From the NCBI RefSeq assembly GCF_910592395.1, contig NC_088310.1:22017501-22081500 (forward strand): a DNA stretch of 64,000 bases. Direction: 5' to 3'. The notes beneath the pieces were generated by a model. The model was not told the origin of the DNA. It did not search any database and saw only the letters and a list, made by a program, of their open reading frames with translations. Both the position numbers and the translations under genes were made by a program. Source of the stretch: Lineus longissimus. Its lineage: Eukaryota; Nemertea; Pilidiophora; Heteronemertea; Lineidae. Numbering within the stretch: position 1 is the first letter of the stretch; every line of letters starts with the position of its first letter. Of the stretch, positions 1 to 64,000 are shown in pieces.

Positions 1-3000
1 ACAATTATATTACCATCAAGTACGGCAAATTTAACTAAGTTGATGAACAACATAACCAGGAGGCCTTTTTGCAAGTGATCAGGGACTGTGCAGTGCAACA
101 CAAATGAGTCAAAGCGGCCTCGGGCTGGCTCTCGCGCCGCTCTTCATCAATCCTGTTTGTAGTAACAACACTGATTCAATTTCTACTTACAGGCTATAGT
201 TTTTGATCTCGTTAACTTTGTTTGTAAAATCAAAGGTTGATTTCAAAATGAAATTAGCTAAGTTTTCTCCCAGCAATGACACTAATCGAGCTTATTTCTG
301 TACCGGCAGCCAGCCGTGTGATTGTGCCAATACTAAGAAGACACTGGGGTGACGGGATCAAAGTGACAACGAGTGCCCGCTATGAGGATGCCAAAGAAGC
401 AGTAATTGTTCACAATCAAGCTACATTGAGCAGAGGATGAACGCAGAATAGTTTACCACGTCAAATTAATCAGGTACATTTTGTTGGAATAATAGTGGAG
501 GAGGTTAAGAGACACTTGAGATTAGAAGCGAACAGGGGGCTTTACTCCAAGGGTTGGAGTAATTTATAATCACAAGACTCGCAATATTTCTTTAATATGA
601 TAGAGATGTTTGGTGGTGAATAGTGTAATGTGATGAAATAATGGCAGAAATGAAGAGAATCGGAATCTTGGCGAGGGCATGCTTCGTCATATCGAGTTAC
701 TTGCAAGAAGATAAAAGAAGAAAGCATCTTGAGGTCAACAATTTGAAGAAAAAAATCGAGGTGCAGCAATCACGTAGAAATAACTTTGGTTGGGGGTTTT
801 ATGATTAGTTGGAAGCAGAAGCGTTTTGGATATTAATTCGATGCAAGTCTATTTCGATTTAGATATACATGTACATAACGGGTGGAGAAACTACTCCTCT
901 CACAGTATCTTCAAATTTGTTTCCCACTGCACAGCTTCTATTCACCCAGGGCACGTTCAGCTCACAATCTACTCACTTCACGTCTCTGTCTCCTTCCCTT
1001 TGCTCGATCGGTTAATGTGATCAAGTGAAGTGAAGGGGGAGACACGACATGATGAGCACAGCTTACTCCTCCAACAAGAATTCAATAAGAGCGGAATGGA
1101 GCTGATCAAATAAGTCTGTCAATAGAAATGTACACCGAACTATCAATGACTGTGGGCTGAGGTCGGCTAAATTGGTCCTCCTACAGTAAATGTATTTCTT
1201 GCTTCGTCCTTTATTGCATTACTATGGATTGCCCATTTAACCTTCCAATATTTCGACCACAAATATTATTTCTGATGGGTCAATTTCAAGTATGGTGTTG
1301 AATGAAGTGATAGGGTTATCTGCTTCTATGTGCGATTAATTTTGCGTCCGAAATTTTCAGATTAGTCAGTGTAGTCTGTGAACACGTTTAAAGCACTGCT
1401 AGTTTGGTATGATTGCATAAGTTACCAACAGATACAATTGCAGTTTGTTGATCATTTGGTAACCATGTTAACCGCTACTGAAAGGGCTAATCTGACCTGG
1501 TTATAAAATCTTTATACCGAATGCCTGGTAAGCAGGAACGGCAACAGAAATCTCTTTGACGCATCAGATCTCAGTTCTTACATACAAGTCTTATCTTTTT
1601 TTGCGCGTTTGCAACTACCGGGTGTCTCGAAGTGCTCATTTTCCGCCGGAGTTCGACATAAAAGCGACTAGCCAAACTCCCGTAATCAGGTCGCAGTACC
1701 CACCTTAGAATGAGAGATAGTCCTTAATACGAAGGAGTATACTTCATTTGGTGGTTGTGCTGGTACGACGGTGTCACGTTTCCCAATATCCACCGCATAT
1801 TCGTCCAATCAGATACGATTGTCTTGTCTCGACTTGGCGATCTATGAATTCTTCCAATCCTGCATAGTTTTATTTTTATTCAAATTACCAAGTATACCTA
1901 AGACAAAAGAAGACGGTTAAACTCTTTCAACGTTGCACGTAAGTAGTTATGCGTACTTCTTGTATCGGATAGACGATAATCTTATCTTCGTGTTTTGTGT
2001 CGAATCGAAAGAACGTAACCAAATGTCTATCCCACATAGGGTAGTGAATGAACTTTGATTACGTGCTATGTATCAGCTGGGTAGAACGATGCTCCCCTAC
2101 CAACGCCAGGCTTAATTTCATTTCAAACAGGGAACCACGTGTTTCCGTAGGAGCGCCACCTTTTTGTGTTCGTAAAGAGTATATAATTCTAACCCGGGGT
2201 CCAGCTTGTCAACATTACTCGCTGGGATTATGATCAAAAGGGTTTTATTAATCGGTGCATAATTAATCCTTTTTCGGCGGAACATTATTTTCCCGCAGAA
2301 AGTGTTTTTGGACACTTTGCCACTTTTTGTGAGCTGATTTGACACGTGTAGTAATTCTCGAAAATAGGGTGTCTATATATTCCTGTGACTAGCTTCCGGG
2401 GTGGTTCTCTACCGTATGTATCATAGTTGCACACTTTTCCCGTATTTGTGCAGTAACCCAACGCAGCGGCAGAGTTTATTTGTAACACATAGCTTAAATG
2501 GTTCATTGTGCACCTCTTCTTACATCTCCATTTCTTACACTTTGGTATTGGGCCGTATCTTATGAAATAAAACTTTTCCGCAAAATGTCTCATTTTATAG
2601 CATGAAGGACGGTTTATAGCAAGAAACGCGAAGATATACAAGCAGGTAATTTTGGTTTCCCAAATAACTGCGGGAATATGTCCTTTATTCTGAGTTCAAA
2701 AATCTGCCTTGCAAATGTCTGCCTTGGGTTGCTCTAACTTATGATTCGATCTACAAAAAGCTTGACTCGTAACCGTGATAGGATATTTATGTCATCCATT
2801 TCATTAGATCAAGTCAGGCAATCATGAGGCACGTCTCTCTACCGTAACAACTTCATTCCTCGCGCTCTCAAGCAATGATACCAAATGGACAAAATCGCAT
2901 ATCAAAGCCAAAAGTTATGACATGCGAGAAGAAACCGATAGGTACTTATGGGTAGGATACCTAAACTTCATCACGTCACTGCTTGATTTGATTTTCTATG

Positions 3001-5394
3001 ATCTTGCTACATGTCAGTTCGATCTTTGAGTATTTTTATTTAAGACCGCGGCAATAAATTGACTGGTTGGTTAGCAATCACGCAGCGCGGATGAGACGCA
3101 GTGAGCCTTGTCAGTTTAGATCCGTCACTGCATGGAGCCGTTTCGGCACGCCATAGAAGATTTGGTGGAGACCATCGAATGGATGTGTTTGATTTAACGG
3201 TTTTGACATCCAAGACTTTGACATCGTAAAGCCGTGAGTCCATGATTAGCAAGACAGAGGGTGATGGCTGCAGGGGCCCTTCTTCTGCTCACTTGGAGGA
3301 ACCGTTCAGATTGCGAAGACAAACATCTCTGAACCATTCCGATGGTGGACCTCTGGAAAAGAACAATTTTGTCTTCTTTCTATTATATTTTTCGTGGGGA
3401 AGGACTCGACCACATCTCGTTCTTTGCTTGGCATTCCCCTGGAGAATTGCCTGATAAGGTTTCACTTAGCCACCGAATAATGGTTGGATGATATATCAGG
3501 GAGGAAAGACGATGCTCTAATAATTGAAGGTAATTAACAATGACAAGTCACATTAATCCTGCGGTGTGTATCCTGTTAGAAGATGGCATTACACCTAGTT
3601 CAAGGTCACGAAAATGGTTGTATGCACGTCACAGAGGGCGTCGCTATCTAGATTTTGGTTCAGAAAGTCGTCATCCACGATAGGTCGAGTTTACTAATCG
3701 ACAAGAAAAACTGATAAGACTGTAAGAGCTTCTTTGCCTTCTTCTCAGTAGTTTAGAGGAATTATTTTTGAATTTTGAAGCGATATACGTATAGAGCAAG
3801 GAAAACTTTCAATTTGTAAGTACATGCAGGACCTATTGACAATCATTATCTTCGGTCTTGGTATCTCTTGTTGGTGATGCCTTTGGCAATAATGTTCATA
3901 TTTTTGCAGGTCAACCGAGTGCGTGTCACCTGCTTGGAGAACGTGTCAGTGTCATTATTGGTATGTTGGGTGGCGGAGTCGCGGCCAACTCGCGTAACAT
4001 ATGTCATTATAGAGTCTTGGTTAAACATTGTATGACAATAATATTCTAAATGATAAGATCGTTGACTTACTAAAGTGTGCTTTCTGCCCCTGATCGACAT
4101 TCTGGGCAAACTATGATATCTAGAGATGATTCCGATTGCTATTGATATGAAGATAGCAAAACCAAGTTACAAAACATGTTCGCTTTGTACATATCATTCT
4201 TGTGTGAACATACTTGACATGATAAGTATCCGGTACTAGATCCAATCATTGGTCAATCATGACAGCGACACCACACAGTCTTTGTGCACGTGTGATATTT
4301 CCCGTCTTCTTTGACGCTAACCCGCAACTTGCATGACTGGTAACTGTTTTTGTGCGGAACTTATCTTCCCCTTGGCAATTCTCAACTTGACCCAGGAACG
4401 AGATTACCATGAACAAACGACAAAAAGCCTGGAGCTTGAAGTGGTGACTGAGAAATTTTTCGTTGGTATCTTCATAATGCTCGGTCGATGTTTGTCTGAT
4501 TGCCACTCCAAAACACGCCAAACGTCTTGTCTGTCGGGGTATCGCCATCTAGCAGAAATTCGACAAACTGAACTATCCAGCAGCATTGATCAGTCAGCAG
4601 TCTGCCTCCAAAACAGGCTTCTATTGCAAGTCGAAGTTAAAGTTTCAAACCTGCTTGTGAGGTTTTGGTTCACAAAAAGCTCTGAATTATAAAAAAAGTT
4701 CATATGGGAAACTCTTCAAGGTCAAAAGTCGCCTTTGAAGGCTTACTAGGATTGCGTTGCCGAGGTGAATGGCATTTCGGAACCGCGGCAAACTGTAACC
4801 GAAGGAAGGCTGCGGCTAAACTATAATCCAACTTAAGCCAGGCCATGCTATGCTATACCGCTTGGTAAGAAATGGAGATTTTTCTCCCGCTATTTCTTCC
4901 GGTGTATTAACTTCTGATACCATCCAGAGTTCAACAAAATGCACCACGTTGGGAGAGACTCCTTCGATAAACATTTGATTTAATAGTAGCAGTTCGAGAA
5001 TAAACTTAATTTCTCGATAGACCAAATATATTTTTTTAAATCAGTTACAGTTGAGCGGAGTGCCACCAGCAGCGTTCCTCTTTCGATTATGCGCAGCATG
5101 ACTTTCAGAAGGTTTTTTACCCGTCATGCGATCCTGTAGGAGTCATGTATCAGTAGGAGTACGATAGGCTGTGATTAGTGGTTTGATAATAAGATGTTGC
5201 CCACGATTCCTGCCACAAGCATAGCTTAAAAGGGAGGTCCACGATACACGTTTCAAAGCAGAGATTGAATTAAGCTTGAAATGTATGGCAAAGTTCATGT
5301 TACAACAAGCCACACAGGTAGGTTCCTATATGCAAAGCCTTAAACAGCGTGGTCGGGATTCCGTCTGGCCCATATCTAATTGATGAGGAAATTG
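1..5394. other. Intergenic, no supported gene
   Basis: I read both strands for open frames bounded by splice sites, signal peptides or recognisable motifs and found nothing I can support. The open frames here are at most about 120 codons, have no family resemblance, and overlap on both strands as random AT-rich sequence does. A gene with very short exons could still be missed. Confidence 0.5.
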
Positions 5395-6445
5395 AGCCAG
5401 TCACAACCAACCTGAATCATAGGGGGGTGAGATAAATGGAGATAGTAACAAACAGATCGAATCGGTCCTGGCTGATCCACCGTCATGCCCAAACGTTGAG
5501 CGAGTTAAGGCACCGAATCCGTTCTGGCTGCATGCTCTTCCGTCTAACCAATGCATTGAGCGAGTTAAGACGCTCACAACGAGACCAAATCGGACCTGGC
5601 TCAATCTAGCATAGTTTCAATACGGCGAGCCTGAACTGTCGCAACTCTATCGTCGAATTGACAAGACCACGGACCTTAATGGTGGCTTAACTTTAGTGGT
5701 CCCAATACAGTACGAGGGTTGGCACAGTCATAACCAGACTGAATTGGACCTGGCAGCTTTGCAAACGCGGTGAGAATGTAGAGTCTGTCAAACGCAGACG
5801 GAATGGGACCTGGCTGCTCTAAGGTAGTTGAGGAATTTGTCCCGCTCTGTCTCTCCGTCTTAACCAAAGGACGAGCGATTTGAGACGGTCACAATCCGAC
5901 CTGGCTGCGCTACCGTCTTCTTGAAGAGATTGGATTCCAACAATGACAACGAATCGGACCTGGCTACTCCTTCGCACTGCAAAGAAGAGTACGGACGGAC
6001 ACAACCAGGCGGAACTGCTCTACCTTGTTGTCAGCAGAGTGAGTGCGTTGAGACATTCACAACCAGAGGGAGTTGGCGTGGTCTGCTTCTCCGTCTCGCA
6101 AAAGAAATGAGCGAGTTGAGACAGTCACAGCTAGCCGGAATCGAACCTGGATGCGATACCGTCTTCGTCTTGTCCATTACCGGGACTTTGTCAACTCTCT
6201 CACGGTAACGGTAATACAACTGTCCAGAATAGTAAGTGAATTTTCAATGTGTTGCCAAAACAATGAGAGAACAAAACCAGTCACATTAAGACCGCATCTG
6301 GCAGATACTCCTGCTTGCCAGTGCGTTGAGCAAGGTGAGACAGTCACAGTCAAACCGAATCGTACCCGGCTGCTCCACCGTGATAGAGTAGAGACAGTCA
6401 CAACCAACCGGAACCGACCGACATGCTGCACCGTCTTCTGACGCT
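5395..6445. repeat. Degenerate minisatellite, unit roughly 80-100 bp
   Basis: The same words recur in the same order about ten times: a block like 'gcgttgagcgagttgaga', then 'cagtcacaaccag', then 'cggaatcggacctggctgct', then 'ctaccgtcttc'. Examples begin near 5465, 5530, 5720, 5790, 5880, 5955, 6110, 6320 and 6385. Copies differ by many substitutions and indels, so this is an old array. The many 60-120-codon frames over it on both strands are a by-product of the repeat. It ends about 570 bp upstream of the His-rich gene. Confidence 0.75.
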
Positions 6446-6554
6446 GGCAAGGACCTAACTACGGTGATGTAAGTTTGTGGCAAGACTGTTGAGCAGCCAG
6501 GTGCCCTTCGCTCGGTTTTGTTCTGTTTGTCACATGTACATTCTATCCCGAAGC

Positions 6555-6588
6555 TGGCCGGGCGGCCGGGCGGCCGGGCGCCCGGGTC
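6555..6588. repeat. GC-only short tandem repeat
   Basis: Three to four head-to-tail copies of an 8-mer like GGCCGGGC, ending in a CCCGGG palindrome. It is an isolated island of pure G/C in AT-rich surroundings, about 430 bp upstream of the next gene start. Confidence 0.75.
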
Positions 6589-7018
6589 ACCGACGCGGCC
6601 AAGCCAGCTTGAGCCTACGCTTATATACTGTTCCGTCTACTAGTGCAAACATAGTATCCGGCATCTTTTGAATATGACAGTGTAACCCTGATTTCCCGCC
6701 GCATCACGACTCGTGCTTTCTTCGTTGAAAAGACAGCCATAAACAGAACTCGATTGAACTGGTCTGTAGAAATAAGGACCTATGATCTTGATTGGACTAC
6801 TCCCATCCATTGCTAAGATGTCCCGTTCAATACCCAACAACTGTCGGTCATATTGTTTATTGAATGACAAAGTTGTGTCGTCAGTTGTCCCCATTTAACA
6901 GCTTGCATCTTATTGATCACTATCTGTTGAGTCTCATTCCTAACACCTACATCATACGGCTTGATAGTGTTATGAATATAGCCTTTCACATTGAAATCCT
7001 TACTCTGATCCGTCCGTC

Positions 7019-10000
7019 ATGGACGACATTCGTAGTGTCCGCTGGATCGTCTTTTTCCTCCTGCTGGGTATTGTTTCTGTTTCGAATCTCGAGCTCATTG
7101 ACCCCGAGCATAACGGACCTGAGGAGCACGGACATGAAGTACATGAACTACACGAACATGAAGTACACGAAGAGGAACACGGTGATGAAAGAGAACACAA
7201 AGTAGACAGACATGAAGAACACGAAGGGCGTGGACATAAGGAGAATGGACATGAAATAGAACACGAAGGTCATAAACATGAAGAACACGAAGAACATGGA
7301 CATGAAATAGAACACAAAGGGCATGAACATGAAGAACACGCAGAGCATGTGGATGAGGTACACGAAGGGCAAGGACATGAGGAACACGGACATGTGATAG
7401 AACACGAAGAGCACGGATTTGAAGAACACAAAGAGCATGGAGATAAGAAACACGAAGGGCATGGACATGAGGAACACGGACATGAAGAACACGAAGAACA
7501 AGGACATGAGGAGCAGGGAGATGAAATAGAACACGAAGGGCACGGACATGAAGAATACGAAGAGCATGGACAAGAGAAGCACGGACATGAAATAGAACAC
7601 GAAGGGCACGGACTTGAAGAACACGTAGAGCATGGACATGTGGACCACGGACATGAAATAGAACACGAAGGGCACGGTCTTGAAGAACACGAAGAGCATG
7701 GACATGTGGACCACGGACATAAAATAGAACACGAAGGGCACGGACATAAAGAACATGAAGAGCATGGACAAGTGGACCACGGACATGAAATAGGACACGA
7801 AGGCTACGGACATGAAGAACACGAAGCGCATGGACATGTGGAACACGTACATGAAATAGAACATGAAGGGCACGGACATGAGGAGCACGGACATGACGAT
7901 CACGAAGGGCATGGACATGAGGAGTATGGACATGAAGAACACGAAGAGCACGGACATGAAGTAGAACACGAAGGGCACGGACATGAAGGACACGAAGAGC
8001 ATGGACATGTGGACCACGGACATGGAATAGAACACGAAGGGCAAGGACATGAAGAACACGAAGAGCATGGACATGATGGACACGAAGAGAATGGTGGTGA
8101 GGAGCATGGGCATGAAATTGAACAGGAAGGGCACGGACATGAAGGACACGAAGAGCATGGACATGTGGACCGTGGACATGAAATAGAACACGAAGGGCAC
8201 GGACTTGAAGAACACGAAGAGCATGGACATGTGGACCACGGACATGAAATAGAGCACGAAGGGCACGGACATGATGGACACGAAGGGAATGGAGATAAGG
8301 AGAATGGGCATGAAATTGAACACGAAGAGCACGGACATGAAGAACATGAAGAGCATGGACATGAGGAGCACGGTCATGAAATAGAACACGAAATAGAGCA
8401 TGGACATGTGGACCATGGACATGAAATAGAACACGAAGGGCACGGACATGAAGAACATGAAGAGCATGGACATGTGGACCACGGACATGAAATAGAACAC
8501 GAAGGGCACGGACTTGAAGAACACGAAGAGCATGGACATGTGGACCACGGACATGAAATAGAACACGAAGGCCACGAGCATGATGGACACGAAGAGAATG
8601 GTGATGAGGAGCCTGGTCATGAAATTGAACACGAAGGGCACGGACATGAAGGACACGAAGAGCATGGACATGTGGACCTCGGACATGAAATAGAACACGA
8701 AGGGCACGGACTTGAAGAACACGAAGAGCATGGACATTTGGACCACGGACATGAAATAGAGCACGAAGGGCACGGACATGATGGACACGAAGGGAATGGA
8801 GATGAGGAGCATGGGCATGAAATTGAACACGAAGAGCACGGACATGAAGAACATGAAGAGCATGGACATGAGGAGCACGGTCATGAAATAGAACACGAAA
8901 TAGAGCATGGACATGTGGACCACGGACATGAAATAGAACACGAAGGGCACGGACATGAAGAACATGAAGAGCATGGACATGTGGACCACGGACATGAAAT
9001 AGAACACGAAGGGCACGGACTTGAAGAACACGAAGAGCATGGACATGTGGACCACGGACATGAAATAGAACACGAAGGGCACGGACATGATGGACACGAA
9101 GGGAATGGAGATGAGGAGCATGGGCATGAAATTGAACACGAAGGGCACGGCCATGAAGAACATGAAGAGCATGGACATGAGGAGCACGGTCATGAAATAG
9201 AACACGAAATAGAGCATGGACATGTGGACCACGGACATGAAATAGAACACGAAGGGCACGGACATGAAGAACACGAAGAGCATGGACATGTGGACCACGG
9301 ACATGAAATAGAACACGAAGGGCACGGACAGGAAGAACACGAAGAGCATGGACACGAGAAGCACGGTCATGAAATGGAACACGAAGAGCACGAGCCATTC
9401 GGGCAACTAGATCCTAAGATTGAGCATGCCGAGCAAGAGCATGAGGATCATGAGCTCAAGGTTGAGCAGCACGATCTTTTAGAGCAAGAGCACTTGTATC
9501 ACGTTGATATAGAGCACGAGGTCGTGGAGGAAGAAGGTGATCCTTCGGTCTTGAAAACAGATGATGACAATTGCGAATTTCCTTTCTTTGAGGCAACCAC
9601 TCCAGCTCCACCACCACACCTCATCATATATCCCCGCATTCCGCCCTATACCATCTACTGCGATGTCATCGCTGAACGTAGGATAAAGGACCCGCTAAGG
9701 ATTAGATTTCCCTTTGCGAAGGTAGGTTTTAAGCACTTGCTAGAATTGCCTAGGCTTTCATATCATGTCATTAATGACGTGGCAGCCAGCATAGGTACTA
9801 GGAATGATCATCATTTCCTTGCGACTAAGATTAACATACCATAAACTGAAAGCTAGATACCACAAAACTGAAAACAGTGGAATCTACCGGTCCCCATTAT
9901 GATATATAGACTTTGGCCACATTCCCAACTGCTGATCACACTTGAAAATTAGTTATTCATTCTATATATGCACTCTTACTTTGACAATAATGCTTGCCAA

Positions 10001-12501
10001 ATATCAATATAAAGATGCAGGTGGAATATATCTATGTGAAAACGTTTGTCAATCAAATTTAGTCGACTATCACTAGACAACTGTAAGTCAACCTCGGAGG
10101 TGGAGTCAGAAGGGTGCGCAAACACTCTGCTATTAGAATGATCCTTTGTAGAAGTTAAGATATTCTCGGCATAATGTTTATTTCAGAAAGGTCAAGATTA
10201 TATCCTGGTAATGTTGGATCCTGATCTGATACCGGCTCCATTTGTTCACTGGATTGTCGCCAACATTCCTGTGAGTATATAAGTCATTCATATGCCAATT
10301 TTCTTATTCGAGAAAAATAAACCATGGGGGTGATTCATTTCTTTCTCGATTTCACAACACGAACTGACGAAAAGAATAGTACGAACTATTGTAAAAGTCT
10401 TTATCATTCACCGACCATGATTCATCGGTTAAAGATTTCCACGATTCCTCGTAAACGCTGATTTACCATTAGTATGTAGCAAATAGACCTTTGTACTACG
10501 CTTTTGCAGGAGTTGCGAAACCTGCCTATTGTAATGGACCGACCAGTATTCGCAAGACTGTGATAAAATTGTTCCGCAATTAGGGCTTCTGTTGCGATTT
10601 GCCGAAGCGCCGCGCAAACGAGTGAGCGAGATTGTCGCTGCGACATGCAACTATTTTCGCTGCTATGCATGTACATGTGTAAACAAAAGGATCTATAGTA
10701 TCCCAGGTCGCTGCGATCACCGATTCTTACAGACACCTGCGATTACAACCGTAAACAAGCGAGGTTTGTTACATACTATCATAATCGCAGGAGACCACGA
10801 TCTAAATTGCTCGTTTGCGGGGCGTCCAACACAACTGCTCAAGTCATTTAGGCTGCTGGGTCTGTTTAGCTACTCTTCCACTGCCCGGCTTTACCAAACC
10901 CATCAATAAGTGGGCATGGTGGGGCTGAACAACTGAGTAATGTTTGCGGCAACCTGTCGCGGCCAAAACTTAATAAATGGTTGGTCGATGATAATCTCCC
11001 AGTTAGGCACATGTGGTGGAGACAGTTTGTTTTATTCTTGAAACAAACAAAATGAACGTGTTGACCGAATGATTGGGAAACAAAACGATGGAGCTGTTCC
11101 GACAAATCATTCACTTTTGCAAAGTCCTGTCAGGCACGTCATTGTTTTCGGCACGTTGTTTCAGTAACAGGTGGACTGACTTGCAGAGCCTCAAAACATC
11201 GCATCTAATGGTTTATAGTGTACTATTTACTCCTTGAAACTCGTGTGATGATTGGATGCAAACACGACGGTCTTCGATTGATTATCACCAGATTTTCAGC
11301 ATGGTGGTTTGAAATATCCGTCTGATTGACCTAATTCATAAATTATGCTACCTCTTTTTCAGGGTCGGCTCCTATTAAGTAAACGCGGAGTTTACGTCAA
11401 CCGGGAAGATTTTGTTATACTTGGTAAGCCAGTTGAATGGCCCTAATTAAAAAAATTATTGCTTAACAGTAAAGTTGTTACTTATGAAAAAAACCCATCG
11501 ATATTGATCCTCTGTATAGAAATTAAAAAGGCACAATTTTCAATTGGTCAAGACCAAAGTCCTATAGTATGGCGACTGATTTATGGTAATGCAACCAATG
11601 GCAAAAATAGGTCTCCACTACACTTTTTGGAGATGCTGCCACCAACATTAGCGGATTAAAATATTATTATGGAATCTCGGCATCTTCTTATTAGAATCAT
11701 ATATTTTCAGAATACGTGCCGCCAAATCCACCAAACGAGCAACACAGATACCAGTTTATGCTGTACGAACAGGAAGAGCCAATCAGTTATGACCTAGGCA
11801 CTCGCTTATGGATGCTGATAAATCGTTCGCCATTCTCGGAGTACGTCTTCATTGATGACCTTGATGATGACAGCATAGTCAACAAGACCATGCCAGTTGG
11901 CTACTTCCAGTACAACGCCTACATGGATGAGGACAGCAAGTGTGTCCAAGGCGAGGAGTATGATTGGGATAAATGCCGGCGATGTAAGGATATCAAGATG
12001 GAGTTAAGCAATTTCCACAACTGCACGGAGTTCGTGCAAAATGTTGTACAGAGCATAACATATTCTATTGATATGCATTTCCCCAATATCTTCATTCGTG
12101 GGCCGATTCCGCCATATGTGAAAGCGTATAAACATGTCATACGGCGAACGATTCGCAGGCAACTTTCGAGAGCTTTATGCCACATGGATTGGGACATGAT
12201 GAGGGGATATGCGTATGGTGGAACCCATAAATGTATGAAGGTCTTTACAAGAACTCTTCAGGATGCTGAACAGCAGGCTTCCAGCAAGATTAAATATGTC
12301 AAACAACATTTCAACAAAAAGAAATTCAAGTTGGGTAAACAAAAGGCCATCAAAGATGCTGAATTCGGTACTTTTGAAAAGACCTTTGCCAAGGGCAAGT
12401 ACAGATTTGTGCGGCCTCTGTGCCAATGGCTTTGCAGAAAGGTTGGAAAGTACTTTTATGATTATCTCGATTACCATAGACGGCGAGCTTATGGATATTA
12501 A
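7019..12501 (+). CDS. Secreted His/Glu-rich repeat protein with C-terminal PEBP domain
   Basis: Four-exon model: 7019-9778, 10187-10270, 11363-11423, 11711-12501 (about 1231 aa). The N-terminus has a hydrophobic stretch (RWIVFFLLLGIVSVSN) typical of a signal peptide. Residues about 27-800 are His/Glu/Gly repeats. The PEBP fold then follows: CDVIAERRIKDPLRIRF, LPRLSYHV, YILVMLDPD, FVHWIVANIP, EYVPPNPP, HRYQFMLYEQ and MPVGYFQYNAY. The DPD aspartate and the two ligand-cleft histidines (HW and HRY) are kept. About 160 basic residues with several Cys follow. Splice phases agree (0, 0, 1). The first donor (GAC|gtggca) is weak; I chose it because it gives the normal PEBP spacing from strand P-x-x-S-Y to DPD. 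A stronger donor at 9721 (AAG|gtaggt) is also in phase but drops 19 residues of the fold. Role is inferred: an extracellular, probably metal-binding protein; family members bind small or phospholipid ligands. Confidence 0.8.
7105..9395 (+). repeat. Coding tandem repeat (22-codon unit) with higher-order structure
   Basis: The basic unit is about 66 bp and codes a 22-residue block such as HGHVDHGHEIEHEGHGLEEH. Larger blocks are copied too: the word gatggacacgaagggaatgg occurs at 8273, 8780 and 9089, spaced 507 and 309 bp. The difference, 198 bp, is exactly three 66-bp units, as expected from unequal crossing-over. All spacings keep the frame. Two reading frames on the opposite strand stay open for over 750 codons only because of this periodicity. 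Confidence 0.9.
9779..11710 (+). other. Introns of the PEBP gene
   Basis: Three introns: 9779-10186, 10271-11362 and 11424-11710. Acceptors end in tgtttatttcag, cctctttttcag and atattttcag; the second and third donors are gtgagt and gtaagc. No other coding segment is visible, except for the two PEBP exons listed under the gene. Confidence 0.65.
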
Positions 12502-13132
12502 ACTACGTGTGTTTTATTCAATTAATTGATTCCGAACTCAACTGAGGTATGTGCTTTTCCCACTAATCACCGCGAGGGTGGGGCTATGATGGTGGCCTAA
12601 CCGAGTCACCGCGCCGAGGTTCAGGGCGAAATGACAGGTCCACGCGAGCAGTTTTTGATGAGAAACTCAATGCCGAAATTGAGGTACATTTTTTCTCTCA
12701 AAAAACATCTCAAACTCAATATTGAAATGTGATTTTGACTGCTTCAGTTTTTTATACCCACCTAATCGGTTAGATGGTTGCCCAGTCAAAACCGCTGCTG
12801 CCAAAATGAGGTACAGTACAGTGCATAATAGAATATGAAGAGTGCTACATTTTATCCATTTGCATGTCAAGTCAAATCCGTCAGGAGACACTCAGAATCA
12901 ACGAACATGTATCTAAAACGCTGCGCAAAGGAGCGATTTCCATCACATGCTGCGACCTGCCACGTTACCTTGACAACATGACGATTGTGATTGGAAAGCA
13001 GACGCCGATTGGTAATGGTATTGGAAAACACATCCATACCGGTTCTCACTCTGATCAGTAAAATAAAACATTTTTCGCATGCAATCTTGTCTCGCGCACT
13101 GACTGAATTTTATTTTTTAGTCAGGGTTTTGT
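12502..13132. other. Gap between convergent genes
   Basis: The PEBP gene and the first GPCR converge here. I see no gene. TTTATT at 13109-13114 is an AATAAA on the minus strand, about 20 bp past the GPCR stop, and is a good candidate poly(A) signal for it. No clear AATAAA follows the PEBP stop closely. Confidence 0.5.
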
Positions 13133-14170
13133 TTATTTACCTCTCCACAGCAGGCACATCTCAATGTGTAGCATGATCTTTACTTCCCGTCTGTAAAATG
13201 GTAGGGTAATACTATAGGCGATAAAATCAAATGCATAGTTCATAAACATAAACTGAAGACTCATCTCAAAGAGGAAAAAAACGAACTCTGTGTATGCTGG
13301 ATCTTGTGGGCTGAACTGAAGAATGTAGAAATAGGTCCCAATTACTGCCATTGGGGTGAGAAATATCACAAACATCGTTGACACCATCAACAGATTCAGA
13401 AGCATTCGTTTTTCGTTGGAAGCTGTTTTTTCTATTTTCGACGAATTCTCAATTCCTTCCCTCGCATTTGCAACACCAATGATGATAAGGACATTGCTTA
13501 TGATGATAGTACAAACTGGAACATACATCAGTAACGTGGCATCAGTCTGAAGGTACACCATGCTCTGAGTCGTGTACATGCACAGTGCTCTGTCCTGCGA
13601 AACTACCAGATCTAATCCAAAATACTTGTAAAGGGATATGCAGATTCCTGTAAGGCAGATGCCAGCAATGATTTTTAGACGCTTGCCACGGGTGATATTG
13701 GCTCGTTTCAACGGGAACCAAACTATGACAACCCTTTCTACTGTAAATGCAACAACTATCCAGGAGGAAATCAGCATAGCAGAGACCGATAAATAACTGA
13801 TAAACTTACAGGAAAAAGATGATAGCGTCAAAACGTCGATTTTGTAACGTCCATTTGTCATATACCCAAGGCCCGTCGACAGCCATAAATATGTTGAAGG
13901 CCCGACGGTACAGATGAGGTCTGAAATGGCCAACACTGTAAGGTAGTAGATGACAGCATCTTTTCGATGTCGGCATCGAATAAAAACTACCAAAGATAGC
14001 ACATTCCCAAGTATCCCTAATACTATTACGGCCAAAGAGAGGTATGTTTGTATGAAAGTAAGAAATCCTGGCCTATTCTGATAAATTGGTGGCGCAGAAC
14101 TTGTTCGAATGGCGGCATGAAGGTCGTCTTCCGAAAATTTTGAGATTGTCTCGGCGGGGGCAAGTCCCAT
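13133..14170 (-). CDS. Class A (rhodopsin-like) GPCR, tandem copy 1
   Basis: Intronless seven-helix receptor, about 345 aa. TM1 has GNVLSLVVFIRC. TM3 starts after CKF and ends in the sequence ERVVIVWFPLKR, where ER-V stands for DRY. Extracellular loop 2 carries the partner Cys (RALCMY). TM6 is the stretch MFVIFLTPMAVIGTYF. TM7 ends NYAFDFIAYS, where the usual NPxxY is D-F-x-x-Y. The open frame runs upstream to 14329, but I place the start at ATG 14170 because this aligns with the clear starts of the other two copies. Loop and TM7 features resemble invertebrate neuropeptide (FMRFamide-receptor-like) receptors; the ligand cannot be told from sequence. Confidence 0.85.
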   Translation of the reverse strand: MGLAPAETISKFSEDDLHAAIRTSSAPPIYQNRPGFLTFIQTYLSLAVIVLGILGNVLSLVVFIRCRHRKDAVIYYLTVLAISDLICTVGPSTYLWLSTGLGYMTNGRYKIDVLTLSSFSCKFISYLSVSAMLISSWIVVAFTVERVVIVWFPLKRANITRGKRLKIIAGICLTGICISLYKYFGLDLVVSQDRALCMYTTQSMVYLQTDATLLMYVPVCTIIISNVLIIIGVANAREGIENSSKIEKTASNEKRMLLNLLMVSTMFVIFLTPMAVIGTYFYILQFSPQDPAYTEFVFFLFEMSLQFMFMNYAFDFIAYSITLPFYRREVKIMLHIEMCLLWRGK

Positions 14171-14654
14171 CCTGATGTTATGCAGAACTGCGTTTGTGGA
14201 TCGCAGTGTTTCTAATACAAGTAGATCAATTGTTTCCGGTACTTCTTGTAAGGCAGTCAAATTTGAATGAAATGCCGGCAATGCATTAACTTTATCGAGG
14301 AGTCCAGAAAGCGGCCAGCGGGGATACAAATGTATATGATACCGTACTATTTCTGCTTGTCTAAAAGTAACAGTAAGTTTATTATTAGTCTTTTATCTAT
14401 CACTGTTATGACTCAGTGTACGAAAGTTAAGGTTCAAACCAAATCAAAGCGATACAAATTAGTTAACAGAGAGCTGCTCTGAGATGAAAGTTGAAATTTA
14501 AATTTAATATGTGGTCTGCCAGTGAGCAGGTCGCTTCTCATGGCGGACCACGCAAGTTACCACATCGATCCAGTTCAACTAGGTCTACATGTATGCACAG
14601 TTCTACCTCTACCTGTAGAACTGAAGAAGTGAATGACAGGCGATCTGTGTACTG

Positions 14655-15698
14655 TCACCTTTTAAAGTGGAGGCCAAACTTTCGCGTGCAGATTACATAA
14701 TGGAGCATATTCTTTACGTCCCGTCTGTAAAATGGCAAAGTTAAACTATAAACGATGAAGTTGAATGCATAGTTCATAAACATAAACTGAAGACTCATCA
14801 GAAAAATGAAATATACAAACTGCACGTAGGCCGGTGCTTGTGGCTTTGATTGAAGACTGTAAAAATACGGCCCGATGACTGCAATCGGTGTGAGAAATAC
14901 AACAAACATAGTGGATACCAACAACAAATTCAGAAGCATTCGTTTTTCATTGGAAGCTGTTTTTGCTATTTTTGACGATTGATCCATAACCTCATTTGCT
15001 TTGGCGACTCCAAGTATGATGAGAACATTGCTTATGAGGATCATACAAAGTGGAATATACATGAGCAATATGTTATCAACCTGGAGATATACCATACTAT
15101 GAACTGAATATGTGCATAGGACACTCTCCTGCAAGACCACTAGATCTAACCCAAAATACTTATAGAGAGAAAAGCAAATTCCACCAAGACTGATACCAAC
15201 TATGATCTTCAGCCGTTTACCGTTCGTGATTTCGGTTCGTTTCAACGGGAACCAAACTATGACAACTCTTTCAACTGTAAATGCAACAACTATCCAGGAG
15301 GAAATCAGCATAGCTGAAACCGATAAATAACTGATAAACTTACAGGAAAAAGATGATAGCGTCAAAACGTCGATTTTGTAACGTCCATTTGTCATATACC
15401 CAAGGCCCGTCGACAGCCATAAGTATGTAGAAGGCCCGATGGTGCAGAGGAGATCTGAAATGGCCAAAGCTGTAAGATAGTAGATGACAGCATCTTTTCG
15501 ATGTCGGCATCGAATAAAAACTACCAAAGATAGTACGTTGCCAACTATTCCTGATATTATCACGGCCAAAGAGAGGTATGTTTGTATAAAAATAAGAAAC
15601 TTGGGTTGGTCCTGAATTGGTGTCGGGGAACTTGTGTGAACAGAGGAGTGATATTTTCCGGTTAAATTTTTGAAAACTGTGTAAGCAGTAGATTTCAT
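14655..15698 (-). CDS. Class A GPCR, tandem copy 2
   Basis: Intronless receptor, about 347 aa, closest to copy 1. The helical core from the TM2-TM3 loop through intracellular loop 2 is identical in protein to copy 1 over about 50 residues. It has the same ER-V motif, the loop 2 Cys (SVLCTY), and TM7 NYAFNFIVYS (N-F-x-x-Y in place of NPxxY). I chose ATG 15698 (MKSTAYTVF...) because copy 3 starts with the matching MKTVAPFTV; the open frame extends to 15764. One N-glycosylation site (NLT) lies in the N-terminus. It sits 484 bp from copy 1 in the same orientation. Confidence 0.87.
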   Translation of the reverse strand: MKSTAYTVFKNLTGKYHSSVHTSSPTPIQDQPKFLIFIQTYLSLAVIISGIVGNVLSLVVFIRCRHRKDAVIYYLTALAISDLLCTIGPSTYLWLSTGLGYMTNGRYKIDVLTLSSFSCKFISYLSVSAMLISSWIVVAFTVERVVIVWFPLKRTEITNGKRLKIIVGISLGGICFSLYKYFGLDLVVLQESVLCTYSVHSMVYLQVDNILLMYIPLCMILISNVLIILGVAKANEVMDQSSKIAKTASNEKRMLLNLLLVSTMFVVFLTPIAVIGPYFYSLQSKPQAPAYVQFVYFIFLMSLQFMFMNYAFNFIVYSLTLPFYRRDVKNMLHYVICTRKFGLHFKR

Positions 15699-16346
15699 TT
15701 TGAATCCGTAGTTATCTTTCGGGGTTATTACTCTATTCTGCTGGACCATGGAAGAATTGACCACTCGTATAGATTACATACGTACAATAACCAAGTATAG
15801 ATTAGCGAACACCTACGATATGGCGCCGCTTCCCTCCTCTCCCAGGCTTTTCATGCCATCCTCGATGTCATCCCCGATCAATGCAGCTCATCCAAGACTC
15901 ATTACTAATCACGAAAGCCACCCGACATAAGTGATGATAATGGTGAAAATTGAACTTTGTTATCTAATTTTGTAGATTTAAAATTACCTAAGGTTATTAA
16001 TATCACTGGCATCTAGGTCCATGTTTTGATATCAATATTAGCCTTTCAGTTCTTCTACAAAATTATCTTTGGAACACAGTAGTTTGTGATATACATGTAA
16101 ATGCATGTTTGTAATATCAAAGGAGTAAGAGGTTTGTTCCTTCATTGTCCATTAGAAATCTATTTGTAAACTCTAGGTTTCACGAACTAGTGGGTACGAG
16201 GTCCGTTTTTTCCTGCCAGAGAAAACCTAGTTCTTTAGCAACACTTGGTTTTTAAATACTTCAACGGCTGGGTCTTAGCTTACCAAAGCAGAGGAGACTT
16301 TGGTTCTCAAAGAAGCTACTAGCTACTAGAACTACTCAATTACGTC
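15699..16346. other. Spacer between GPCR copies 2 and 3, proximal part
   Basis: No coding sequence recognised. It should hold the promoter of GPCR copy 2 on the minus strand, but I see no distinctive element. Confidence 0.4.
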
Positions 16347-16438
16347 ATGATGCCGTTCCTCGCCTCAGCGCAGCGTGTCGCCAATGCATCGATCCGCACA
16401 AAGATGATCTCTGCACGGAGGGCTCGCAACGACATCGG
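16347..16438 (+). CDS. Possible first exon of a mitochondrially targeted protein
   Basis: ATGATG opens a 30-codon frame, MMPFLASAQRVANASIRTK and on to RRARNDI, which ends at GG|gtaaac, a possible donor in phase 2. The peptide is rich in Arg, Ala and Ser, lacks acidic residues until its last turn, and would form an amphipathic helix: the hallmarks of a mitochondrial presequence. I could not find a convincing second exon. One candidate at 18604 gives only eight more codons before a stop. It may be an orphan or chance exon. Confidence 0.25.
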
Positions 16439-16819
16439 GTAAACCTAATTTTTCCATTTCCGTGGAATTGGTGATGGAAACTTAATACTTTAGCAAAGAT
16501 GATGACTGCATCGTCTGAGGCTCTGGAGCTGGTCGGAATTCTTTAATGTTTTGTTAACGATCCACGGCTTGCTTCGCCACCAAACATGATTTTCTCATTT
16601 TAGTAACCAATGTAATGAACTCTGTTATGTATTCAATGTTTACATTGACGTAGTGCATTGAATTTGAACATTTTCCGTGGCCATCGTGCTTGGTTCGACG
16701 TTGGAGCTAGCGATCGAAAGTGTATGTCAGATATCCGTAAAAATGTCTCCGGCGAATGTTATTTAGTATATTGTAAGTTGATATAAGAATACCGAGTTAC
16801 ACTCTCACCGAAAAAAGTC

Positions 16820-17878
16820 CTAATTAGTCCTAGTTTTTTCAGTTGGTTCTATATTGCCAAATCGTGATGAGAAAAATATCTTCTTTAGCTCTTGTCGATA
16901 AAATGGCAACGTCAAACTGTAGATGATGAAATTAGATGCATAGTTCATGAGCATAAACTGAATACTCATGTGGAAAAAATACAGGACTATCTGCATATAA
17001 CCTGGATCCTGAGCAGTGGAAGAAAGACTATAGAAAAACGACCCTAATATTGCATTCGGGGTGAGAAATAAAACGAACATGGTCGACACCAATAACAAAT
17101 TTAGGAGCATTCGTTTTTCAGTTGAATCCCATTGAGTGTTTTTCGACGATTTTGCCATGGCTTGCCTTGAGTTAGCGACACCAAGAATAATGAGGACATT
17201 GCTTACGATTATTGTGATCACTGGGGCATATACCAGCAGCATGAGATCGAGTTGAAGAAACAACATACCTTGACTTGGAAACATGCAGACAGCACTGCTT
17301 TCACTTGATACTAAATCAAGCTCAAAGTATTTGTAAAGAGGAGTGCTAATTGCGCAAAGGCATATACCAATGATGACCATAAACCGTTTTCCTTTCGTGA
17401 TTTCGGGTCGTTTAAACGGGAACCAAACTATCACAACGCGTTCTACTGTAAATGCAACAACTATCCAGGATGAAATTAACATCACCGAAAATGATAAGTA
17501 ACTGGTAAACTTGCAAGCAAAAGCGGATAGAGACAAAACGTCAATTCTGAAACGTCCATCCGACAAGTATGGGAGACCCGTCGCAAGCCACATGTATGTG
17601 GAAGGACCCACCGTACAAAGTAAGTCTGAAACGGCCAACGCCGTAAGGTAGTAGATAACAGCATCTTTTCGATTTCGGCAACGAACAAAAACTGTCAGAG
17701 AAATTACGTTCCCCACTATTCCTAATATTATCACGGCAAGTGAAAGGTACGTTTGTAAGAAAATAATGAATTCTGATGTATCGTGACTTGGCGGCGCAGA
17801 CCTTGTGTGAAGTGATGTGTGGTGTTTTTCATTTTTGTCCAAACCATCGGAGACAGTGAAAGGAGCAACTGTCTTCAT
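16820..17878 (-). CDS. Class A GPCR, tandem copy 3
   Basis: Intronless receptor, 352 aa, starting MKTVAPFTVSDGL with an ATG. It shares the family pattern: TM1 GNVISLTVFVRC, CKF at TM3, ERVVIVWFPFKR, Cys in loop 2 (SAVCMF), TM7 NYASNFIIYSLTLPFYR. It is more diverged from copies 1 and 2 than they are from each other, in both protein and silent sites. The C-terminus ends in a Lys/Asn-rich tail (EPTEKTRTN). Confidence 0.88.
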   Translation of the reverse strand: MKTVAPFTVSDGLDKNEKHHTSLHTRSAPPSHDTSEFIIFLQTYLSLAVIILGIVGNVISLTVFVRCRNRKDAVIYYLTALAVSDLLCTVGPSTYMWLATGLPYLSDGRFRIDVLSLSAFACKFTSYLSFSVMLISSWIVVAFTVERVVIVWFPFKRPEITKGKRFMVIIGICLCAISTPLYKYFELDLVSSESSAVCMFPSQGMLFLQLDLMLLVYAPVITIIVSNVLIILGVANSRQAMAKSSKNTQWDSTEKRMLLNLLLVSTMFVLFLTPNAILGSFFYSLSSTAQDPGYMQIVLYFFHMSIQFMLMNYASNFIIYSLTLPFYRQELKKIFFSSRFGNIEPTEKTRTN

Positions 17879-18300
17879 TTTGAAAACATGTACATATCTT
17901 AGTCGATCTTAAATCCATGGACAATCGAGTCCATCCGTTCGTTCACTCTTCCTAAAGGCTTGCGACTATATCACTGCATTTGCCGTTTTGTTTTACTATT
18001 GCCCTTGGTTGGAAGTTTTGATTCACAGTGGATGCTGTCCTCTGAATGAAAATCTGCAGCGAGAGTGTGGTAAAACCTGTCAACTAGAGTACAAGTACGG
18101 ATTTGGAACGCACAGTACCACTTAAAGCATACTCTTGATACTTTTCGACGCCTTGGGGTTGTTTGACAGAAATATCCATTCACATCATATAATCTATTTC
18201 TGCTGAACTAAAAGTATCGCCAATTCGTATCAACATTTCAACTAGCCATTGACCAAACATGCGGTAATCATTTTATTAGGTTCTTATAAGTCGATCGACT
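17879..18300. other. Intergenic, no supported gene
   Basis: Upstream flank of GPCR copy 3 (minus strand). No coding sequence or repeat that I recognise. Confidence 0.4.
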
Positions 18301-18329
18301 CTAAGGCTCCATGGAGGGGGAGTCCGGTG

Positions 18330-18440
18330 TTTAGCATATGCGAGTGTTTCCCCTTCAATATATCAGGCCTCGAATGGTTGATGTTGGGTAAACGGTTGGT
18401 CGCCTCATCCTCATTCCGTAAGTAGGCGAACGCATATAGC
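18330..18440 (+). repeat. Dispersed repeat copy carrying an empty insertion site
   Basis: From the word TGTTTCCCCTTCAATATATC through gatgttggg (18380-18388) to CGTAAGTAGGCGAA this matches the two flanks of the inserted element at 22956-23900, read continuously without the insert. It contains a single gatgttggg, whereas the filled copy has one on each side. Confidence 0.75.
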
Positions 18441-18802
18441 CATGTCGACATGTAGCCATTACCAAAAGTGGCGGAATTAAAATCAGTGCTTACATGCCCA
18501 TTGAGTGTTCACCGTAAAATCCTTTTATGTATTTTTTTGGTATTTTCACCTGACAAGTATCATAAATAGATATGCCTCTCATGAATATCATTTCTTTTGG
18601 CAGTGTGGCATCAGGGATTCTACGATAGCAAGAATTCATCGTGGTAAAGATAATTTTTCACCGATAGACTGATTGGTTGATCCATCATGCAAATTTAGAT
18701 GAAATACATAAAGAAAAAAATAGGATTGCATTGTGTTATATTTGTCCTTTTATTTCATGAAATTTCTTGAAGTGGTGCTCGTTTGTCTTTGATTCTTCAA
18801 CC

Positions 18803-18813
18803 TTTATTTTATT
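18803..18813 (-). terminator. Candidate poly(A) signals of selenoprotein W
   Basis: Two overlapping TTTATT words (18803-18808 and 18808-18813) are AATAAA on the minus strand. Another lies at 18916-18921. Both positions are downstream of the SECIS element, as required for an mRNA that contains it. Confidence 0.45.
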
Positions 18814-19204
18814 TTGTAGGCCTACATATACATTTTTGTCGCAGTTGCCTGTGCCGTACAATTTAAGCTATATCGTATAAAGAGTGTTCAACACCACAGT
18901 GGTGGCAGCTTTAAAATTTATTGCAATGTATATGAAGGAGAATGATTGGATGAAGTCGGTGAAGTCGGTGAAAGCGCTGCGTGCGAATACAATTGAGATT
19001 TTGAGTTTGATGATTATATAGCCAGCCGTGGTTGCAATCGGTGATCTTTTCAATCATGTCCCAAATGAAGGCGTGACAGAAATTACGAGATGGAGTCCGC
19101 TCATTGTCCAAGGAGGACCACTTCAGAGAATACAGTTCTTGTTCTTGTGCAATATCGATGTGCAAAATGTGTAAAACTTCCGATTGCTCGGGAAATGCAT
19201 CCAG

Positions 19205-19290
19205 CACGTGCAGACCGGGTCGTCTCAAACCGTCAGGAGCAGGCCGCAAAAGTTTAGGTTCTGTTCCGTCATCGAGAAACACCACAGACA
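19205..19290 (-). promoter_or_regulatory. SECIS element in the 3' UTR of selenoprotein W
   Basis: On the minus strand ATGA (19272-19269) is followed by a helix GGA-A-CAG-AA-CC, an apical loop TAAACTTTTGC, the return strand GG-C-CTG-C-TCC, and then TGAC (19235-19232). This places the SECIS core motif (AUGA ... AA ... UGA) with 13 nt between AUGA and the unpaired AA, the canonical spacing. A lower helix can form from TCTC/GAGA and GGT/ACC beyond an internal loop. It lies about 440 bp past the stop codon of the selenoprotein gene. It would recruit SBP2 and EFSec so that the UGA codon is read as selenocysteine. Confidence 0.85.
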
Positions 19291-19714
19291 GCACGATATG
19301 GAGATCATTTCTGAAAAGAAAACGATAGATCTTATATGGAGTTATACCATGGAGTTATGCAGCAACATTGTGAGAGAGGACTGAAACTCGTTGTGATGAG
19401 TAGACTGTAAGTTGTGATCTGCTATTCCCTGATCAACTGATCGGATTGTTGTTCTACTTTGAAATAAACTTCAGCTGTGCGTCAAACGATATTTGCCAGG
19501 TGCCCTCCTAACATGTTTTCGTTAGATCATCTCACAAGTTTGTGCGAAGACATTTTCCCGAACATGAGGCATATTAATGGCAACGTTCGAAAAAAAAACT
19601 ATTCGTCATTAACCTTGTCAATAAACGTATTCGTAACAAAACAGAAAGCTTGCTGGGGTTGGTTCTATAGGCTCACCTCTTGCTTTTAGAAGTTGTCACG
19701 CTACATGTGGCACC

Positions 19715-22045
19715 TCACATGGCCGCTTTTATAGCATCCTTAATTTTATTGAGTTTTGCTTCATTGTCGACAAAGCCGTCTCCATTCTGAAATTTAGATA
19801 TTAAATGAAAACTTAGTTTACACGCCGAGAGTAACGCTTGGAAACGCCTGGGATTAAGGGACGAAAAACTGCGGGCTGGCGTTCAGCCTGGTGCGTCCTC
19901 ATTATTTTCGTCGTTTGAATATCTCTATGCATCTATATACGTCTGTATACAGTGCATATGCTCTTATAGGTCAGTACGGTATGTTTAAAACATGTATCTC
20001 CTTTCACCTCTGTACTTTTATCTATGTTTATTTGCATACATTTCATACTGTACATTGCTTATCTTGCTTATTAACCTCTGTAATAATCATATGGTATTAA
20101 TACAGAATAAATTGAAATTGAAATTGCATATTCGAATATGTATTGTGACTTTCACTTACCTTCTTTGAATGGACGGTTTCACCATTGACTATAACCTCAA
20201 AATACCCAGTTATACCCGGGGTAGAGGAACCAGTCTGCAAAAGAAAGAGACAGACGGTTACTCCGAGACCACTGTAGTATTTTTGCAGCTATTGTAGCAT
20301 TCTCAAGTCTACGCGAATGATCTATATCTATTATATGCATTTCAGGATCATTCATATCGATCACACTGGGCTGCATGTAGTTTGGAAAAGGTCATGTCAT
20401 CGTCTTGAAACTACATGGTATGAGCACCGAAGTATAGCTCTAATCATGCTGGTTGCTTGCAAGAAAACCCATAAAGATGTAATTGTTTTTTCGCCGCTAC
20501 CATAGAAACATTTCGCCCAGTCTAAAGGACTGGATTCGTAGGTAACTTTCCCAGCCGTATGCCAAAGTGCTTATGCTTACTACTGAAATGGAGCGGAAGT
20601 CTTCCTCCAGTTCAGATTGGAATCGCCGATACTGAAAGGTAAATAACGTGTTCAATGGCTAAATGGAATGATGTCCATCACGTCTTGCAACAGTGACCGG
20701 CATCCGCTATGCAAGTTCGTCAAGACAGGGGTCACTACACCACCATAATTTTTTTTAAATTTCTGTGTCTAATAATGAGCTGCATGCATTTGTGTATTCA
20801 TAACTTCCAAGTTATGCAGAGTAAAGTGGATTTTGTGTTGAACTAGGTCTGGTGCAGTTCTACTAATTGTCTCTGATCCGAATTGTCTGATGGACCGGAT
20901 CACCCAATAGAATTGACCTGGATCTATAGGAATACAAATACGCCTGTTGTTCTGAATCCAGACGTTCAAACAGCATGCTATTTAGACGTAACTTCATCAG
21001 GCACATTCCATCGTTTGGCAGTTGTGACTGCATGCGCGACGGACATGTAGTATAGTTACCAGACTTTCATTTTTGCAGTATTTACTCTTTGGAACTGTTC
21101 ACTTACCCGGCTCCCGTACCCTCATCCACCGCTGAAAGTTGAATGAAAACAATTCTTAACCCATAATGAAATAATAAAAATCGAATTATCTTAGTTCAGA
21201 ATTTTATTTCGTCAGAAGTACTAATTTTCTTTCTTCATTAATTATATTATCATATATCACCCTCTAATAGAAATCCACCTGATTCTTATAAAAACTGCCT
21301 CTTAACAGATCATCAACTTAATACAAGTCGTGTATTTTGAAGAGTTTAATCACAAAACGTATTCATCCTTTGGTTTATGGCTTCACATAAAACCGGTCGA
21401 TATTTCGGCCCATTTGTTATCATCTCGAGTCACGAAGGCTGTCTACGGGAAATAAAACAGTCTTTCCTCCAATTTGATTCATCGGTTTCAGGAATGACCT
21501 CTTGTCTGATCCTGAGGACAACAGAGCCATTCCACTGGATGCCTCAAAGGAACGAAATGATAAATATTTATTAAGAACGACCTAAAAGGATGTGTTTAAC
21601 AAAACAGGTGTACACACGTTTGAAATATCCGAGGATGGAAAAATACCAAGCAAATGTTTTGAAATCAAATCATCATTACAGCCATTTTGTTTCTAATTCT
21701 ACCTTTTGCTACGGATGAAGTAGATAATGTCCGCATAATTGATATATATTTTCGCGCCGGGCAGAATATTTTCGCGAACGTAACCTACTCGCGAAATTTG
21801 CGAAAATAACCCGCACGCGAAATGTTCTGATCTACAGTATATTTTTCTTCAGCAGTTCAGCGAGGAGAAAAAAAGTGGCTACATCAGCCAGCCAATTTAG
21901 ACCGACCACGCCCTGACCGCAATATAGAGTTATCTCCGAAGCATTTTATGCAAAAAGGAACCAAATATGACAGGTTGTGAATGCCAAATCGGTCACTGTG
22001 GAGTATTTTTACTTACCAGTAGATGACTTCGACTGTAACAACCAT
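19715..22045 (-). CDS. SELENOW: Selenoprotein W
   Basis: Five coding exons on the minus strand: 22017-22045, 21107-21131, 20581-20631, 20160-20234, 19715-19786; 83 residues including one Sec. The protein starts MVVTVEVIYC and continues GGUGYGSR, giving the thioredoxin-like CxxU redox motif followed by GY, as in the family. Later landmarks are YRRFQSELEEDFRSIS, ITGYFEVIVNGETVHSKK and GDGFVDNEAKL, which match vertebrate SELENOW in order and spacing (87 aa in human). Every junction is GT-AG, and phases agree (2, 0, 0, 0). Family role: a small cytosolic thiol-redox selenoprotein. The UGA at 21122-21124 is in frame, and a SECIS lies in the 3' UTR. The stop is TGA after KAAM, at the normal family length. 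Confidence 0.95.
21107..21131 (-). other. SELENOW: 25-nt microexon carrying the Sec UGA codon
   Basis: The exon is flanked by acceptor ctttcag and donor gtaagt on the minus strand. It reads C-GGT-GGA-TGA-GGG-TAC-GGG-AGC-CGG, so the first base completes the Cys of CGGU. UGA at 21122-21124 is selenocysteine. Skipping this exon would shift the frame. Confidence 0.9.
21746..21832. repeat. SELENOW: Small palindromic element rich in TTTTCGCG/CGCGAAA
   Basis: atattttcgcg and attttcgcgaa on the left face cgcgaaatt, gcgaaaat and cgcgaaatg on the right, so the segment can fold into a hairpin. It lies in intron 1 of the selenoprotein W gene and looks like a remnant of a miniature inverted-repeat element. 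No target duplication is clear. Confidence 0.5.
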
Positions 22046-22428
22046 GATGATGACGATCGAAAGCCTGGCAAAAACGATATGTAGACTTCCTCGGTATATG
22101 ACCTCTTTGCTTTGGTTGACACGTTATATATCTTATATATGCACCACATGTAGGTTAATAGGTTCATATAAAGGAAAGCTTCTATGCATGTTCATACGCA
22201 TATATACAGCTAGAGCCGTGCTTATACAATACTTCGATTATATTACATATACATGTAGTCGTCTGTACGGGTGTTGACCAGTGCACAATGGCGTCAATGC
22301 TACGCCCGGCACAACGCCAAGTCACGCCATCGAACAGCTGTGCATATAGCCTAATACGATTAGGCCCCGGTGAGGCGGCCGCTGCAGGGGGCCTATTTCT
22401 AAACGATTTATTTCTCAATCAGTCGTAC

Positions 22429-22700
22429 GGACGATTTAGCGTCCATTGGACAGACCTCGTTGAAAAGTGATTTACACAAAAAGCCAATGCTAGCTGATCA
22501 GGCCTCTTTGGGAGATATACACATGAGTTAGCAACAGATCCTAGGGACGATTTAGCGTCCGTCTAAGAGATAAAGAGAAACCAGATTCAAACAGACTAAG
22601 TCTTATATATGGACGATTTAGTGGCCATTGGATGCTTTTGGAGAAAAGTGGCAGCGTCATTCAAAGAGATGATTAGAAATCTGATTCAAACTGTCTATAT
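22429..22700. repeat. Three spaced copies of a 16-bp palindrome within a diverged tandem repeat
   Basis: GGACGATTTAGCGTCC occurs at 22429-22444 and 22545-22560, with a variant at 22611-22626. A weaker copy is near 22402. The second and third copies are followed by related sequence (agattcaaac ... tatatat). It lies 380-580 bp upstream of the SELENOW start codon, so a promoter role is possible but not shown. Confidence 0.7.
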
Positions 22701-22889
22701 ATAGAAATAGATTAATACGAAAACTGAGTAAAATGATGATCAAAACTGTAGTACAACTGACACCACTCATAATATAATAGAATTATCACTTAATGATTTG
22801 TATGTTGTCATCAGTTGGGCTAAAGTTTTTATCTTCATGTGCCTATGATACAGATCATGCATGGAGCCTGAAAGCACAACCGTTGTCAA

Positions 22890-22955
22890 TCGGATTCTGT
22901 GTACAAAGACTGTGTTTCCCTTCAATATATCAGGCCTCAAATGACTGATGTTGGG
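22890..22955 (+). repeat. Left flank of the disrupted dispersed repeat
   Basis: TGTTTCCCTTCAATATATC and the following bases match the repeat at 18.35 kb closely. The segment ends with gatgttggg (22947-22955), the left target duplication of the inserted element; the right half of the repeat resumes at 23901. Confidence 0.75.
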
Positions 22956-23900
22956 CAAGCAGGATACCGCGGTGACGTCACATCACGTGATCCCGACCCA
23001 TATTACTGATCGCTATGGCCAATCAGATTCAGTCTACTGACAGCACCAGCACTGCACACATCTCCACGTCTCACTGTCTGGTGCGCTCCTGTACACAAAA
23101 ACACCAATAGACATGAAATATTGCAATACCTAGTATGGATTCTTCCTGTGTAAAATAAAATTTACAGAGCAGATTAACTTCCACGAATAAAAAAGACGTT
23201 TGGCGTGGCCAAAGTGCGAAAATAATGTCTCCGCTTAAATACACTACGAAATACACTAGGCAATGCACTACGCAATATACAGTAGAGATGCAGTTGAGTT
23301 TGTTATTGTTTTGACTTAGAAGCCCGCCCATATCATAATATATTCATGTATTCATGAAGTATGAACTCATTTCTGTCCCATACAACTCTAAGAACAGTCA
23401 ATTTCTCCTTAAATCATCACCGAAACCGCGATATCCGCAGGAAGATTTCGTTGTAGTGTCCGAAAATGCATGATCTTACAGGGGCGCTAACTCGACAAAT
23501 AGAGGGGATCTATGAGGATCTATGCGAGTTTTAGGTCCTACAGGTCTCGAACTTGTAAAATCTGTAAACATGCCTCCAAATCCCATTATGATAATGAAGA
23601 GATTGCCCCATATCTGGGAGACTGTTTTGAAACCATCGCTAATTTTGGAAGATCGGTGCCCGGCTATTTAGTTTAAAAAACCCTATTTTTCCCCATCAAA
23701 ACAGCACTTTTCATTATTCAAATGATAGCTTATTGTCTGAAGACTTATTTCATAGCAGAAAAGTACTAATAACTCTGATTTGATGCGAAAAATCTAACTT
23801 TTTTGATGACTTGATTTTCCCCTTGGCCGTGGATCGAGTTTGTTTACAATATGCAGCGCCATCTTGGAAAAGCCGTGACGTCACCGCGGTATCCTCCTTG
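22956..23900. mobile_element. Non-autonomous DNA transposon, 945 bp, 25-bp TIRs, 9-bp TSD
   Basis: The ends are inverted repeats of 25 bp with one mismatch: left CAAGCAGGATACCGCGGTGA (first 20 of 22956-22980), right mirrored at 23876-23900. Each inner end contains TGACGTCA. It is flanked by identical gatgttggg at 22947-22955 and 23901-23909. A related, uninterrupted copy of the flanking repeat at 18.35 kb has one gatgttggg, which confirms the insertion boundaries. No transposase-like frame lies inside. A 9-bp duplication is typical of Mutator-like elements; the family assignment is inferred from that alone. Confidence 0.88.
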
Positions 23901-23909
23901 GATGTTGGG

Positions 23910-25107
23910 TTGCGGTCGGTGGCGCATTATTCTGTAAATGGGGAAACACTGACGGATGTTACAGCGGGCAATAAAGGATTCTATTGCCAGGTCTTAAACG
24001 ATGACAACCTACTTAATCTGTCTTTAAAAAGTACGCGGGGACATGCTAAAGGGAGCTATTTCGTTTTTCATGATGACATCCTTCCGCGATTACAACTTCT
24101 CCTGAATCAGCTGTCAAAAGGATTTTTCCAATAAGTCCCCAGATACGAGTATGCATCTTATCATCTGTAACACCAAAAAATCACTACAAAAGTTTTCTGG
24201 GTGGCATGAACGTGTAGAAATGGCAATGGTATGGGATTTACAACATGTACTGTTCAATGCCTCAAGCACAGAAAACATGAAAAGTGATCTGGTGTTTGGA
24301 AAAGAATCGTTAGAAAATCAATCACGATATGTTAAAATTTCGATAAATTGCCCATCCAGTATTCATTAAAACGTGCTCGCTTTAAATGTCCAATTATTTT
24401 ACTCCTTAAACCATCAGCTGAATGAGACTGGCGTGGCAGATGGTGGGCTTGTATCGATCAGGCATTGGAGGGAACTGTTTTTCACCATCGGGGTAGTCGC
24501 TACGGGGCAACATAGCGGTTATCTATAACACGGCCCTAAGAAATGCTGCCTACCCGTTTTTGGATTTATACTTTATTATAATTACGGAAAAGGCAGTTAG
24601 AAGAGGCAAAACGGTAGGTTGACGATTCTGCAGGTCACTGGAAACTATCTGACTGGTGAAAATTGCATGCGATCGTGATCGTGCTCGGCGATGCTGATGG
24701 GTCCTGCAGTGCAAGAGATATGTCGCCTATACTCTGAGCAACTTCAAACGTTTGCAATATCAAAATATACCAGCAACATGATTTGACTGTGTCCTGCATG
24801 TACATATCCTGAAATTTAATCCAATTGCAAAGACGGTCTTCATTGCAAAATTACCGACTACCAAACCAGCAGTACGACAAATGGAAAAATTAAGGCAAGG
24901 GAAAAAAGGGCCAGGGCAAAACGGAATCATCTGGATCATCTATACAATACTTTCTACAACCAGGATATCTAGCAGGTCGAATGACAATGATTTTTTAATA
25001 TCAAGGTTCTGGGTTTATGGTAAAAGGCTTCCTTCTCATTTTGGATATTGATACCGTTTAACTGCCACAAGTGTCCGTATCTCTTGCAGGCTGCGTGAGC
25101 AGAAGCT
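23910..25107. other. Intergenic region upstream of the VWA-lectin gene
   Basis: The first part continues the dispersed repeat. Two short open frames (to 24134 and 24151-24369) have no recognisable family and no splice support. The 3' part should hold the promoter of the gene that starts at 25108; I see no distinctive element. Confidence 0.45.
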
Positions 25108-25174
25108 ATGACCCCGAAGACGGTCATCCTAGTCCTTCTGCTGGCCGTGGCTGTCAGGGAAGTCGTGTCCAAGA
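25108..25174 (+). other. Exon 1: signal peptide
   Basis: ATG opens MTPKTVILVLLLAVAVREV, a short positive N-terminus followed by a strongly hydrophobic core, then VSK and a donor AAGA|gtaagt in phase 1. The start is the first ATG with this property, and the next exon joins in phase. Confidence 0.85.
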
Positions 25175-28100
25175 GTAAGTCAAAAGAAGCCGAAAACACC
25201 TGTCCAAGGGTTCTTGTTTGGTGATGGACTATTTGCTTTATCTATCAAATTCAATGTTCCCCTTCTTAGTATCTGCTCTTGCAGTATCTTCTAGATAAAA
25301 TTATTATTTAGAAGTGATTACGCTCATATTCTTTGCGCTGGGAAATTGAATCTTTACAACCGACACATCTACATCCATATTTCACGTTTTTTATCTTTTT
25401 TTGCGGAATGGTAAATAATGTGCATACGACGTGAATGCATGTAATCGAACTTCTGCTTGCCTCAGGTCAAGTTATCGAATGACCAACCAAATTCTTGTGG
25501 ACATCGCCACCGCTCATTTGAGATTCGAACCTCCAGTGAATATAAACTGTGGGTAATGCAGAGACCGACCGAGTTCCTTTCTGTCGTAATGACGAACCCG
25601 GCTGGCTCAAACGTGTGCCCACAAAGATATACTGATGTGGATAGCAAATAGGTCATTGACGCGGCTATTAAGTATCAATCGTGTCTGGTCACCCACCAAA
25701 CTCGGTGCCGCAAGTTGGACATTGGAAGTCAGCTAACCTCAGTGAGTAACTTTGGGGAATCTTCCTGTCCACTTTCGAAGTGGTACAAATTCCCTCCTGA
25801 ATAACTAAATATACATACATTTTGTTTTTCTATTTCACAAAATATTAAATCAGCTGTTTCTAAGTTTGCCTCACCAGTAAGCCAACCGACGTGGTATTCG
25901 TGGTGGACAGCTCCAAAACCATCGGTCAGTCAACCTTCGAGCAGATAAAGTTCTTTCTCCACTCCCTCGTAAGTTCTTTCCTCATCGGAAAAAAGTACAT
26001 CCAAGTCGCCGTCGTCCGGTACTCATCCAAGGACAGGATCAAAGCGTATATCAAGCTTGGCTCTTTCAACAGACAGGACGACCTTATGGAGCGTATTAAC
26101 AGCATGACATACGATGGAGGAGGTTCCTGGACGGGTGAAGCGCTGAAGTACGCCCGGACCAAGATTTTCTCTTCAAACAACGCCCGGCCGCATGCCAAAA
26201 AGATCCTCGTCATTCTTACTGATGGCATCGCCAATGATATGAAGCGGTTCGACAGGGAAGCCCAAGTCTTGAAGGCAGCAGGTGTTATCATTTTTGTAAT
26301 AGGGGTGGGACACCCGAAGATGTCGGAGGAGTTCGTTGATGCAGCCAGCCAGCGACTCTCGGCGCATGTTTTCAGTTCGTCCAAAAAGAAGCCTTTGTCG
26401 GCTGACACTATTGAAGTAGAAGTTGCAATATGTGAAGGTAAGATGTAGTGTTGATGAGGTCACGACTATGCTCAATTGCAAGATATATAATCTGATACAA
26501 GTAGTTACACTAGCTTCTGCACAAGCTCTGCTTCATAAGAAGACCAACTATGATTTTTTGTAAAGAACAAGACTTCATTCATTAGGGCAGGCTAACGAAA
26601 CTGGCTAACTGATAGATCTGTTCAGTGCAGTGGCAGTTCGTTCGCAGGTGATTTGTTTCTCTAGCACCAATCGTTCTTCCAAAACGGACTACATTGAGGA
26701 CGTACCAATTAAGTACGGCAGCTAGCAGCTAAGGTGTCACTTGGATCAAACAACCCTAAGGTTGTGGCAGTACGACACCAATCCGGATCATTGGGATATA
26801 ACCATATTCAAGGTTTTTGAGTTTTTGAAGAATGAGCTTTAAACCTTTATATTTCGCTGAAAAAGCTTTGAGGGGTGCATATTCAATTTTGTTTTGGGCA
26901 AAACAAATTTCAAACGCAAAAAAGCTTCAAGAGTGCTCCCTCACGACGTACCAAAAACGACAATATCAGGAATCTTTATCTATTTGCAGAGATGTCCTGC
27001 TACAAAGGGCATCGATGCTACAATCGGCGGAAACCCGGGAAACACAGCACGAAGCATGGAAAGAGTAAGTCCAACCAAAGGTATCGATGTAGATGTGCCA
27101 GGCCCAACTTCTTTCTCAGAATTCTGCTTATTTTTCTTCAAACTTGGTTATGGTGAGCATTTAATTTTTGATCGCAACACTGTATGTTCTAAGGAGACTT
27201 TCTTCTTTGTTAGTCTTAAGTGTATCGTCTTTTTTACAAGCGGCAATAATCTTAACAAAGTCGAGTAGTTATACTCCCAGCTACGAATGTAGCATCTCAA
27301 TTAAACATCGGTCTGAACGTAATGATAGAGGCAAATGCGATAGTACGTGAGCGTCGGTACGAGATTAAATAGCACTTTTTTAAGACTATCTGTAGATTCA
27401 TCTATCCAGCAGGTGAATGATAATTTGAGCTTGTTACTTGATAACTCTGGATATTTTATTACATCGTAATGTTATGATATCCAGAATGATAAATTTGCAA
27501 ACTGTCCAAATCTATTCAAAAATGCATTTAGAGGCATGTGTAATTTGATACAAAGAAGTACTAAAAACTGGTTTGCCACCATCAAAGTTGCACTGTTTTG
27601 ATCGGTGTGTCTGAAAGACACAATAATCTTATGCTTTCCCTGTGTAACACCAACGCATTTTTGCGTTTCAGATGTGGCGAAACCCGCCAAGGCTGCAGGC
27701 GTGAAAAGTACGTATTACCTATCACCGAATGAACGTGTCTGTTTTTAATGTTAGGCTATATGAAAACCTTTTCTATTGTCCGACACAAATAATCATCAAA
27801 TCCGGTGTGACAGGGACCAAAGACCTACTGTATCTGTTGTACGACATCAAGCATACGTCATTTTTTAGACTAAGTCCCACACCTCATTTAAAGTTAATGA
27901 ACGATGGAATAGGGCTATCGAAAGGGCTGCATTGCAAAACAACAGGCCCTATTCACTATCCATTGGACTTGAATGTATAGGTCATTTTACTTGTAATCCT
28001 TTAAGTGAGTACCGTTTGCAATAGCTTATTCGAATTTAGTTTCAGGTGTAAAGAATAAGAAGGCGCTTTTGGCTGCTGAGTTGAACATAGCAAAGAAAAC

Positions 28101-31100
28101 CTTAAAAGGTAAAGTAAAAATATATCTCTGCATTTTATAACTGAATGCTGGAGTGTCGCAGGTTTAAAAAAATAATGATAATACTAATTCATTTGACCTG
28201 TTTTATCATTACTATTGTCATTATAACTGATATGTTTTATATGTATGTACTAAATGTTTCATCATTGTTAATGTACATGCATTGTTTGGGAAATGCATGT
28301 ACATTAATTTAGCACTTTGATCCTAGTAAATTATCATTATTTGATAATCATAACGAACAGCCATTTCCATTTTATTTTAGGACCAAAACTAAAAAAGTTA
28401 ACTACTCTTTTGACGAAGTCGGCAGGTGTCTCTAAAAAAGGCAAAGCAGCCAAGCTGACTAAGAAAATAAAAGTTGGCAAATTAGCTGCAGGGGGTAAAA
28501 AAACAGTGGCATCAATGGGCACAGCGAAGGGTACACCACCAAAAGGCGCAGCGAAGGATGTAGTGATAAAGGCTGGAGAGAGCAAAGTGAAGGCTGGTGC
28601 AGTGGGAACGAAAAAGGTCTCAGTATCAGGTAAAGCTTGAGAAACAGCTCACTGCTGGCGGCAGTTATTCTTGATAATAATCATCAATTATTCTCGATAA
28701 TAAACACGTCTAATTATTCAAGCTTTCGTTGTTTCTATATTTTTGTCAAAATATTGACAATCATAGAAATTGTGTTCGTTCAATTTGCAGGCAAAGGCTT
28801 TGGAAAAGTATTATCGGGTGCGTAATATTTTAGTTAGTCGTGATTTTTTGCCAAATGGAACGTTAGACTAGTTAATTAATTGTTATACATGTACATGTCT
28901 ATATTGATAGCGGTGCACCTAACATGAAGATACTCATTTTATTATAACATTGGCAAAGAGACCAAACCCTTCTTCATCGATCAGCAATTGTTCTTGAATG
29001 TATAAGCTCAAAAACTCTTTCATCTGTTATTTCAGCCGGGAAAACCTCCAAGGTTTTTGCGAAAGGTGAGTAATTGAGAGAAAAACTCTCGCACTCAGCG
29101 GCTGGCGCCAGAACATGCCTCCACCGCGCGAGAGGCACAGAACGTTGTATATGTATTTTCAATGGCTTGGTTGGTTGCACGTACGACGTGAGCAACCGGT
29201 ACCGAATTTATCGTTAGCAGTGATCCTGAGTCTTCCCAAAAATAAATCTTACCATCTTCTCTAATTTCTAGTTGCAGGCAAGTGTCCTCCGACATACAAG
29301 AAAGAAGGGAAGGAATGTGTGAAGAGGAAGAAAATCATTGGTAGGTTTACGGTGTCACATCTAGTATCATATCACATCACATCACTTCATCTTAAAACAA
29401 TTCTACAATATGCATTACCCGAGGAACCAGTCAGGCAGGGATCAAATTTTTGCGCCAGTTGTCATTAAACCGGCGAGTTGTTGCCAATTCGGAAGTTCTG
29501 TCAGCGACTGAGTCTTACATAAGGTCATCCCACTTCGTTTCAGATCTTAAATGCCCCGTAGGCGGCACCAAGGTTGGAAAATTCTGCACCTACAAATGTC
29601 CTAAGGGATGGACTCGAATCAAGAAGTTCTGGTGCCACAAGAAGACCGTGAGGAAAGAGGTTAAAACACTGAGTAAGTCATCTCTTGTGTGGTCGTTGCT
29701 TCAGACAATGGTGCACTTAATTTCAAAATAACTCTTTTCTTGGACATTTTTTCTCGCTAATAATGCTGATAACAACGATTGAATGATTTACTGGGTAACT
29801 TTATTAAAGGATTCAGCAATCAAACGAGTTTGAATGATACCACATTTACTGATAGGGTCTCTACCTCTTCGAGCCCGCACTTTTTTGTCATTCCGATTGC
29901 GTTCTTTCTCTATGCGATCATTTGCATCTTTTTAAATTCTTTTCAGGGAAGGCATGTCCATCCGGGTTGCAACCGGTTAAAAAAGGAGGAAAGCTGGTGT
30001 GTCAATTTAAATGCCCAAAGGGATCGAAACGAATAGGATTCCTATGTGTGAAGAAAGTAGTCAAGAAAAGTAAGTTCCCGTGAATGTGTGCATAACGCAT
30101 ATTTGAAAACTGCCTGTTGCGAATAGAGGGGATACATTTTATGTATTGTTTTGAACTGCTTTATTTTACCAAAAAAACAAGGAGGTATTTTTGTATTTGC
30201 TGTTGAATTTTGAACCATATACTAAATAACGGTATTGACTGTTTTATTTCATACTCTCTATATCTGTGTATCTTACAATTAATTACGGTACTTTGTTTTG
30301 CTTAGATCAATGTTGTCCAGCAGCCAAGCACAAGGGAAATGAGTGCATCTTTGTTTGTCCTCCGGGGTACAAACGAATAAAGGATACATGTCATAAAACA
30401 ACTGTTACCAAAGGTAATCGATGGGGCCATAGTGGGGGTGTACTGCCCCCAGACAGGCCTCACTATCAAATGTGTGTTTCATGCAAATTTGGCATGAATG
30501 TGGCAAAAGGGGTTTGTTTAGGACCAAAAACCTATATACAGGCAACATTCCTCACCAAAAACATGGCTGAAATATTACCAGAACATCATTGGATTCCCAT
30601 AGGAGGTCCAAAACCAACCGCGTTCGGTCACGATTGAATGTGCCATAGCATGAAGGTAATACTAGCCAAAAATCATTAACTTGAGCACTAGCCAGTTATC
30701 TGTTGAATTTGCTTTGCGTCTTACCTTTAGTTATCTCCTTGAATGCCAGTCACAAAATGGACAAATTCCTTCTCCGTACTTTGTAATCGGCAATCTCTCA
30801 CACCCACCGAAAGCAAGATTCAACAACGATTAATACCGTTCTATTCGGGAATCTGATTTATAAAAAAAAAGAAACAGACTGAGTCTAGCATATTTTTGTA
30901 ATTCCAGTGACTCTTTGCCCGAAGAATATGGTCAAGAAAGGTGATAAATGCGTTGGCAAGTGCCCCACCGACTTCGTCAGAAAGGGTGGTATCTGCATAT
31001 CTAAGTGCCCACCTGGGTACAAACAACAAGGCGAAAAGTGTATCAAGGTGATAACCAATCACAGTAAGTTTAATTTGGGGATGATAAGCAATAGATAAAA

Positions 31101-34100
31101 CAGCGCATGAAGCTATAACGGTCCGATGAAGCCATGCAGACTGATGGTGAATGGAGTTGTGCTTTATATTCAATGTACATGTACATAAAGCCATGCCGAA
31201 AATCTCGAAGAAATGAACCATAGATGCCATACAATCATGCAATTCTCGTCTTTATAGAACCAGCGATAGCAGACCGAATTTGAATAACTGACTTAAGTCT
31301 GAATGGATGTTTGTCATCTATCTACTCGCAGACAAGTTACAAAGCTATCAGGCAATGTCAGATTCGAACATTGCGTTTATGTTGAAAAAAAACACTTAAT
31401 ACATCTTCTTTTAGAAAAAATATGCGCCGAAGGACTGAAGAAGCTAAAGGGAAAATGCCTACCATATTGTAAAGAAAAAAAATTCAAATTAAAAACGGAT
31501 GGATTCTGTGAACACATTACTATTAAGATAATTAGAATCAAAATAGATAGTAAGTAAATTTTTATTTTTATTCACAGTGCAACAAGTCTTAAGCCGCTTT
31601 TGACATTGATGGAGACCAACAGCGTCGGAGGGTCTCTGTGTTTTTATTGGGGGCGGGGGAGGGGGGTCGAACCACATTTGTCCTTAGAAAAAGGAAGAAA
31701 TGGATTAAGTCAGTCTTCGAAACTACATCTAAGATGGCCATATGTTGCAATATATAAAGGTCGAAGGGCCTGTTGAATCCATCGGCATAGCTTCCAAATC
31801 CTGCGAACGTAATTGTATGTGGATTCGTTTAGCTTTTCCTACTTTCTAACAACGCAATGCATAAACACCTATCTTAACTAATTCCAGTGAGGTGTCCGAA
31901 AGGCTCCATGCTCTCGCTTGGAAAGTGTTGCCCTCTCGGCTTTGTCAACGTCAAGGGTAAAGGCATTTGCTGTCCAAAGGGACAGGAGCCAGTCGGTCCA
32001 AATAAATGCTGCCCTAAGGGAACGAAACTGTTCCAAGGCCAGTGCTGCCCACCGGGTACCAAAGTCATCAGGGAAGGATCTTGCACCACGCCGCCAACTG
32101 TGCCGCCATCCAAACCACCGATCCTGGTTACGACTACTACCACCCGGCCCGGACAATCAACAACCACAAAACGTAGGTAGTTGTCCTGGTACCAACAAAT
32201 TTGTACTCAGGGATATTTTCAATGATATTTTCAAAAGTATACATCCACTATGTTTATAGCTGCAAACATACATTGTATGACACGCGTATATTGGTAGTAC
32301 CTTTCAGCACGGCAGTAACTACCTTAACAAAAAAAAAACTGGTATGGTTGAGTTTTTATACATGTATACTTTCAAAATAATAAGAAAAAAATATTGGTCG
32401 ATGCGTTTTGGGTTGGCTTTGGTGCCCAATTGTTTTACGTCCTGTTGTATTAACTTCAAACTATTATTCCAGCGAAGTGTCCTAAAGGTTACTTCAAAAC
32501 GGGCACAATGAGAAAATGTTGCAAGATTGGTACAGTTTGGTCGGGAGGCAAATGCTGTCCAAAGGGCACTGTCCTTATCAAGGGCAAATGTTGTCCACCT
32601 GGAAGTAACCCGTCTGGAGGCCAGTGTTCGCGACCACCACCTCCAAAGACAACAGTCAAACCAAAACCAGGTACCACAGTCATGACCATAAGTAAAGCAT
32701 GTTCCTGCGCGTTTCCTAAGGGCGATAGCGTTTGACATCTCAACACTTTTTTAAATCTCGTGAATACAAATAGCCGGGTTGCAAAATTCACTCGACTTGA
32801 GAAGCGCGCTCATGCCACAGCTTATTTATCACGGAGGTCAATCGAATGAATATGGTTACTGGGCTCAATAGACCTGCGAAACGATTGTTTAAATGAATTT
32901 TTAGTGATTTGTAAGGACTTCTTTCACCTCTCAGTTTAACCAGCCACAATAGATTATTGCGTGTCTGTTGCTACCGGAATTCAGTTCCCCACAGTACGTA
33001 GTACGCCAATCGATTGGTCACCGTGCTTATGGTCATGTCTGTAGGTCTAATCAGTCTTCAAAGTAACTGAAGAAATATAAAAATCTTTGCATCTTTTGTA
33101 TTAGATAAAGTTCAATCATGTCAATAGATTTCACTCGTATCTAATACAAAAAGTGTTAATATTTATTTACTTTAAGACCCAACACCCTTAGAAATAAAGG
33201 TTTTGTGCTTTTCAAAAAGCTTTTATGGTTTTTCAACCTACAAAATTGTTTTTTCAGAGAACTGGAAAATCTCTATGGTTTTGTTTGTGCTTGTTAAACA
33301 ATTCAGCTTGTTTTTAATATCCCTGAATTTTTAATATCCCCCTCAACAGAGTGCATATCTCTGTTAGCTAAAAAAGCTCTAAAAGGATTTCTGAAAGCTA
33401 AAAAAACTTTATTTTAAGAGTGTGTACAGAGAAGAAAATTAACAGATGGTTATCATTTCGATGATCTTCGTATCTTGATCATTTTTTTAAGTTACTTGGA
33501 TGGTTGAATCGCTGAGTCTGTGGCATTTTGTTAATGTTGCTGCATTTCGATTGAAATAATCACCGCATTATTACAGTTCCGGTGAAATGTCCAGAAGGTT
33601 CTGTGATTGTAACCGTAAAGCCTATCATTACAACGACATCAACGACAACGACCACCACCACCACCACCACCACCACAACAACAACCGTAAAACCTGGGAA
33701 AACGACAACGACCACAACAACGAGACCAGGGTTGACAACACTAAAGCCAAAATGTTGTCCAAAAGGAATGATCCTGAGTCACAACGAGTGCTGTCCGAAG
33801 GGTCACCACTTTACAAATAAACGATGCTGTAAGATTGGCCTGATACATGTAGGAGGTGGAAAATGTTGCCTAAAGGGTTACAAAGTTCTCAAAGGGAAGT
33901 GCTGTCCGCCGCATATAAAATCTCTAGTTGGAGGAAAGTGCATGAACGCTCCAACACCAGGACCTACGGTGAAGCCTGGTACACCAAAACGTGAGTACAC
34001 CGTTCTCTGTCAGTTTTGGTTCATGTCCGATCAATCTTCCACCTTCCTATACATATATTGGTAAGACAACGCTGAGTTGTACACACCATGCCCTGTACGC

Positions 34101-37100
34101 CTACTAATTTATCAACTAGGGCCGGGTTAGCAACTCTCTAGTTGGCAGCAACATCTGTTATGTATTCAGCTTCACCTGAAGTGTATTGACTCCTCTTTGA
34201 AATAATCCAGGGGCATCAAAAAATAGAGCCAACATTGACGACAATGCTGCTTGAATTGGCAACTGAACTAGTCAGTAACTTTGAGTCCTGAAATACTGCT
34301 AAGTAAATGCCTTTGCTGAAACATGATTCATTGTTTCCTTTCAAGCGGTCACACCATCTAAATGCCCACCTTCCAAAAAATGTCCGCGTAAGTAATTTAA
34401 GCAACTCAAAGATAAATTACGTATATCACGTACATCAAATATTACTTCTAGCTTAGATGGGAAACGCTTCACTATCTGTAAGCCATTTCTTATGGTAAAT
34501 AGCAACTGTGATATAAAACCAACATCAACAACAACAGCACTTTCTAACAATGAGCCAGATGTCAAGCGAAATACGGAGAGAACCTGATATATAACCTGTA
34601 TATGGAGAGAACCTGATATATAACCTGTATATAAGAACCTCCTCCTTTCCGGTCTTGATTTAGTACAGGGACCCACGAGTCCGGTGTTAAGTCATACTAA
34701 TCATAATACTGCTGATAACTGATTTCTTTGAACAGATTGTCCAGCCGGACTAGTTTGGATTAACAAGAAATGTGGTAAGGTAGTCAAATTGTAAAAGTAA
34801 AATTGCTCCTCCAATATGCGTTTGTGTGATTACATGTACTAAGTGTAAAAAAGTTTCTTCATACTAAAATACCGGACAGCATCATGCTCCCCTTCTAACT
34901 GATCACAAATGTTTCATATATTCAAATAAAAATTTGCGTTTTTGTAACGTTTTGAATCATCCCCAATTCATGCCAGTCATTGAGTCATTGACAGGGAATC
35001 ATTGACAGGACCAGGCTAACATACGCGAGTGCGTTGGGTAAGCATAAATTTTTTAAGAAAAAGAATCTTGTACGTTATTTAAATCATCGACTAAATAATG
35101 TTGTATATATTAAAATTTTCAGGTTGTCAGCCTCCATTAGTGCGACAGGGAGGGAAATGTGTGCCTAGTATGTATCATTGTTTATTTTACTTAATATTAT
35201 TCATTATCATTCCCACTCACTGGCAACTATGCTATTACAGTATCGTAAACCACTCGCCAGCCAATCAACATGATCCATTATGGCTTGCGGATCCTTTGTA
35301 TGTAGATGGCAGGACCACAAATCATACCACATTTTGCTGAGAAAAAAATGCTTTAAAAAATAACTTTGGTAGCGAATGTATGACTGTCAATTGTGGCTAC
35401 AGTATTTTATATACTGAACTGATTCTATTTTCACAGAATGCGCTAAGCCGATGATATGGAAGGGTGGCAACTGCGGTAAGTGGAAGTAACTCATCTCCTA
35501 AGAATGCTAAATCCTGCAACTCATGATTGAGATTGTTCTCAATGCAATCAAAAAAGACCATGTCTGATGACGTCAGGAGGTTCAAGAGGTTGTGGCAAAA
35601 GCAATAAATATTTGTGGGGTGTTGATGCCTATTTGAACTCTGTACCATAAAAGAGAATATAGCAATTTATATGACGACAATTTGCTTTACATGAATTGAT
35701 GTTGTTGCTTTTTGTTTTTTGTATTTCCAGTTTGCCCAGGTGGTATGACGAAGATCAACGGGAAGTGCCTTACTGCACCAAGTAAGGAAGAGAAAATGCA
35801 CACATTGAATCAAGGCCTACGCTTTTTTGTAAATTGTTTTTCTCTGCACATAAATAGAACATGTTGCTGTGCATTAACTAAAGAAATGGACTTTCCTATA
35901 GTTTAATCTGATATTGGTTCACACAGAAGCAAGCGTGTATTTACTGTTTTGAAAAATCGCAATATTTGATTTCAATTTTTAAACGAGTGGCGATGTCATG
36001 GCCTTCAAGAGATTGTGTATGAAATAACGCAGATGCGTGAAGGAGATACTGTTGCTTCATGGTAAGTCACAAACACGCCCAGTGAAAATATATTTAACTG
36101 TCCTCAACCTCCTTTGCGGTTGTTGGCAGCACGACGAGAGACACATACAGTGTCCATAATGTAATCAAGACTTTTTTCCATTTTAGAATGTGTACCACCA
36201 AGAAGTTGGATAAAGGGCAAATGCTGTAAGGCTATCTTTGATTAATAGCGTTGATCCCTTTTGGTAACAAGTCATAACTATGATTTGACGAAAATCGGAT
36301 GGCATGTGATGCTGACAGTAGGGACAACGCTGATATGAGCCATTAAGGTTCATCCACGCATTTGACCAAGACTATCAGTTATAACTTCTTGGAAACCTTG
36401 GCCCGGTTTTAGCATGTTAGCTCATAACATCATGATGACATGATCGTTGTTATACATTTACATCAATAAATGAAACGACACGTCAAATAAATCGTCCAGA
36501 TGTATTATCATGTACGTCACTTCGTAGTAACATATAATGCTTCTTCTTCCAGCATGCAAGAAGCCGCTAGTATTCGTCAATGGAAAATGCAGTGAGTAGC
36601 ATTTCTAGGGAAGACTTAGTCATCTCAGTCGAAACTTACATGCTGTTTACAACTTTGCCTAATAAAAATTACATATGTGTATATACTGGCGGTGTGTTTG
36701 CAAGAGTAAGCCAAATGCTGGGAGCGAATGTTTACTCATCACGTATACTTAAAAAATATCCACCAAAGACTTCTCATCAATACTTTGACATCGCCTATCT
36801 TTCAGTTTGTTCAAAACCATTGATTATGATCAAGGGGAAATGCCGTAAGTTTACGAATATTTCCGTCATATACTTTCGTGTGTACTTTAGTTTAGCTAAT
36901 TTGAATCGTACTTCTAGTGCCGTACTACATGCATGTAAAATGTAGCTACATTGTACGAATACGACTCTGTGAAATTTGATGTGTATGATACGTGTAGCTT
37001 GATGGTGGATATCAGAATCCATTTGTTGCCAAAGGTGTTAAACATTGGAATTCGCTGTGTCTTCGTTTTATAATACAGGTGTGGCATGTTTATTTTTTAA

Positions 37101-40100
37101 CATTCTTCCAGGATGCAAACCGCCAACCGTGTATAAAGATGGAAAATGCACCTCCGTCTGTCGACCCCCAAGAAAGATTATTGGTGGAATGTGCAGTAAG
37201 GACACACCAATATTTACATTTAAACTAAAGTAGCTAGAATCTCCATTAACATGTAACTGCTTCTTCTAGAAGAAAGAAATTACAAAAATAAGCCAAGTAG
37301 GAAAGAAGTTTTTGGATGTTTTTAGATGGTCTAAAAAAATTGTGCAATATGAAGCGTTTGACATTATCGACATTATCAACATTTGTAAGCTCTACGAAGG
37401 AGTTCAACATCAATGATATATTTTTATATTATTCTCATATGTGTTATTTTACTTGTGTGCTACATTTCGCGATGCGGTGCTTACTTATTATCATTTCAAT
37501 CTGACTGATTAAACTATTCCAAAGCATTTATTTTCAGAATGCCAACCACCAACGAAGTTTAAAGGCGGAAAGTGTGTGGCACAGGGTAAGTAAGGTATTT
37601 TTTCTGTATTTCATAAACCGCACTTACTTTGGAGCCAGTAAAGGACAATCCACTAACATGTCATCCCGGATACTGGACTACGTTTTCTCACAAGCTTTGT
37701 TCTATGTCTATCTTACCACAATCTGAACGACTAGAGGTACTCCTTACACAGCCTTCCATGGTGTCACGAAGTTGCGGGTCGACGTAGTGGAGTCCAAACC
37801 TGAGCGTGAACATGCTTTAAACATGGCATTCTATGACTGATACTAACGCACGAAACGATGGGCAATAATCCTCCTCACTGGCCCATTAACACTCCACTCT
37901 CACAATTCACTGATGTAATCGCAACAGATTTGTGTTCTTTCAGCCTGTAAAGCACCAAGGAAGCTGATTGGAGGAAAATGCAGTAAGAACTTTTTCCCGG
38001 CTTTTTACTTGCATGATAATGCAATAGATTTTAAATGTTGAAGTCGTAATTTTCGCCCCAAATTTTGGACGTTGAAAGTATATGTGCTCTTGTTGTCATT
38101 ACTGATCACCATAATCATTCAATCAAGTTGTAAAAATGAAATGTTCGGCCTGGAAGTGATTTTCTGATTACTGCCAGTGCCTGACAATTGCTCTCATGAC
38201 GATGTCGGTTTGCTGTATTAGAAAAATTTAGAAAAATCTAAGCCGTCATAACATGAGCCTCATTTTTTTTACAGAATGTTCTGCACCTTTGGCATTCATG
38301 AGTGGACAATGTGGTACGTATCACCTAAGTAAGATCAGCAGCTGCTCAAATCCCATTAAATGCTCGGGGTTCTAAAAAGATGAATTTCTAGTGGGTTCAT
38401 TATATGAAGAATAACTGTTCAATATACATGTATTGTCTGTTGTTTGTCGAGTTGCAATGTGAAACAATTCAGGCCCTTGTCAAAGAAAAAAAACTGTACT
38501 CATCAAGACATTAGACATACTGTCGCAAGGCTGTATATACGTACTACATTGCAATTTTCAGTTTGCCCGAAACCTCTTAAGATGGTTGGCAAGAAATGCC
38601 GTAAGTATCATTGTCATTTTTGATCGGACTGGTATTTTAAATAGAACTCCTCAGCGTGTCATTTATGTGCCCGCTTAATTTGCATAATATCATACTCCTA
38701 CGCGTATGTGTGCGTGTGTTTGTTTGATTTTCGAGTCACAATGACGTTTAACGATTAAAGTAAAATTCGCTTAAATCAGAGGGAACTAGTTCTAATTGCT
38801 AAAATTATTAACACGTTTCTCTTTGACGTGTCATCCATCTATGGGTTAAATGTGACCTGATCATTTAAAACCTGGATATTCCAGGTTGTCCACCGCCTAC
38901 GATCTTCAAGAAAGGAAAGTGTGTTTCTGTCTCAGTCTGTAAGCCACCGAGAACGGTTATCAAAGGAATATGTCGTACGTAAATCATATTTCAAATACTC
39001 ACCAGGCAATGTTAATGTAATAAAATTGGGAAAAGTGAAGAATAACTGAAACAGACACATTTTTCAACCTGAAATGATTTTATTTGGAACACATTTTTCA
39101 ATACATGTACATGTAATAATAGCAGGAGCTACAGCCAAATCACGAGAGTGCAGGCCCAATAAATGTATGTTCCTGTCGCAATGAATGGTATATACACTGG
39201 ACAGTCACACACGCAGGCGAACACCATGAATGTCAGTCGAGAAGTGATTTATTTGGTCCACAATCAGCGGTCAGATTACACTGCATGCCCCAAAGCATAA
39301 CACGACACATGGCCTATGGCGTGTAATCCGTGCGTATATTAGACCGACCGGTGGACCAAATAAATGGCTCCAATTAATTGGCTTCTATTGTGTTCGCCTA
39401 AATGCTTTGTTTGATTGTCAGCAATGTAATAGCCCTTTGTTGTGTTATGCTTAGGGACGCACAGTGTAATCTGACGGCTGACTTGTGGACCAAAGAAATC
39501 AGTTCTCGACCAGCATTCATAGTGTTCGCCTGCATGTGTGACTGTTCAGTGTATATTTGTCATATCACTGGGATAACAAACATACAGGGCCTGCATTTCT
39601 CAACATTTGGCTGTAGCTCTTTCTCTTATATTATGACTGAGTAGTTACATGTATATGATTTGTCGGTAATTGTAAATGTGTTCCAAATAAAATCATTTCA
39701 GGCCGTGTATTGTTGTCTGTTTTAGTTATTCCTCGTTTTTCCCATAACGACTGGAAAAACACACCAATGGTGTATATCAACATTGCCTAGTATTATCAGT
39801 AAAAACATAATTTATGCAATGTTTCTTTTAATTTTCTTTTTATCATTTCATCATGAGCAAATGATATTTTTGCCACAAAAAGTGAACGCACTACTGTCGT
39901 AGATGTTATATTTGTCTCCTGTTTCCATACTCTGGGTCATACTCGACGTATCCTATCTTTGTTCTATCCATGTCGAATGTATTTATTGTAAAATTGTCTA
40001 TAGGCCCATTTTCTCATACAAATCAAGATTAACCGTATAAAGGTCCGCTATCGGAGTAACCTAAAGAAGCCCTATATTTTCTTTTTATCTTTAGAAATAA

Positions 40101-43100
40101 AAGTTTATGTGAAAGATCCGTTAAAAACTCAAAACAAACATCCCGATTCAGGGAAAAAGCCTAAAATGTTGAGAATAGATTTTTTTTCTAAATGGCAGCT
40201 TTATAACGTGAAATACATGTACCGTTGTTATGTATTAAACACAACATTCACATTCCAGAATGCAAAAAGCCAAAGGTTTACAAGGGTGGAAAGTGTGTCT
40301 GTAAGTCTCCTTAGCAAGTAGAAGATTTATGATTCAGCAGAAATAAAGAATATAGTGAATCGGCGTGCAGCATGCGTCATTAATGTGTTGGAGCAGCATG
40401 CCTAAATAAGGAAATTATGCATAGCTTATAAATTATCGCTTTAGAGACATCAGAGATTTTTTGCTTCATAACACTCGATTTTAGAACACTTTGTGTGATT
40501 TCTTTAAACGGACGTCTATCAACCGAAGTAAACTCGTAAACTGTCTAGCATCAAGCAAGGTATCCAACGTTTGCAATATATTTTTCAGTGATTTGCCCAG
40601 CACCTCTAAAACTGCAGGGAGGCAAATGTGGTAAGCAGGGTGCATTCTTTAAAGCGTGAAGCAAAGATACTAGCAAAAAATGCAAATGCGAGTAAATAGA
40701 TCGTTCTCAGCGTGGCAGGTTCAGTGCTCATATTTGATGCGCTAGGGCTCGTAGGAACAAACAGGGGCCCACCCATCACCTCTGATTACATGTAGCTAAG
40801 ATAATGAACAATCAAAGGTGTAGTTCGTTTGTGTATATTATTGTGTAGACGTGTCCCACTTGGAATGAGAAATAATATGGCCATGGCGCATTCATCACAT
40901 AATACCGTAAGCATGTGTCTCTTTTGGGCACTATGTTGGTAAATATGTGTAATGTACTCTTTTGTTTCGCTTGGTCCTGAACCAGTTCCAGGAAAGCCAA
41001 ACGAGGTTAAGACAACCACGGAAATTCCAAAAAGAGAACCTCCATCTATTACCACTTCTAAACCAAAAAAGAGCACCAGAAAACCACCACCAGAAGTCCA
41101 TACACGTACGTAGATTAGTAAGAGGGGAGATCTATGTGATACGGTGTAATTCTACCATCATGTATCATCCTCAAGTAGAAGAACTACAGAGTGCAGTGGT
41201 GAGGTGGAAGTGACACTTGAAACACCTTGTGATTGCCTTCTTGGCAATGGCATGCCTTCAAGCACAGATTGGTGTCCTCATGGTTGTGCCATATGTGATA
41301 AGTCAAATGACACTGCAAGGAAAGCAACGCGGCGTCCAGTCCCCTACTTTGAAGTACATTTTGTATTATAGGCTTATAAACAACGGAATGTATAGGATTA
41401 TGGACATCGTGTTCGAATCGCATTTTAAAATACCTGACAATATTCGTTACAGCGGGTGAATGTCCTGGCAAATTCTATAAACGAGTGGGTGGCAAGTGTG
41501 TCATGATTTGTCCGAAGGGTTTTAAGAGAATTGGAAAGAGGTGCCTGAAAGGTATGTTTGATGATTGAGGGCAAATGTCACTAGGCAAGGGACCACATGT
41601 AGTTCAAGGGGTTCGCTCGTTTTCGGATGCACCATACCCCAGTTCTTGAAGACGATGTGTATCGAGATCCGTTATTCAAACTATGCTCTGAAAATTTTCA
41701 CCCTATAAAGTCGCTTCGCAGGTAAAATACTTGCGAATGTGCAGTGCTAACAAAAATCATGCTGCAGAATCATAATACCATTATGATGCCCTATAAACTG
41801 AGAGCACTATTTTCATATTTTAATCATGACTTTTTGCTCTTAACCATTTGTTAACTTATAAAGTGTCATTTCTGATGCAGTTGGCTGTCCAAAGGGTACC
41901 ATAAGGAAAGGCAAAGAATGTGTGTTGCACAAACCACGTAAGTAAATATAATAAGGATGATTTTGCTATCCTGGTAGTCATTTCGTTTAGGCCTCACTTG
42001 AACTTAGACTTTACGAGGTATAGATAGAGAAGCCGTTAATGACGATGGACACTTGTCTTAGTAGCTGAGCTTACTAAGCAAAGCCATCGCCAACCGTTTT
42101 GCTCCCTAGCTATTATCATCCACTTTATAAAAAGTCCCAGCAATTACACCGAATTAAACACAAAAGTAGTTGTTATATTTCTCACTTATTATCATCCAGC
42201 TCAAAAGTGTATAAACCCAACTAAACAACCACCTGTGAACACCTCACCGCCAAAGTGTATCCTCAAGTGCCCTAGTGGTTTCAGTAAAAGGGGGAAGATA
42301 TGCTTGAAGGTTGTTGGACTTGAAGGTGAGCTTTTTAACAATTACCATGATCTCCATCATATCACTGTTCCTGATTGTCAATGTTGCCATTGTATAGCCA
42401 AATAGCTATGGTTAAAGACCTTCGATGTTATTCTAGAAGTAGCAATTTTCATCCATCTGCACGAAATCAGTGAAATTGAACAAAAATATTGGAAGTCTTG
42501 AACACTTCGAAATGAAAATCATGTGTCATTATCCCTTGCGTAATGAGTTTAATTTGTCATGTGGCATCGTCACTCGCCGTAACAAAAGGCCAGCGGCCAA
42601 AAATGATTTGTAAAAAAGCATTTTTACTTATATCTTACTACATGCAGCTGGCTAATTCACCAAACTTTTTACTCAGAGAAATGTCCAAAGAAGTCGATGA
42701 AGGTTGGAACATCATGCGTCATCCTGAAGATTCGTAAGTAACAACATTATTGATTTTCGGCGGCTACGTTTGAAGACCCATACCGTGCGGAGCTTGTTTT
42801 TGGTTCTTTCATTTCACTCATTCCTGTGCAAAAGCCAACAATTGACAGGCAGGATTGGAAAAGATGTTGGCTTAAATGCACTTCGTGCATTTTTATTTTT
42901 TCCCTTTCTCAGCGTTATGTCAGCTGTTGTATTTATGTTATTCCGAATGATTTTACAATAATCATTTTACGAATGTGGGGCATAAATAGCTCATTTACAC
43001 TTGCCTAAACATAGCTATCATGTTTCTCTTTCTGTTGTAGCAAGCTCCTGTGACAAGCCTTCTCCATCTAAACCTCCAATTCCAAATCCCAAATGTATCG

Positions 43101-46100
43101 TGAAATGTCCACCAAATTTCACAAAGTTAGGCAATGTGTGCTTCATGAGTAAGTACTAACTTCCTGAGTACTATCAGGTTATGAGTTGGCATGACTGCCA
43201 GCAGTCCGCATATCAGAGGAAATGTTTTTTTGAATGATACGTGTCTATAAACTTATCCCGGCATCCTTTAATATAGTTAAGAGAGGAGTGACACTGACGG
43301 CGAATCATTTTTTCGAAACTGCGTGACGTTATGTTATTTTCCAGCAATGAAATGCATGAATTTTGAACACTTGTAAAATGGTTACCTTTTAACGTTACAA
43401 CACGTTTAGCAGGTCATAAACTTGTGAGGACATCTTCACTGCGCATAAAGATGTCGCACTCGACACAATATTCCATTAAGCATGTTAAGTTGGGAAGAAT
43501 GCTACGAGGATCTTACACATAGTTGTTTTCAAGCCAATGGTCATCGCAGGATGAACTGGCATTCAAGATTATGAGATATTGGCGAGATCTATAAGTTCTG
43601 AGGTATTACTTTAAGAATTGCTGTCTATATCTTTCAGAACTTGTGTGTCCAAAGGGAGCAAAACGGGTTGGTAACAGATGCGTGCTGAAGCCATGTAAGT
43701 GCACTGGTTAATACAAGCTCCAGGTTCATCCGAATAAAATAACTTCATCCTTGATTAGTATATCAATAATACACTGAGTTCACTCCTACTCTGAGAAAAT
43801 CGTAATGTAATACTCTTTCATATGAAGACAGACAAATCTTATGACGACCCATAAATGTACATGTTGCTATGGATCAAGTTTCTGGTTAGTTACCTATTTT
43901 GTCTGATGGCGAACGGGTACGACGTGTCGTATACTATTAAGTACGTATGCTACTTTCTCTTCAGGTCTCAAGTGTCCACCTAATTTTGAGAAAGTAGGCG
44001 CAATCTGTCGGAAGAAATGTCCTAAGGGCTATAAGCGCAAGGGGACGTCATCAACTTGTATTCTAGCAGGTGGCGCCCTACTAGCCCGCGTTATACCGAT
44101 GTCGATAAGTAAAAAAGGGGTGAAAGGAGGAAAAGGCGGTACGTTGATATCATTCATCATTCTGATATCATTCTGTTTGCCTAAAAGAAGATTAGTAAGT
44201 AACGTAGATAGCGACGTGCTTTTGATGCCTATAACTGATATCCTTCTCATTTACTTCGTGCGCCCCGACCCACACGTGATTTCCAGGGGTGGCGATCTAG
44301 TGATTAGTCGGGCCAAATCAATCAAGTTATAAAAGCGTAGCCTACCACTTATGACAAAAGGAAAAGGCAATACATCCTAACACTAGCCTCTCATTGCAGG
44401 TTGTCCAGCTGGGTCCAAGAAGCTTGGCAAATCATGTATCATAATCAGCAAAGGCAGAACGTGTCCCCGCGGCTTTCAAGCTAAAGGAAAGTCATGTGTT
44501 CAAAAATGTCCAGCTAAGTTCCGTCTCATCAAGGGAAAGGGGTGCGTGGCCCTCAAAAAGTCTTTAGGTGAGTGTAACTTCTGAAAACAGATTGAGCCGG
44601 AATGCTTTTTATGGCCATTCAGGATTCCCTTTTAAGATGAAACAGTGCAACCAACAATTATGTAATCTTTGTTGAGTATTACCCAGCGTTGAATTATGGT
44701 ATGATATTGGATGAATCTCCAATGCACCTGACGTGACAGGGCTCCAGATTACTTATTGCATGTACCATAAACACGTATTTAAAGAAGAATGTATTTGTAT
44801 AAATTTTGATATTTAGCATGGTAAATATATTTTTCATCCATCCAGGCAACAAGTGTCCGAAAGGAGCAACTGCTTCAGGCGCGGCGTGTGTCTACAAACC
44901 GAATCGTAAGCGCACATTGCTTCACGTTCCTATATCTCTCGACTTTTAAGTCGACAGTTCCAATCGTTTATATTCATGCAAATTGGGTCGTTATGGAACA
45001 TCTTCGTCAAAACAACATGGGTTCACATACCTCATTCAATAAGATGATGGATTTCCAATACAGTAATGCTGTCAGGTCATTTCGAGATGAAGCACTCTAA
45101 TCGCTGTCGGGTCAATTCGAGACGAAGCATTTTCAGTTTCAATAAAACGGTTTCATAATCCCTTTTTTTAAGATTCCAACACATTTTCCTTCCAGCAATG
45201 AAATGTCCAAAGGGTTACCAGCACACGGCCGGTGCATGCGTTAAGAAATGTCCGTCAGGCTTCAAAAGGGTTGGCGCCGTCTGCATCAAGAAGCTGAGCA
45301 AACGTTAGTCGCTTTCCTGACATTGGTTCGTGGGCCTTTCCATTGGTTTTCACTTCGTTTCGTAGAGAATATTGCAGGTATACTGTTATTTGATGGTAAT
45401 ATACATAAGGAAAAGATAAATAAAGAAGAAATTATTTGTGTTTTTCGTTTTATGTTAGAAAACTCAAAATGCATCATGACGTGTTATACCCTTGAAATTG
45501 GTCACCAACATGACTTTTAAGAAGACCGAATGGATGTTAATCTTGAATTGATTGGAACCTGCACTGGATGGAAATGAGAACGATTACTCTGAAAGAGTCA
45601 TGTTCTTTCTATAGATTTCAGTGGTTTACACCCTTGATGCATTTTGCAACCGGGTATATTGCCATCAAGCTTGCAAAGTCAGTGGGTATCGGTTTTACAA
45701 GGTATACTTTTATTCGTTGAATTTTGTATCATATTATCAAAAATAAATAAAAGATCAACTTATTTATCGTTGATATCATGGATATCGAATTTCCATTGAG
45801 AAAAGCTATTATGTAGTATCGTTATTTCGGCGCGATTTGATCACTCCTTAATAACGAAAATCGCATTGTACCACGAATATTTTTCCGGCTTGTCAATTGC
45901 ATTGATTGTGCGTTACTGTATCTGGATGATGTTCATTTATAAAACACATTTCAAAATTTTCAAGAATGTACGCTTTACCATCTTGGTTGAGCTCAGTAAT
46001 TTTCAGCTTTAGATGATTCATAAGGTATGAGAAGTGATGGAATATACCTGGTTAGTTTATCTAACATAACATAACATTATCAGAATTTGAGAGCTGAAAA

Positions 46101-49100
46101 AAGTACGTTTCATCAAAATGTCAAATTATTATCAAACATCTGTACATGTATACCTGTGATATACCTACTGCTTTTGCTAGCTCGATGGTTCAGCATGTGG
46201 AATTACCCAGTAACGACCAACCAAACAGAGACTTGCGATGTTGAAAAAGTGGTATATCATGAACGGACGTATGTCGTATGACTGCTACAAAATAGGTTGG
46301 GTACAGTAGATCAGTAATTCTACATCATGAAAGCATCCAAATAAGCACTACATACATGTAGTGATTCTTTAGTATTTTGATTTTGCCAGATATACTCGGG
46401 ACTACTAACGTTTCTCTGTCTGACAGTACGCATTCGAATAGAGATACAGTTGCACGGCCCCAGTTGTAGCTACGAAATACTTCACTCCTGAGGGAAAGAC
46501 ATGGGGAGAAACTCTGAGGACCACCCACACAAGCGAGACGAAGAGGTACTTGCTTGTACAATCTGTTGCGTAATATTCCCTATTATCATCATATCTTGGA
46601 CATTGCATACAACAAAAATATTATTAAACGGTTTTTGGTTATGATAATCATTCAAGTTGACAAACAGTCACCTGAGGACAGCATTAAGTCCGCGACATCA
46701 CGTGACCTATCCGGGACGAGTCAGGAAACCAGGAACTAGTCGCCGTCAGAAGTAAACAATAAGATGTCCACATCCTTTGGTGTTGCAGTCACACAAACTA
46801 CTCGCTAGTCCGATCGGTTACAAAGATTGGATTTTATTCCATCTTGTTTAAGTATTTCAACCTGTAGTTTGCGCTTAAGGCCCCTAAACGTGGTACACAT
46901 TGACCTAAAATGATAAAGCAAGTCGTTTCCTACGATTTCTTACATTCTACATACATACCATTATTTCGAAAAGCACAACGATCATCATGGCACAAAGAAA
47001 CTGTCTCTTCCACTTTAACAAAAGTGTAGAGAAATATCAAGGCTAACACCAATTTAACTTGCCGAGTTTGTCATATCGTTATTTTGAACACGACGTGAAA
47101 GTAAATTTAGTCCCTTGAAGAAGCTGTTCTACTGCTTATATACGCTATTCTTAAATGACGGGTTGATTGTGATCTTGCAATATCATTCCCCGGACATCTT
47201 CTCCAAGCAGTCTAAGTTGCCTTTCATACCATCGAGAAATATGGACAGCTCGACGATAAGGCGGATGAAGAGGAGAATTGGTGACAACACGCAGCTGCAA
47301 GCACACGATGGATTGAGTTTACGGGTACGTTGATATTATCATAACATCATTCGTAGTTCACAAAATTGAAAATCATTGCCAACTTTTTCCCGCAAATCTT
47401 TATCTGTGGCCCGAAGTATGAATGAAATGTAGTCATCACGTAGTACATGCTTCGGACCTCCATTTCTGCAGGAAAAGTTTCAATCAAAAACAGGTTGAAA
47501 AAAAGGAAACGTCACTGAGTAATCAATCTATAGTGGCCATATTCATATTAACCTCAGTATCAACACTAAAACATGCTTTACACGACTTCTCTTATATACA
47601 TGATTCTGCAATGTGTCGCGTTACTGTGTAACTGCTACCTCTGCACTACTTTTCAATATCTTTCTGTTGTTTCTTTTTCAAAAGACAAAAGCACCTTCAA
47701 GTTTTGCGAGGTAAAATGAATCTATAAAAACGGATATCACAGAACTGATCACACGCTCGCTTTTAGATCAAACAATCCATACTTTCCGAATACGCCTTTC
47801 TCGCAGACGAGTGAGTATAGGTAGTAAAAATGGATTATTTAAGGCCATGATTCAGACAGACATTGTTCTTGTCTTCAGATGGAAAGTGTCCTATTGAGAC
47901 GAAGAAAGTCGGGCTGCAGTGTGTCATTGAGAGAACAAGTAGGTATCATAATATACCTTGAGATTATATCCCACCCAACTGATTTTAGAATGTGAGTTTC
48001 TCTGGCCTTGTCACGAAAGGTTATTCGAAGTCGCACGAAAGCTCTTGTTCGGTATTTTAAATTTGCTACAGGTAACTGATGATTATGATTGTCCAGACCC
48101 GTTGATGGCTCTGAATTAAGAAGTCAGATAAAGTCTTTTCCTTAACAAAATTGTTCCTATAACCTTTGGGATGTACACGATTGTGTGATAACGCTTATCA
48201 TTTTGAATTCCTGATTCATATTTTGCTCCAGATATGGTCTGCCCGCGGGGTTATCGAAAGTTTCAGGACACGTGCATGGTGAAATGTGCGGAGGGCTTCA
48301 AGGAAATGTTCGGCGTCTGCTCTGCACCGATGAAACCAAGTATGTATAATGCGTAACACCAAGAGAAGTAAACGAATAATACTATATGTGATATTCTATT
48401 GGCAGCACTGACTTCGAAATTACGTTTTATACATGTACATGCATGTATTAAGTTTTATTATGAAGAAGTTGAATAGCCATACGGGGATTCAAAAAAACGT
48501 TTTCCTGTAATTGTGTCAATGTACATAATGCACTAAAAAAATCTCCTTTCAAATTCGAAAGCGAAATCGAGACATATAAAAGGGGAAAACCAGCCTGCGT
48601 GCGTTCTGCAAATTGCCTCTTCAACACGCTTTTGCAAAATTTCGTTTCAGTCATGGGTTGCACCATTGGGAAGAGTGTCGGCAACTACTGTGTTTTCAAT
48701 CCAGTCGGTAAGTGCATGGAGCTTTATTTCTCAGGTTCGCCTTTTACGGAGGAAAGGTTAGAATGTTTGGGAATACGAGAAATAATCTTATCTTGAAATT
48801 GTTTGACGATTGGCAATTAAGTTGATGATGATTCGTATCTTTCTTTCAGCGAAAACATGTCCAGTGGGTTATGAATTGACAGACATGGAATGCTTGTTGA
48901 TATGTCCCCCTAAGTTCCACCGTGTTGGAAGATCATGTATTAAGAAACTTCAGCACATATCACAAAATCAAAAGGAAGGTAAGAAAAACTGTTTGTGATA
49001 CAGACAATATATTTCATGAAAACAACCCTAGTATCTTGAACAGTACTGCTTTGTCAGAAAATGCGATTTTTTATTTGCAATAATTGAATTGATAAATGTA

Positions 49101-52100
49101 CAATGTGCCAGTGCTACATGTACCTTTATTAAATTACCGAAAACACGAAGGGAACAATATTGGAGTCTAGTATTTGGAAGCAGGGCTAACGTTCTTCTAC
49201 TACATTTTTCGCGACTTACCCCCTCCTTTTTGATTCATCGTAGGTGGAATATGTCCCAATGGATCTACAAAACTGAAAAATAAATGCTATTTTCGGATCA
49301 AAGGTAAGGCTAACGCGCTTTAAAGTTAATTGGAAAACCATCGTTCACTCAATTAGCCATTCCATTCTTTCTGATGTTACCAAGTACAGGTAGTTAAAAG
49401 TTAGTAAGGTGTATTTGTCATCTCTTTCAGACATCAGGTGTTCCCGATATTATATTAAAACAGGCTCGAAGTGCGTAATTCAGTGTCCCAAGGGGTATGC
49501 CCAGAGAGAAAATCGATGTTGGACTCTGCCTCTTGCAACAGGTACTTTTGCACATTCCATCTAAAACATCTGAGATCAGGATATTTGGCACCGACTTATG
49601 CATGGTGCCTCAAAAGTAACCAACATTGCATTCTATAATTCTTAAAGGACTACGTCCCATACTCTATAAAGGTGAAGCATCAGACATTGCATTTTGTGCC
49701 GTGTACATTCGGTCCACACTTACTTGATTATAATATTGTTATCAAATATCTCTTGCAGGCTGTCCGTCGTGGACATTATCATCAGAGGATCAATGCGTTC
49801 TTAAGATACCAAGTAAGTATTGACTGTATATACTAAAAGCCACTGACCATCCTATGTACATGTATGCTATCAAACAAAATCATTACTCATAAAAATTGCT
49901 CTCTGCAATAAATGCTGCCTTGTGAACATCAATCATTACTTTGTAAATCCTTAATGTGTAATGAAAGCCATAACCAATGATACTTGTATAAGTATATCTG
50001 TGACATAGACCAATCAAATGCATTTCAACTTTATTTTTTAGATTTCGCATGCCCAAAGAATTTCGACAAGATCGATGGTGGCTGCATAAGACGATGTCCA
50101 CTACCATTTGTAAGAATCGAAGCTTACTGTTGGATGGATGTTCAACAGACGCCTGCAAACCCAGTGGAGAGGACTGCGACATATGCAGGATTAAAGGAAG
50201 AGACCCAGGCATCTGCAAAATCTGCTAAACGATCAGAAACAGATTCGAAAGAAACGAAGAAAGATTCTCCTTCAACTTCTACGAATTCGAAAAGAAAGAA
50301 TGAAAACTCTTACAACTCGGTGAGAAAGCTAACACCATCTCCAGATTCAATGGAAAAACCTGCATCATCTTCAAGCTCAATTATGATACATTCAGGTACG
50401 CCAAAGTTGTCTGATGAATCTATTAATTCAAGCAAGATTGGTAATGGGGTTGCAGCGGTTACAAGCAAGAACAATAAAGGCTTTCGCAAGGTAATAAAGA
50501 ACGTAATGCGAAATCCAATTTTTAAAACTATTGAAAGAGAGGAAGTAAAGTTGGCAAAGTTATTTACCAAAAACAAGAAGTCAGCAGGGCTAAAGAAGGC
50601 AATACATAAGGAAATGGAGTCCCAGTTAGCGAAGGGCTTTCAGAAAAAAAACATAAGCGTCAAGGTTAAACATCCAACAGATGCAATCAAATCACGTGAA
50701 CTTGTTCCAAAGAATAGGGCATCAGGATCAAATGGCAAGACTGAACAAAATACGGTGACGAATATAAAAAAGGAGGTCAAATCAAAACGCCCAACAGATG
50801 CACTTAAAGCCAGTGAACTTGTTCAAAAGAACAATGAATCAGGTGTACACGGTAGCAGTAAACAAAAGTCGGAGAGAAATGTCAAAAGTAGAGAAAGGGA
50901 AGTTTCAAAGAATAACATGTATAAGGGTGTATGGAAGAAAGATGCGAAAGGAGAGTTCAACCCACTGAACTTCCTGCCGAAGAAAAGTGATCTGTTGCCA
51001 CCTCCTTCTAACAAAGATTCTCGAGCAGGCAAGGTTAAATTCAAACCGGCCAAAACATCAGTATCGGCTCGCGCTGTTAAAACGGTGCCGAAAGGTATAG
51101 TGACACCGACATCAACGAAGAAGAAAACACAAGTTGCGATGCCAAAAGCTGCTGGGCCTGCTGTTTTGAAAATAAAAGGTAACCATGTAAAAGGATAGCA
51201 CAACTCCGCCTCCTTATTGTTAGAAGTTTCTGTGGAAGTGACCCTTTTCTGAATTGTTAATGTCAACAGTAAGACTAGTTTTCTTCTCTTCATCGAGTCG
51301 GGTGAGATTCGAGAGATGAGAATTGCGATTGTGTGAGGCAAGCCAGATGCTTGAGTGTAAAATATGCTTTTAGCATTAATTATCCGGGTAACGGAACTTT
51401 GAGTTGTCCTTAAAGTAATGAAATGAGTTTAACCCACACCAATATATCGCTCCATGTGCTCTGCTCCAAGACTGTGTTCAGATAGCACAGATTACTATCG
51501 TTTTAGTAATCTTTTACATGAAATATTCGTAATAATATCACTCCTGAAGAGAACCGCTAGGAACAGTCCACACTGGTGACAGAGCTTGGTGTAGTCCCTG
51601 GTAAGTTGATGTTTTCTCCGAAGTACAGTACTTGAGAAGAAGATCAAATTTAATATCATTTACGCTTGGGGGTGCATTCTGTCTGTCCATTTTATCTATT
51701 TTCATTTTAAATCTCAACATAATATATGGTTAGGCCTACTGCTGGAAGGTTTCTAGATTTTCACCTTTCTCGCAATTTTATGTTTCAATATTGATATCAT
51801 CTCCAATTGCGTGTTGTTTTCATTATTTCCTAATTTCCTTATGTTGCAGGCTCCATATGTGCGTCAGGCACCTACAATAAGGGAGGCAAATGCCGGGTGA
51901 TCTGTCCCACCGGGTTCATCCCCAGTAACAGCTCGTGCTATGGCCGCCCAAGTAGCAAGCGTAAGTGTTTGCAAGAACATATGCACATTACAAAATTCAC
52001 GAAGGATACGATTTTACAAATGCTGGTACTCTATGTTTTTGTTTGAGTTGTAAAATTACACTATAGCTCTTAGTCGCAATGGATTGTTGAATACACGAAA

Positions 52101-55100
52101 CCATGACATGTACTCTCATCTCTCATTCATTTCTATGTACCGTTATGTGCTTGCCGTTCACGCTTCCTTCCAGTGACGAAGTGTCCTTCCAATACCCTGA
52201 AGGTGGCCAATCGATGCGTACTTAAGAAACCACGTAAGTCTACTTTAATGTAACCCAGGCGGTATCTTAACATGTCAAAAGTTTAACGGAAATCCTACAG
52301 TTTGAAACTTAACTTTTAAGAGGATCCAGTTTCAGAATCGCGCAAAAATCCTACGAGATTCAAAAACCCATTGGTCGTTTCAGTAAAGTCGTGTTGGTAC
52401 CATGTTCTATACAATTAATCAGCGAATACGATGAGAATCTCATTGAAAAAATGTATTCCAGAGTTGCGCTGTGATAGTGGCTTTGAGAGGGTGCACCGAA
52501 CCTGCTTGCAGAAATGCCCAAGCGCCTTCACAAGATCGGGGAAGGTTTGCCTCATGACGAACATGCTTTCTGGGAAAAAGTGCCCAAATTTATCTGTGAA
52601 AGTTGGGCGTCGATGCGTGATCAAGAAGCAGAGTAAGTGCATGAGTCTGACGGAAGGGAATGTTCTTTTACACCCTTCTAATGGCAGTCTCTGTAACTTG
52701 TGGTTCCATTGGTCGTGTCGATCGTATAGGAAGAGTGATGACGTCGTTTAACGCTCATTTTGGAAATCAGATCCTCCTATTTCTTTTTGCAAATAAGGTT
52801 CTCAGAGCTCTGAAAGTATAACAGTAGGGATGTGTTGGTCCTTTGAATAAATAAAAAGCAATCACACACATCAGCTGAGCACATGTTCGGGATTTTGATC
52901 CAAAATGGAGTACGAGTAACAGTAGGAATAATATTCCTTGTTTTGTTGGCTTTTTTCTCTAGAAATTAGATGTCCACGCGGCTTCGAGAATTACAATGGA
53001 AGATGTCGGTACCGCTGTCCGAGAAAGTTTTACCGGAAAGGGAATCTGTGCTTACGGACGACAAACCGTGAGTATCACTTATTGTAACAGCACTTCCCGA
53101 CCCGCACAGTAATACTTTTGCTGATAAACTCGGAGTAGACAGCTTTCGGGAAGGTATGTTCTTAAATCGTCCTTCAAGACATGTATTCGCAGGCTAATAA
53201 AAAAGTAAAGGTAAGAGCACAGCATAGTTGCACTAGTTAAATTCTTTGAACCTTGATTTTTCACGGATATGTAAATAGATCGTTGTAAACAAGCACCTAG
53301 CACCCAGCACAAATCTGTAAATGCACCACATGTGTCAGAACTATTTCTCGACGAATAAACACACATATATATATAGACCGAAATAGGTGTTCGTCACTCT
53401 TACAATCTAATTGGGTTATTTTTCAGTTGACTACAGATGCCCAAAGGGAACCGACCAAAAAGGAAAACTATGCGTTTACTCACCAGGTAGGCTCAGGTAA
53501 AACAATTTGTGGAGGGCTTGTGCCAATAAAGAATACTGATTTCCTATCAAACGTTCATGTAACTAGTCAACCAATATTTTATAATGCTCCCTTATTACTC
53601 TTTGGTCCAGGTATAACTTTACATGCTACAATGTATGCTTGATCATTGGCAATGGTTATTGGATCTTTGTAATTGAAAAATGTTTCACCGAAAAAAAATA
53701 ACCTCATTGGCTAGACCGAACTATTCCACTGTGTGAAAATATCTCGGTCAAGGTCGAGTGTAATAATATTACACCTGACCTAAATAACTTCAATATTCCA
53801 GCGATCTCCTGTAAGAAGGGTTACGACCTCTACAGGTTAGAATGTCTGCCAAAGTGTCCATTAGGTTATTCTCGCCTTGGACGAATATGTAAGAAAACTG
53901 ATGCGAAGACGGCGGTCAGGAAAAGCAAAGGTGGACCTAAAGCCCCAGTCAACCTCGCCCTGAGGATGAAAGCCTGGCAATCGACCACAGCAAAGAATGC
54001 TGTAGCAGGCCGGGCGGTAGATGGCAACAAGAACACAAACTTCAAAAAGGGCACGTGTACGAGAACAAAGGACATCAACAAGTATCATCATTGGTGGGCA
54101 GTCGACATGACGAAACCTCAAACAGTCCAGGAGGTTGTTTTGACTAATCGAGGCGATTGCTGTGGTAATTCACATTCATATCCAGATCAGTACCACCTCA
54201 ATTTAGTTGCCTACGTTTGACTACACAAAAATATTAGCCTTGAGACTACCAATACAGGCAGGCAAATAGCTAAAGAGTTTTAAAAGTAGGCGAGAGGGTG
54301 AAAGGGTCCAACTGCACTTTTAAATATTTGACTGCAGACGTTCATAAATATCACCCGCCTCAACGTTTTACCCAGCACAAAATGCTTAGAAGCCTCTAAC
54401 TCGGTTGTCCTGGCGTTAATGCCAACGCCGTCTTTAGTGGTCCTTGATTACCGAGGGCTTGTCTAAAAGAAAGCCTGGCAATGTACACATCTACAGGTAA
54501 AAAAACTCTTTTAATTCATCGCAGGTGATCGCTTGGAGGAGTTTGAAATTCTTGTAACAAACAAACGCCCAGGACCGATGATGATGCGGTCCAGCTTGGA
54601 AGAGCGTTGCGCCAATCAGGACAAACCTATGAAAAAAGGCCAAACGTTTCGTTTTAAATGTCGGCGACCAATGCAAGGCCGTTACGTGGTAATATGGAAG
54701 GAGGATAACAAAACTCCTCTGACTTTGTGTGAGGTGGAGGTATATGGCGTAGGAGGCCAGGATGCGGGTGAAAGCAAGAGTAAGAAGCCCCACAAGACGA
54801 AACGTGTAAAGGGTAAGTCATGTTTCAGCATATATTCAAATGCACTGGCAACTGATGCGAATCTTTAGCACGCCATGTCAGGCCCAGTCAGCTTAAATAT
54901 GAGTAAAGGGGCAGCTGACTTTTTGCATTTTGTTTTCTTCTCGATGAAATCGTTTCTCCGATAAAGTAAAAGCCGAATCCCACATTTATAAATTTCTGAA
55001 TAGGATCAAGGAATAGGACTTTTCTGCAACTTGTCCATGTCTCGTCTCTTTGGTCATTTTATGAACATGTCCTGTGTACCGAGTGGTACTCTTTTGCTAA

Positions 55101-57494
55101 TTTTATCATGCAGCTGGCAATGCTCCCGCAAAGAACAAGCGTCATCCAGACTACGCCAAGCTTGGCCCGAACCTTGCCCAAGGAAAAAAAGCAAAACAGA
55201 GCTCTACAGTGAATAATGGCGTAGCATCACGTGCGGTCGACGGCAAAAGGTAGGTGAGACGCCAATAGACGAGGCTGAAGCCATCCTAATATTACCACTC
55301 AAAGGACCAAAAGCCGTCAGGGGTGATACGATTGCAACGTACACTGAAGGCTATAGATACTTATCAGAAAGTTACCAAACTCTTAACCCGCACCAGACGC
55401 ATAAGATCTCCTCCGTTGGTGGCATTCGGGTTTACTAGAATTAGACCTTTTCCTCAGAAATGCAAAAGCAATCAACCGTTCAAACCATTTCAGAAATTCT
55501 GACTTTTCTAAAGGATCTTGTACGATGACAAAGACCATTCCAGACAATAAGAAAGGGTACCATTGGTGGAGAGTGGACCTTGGAAGGTCAAGGAAAGTCT
55601 CAGTTGTGTACATAATGAACCGAGTAGACTGTTGCGGTAAGTGAAATCCGAGAAAATACTGGTAAGGAGATGTTTCCACAGATTGAGCAATGTAGGTAGG
55701 CATAAGCATTCCTCTTAAGAAAAATTGCGACAGAGACGTAAAACAGAAATTAATTCATTGGGGAACAAAAATGTCAATATATCATCCGGATAGGTATTCC
55801 ATATGTGCAGTTACTTAATTTCTCACTGTCTGTAGCAAGTTCAAATATGCATGCACCTTTTCAGCTAACCGACTACACAAGTTTGAAGTCCTCGTCACCA
55901 ATAGTGACCCAAGTGATGGAGACGTAAAACCAATCAGCACAAATACCTGCGTTTCCCGGAGTGCTCCAATGAAGGCAGGAGAAGGCAGATTCTTCCGTTG
56001 CAAAGAGCCAGTTTCAGGCCGCTATGTCATCGTAAGGAAACGGGATAGAACTTCGTCTTTGACGCTTTGCGAGGTCGAGGTGTACAGCGGAAAATTAAAA
56101 TGGCGTGAGTCATAATACATCTACATGTATAACAGTTTTGATTTCTTATCATAAACCAGTGTCATAAATAAGGCTTTGTCATACTTCATAGGAAGCACAC
56201 GACTTAATGTGTTCGATGTATCTAAAGCTATACATGTACAGTATTTTGAAGCCTTGGCTCGTTTCATTCCGCAATATTTTCCTCGCTGCTGTTGCTCACT
56301 TCGTCTGGCCTTCGTTTTGGTAGGGTCATTTTTCAAATTTCAATCCAAGTGTTAGTCTGTCTTCACATAACACATATCAAATAACACCACTGCCCGTCAT
56401 CGATCAGTATACCCATGCAAGAATACTTAGTAACCTCTTTACAGAGACGACAACCCCAAAGGTGACAGCGCTTACCAACTTGGCTAAGAATAAGAAAGCT
56501 TACCAGAGTTCCACCTTAAATGGCGCTGTTGCTGGTCGAGCCGTTGATGGCAACAAGAGTACCACCTTGCAGAGCAAATCGTGCTCAGCGACACAAAATA
56601 CAGCGAGACACAAACATTGGTGGGCGGTGGATCTCGGCCGAAAATACAAAGTAAAGTCTGTGAAAATTGCGAATTGTGAGTGTTTCTGTTAAAAAAAACT
56701 TCTAAAGCATGCTAAATGGATTTTTTATGAGTACACATGTGTTTATTTTATATCAGCATCCAATTCTCACCGTTTTCTGAAATTGTAATCGTGTGCCTAT
56801 CCAAATAGTAGCCTTTGCGAAGTCACAGTGAGGAGTAATTGGTGGTGTTGGTCTCGACACGCATTCTCATGCCTTGGTGAACATAGCCAGTCCATCAACT
56901 ATCTGAGTGACAGGGGTTTGGGAATTTCAAAACCGAAGTGCAAGTGCTGATTAGAAAGTGATTCATTCATGTACTACATACTAGATTGTTTCACTCTTTA
57001 ATGGAAGAGGTTGGTTCGTCACGATCTCAACTTCTCTACCTTTTAGATAAAAATCTGGTTAACTTTGAGGTGGCGGTCTCAAACAAATTGCCCAATGCGG
57101 CCACCTTCAAAATCGACCGCAACGACAGATGTTACTACAGCGTCTCGGCCCTCAAGAAGGGAAAGACCAAATCCTTCTCTTGCTACAGACCGATGGTAGG
57201 ACGATTTGTTGTCATCCGCAAGAAGGATAGGAAGACACCTTTGGCCCTGTGCGAGGTGGAGGTATATGGTGAAAATTTGCCATCTGGTAAGTACTGTTGA
57301 TCTTCCAACTATGTTGTATGATTTCCTTTCTATTCATTTCTAATAGATCAATACTCCGAGAGGTTACACGTGCTTAAAGGAATCATTTGTTCCCGGAATA
57401 CGCTATCCCGAAGCAGATGGTCCCACCACACCCGGCGTATAAACCATTGGTATAATGTATATGACCATCGTATCCACTTATTCTTGCAGGCTAA
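25108..57494 (+). CDS. Giant secreted VWA / Cys-rich module / F-type lectin protein (about 65 exons)
   Basis: One gene of about 2829 aa inferred from a continuous chain of splice-compatible exons, detailed in the block entries below. Order: signal peptide, VWA, Lys-rich linkers, Cys-rich modules with a Thr-rich linker, a run of microexons, more Cys-rich modules, a long Lys/Ser-rich segment, more modules, three FTP lectin domains. All internal junctions are GT-AG. Every intron is phase 1 except one inside the second lectin (phase 2). The summed exon length is divisible by three. No other signal peptide or poly(A) signal was recognised between the first exon and AATAAA at 57707, so one gene is the simplest reading. 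The weakest link is the 2.6-kb intron after 45303, where two genes could abut. The architecture suggests an extracellular matrix, mucus or adhesive protein that binds glycans; I know of no named family with it. Confidence 0.75.
25865..26437 (+). other. Exon 2: von Willebrand factor A (VWA) domain
   Basis: A single exon codes the whole domain: CLTSKPTDVVFVVDSSKTIG at the first strand, GGSWTGEALKYA, then KKILVILTDGIAND and IIFVIGVG. The metal-ion-dependent adhesion site is largely intact: DxSxT (last Ser replaced by Thr), the Thr of SWTGEA, and the Asp of LTDG. It resembles matrilin/collagen-type VWA. Acceptor ...tttctaag and donor GAAG|gtaaga are both phase 1. Confidence 0.92.
26990..29065 (+). 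other. Exons 3-8: short Lys/Ala-rich linker exons
   Basis: Exons 26990-27064, 27672-27707, 28046-28108, 28381-28629, 28791-28817 and 29036-29065, all phase 1-1. The first has two Cys (SCYKGHRCYN) and a basic tail. The rest contain no Cys and are rich in Lys, Ala and Gly, for example KLAAGGKKTVASMG. Two are tiny (27 and 30 nt). They probably form a flexible basic spacer between the VWA domain and the Cys-rich modules. The smallest exons are supported only by splice sites and phase. Confidence 0.65.
29278..33990 (+). other. Exons 9-17: Cys-rich modules with a Thr-rich linker
   Basis: Exons 29278-29340, 29544-29672, 29947-30069, 30306-30413, 30908-31063, 31415-31549, 31888-32172, 32473-32670 and 33577-33990, all phase 1-1. 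The recurring pattern is C-P-x-G-(5-8)-G-x-x-C, for example CPKGWTRIKKFWC and CPPGYKQQGEKC. Exons 15-17 carry CC-P-x-G variants (KCCPKGTVLIKGKCCPPG). Exon 17 also has an ACC/ACA run at about 33630-33720 that codes a poly-Thr stretch, probably O-glycosylated. I do not recognise the module as a named domain; spacing is shorter than EGF. Confidence 0.8.
34575..34632. repeat. 29-bp tandem duplication
   Basis: Two perfect copies of a 29-bp unit beginning ggagagaacctgatatata, in the intron between exons 18 and 19 of the VWA-lectin gene. Confidence 0.85.
39068..39702. mobile_element. Fold-back (long inverted repeat) element, 635 bp
   Basis: The outer 29 bp are perfect inverted repeats (39068-39096 and 39674-39702, starting CCTGAAATGATTTTATTTGG). 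The inner arms continue to match imperfectly for about 270 bp each, for example agctacagccaaat, cacacgcaggcgaaca and gtcagattacact against their mirrored partners. The centre contains ctccaattaattgg. No target duplication is clear and no coding frame is present. It lies in the intron between exons 31 and 32 of the VWA-lectin gene. Confidence 0.88.
40986..45303 (+). other. Exons 34-44: Pro/Lys linker and Cys-rich modules
   Basis: Exons 40986-41105 (Pro/Thr/Lys linker without Cys), 41453-41551, 41881-41937, 42200-42325, 42677-42733, 43041-43148, 43638-43694, 43965-44138, 44400-44567, 44846-44905 and 45196-45303. Modules alternate between four-Cys (CPGKFYKRVGGKCVMICPKG) and two-Cys (CPKGAKRVGNRC) types in a roughly regular long-short order. 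At the last exon the donor is AAAC|gttagt; if it is not used, translation ends two codons later at KR-stop. Confidence 0.78.
45304..47878 (+). other. 2.6-kb intron without recognised exons
   Basis: The longest intron of the gene. I looked for further Cys-rich exons with phase 1 splice sites and for a signal-peptide exon that would mark a second gene, and found neither. The open frame at 47115-47333 has no hydrophobic start. The modules on both sides are of the same type, which supports one gene. Confidence 0.5.
47879..49812 (+). other. Exons 45-51: Cys-rich modules
   Basis: Exons 47879-47938, 48232-48339, 48651-48707, 48850-48978, 49244-49303, 49431-49541 and 49759-49812, all phase 1-1. They alternate one-module and two-module types: CPIETKKVGLQC, then CPRGYRKFQDTCMVKCAEG, and so on. 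The third exon starts with GC rather than CP (IMGCTIGKSVGNYC). Confidence 0.78.
50042..51178 (+). other. Exon 52: long Lys/Ser-rich disordered segment
   Basis: This 1137-nt exon is about ten times the neighbouring size. It begins with a Cys module (CPKNFDKIDGGCIRRC), then about 340 residues rich in Lys, Ser, Asn and Thr and without Cys. An internal duplication is visible: HPTDAIKSRELVPKN and RPTDALKASELVQKN about 40 residues apart. It ends at AAAG|gtaacc in phase 1; an unspliced reading would stop seven codons later. It is likely an unstructured basic linker between modules. Confidence 0.85.
51850..53486 (+). other. Exons 53-57: Cys-rich modules before the lectins
   Basis: Exons 51850-51960, 52174-52233, 52462-52632, 52963-53067 and 53427-53486, all phase 1-1. 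They include CASGTYNKGGKCRVICPTG, CPSNTLKVANRC and CPRGFENYNGRCRYRCP. The third exon codes three modules in a row. Confidence 0.8.
53802..54812 (+). other. F-type lectin (FTP) domain 1
   Basis: Two exons, 53802-54164 and 54525-54812. The first begins with a last four-Cys module, then the lectin: NLALRMKAWQST, AGRAVDGNKNTNF, HHWWAVDM, TNRGDCC. The second continues GDRLEEFEILVTN, FRFKCRRPMQGRYVVI and LCEVEVYG. R-x-D-x4-R of the fucose site is present (RGDCCGDR). The His that normally precedes WW by seven to ten residues is Arg here (TCTRTKD). Family role: calcium-stabilised binding of fucose. Confidence 0.92.
55114..56104 (+). other. F-type lectin (FTP) domain 2
   Basis: Three exons, 55114-55249, 55494-55636 and 55865-56104, because an extra phase 2 intron splits the first half. 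Landmarks: NLAQGKKAKQSST, SRAVDGKRNSDF, GYHWWRVDLG, MNRVDCCANRLHKFEVLVTN, GRYVIVRKRD and LCEVEVYS. R-x-D-x4-R is kept; the sugar-binding His position is Met (SCTMTKT). The join through AAAAG|gtaggt and ttcag|AAATTC restores the family alignment exactly. Confidence 0.9.
56445..57494 (+). other. F-type lectin (FTP) domain 3 and end of the gene
   Basis: Exons 56445-56675 and 57047-57286, then a terminal exon from 57490. Landmarks: NLAKNKKAYQSST, AGRAVDGNKSTT, KHWWAVDLG, FEVAVSNK, GRFVVIRKKDRK and LCEVEVYG. The R-x-D motif is gone: the segment reads IANYKNLVNF, and the His position is Ala. If CTG|gtaagt at 57286 is spliced to 57490, the stop TAA follows after one codon; without splicing the stop is at 57298-57300. 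Both give nearly the same protein. Confidence 0.88.
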
Positions 57495-57933
57495 CTTTCC
57501 AAGATCGTACCTCGTCTCGCATGGGCGGAGCAAATGCAGCTGTCAAATCTGAACCATCTAAGACTCTGTTTAATGTCGATAAGAACATACAGTTAATACG
57601 ATTTAGCCTTTAAAATGTAAACTTACGAAGTACGAAATATCAGCATTATTCAACATGATTTCTGAATTACCCCCGTAGTGGAGTATCTACTACTAGGGTT
57701 CGTTGCAATAAAGGTAGCATCATCATTTGTATCATGACATTTGTTTGTGGAGCTGTGTAGGTTTTGGCAGAAAACGTTATTCTAGTCGCCAGCTGTCCAC
57801 TTGCGTCCGAGCTGTTCACGTGATTCAGTAACGACAAGCGAAATATTCGAAAATGTTTTTAATTACGATAGCTTTAATTGCATCTTATGTGATGGCAGGA
57901 AAAATATGAATCTTCTTGGTACAACCATGCTAA
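57495..57933. other. Gap between convergent lectin and astacin genes
   Basis: Contains both 3' UTRs. AATAAA for the plus-strand gene is at 57707. TTTAAT near 57873 would be an ATTAAA variant signal for the astacin gene. No coding sequence seen. Confidence 0.5.
57707..57712 (+). terminator. Poly(A) signal AATAAA of the VWA-lectin gene
   Basis: First AATAAA on the plus strand after the lectin 3 exon, about 210 bp past the stop codon. It lies in the gap before the convergent astacin gene. Confidence 0.6.
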
Positions 57934-60900
57934 TCAGCAAGGGCCGAACTTCAGCTTGATACCGTTGACATCTGCAGTTCCGTACCTGTTGCTTGCGACC
58001 TTGACAAAAATACGCAGGTCGTTGTCGTATTTCGATGGTGCAGACATGGTCGACTTGTACTCCTTCCAGTCACTACTAGGAGAAAGGTTCGACAAAACCT
58101 GGCTTCGGGACTTGACTGCTACTTCTGCGTTGTCGCCCGTTCTGTACCAGATAATCAGGCAGTACTTCTTCCCAAAGTCGAGCTCCTTGAGAGAGATGTG
58201 CGAGGTGCGATCGAACGGTTTTACTTCATCTTTCCTGACCGTGAATCGAAGATACCAGTCTGTAGACAATGAGAAAAAGTCACTTCACTTGAGATTTAAA
58301 GGAGTCAAAATACTTTATGCAATGTATGACCAGAACTGTAAAATGCATAAATCAAGTGCTTACCTTTCGTTCTGTGTGCGCTGTCTTCCACTGACAACCT
58401 TAACTCAATGTTCACCGATCTAATACCGTTTCTGAACATATTCAAGTCAGGTACCAAAATAAAGGTACATATAAGGCTCTGCAAGTTTCAGTATTGTCCT
58501 AATGACACTGAGGATCTTAGAACTGGTCTGGCCAACCTACCTGTGAAGTATGGGCGCGGGGCTCCGTGGTCCATTCGAGTATTCCTGAAACTCCATCTCT
58601 CGGTTGACCCAGTTGGCTTAAGTCCGCACCAATCCCCTTTCACCTCGTCACCATTGCCGTCGAAGTCACAGTCCACCAGGTCTGAAGCGAGAGAGTAAAG
58701 GAATCAGGTATCAAGGAGGCCAGCCATTTGATATTTTGTTATTTTCTGCATGTCTCTCTCGTAAAACTGCACCTGAATAGGCAGGTACATTTCATTCTTC
58801 GTTGAAAGACAATTACTACAGCATGGATTGAGGTTACGTTCATCAGTGCTTAAGGGACTGTAAACCGCCAAAAAATAGGACGCCGGCGAAACCTTTGCAG
58901 TTAACAGTATGTGTATTACGATGAGTTAAAACATTGGTTTGCAGAGAGTCATCATACCTTTTCCCACTGGCGGTTGCGTTGGAAGGGGAGCTGAAAAACA
59001 CATCGTAGAACGTGTAGAAACGTCTTCCTTGAAAATCCTGATGTTGTTAAAGGGCATAAAATCCTTCCCGTATACATGTATGACGATTCAGTAATATGAT
59101 TCATAACAGGAACTTTCTTATTGAAGAACTGATGTGAAGTCTCTCAAAGAAAAGGAATGGGTGTTAGTCAAAGGTTGATTAGCGATGCCCAAATGATCGG
59201 ACTATTTATTTGGGGAGGGGAGCCATTACCACTATCGCTGAATACCATCATGAGCAAGCCCACCTTATAGGCCTACATGTACCTTGATTTTAAACTGTGA
59301 TGAGTGCTACCTTCAGATGGCCATGTACAGAGTAGGGATCTTCCGGAGAATGAATACCACTCGAGAAAACATTTCGCAAATCCCTACTTACCGACATTAC
59401 AACCGTATCGTTTCTGGATCTTCCTGATATCATGTATGCTCATTTTCTCTCGTTGGCCGATACTGACCCCAGGTTTCTTGACTGTGATGGTCGGGCGTCC
59501 ATTGTTGGAGAAGTAGTATTCACCGTAATGTAGGAGGGAGCCATAATCATATGGTTCCCCATACGCAGTCACTTTTGTGTCGGGATACTTCGCAAACTGT
59601 GAATGAGCACCTAAGGAGGTTAGTAAAACATATGTTGTAGCTTGAGACGACTAAATTTGCTGTTGAGATTCTGACCTATAATCGAAATTTCATAACATAT
59701 GTCTTTTAATCAATATGTTCCTCTTAAAAACTTTGTCTCTGCCTTAAAATCAAGTCAACATCGAACATCAAATAAACTGATGGAAATAGTTCAGCGAACC
59801 TTGTCGTGTTCATTATCCAAAAAGGCTCTGTGGTTATCCGACAAGACTTTATGCCTATAGCCATTCACCTCGTTGCACTTTTGCGTTCACATTCTCACGA
59901 CATGCTACCAGAAAATATCCACCTACCTTTTCCCATGTTTTCGAAGTTGATCGTGACATAGTCATCTCGGTCTGACCGACTCTGTTCATGGAAGAAGCCA
60001 AGGGCATGCATTATTTCATGCTGGACGGTACCCTTCCTCAAGCAATTGTAACCAAGGTTCACGTAGTTCTTTGTGTATGGCTGGCCGACCGGCGAATGAC
60101 AGGTAAGGCTGTGAAAGAAAAACTGTTTACAGACATATCAAACCATGAGAATATTGACGTATTTCGCAGGCGCTGTTAATCAGCTTTACGTGTATTGCCC
60201 GATTGATACGTCGATAAAGCACTAGACACTCTTGCAGTACCGCTATTCGGCGGTCAGGAAATGCTTTTGCATCAATTTTGTTGACATCATTCAACGTCTA
60301 AAACAATACTGTTAAGATTGCTTATGATTGATTGTTTCGCTCGGGTAAAAGGTCTTAGTTGACTAGCCATGAGCAAATGTATTGATAATTACCTGTTCTT
60401 TCCATTGACGAAAAACAGCCATCCACCTTTATCCTTCCCAACTTCTCTTGGTTTGAATGTCAGACATTTCTTACCATTCACCTTCAGTACTTCTTCCATG
60501 TCTTTCAGTGCATTGATGATTTTGTCCTTATGATGTTGCTCTGTAAGATAATTGCCAGTCTTGGAGCATGTCAGGGGCTGTCTATCACACCTTAATCTTC
60601 AGCTAGAATGCTTTCCGGTTATTTTTCTCCCTCTTCTGCGTTCTTAGTTATTGCCAAGTGTCCACAAATTATGATTGCGTATTCAACCTTGACACTTCAG
60701 CAATATCATCACATTAACGCTCTCTAAGTTACCTCTAGAGAGATCTTCGACTATTTTTGCAAAATGGAAGTTATTATCTCACGTTAACCTACTCGTCTAA
60801 AAAAGGAAAAGGAGATCCGTCGTGTTCACAAACATCACTGGCACAATGCAAGGTAAGGGGTATGGAAAGAATGGTATAATAATTGATTCTCTGGACGACA

Positions 60901-62504
60901 GCAAAGGAAACAGTGTATGCAACTCACGATACGCATGTTCTGGATCATCAAGAAATTCATACGGTAGTATTCCATCGGGCCAGATAGTATGAGCACCGAT
61001 GAGTCCATTGCGAAACTAAAATGATAAAAACATAATGCTGATAAAAAGCTTCAACCCCCTCCTATAAAACAAATCGTTAATAAAACAAGCCAATCTGTTG
61101 GTTCGTGAAAAAAGAATCGATAAAAACCAAAGTTCAATGAAATCATACCAGTTGTGTCGGCTTTAGAGCCCCAAATGATGCGGACAAAACATTTACGAAT
61201 TCAGCTTGGTCTCATGAAGATGGTTTATGATTGAGTAGGGTAAACAGCCTGGATCCTTTTGTGTTCTCTTCAGATATGAATGAGTGTACAAGGAAAACAG
61301 GCGTCCCATTGACAACCAAAGTACCATCCTGTTATCCACCTGAGTTGAAAAGAATGTAATATATCTCTGAGACGATTTAATGTCAATTACTTACTGAAGA
61401 TGGTATGTCAATATCTCCTTGGAACTTCGTTAGATCTTGATCAAAGGCATAGACTAAATAGAATGAAAGAGAGTAAATTGTTAAGGGGAAGGCAAAATTC
61501 CAATTATGACACAATATATAAAAAGACATGCTTGGTGGAGTGATGGTTTATGCCTGTTTCGCCTATTCCTGTTTCGCCTATTCCTGTTTCGCCTACAAAA
61601 TTCCTGTTTCGCCTATTCCTGTTTCGCCTATTCCTGTTTCGCCTACTTTCCAGTACCCCTACAATAAATCGACTCTCCCACGGGGAACCTTAGGGATGCA
61701 TGTCCATTTTATGGGGAAAATGTGAGGGGACAATTGGATGATGTTAACGATGTGATGACAATTTGACTAATCAAATGCCATCAACTTTGTTATGCCATGA
61801 CCGTTTTGAAAGAGTCACCTTGAAAGCGGGGACAGTCCGGGACTTATTTGACCATAGGACCATAGGACCATACTGACACACAGTAAAAACTAATAGATTA
61901 AGTAGAGTAAAGCAGTCGTTTATTTTATGAAAACTGAATTCATGAGTTTTTGATAAAAATACATAATATTGTACATTCTCATAATTATTTGATCAAAATC
62001 AGCTGTAAAACCCATGTCATAATATACATGTAGGTACAGCACATATAAAGTCAAACAAGGTGGAAAATACATATCATGATATTATGTCAGACAAGGTAAC
62101 TGATGGCATCAACGTAACTCATTATGTCCCTCTCTCCATTGACGTATTGTTTCAATGCGTACATATGTGGCTCTCCTCGGGTTTGGTCGGTCAGTAAGGG
62201 ACGGTTCATATTCCTACGTCTGTGGGGAGGTTAGCAATACATTTGAATAGGCGAAACAGGAATAGGCGAAACAGGAATAGGCGGAACAGGAATAGGCGAA
62301 ACAGGAATAGGCGAAACAGGAATACACCGGAGTGATCCTCTATTTGATGACGGCGGACCAATACGTGGCAACGGCTAAATTTCCAGATAGCCAATCGATG
62401 CAGTCATATATACTTATCAATTCTATCTTACCGTTTTTATCTTCAGCCAAAACAGTCTGTAATCCGATTACGAGCAAAATGCTAAGTATGAACGAAGCCG
62501 CCAT
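57934..62504 (-). CDS. Secreted astacin-family metalloprotease with MAM-like domain
   Basis: Nine exons on the minus strand: 62432-62504, 61395-61453, 60928-61015, 60393-60540, 59927-60108, 59392-59610, 58958-58990, 58541-58681, 57934-58259; 422 aa. Exon 1 is a signal peptide (FILSILLVIGLQTVLA). The propeptide has the FQGD aspartate-switch motif. The catalytic domain starts near the stretch IWPDGILPYEF. The zinc site HEIMHALGFFHEQSR is complete, followed by DRDDYV. Four Cys of the astacin pattern are present (CLTF, CHSPVG, CLRKG, YGC). The Met-turn, normally SxMHY, is SLLHY, so Met is replaced by Leu while Tyr is kept. A short Pro linker leads to a MAM-like domain (CDFDGNGDEVKGDWC ... KLKFGPC). 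All junctions are GT-AG and phases agree. Likely role: extracellular proteolysis. Confidence 0.93.
61553..61646. repeat. 15-bp tandem repeat, about six copies
   Basis: Copies of CCTGTTTCGCCTATT, one with a 5-bp interruption (caaaa). It lies in intron 1 of the astacin gene (61454-62431) and is inverted relative to the array at 62246. Confidence 0.9.
62246..62324. repeat. Inverted array of the same 15-bp repeat, five copies
   Basis: Copies of AATAGGCGAAACAGG, the reverse complement of the 61553 array; the third has GCGGAAC. The two arrays are about 600 bp apart in one intron, so they can pair into a long hairpin in the transcript. Confidence 0.9.
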
Positions 62505-62980
62505 GATGTTACTTTGTCAACGCCCAACAGGATAATATAAGATTTCCAACTTTATTAAGGTCGTTTAAAACAAATATTAACTTTTTGTGTGAAAGTGAAG
62601 TCTGGCATTGTATGCGAGTCAATCATTGTCATCTGGAGGTTACTCACACGTATTTGTTTCAAGTCAAGGCAACCTGACAAAGCGGCAATTCCCGGTCCTG
62701 CTCATGATTTCTTTTGGCATCAACTTTTATCCAATAAAGTAAATCCTTTACTATCCATCCACAAATTCAGGTTGTGTTCCGGTTAGTATGATATAAAAAT
62801 ATACTCTTATAATCCGGGGGTTAAGGAAAATAATGCAGATCGCCTTAAACGTCGAAGATTGGCTTATTTTACATCGAAATGTTGCGTTTATGTTTGAATG
62901 TGTCAAGATTAAGTATTAGATACGGCACAAACAATCGCCCTTCTATCGGAGATTCTGCATCTATCCAAAGTCCGTTTCTA
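62505..62980. other. Upstream flank of the astacin gene
   Basis: Should contain the astacin promoter. A TATATTA-like word lies near 62536 on the minus strand, only about 32 bp before the ATG. No coding sequence seen. Confidence 0.35.
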
Positions 62981-63068
62981 TCACATGAAAGTAGAGTGGG
63001 CCATGTAACTTTATTGCGTTAAATTCACATGAAAGTAGAGTGGGCCATGTAACTGTATTGCGTTAAAT
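62981..63068. repeat. 44-bp tandem duplication
   Basis: Two copies of a 44-bp unit starting tcacatgaaagtagagtggg, identical except for one base (aactttatt versus aactgtatt). A weak third piece is near 63286. Confidence 0.9.
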
Positions 63069-64000
63069 TCTGTGCGACTTGAATAGAACATCGGAGCCGA
63101 GGAATTTTAGAGCAGTTACTGGTATTACAAAAGGACCATATTGCTGTGAATAAAGGTGATGGTTCAGCTTTAACGCAGAACTGAACTGTGCTAACCGAGA
63201 GAATAAACATCTGGTTACACTCCTTCTTGATTTACGATGTCGTTGACTTGTCGATTTAAGTGACGTCAAGTAAAATTATCACATCGTATGAAAGTCGAGT
63301 TTATGGCAACAAGAATTCATTCAGCGATACATCGTTCCTGGTAAGGATACTTCTTCTGCTGCTGCCCAATCAAGGGAACCCATTATCAATCTCCCGGTCT
63401 TCGGTCCGTCTGTCGAATTTTACATGCACCCGCTGAAATGTTCACATAGTAGATCGAGTGTGGCTTGACAATGATGATCACCATTGACGACGCTTAGAGA
63501 ATGAGCCATTATAAGAGAATTTTTAACCGTTATCATGTTAATACGACTGCAAGCTGAGTTAGTTACCGTCGGAATCGGGCTGGGACAGACATTTTGCCAA
63601 GACTTTTTACTTCACAGACTTTTTACCAAGAGATCAAGTGCTGCTCCAGTTAGAGATCACAATCATCAGGCCCGAACAAAGATAGACCTACTTAATTCAT
63701 TCATTGGCACTTACCTGATGAGGCTTTGCAATATTAATGCAATTATATATCATAAATGAGTCCGTTAGAAATGAATTTAAGGTGGGATTTGGTCAAAGCG
63801 TCCGTTGAGAGAAGCAAACCAACCATGAGGTGCAAGTAAGCCGTGAATCAACAGTGTGAGAATGATTTTGATCACTGGAGATATAAAAAACTATGGGGTA
63901 TGGGCATACATGCATTAGATTGGCAAATAACCTTCATCCTTGACATGTTCACACGCTTACTCACATCAATATATACCCTTGGGTTACAGTCAGCTGTTAC
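63069..64000. other. Intergenic, no supported gene
   Basis: No open frame with family resemblance, signal peptide or splice support. A gene could begin beyond the window edge. Confidence 0.45.

Follow-up and report, generated by a model that had tools for sequence, protein, structure and literature searches.

A large modular gene is predicted on the plus strand of the 64-kb window of Lineus longissimus DNA (the whole stretch analyzed). It comprises 64 predicted exons over about 32 kb (positions 25108-57494) and encodes a predicted protein that runs from a signal peptide and a VWA domain, through 78 two-cysteine modules with Lys- and Thr-rich linkers, to three F-type lectin folds. The best explanation, to which we assign a probability of about 0.55, is that this single gene encodes a secreted cross-linker of mucus, adhesive or matrix. 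It is a candidate molecular basis for ribbon-worm mucus or adhesion. If all exons belong to one transcript, the protein has a domain order new to the searches made here, offers an example of a rod assembled one exon at a time from a 12-residue hairpin otherwise embedded in larger cysteine-rich repeats, and derives from a large gene represented only partly in public annotation.

Gene model and splice structure

The frame stays open, without a stop, for 2832 codons, and its product would be a 309-kDa protein of pI 10 and net charge of about +436. An earlier sequence-only reading had put the gene at 65 exons and about 2829 codons; the large modular gene in one frame stands, with the exon and residue counts revised. 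Several of its other proposals were borne out, namely a signal peptide at the start, a ladder of small Cys modules (about 70 in that reading), a Lys-rich composition (16% Lys), and the VWA and lectin-type domains described below. The start codon at 25108 was chosen by the free exon chain and then confirmed. A signal-peptide scan gave two candidates, of which the one at 25108 is free-standing and the other lies inside the VWA exon; no further free-standing start was found by the scan after 25108 up to 54 kb.

Table 1. Predicted features of the modular gene, by position in the window
Feature	Positions	Strand	Basis
Exon 1: start codon with a leader of signal-peptide type (MTPKTVILVLLLAVAVREVVSK); phase 1 at its end	25108..25174	+	signal-peptide scan
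Exon 2: VWA domain, one Cys on each side	25865..26437	+	Pfam VWA, 137.8 bits
Exons 3-7: Lys-rich linker, 24% Lys	27672..29065	+	surest is exon 5 (28381-28629); exons 3, 4, 6, 7 weak
Exons 8-13: Cys-module block A, 1-3 modules per exon	29278..31549	+	
Exons 14-16: CC-type modules and stretches rich in Thr/Pro	31888..33990	+	
Exons 17-32: ladder of micro-exons, eight of them exactly 39 nt long, most with a single module	34346..40630	+	
Exon 33: Pro/Lys-rich linker	40992..41105	+	scores alone (splice, codon)
Exons 34-50: Cys-module block B	41453..49812	+	
Exon 51: two modules followed by a long Cys-free Lys/Ser-rich stretch	50042..51178	+	matches no Pfam family
Exons 52-56: Cys-module block C; LOC135484852 begins within exon 54	51850..53486	+	
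Exons 57-58: F-type lectin domain 1 (Arg at the His site), preceded by the final two modules	53802..54812	+	
Exons 59-61: F-type lectin domain 2 (Met at the His site)	55114..56104	+	
Exons 62-63: F-type lectin domain 3 (Ala at the His site; RxDCC loop deleted)	56445..57286	+	
Exon 64: final 5 nt, encoding Gly and the stop	57490..57494	+	

Sixty of the 64 exons in the final model are symmetric (phase 1-1); GT-AG borders at every intron are built into the exon-chain procedure. The model retains 54 exons exactly as the automatic chain gave them, and ten were curated by hand. Four automatic-chain exons were left out (26631-26647, 26990-27152, 51583-51600 and 53193-53210), and the starts 52970, 53437 and 53836 were discarded for 52963, 53427 and 53802, with which the public protein LOC135484852 later agreed. 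The weak acceptor of exon 2 (25865, score -5.1) was preferred over 25878 (0.3) because of its phase and of the Cys preceding the VWA domain. Exon 30, which has a weak donor (-1.7), first ended at 38938; that donor was dropped because an in-frame stop followed, and the replacement at 38974 adds a second module. The evidence for exons 3, 4, 6, 7, 17, 33 and 46 is limited to scores for splice sites and codon use or to a weak match to the module. The 5-nt last exon (acceptor score 5.0, preceding donor at 57286 scoring 6.6) was adopted for matching the gene end given by the sequence-only reading, and LOC135484852 agreed with it later; an AATAAA lies downstream, at about 57706. The longest intron (45304-47878), between exons 43 and 44, falls inside block B. 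No known RNA families or tRNAs were found in the 64-kb window.

Controls and independent support

We compared the exon chain with several controls. The phase-free chain scored 669.7 on the plus strand, against 56.0 on the minus strand and 9.6-33.6 in five dinucleotide shuffles, a contrast inflated to some degree because the codon table was partly trained on exons of the same gene. Symmetric 1-1 exons made up 53 of the 64 in this chain and numbered 0-2 in each of the six controls. Candidate 1-1 exons bearing a two-cysteine module occupied 41 rows on the plus strand (about 37 separate sites once four overlapping alternatives are set aside), every one of them inside 25-58 kb, as compared with three on the minus strand, none inside that interval. 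Moreover, the public 626-aa protein LOC135484852 [Lineus longissimus] is identical, letter for letter, to residues 2207-2832 of our prediction. This identity covers 10 splice junctions and, with the exons drafted before the protein was found, is an independent check.

We conclude that the large array of modular exons is real. A chance array or a pseudogene, with decayed exons and a protein no longer made, is very improbable: a loop has been lost from the third lectin domain and some splice sites score low, but the 2832 codons are open, the chain score far exceeds its controls, the modules retain both cysteines and a portion is publicly annotated as protein.

The VWA domain and the two-cysteine modules

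Exon 2 matches Pfam VWA (PF00092) far above the gathering cut-off of 23.8 bits, and the solved chains nearest to it by sequence are collagen VI alpha-3 and mussel proximal thread matrix protein 1 (PTMP1). Its metal-site region reads DSSKT, SWTG and TDG; relative to the full metal-ion site, which we take to be DxSxS...T...D, it appears altered by two conservative changes.

The modules were counted greedily as C-x9..12-C, and 66 of the 78 are 12 residues long. A beta-hairpin fold is predicted for them by computation. A profile built from 16 exon pieces and searched against the PDB reached R-spondin-2 with an E-value of 8.3e-6 (best single stretch, i-Evalue 0.0025), which is moderate evidence because of the Cys content. 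Single hairpins of furin-like/R-spondin repeats, and perhaps those of TNF-receptor repeats, are similar to the modules, which are thus not wholly new.

Assignment to a named family failed in the searches made. The best furin-like Pfam match was Furin-like_2 at 15.1 bits, below its cut-off of 28, and three module blocks in a second search gave no such match. Among EGF-like families, EGF_MSP1_1 reached 18.5 bits (cut-off 27) and cEGF 13.1 and 12.3 (cut-off 26.6). We rejected EGF, TIL, antistasin and DUF identities, as all Pfam matches fell below cut-off in a search that covered the modules outside block C and exon 16. An NCBIfam MXAN_6577-like match (20.5 bits against a cut-off of 100, two blocks searched) was ascribed to composition. 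Foldseek with the module model returned no match at E <= 0.001, and virus- and phage-fibre structural rows, with rmsd of about 5-8, were not accepted as relatives.

Three F-type lectin domains that depart from the fucose motif

The C-terminal domains score 71.6, 59.1 and 56.2 bits as F-type/F5_F8C domains in Pfam (cut-off 27.8), and the structural matches of the region are headed by F-type lectins. Glycan binding, also proposed from the sequence alone, fared less well. The fucose motif HX24RXDX4(R/K), as excerpted from PMC5712786, is absent from all three domains: the fucose His column holds R, M and A in domains 1-3, where 28, 29 and 24 of 37 relatives, respectively, have His. RxDx4R is retained in domains 1 and 2, and a five-residue deletion has removed the arginine and RxDCC loop from domain 3. 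The cation motif hhDGx, with x being N, D or S in the same excerpt, fits two of the three domains: domains 1 and 3 both read AVDGN, and domain 2 reads AVDGK. Judged by these residues, sugar specificity has probably been altered or lost, and sugars other than fucose may be bound.

One gene or several

A shared reading frame had been taken to indicate one gene. One protein remains the simplest reading, namely a single secreted modular protein, but the frame is weak evidence for it because exons of 1-1 phase chain in any subset, regardless of gene borders; we therefore discarded frame continuity as proof. Before the longest intron Lys makes up 19.5% of the residues and acidic residues 1.8%; after it the shares are 10.9% and 6.7%, a change such as a gene border might show.

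Two or more adjacent genes of one module family, with their own promoters, could instead divide the locus into an upstream gene (VWA, Lys-rich and modules) and a downstream one (modules and triple lectin, LOC135484852). The default chaining of 1-1 exons and the composition change would suit such a division, as would the separate public annotation, which begins in exon 54, and the return of no public protein covering the N-terminal part (715-2275 aa searched) or the full length (1558-4956 aa). However, LOC135484852 looks like a 3' fragment because it starts mid-module and has no signal peptide, yet its lectin folds and disulfide modules would require it to be secreted, and the only free-standing signal-peptide start that the scan found up to 54 kb is that of exon 1. 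Terminal-exon candidates with a poly(A) signal are likewise not clearly more frequent on the plus strand (11) than on the other (8). We consider separate genes unlikely, and it is quite probable that all exons lie on one transcript.

Proposed function

As a single secreted protein, the product could act in several steps. The N-terminal VWA domain would dock on a matrix partner, most likely collagen-type; the 78 or so modules, each a hairpin presumably closed by one disulfide, would stack into a long rod; the Lys-rich linkers may attach to mucins or polyanionic glycans and supply sites for cross-linking; and the three lectin folds would make the contact at the far end, with changed or lost sugar specificity. 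The whole would cross-link mucus, an adhesive secretion or epithelial matrix through many binding sites. Secretion and disulfide pairing are likewise predictions, and the cross-linking role, taken by itself, is a tentative assignment at somewhat under even odds. A role in shell, once suggested, does not apply because the host is a ribbon worm. Counted against cross-linking were the lost fucose motif, the apparently altered VWA metal site, the separate public protein and a toxic-mucus proteotranscriptome of the heteronemertean Kulikovia alborostrata, whose main text, on toxins, leaves von Willebrand, vWA, EGF, mucin and discoidin unmentioned. Literature searches for nemertean mucus lectins and for nemertean adhesive proteins yielded toxin papers for the most part.

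The domain content also bears on two other roles. A protein inside the body wall, in its extracellular matrix or basement membrane, for which matrilins and AMACO are the role comparison, would fit the closeness of the VWA domain to collagen VI; EGF and coiled-coil domains all fell below cut-off in the stretches searched, the lectin domains and charge suit external secretion at least equally, and we hold this role to be rather doubtful. A soluble innate-immune pattern-recognition protein, with VWA and lectins binding microbes and the rod adding reach and valency, is unlikely. Three lectin folds and basic charge suit microbial surfaces, and F-type lectins serve immune recognition (excerpt of PMC5712786), but the fucose motif is missing, Pfam revealed no protease or effector domain in the stretches searched, and the size and Lys content look structural.

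The cross-linker might in addition be tunable in length, a more speculative and rather improbable extension. It is conceivable because 60 of the 64 exons are 1-1 and, in most module exons, between one and three hairpins are complete in themselves; if the micro-exon ladder were spliced alternatively, rods varying in length, charge and lectin number could result. One gene would then yield a large family of secreted rods, letting the worm adjust the mechanical behaviour of its mucus or glue.

Comparison with known systems

The sequence-only reading had found no name for the architecture. This likely architecture, a VWA domain, a module ladder and three lectin folds, was not encountered within the length windows searched, although the modules have structural kin. 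The N-terminal 1300 residues, searched against proteins of 715-2275 aa, gave three matches at 14-18% query coverage (a collagen VI alpha-3, a Macrostomum protein and a Nematostella protein), all with VWA and none with the ladder. Against proteins of 1558-4956 aa, the last 730 residues gave 104 long F5/8C matches, with PF00092 in 0 of 104 (precomputed domains, read by eye), and PF00092 was also absent among the 120 listed of 2870 matches to the lectin-end search. We found no paper naming LOC135484852 and none combining F-type lectin, VWA domain and invertebrate.

Tandem F-type lectins include eel agglutinin (1K12), striped bass MsaFBP32 (3CQO) and multi-domain proteins of fish, birds, hemichordates and the nemertean Tubulanus polymorphus. 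Unlike these, the Lineus domains have the fucose His replaced and lack RxDCC in domain 3, and they share a protein with a VWA head and a rod of modules. The VWA domain links the protein to collagen VI alpha-3 and PTMP1, but the Lineus protein has no collagen helix, and PTMP1, with two VWA-like domains, was not found to have the remaining parts. Compared with furin-like/R-spondin, insulin-receptor and TNF-receptor repeats, the Lineus units stand alone, mostly at 12 residues and about 78 times over, often one per micro-exon, and fall under all Pfam cut-offs in the stretches searched. Flatworm ap1-type temporary-adhesion proteins, as excerpted from PMC9229212, have VWD/C8/TIL where Lineus has VWA, EGF where it has unclassified modules, and C-type where it has F-type lectin; Mlig-ap1 is flanked by Gly/Arg/Lys repeats. 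Both are nonetheless large proteins, secreted in the flatworm case and predicted to be so in Lineus, that combine many small Cys domains with a lectin and a von Willebrand-type domain.

Reconstruction of the exon chain

We reconstructed the gene from the DNA ahead of any database comparison, as a predicted plus-strand chain of exons encoding a signal peptide, a VWA domain (exon 2), about 78 small two-cysteine modules, Lys/Thr-rich linkers and three F-type lectin folds. In a six-frame scan of the whole window, the pattern CP..(G/F)...C occurred 44 times on the plus strand and five times on the minus strand. Two-cysteine modules flanked by a phase-1 acceptor and donor gave 41 candidate rows on the plus strand (about 37 distinct places), all of them inside 25-58 kb; the minus strand gave three, none inside that interval.

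Exons were chained by phase-free dynamic programming, using generic splice weights and a codon table. The resulting path begins at 25108 and has 65 exons across a slightly larger interval. Limited to 57.6 kb, it comprises 64 exons and scores 669.7, against 56.0 for the opposite strand and 9.6, 12.5, 20.5, 26.1 and 33.6 for five dinucleotide shuffles, a contrast that is inflated to some degree because the codon table was partly trained on this gene's exons. Phase was untrained, and 53 of the 64 chained exons are of the 1-1 type, whereas the six controls have zero to two exons each.

Our curated gene model also has 64 exons and encodes 2832 residues. It is identical to the unaided chain at 54 exons, and the remaining ten are either micro-exons that the chain skipped or exons with changed starts or ends. 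The sequence-only reading had set the gene ends at 25108 and 57494, and both fit: the former is the chain's own pick, and the 5-nt last exon was adopted on the grounds that it agrees with the latter.

Within the gene, the fold-back element between exons 30 and 31 consists of five nested inverted-repeat arms, 81-100% complementary, and is probably a transposable element. The two copies of the direct repeat in exon 51 lie 117 bases apart with 71% identity; the repeat is an old internal duplication within a Lys/Ser-rich region. Past the exon 62 donor, in lectin domain 3, the frame continues Cys-Glu-Cys-Phe-Cys and then reaches a stop. Lectin domains 1 and 2 carry RxDCC at the matching site, and this stretch is probably a decayed remnant of domain 3's lost loop.

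Features of the window
Feature	Position	Strand	Description
Open frame	6995-9844	+	949 codons, mainly His/Glu/Gly repeats, non-repetitive tail at end
ORF	11695-12501	+	Phosphatidylethanolamine-binding-protein match, 19.9 bits (below the cut-off of 24)
Three tandem long ORFs	13133-14392, 14655-15773, 16820-17908	-	Long near-identical stretches in common
Predicted gene	25108-57494	+	VWA, Cys modules, three lectin folds
Fold-back element	39027-39744		718 bases, intron between exons 30 and 31
Direct repeat	50659-50887		112 nt, two copies, exon 51
Candidate lost loop	56670-56692		Directly past exon 62 donor
ORFs with zinc motif HEIMHALGFFHEQSR	~59384-61050	-	Adjoin 3' end of gene

One gene or several

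One protein, the uncharacterized Lineus longissimus LOC135484852, proved identical to a 503-residue lectin query along the full length of the query. All 626 of its residues equal predicted residues 2207-2832, letter for letter. This identity supports ten junctions, that of the 5-nt last exon among them, all of which were present in the draft model before the comparison. LOC135484852 begins at an internal Met in exon 54.

The exon chain could nevertheless span several genes. Symmetric exons join up in any subset, and the longest intron (2575 bases, 45304-47878) falls at a shift in composition, with Lys dropping from 19.5% to 10.9% and acidic residues rising from 1.8% to 6.7% across it. A separate downstream gene such as LOC135484852 would, however, yield a non-secreted protein packed with disulfide modules, which is implausible. 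Because it starts mid-module and lacks a signal peptide, yet is full of such modules, LOC135484852 looks like a 3' fragment. A division into several genes is also at odds with our scan for first exons (a hydrophobic leader plus a good phase-1 donor, 24.9-54 kb), which found 25108 and, beyond it, only a candidate inside the VWA exon; the opposite strand had no first exons of this type in the same scan. We judge that the exons from 25108 to 57494 probably form one gene, at a probability of about 0.8.

Neighboring open reading frames

The two plus-strand ORFs upstream of the gene may both belong to a single secreted His-rich protein. The first of the tandem minus-strand ORFs encodes a rhodopsin-family GPCR (Pfam 7tm_1, 67.6 bits), and the three constitute a local receptor cluster. 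We take the zinc motif in the ORFs past the gene's 3' end to be astacin-type.

Architecture and proposed role

The VWA family, PF00092, was absent from all 104 long proteins (1558-4956 aa) that share the lectin part, and from the shorter lectin-part proteins among the matches listed (120 of 2870), as judged by reading domain lists by eye. This search used the lectin part as query and was restricted to certain length windows and by shared words; within those bounds, the architecture is a new one built from known ingredients.

The predicted protein has a computed mass of 308.6 kDa and pI of 10.0, a net charge of about +436 without the leader (K+R minus D+E), 192 cysteines and 10 NxS/T sites. Its head may bind matrix, its disulfide modules would form a rod, its linkers are positively charged, and three lectin-fold tails would lie at the other end. 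This combination suggests that the protein cross-links mucus or matrix carrying negative charge. The main text of a study of toxic mucus in Kulikovia alborostrata mentions no von Willebrand, vWA, EGF, mucin or discoidin, a silence that counts against this role, though the study centered on toxins.

Work on mussels, nemerteans and flatworms offers indirect context for the cross-linker role. Mussel PTMP1 has two VWA-like domains and is reported to bind collagen (PMC4754843), and fucolectins, a VWF homologue and mucins are reported as raised in the proboscis of another nemertean (PMC9132205). In flatworm adhesives, many small Cys domains occur together with lectin and von Willebrand-type domains, and one of these adhesives carries Gly/Arg/Lys repeats (PMC9229212).
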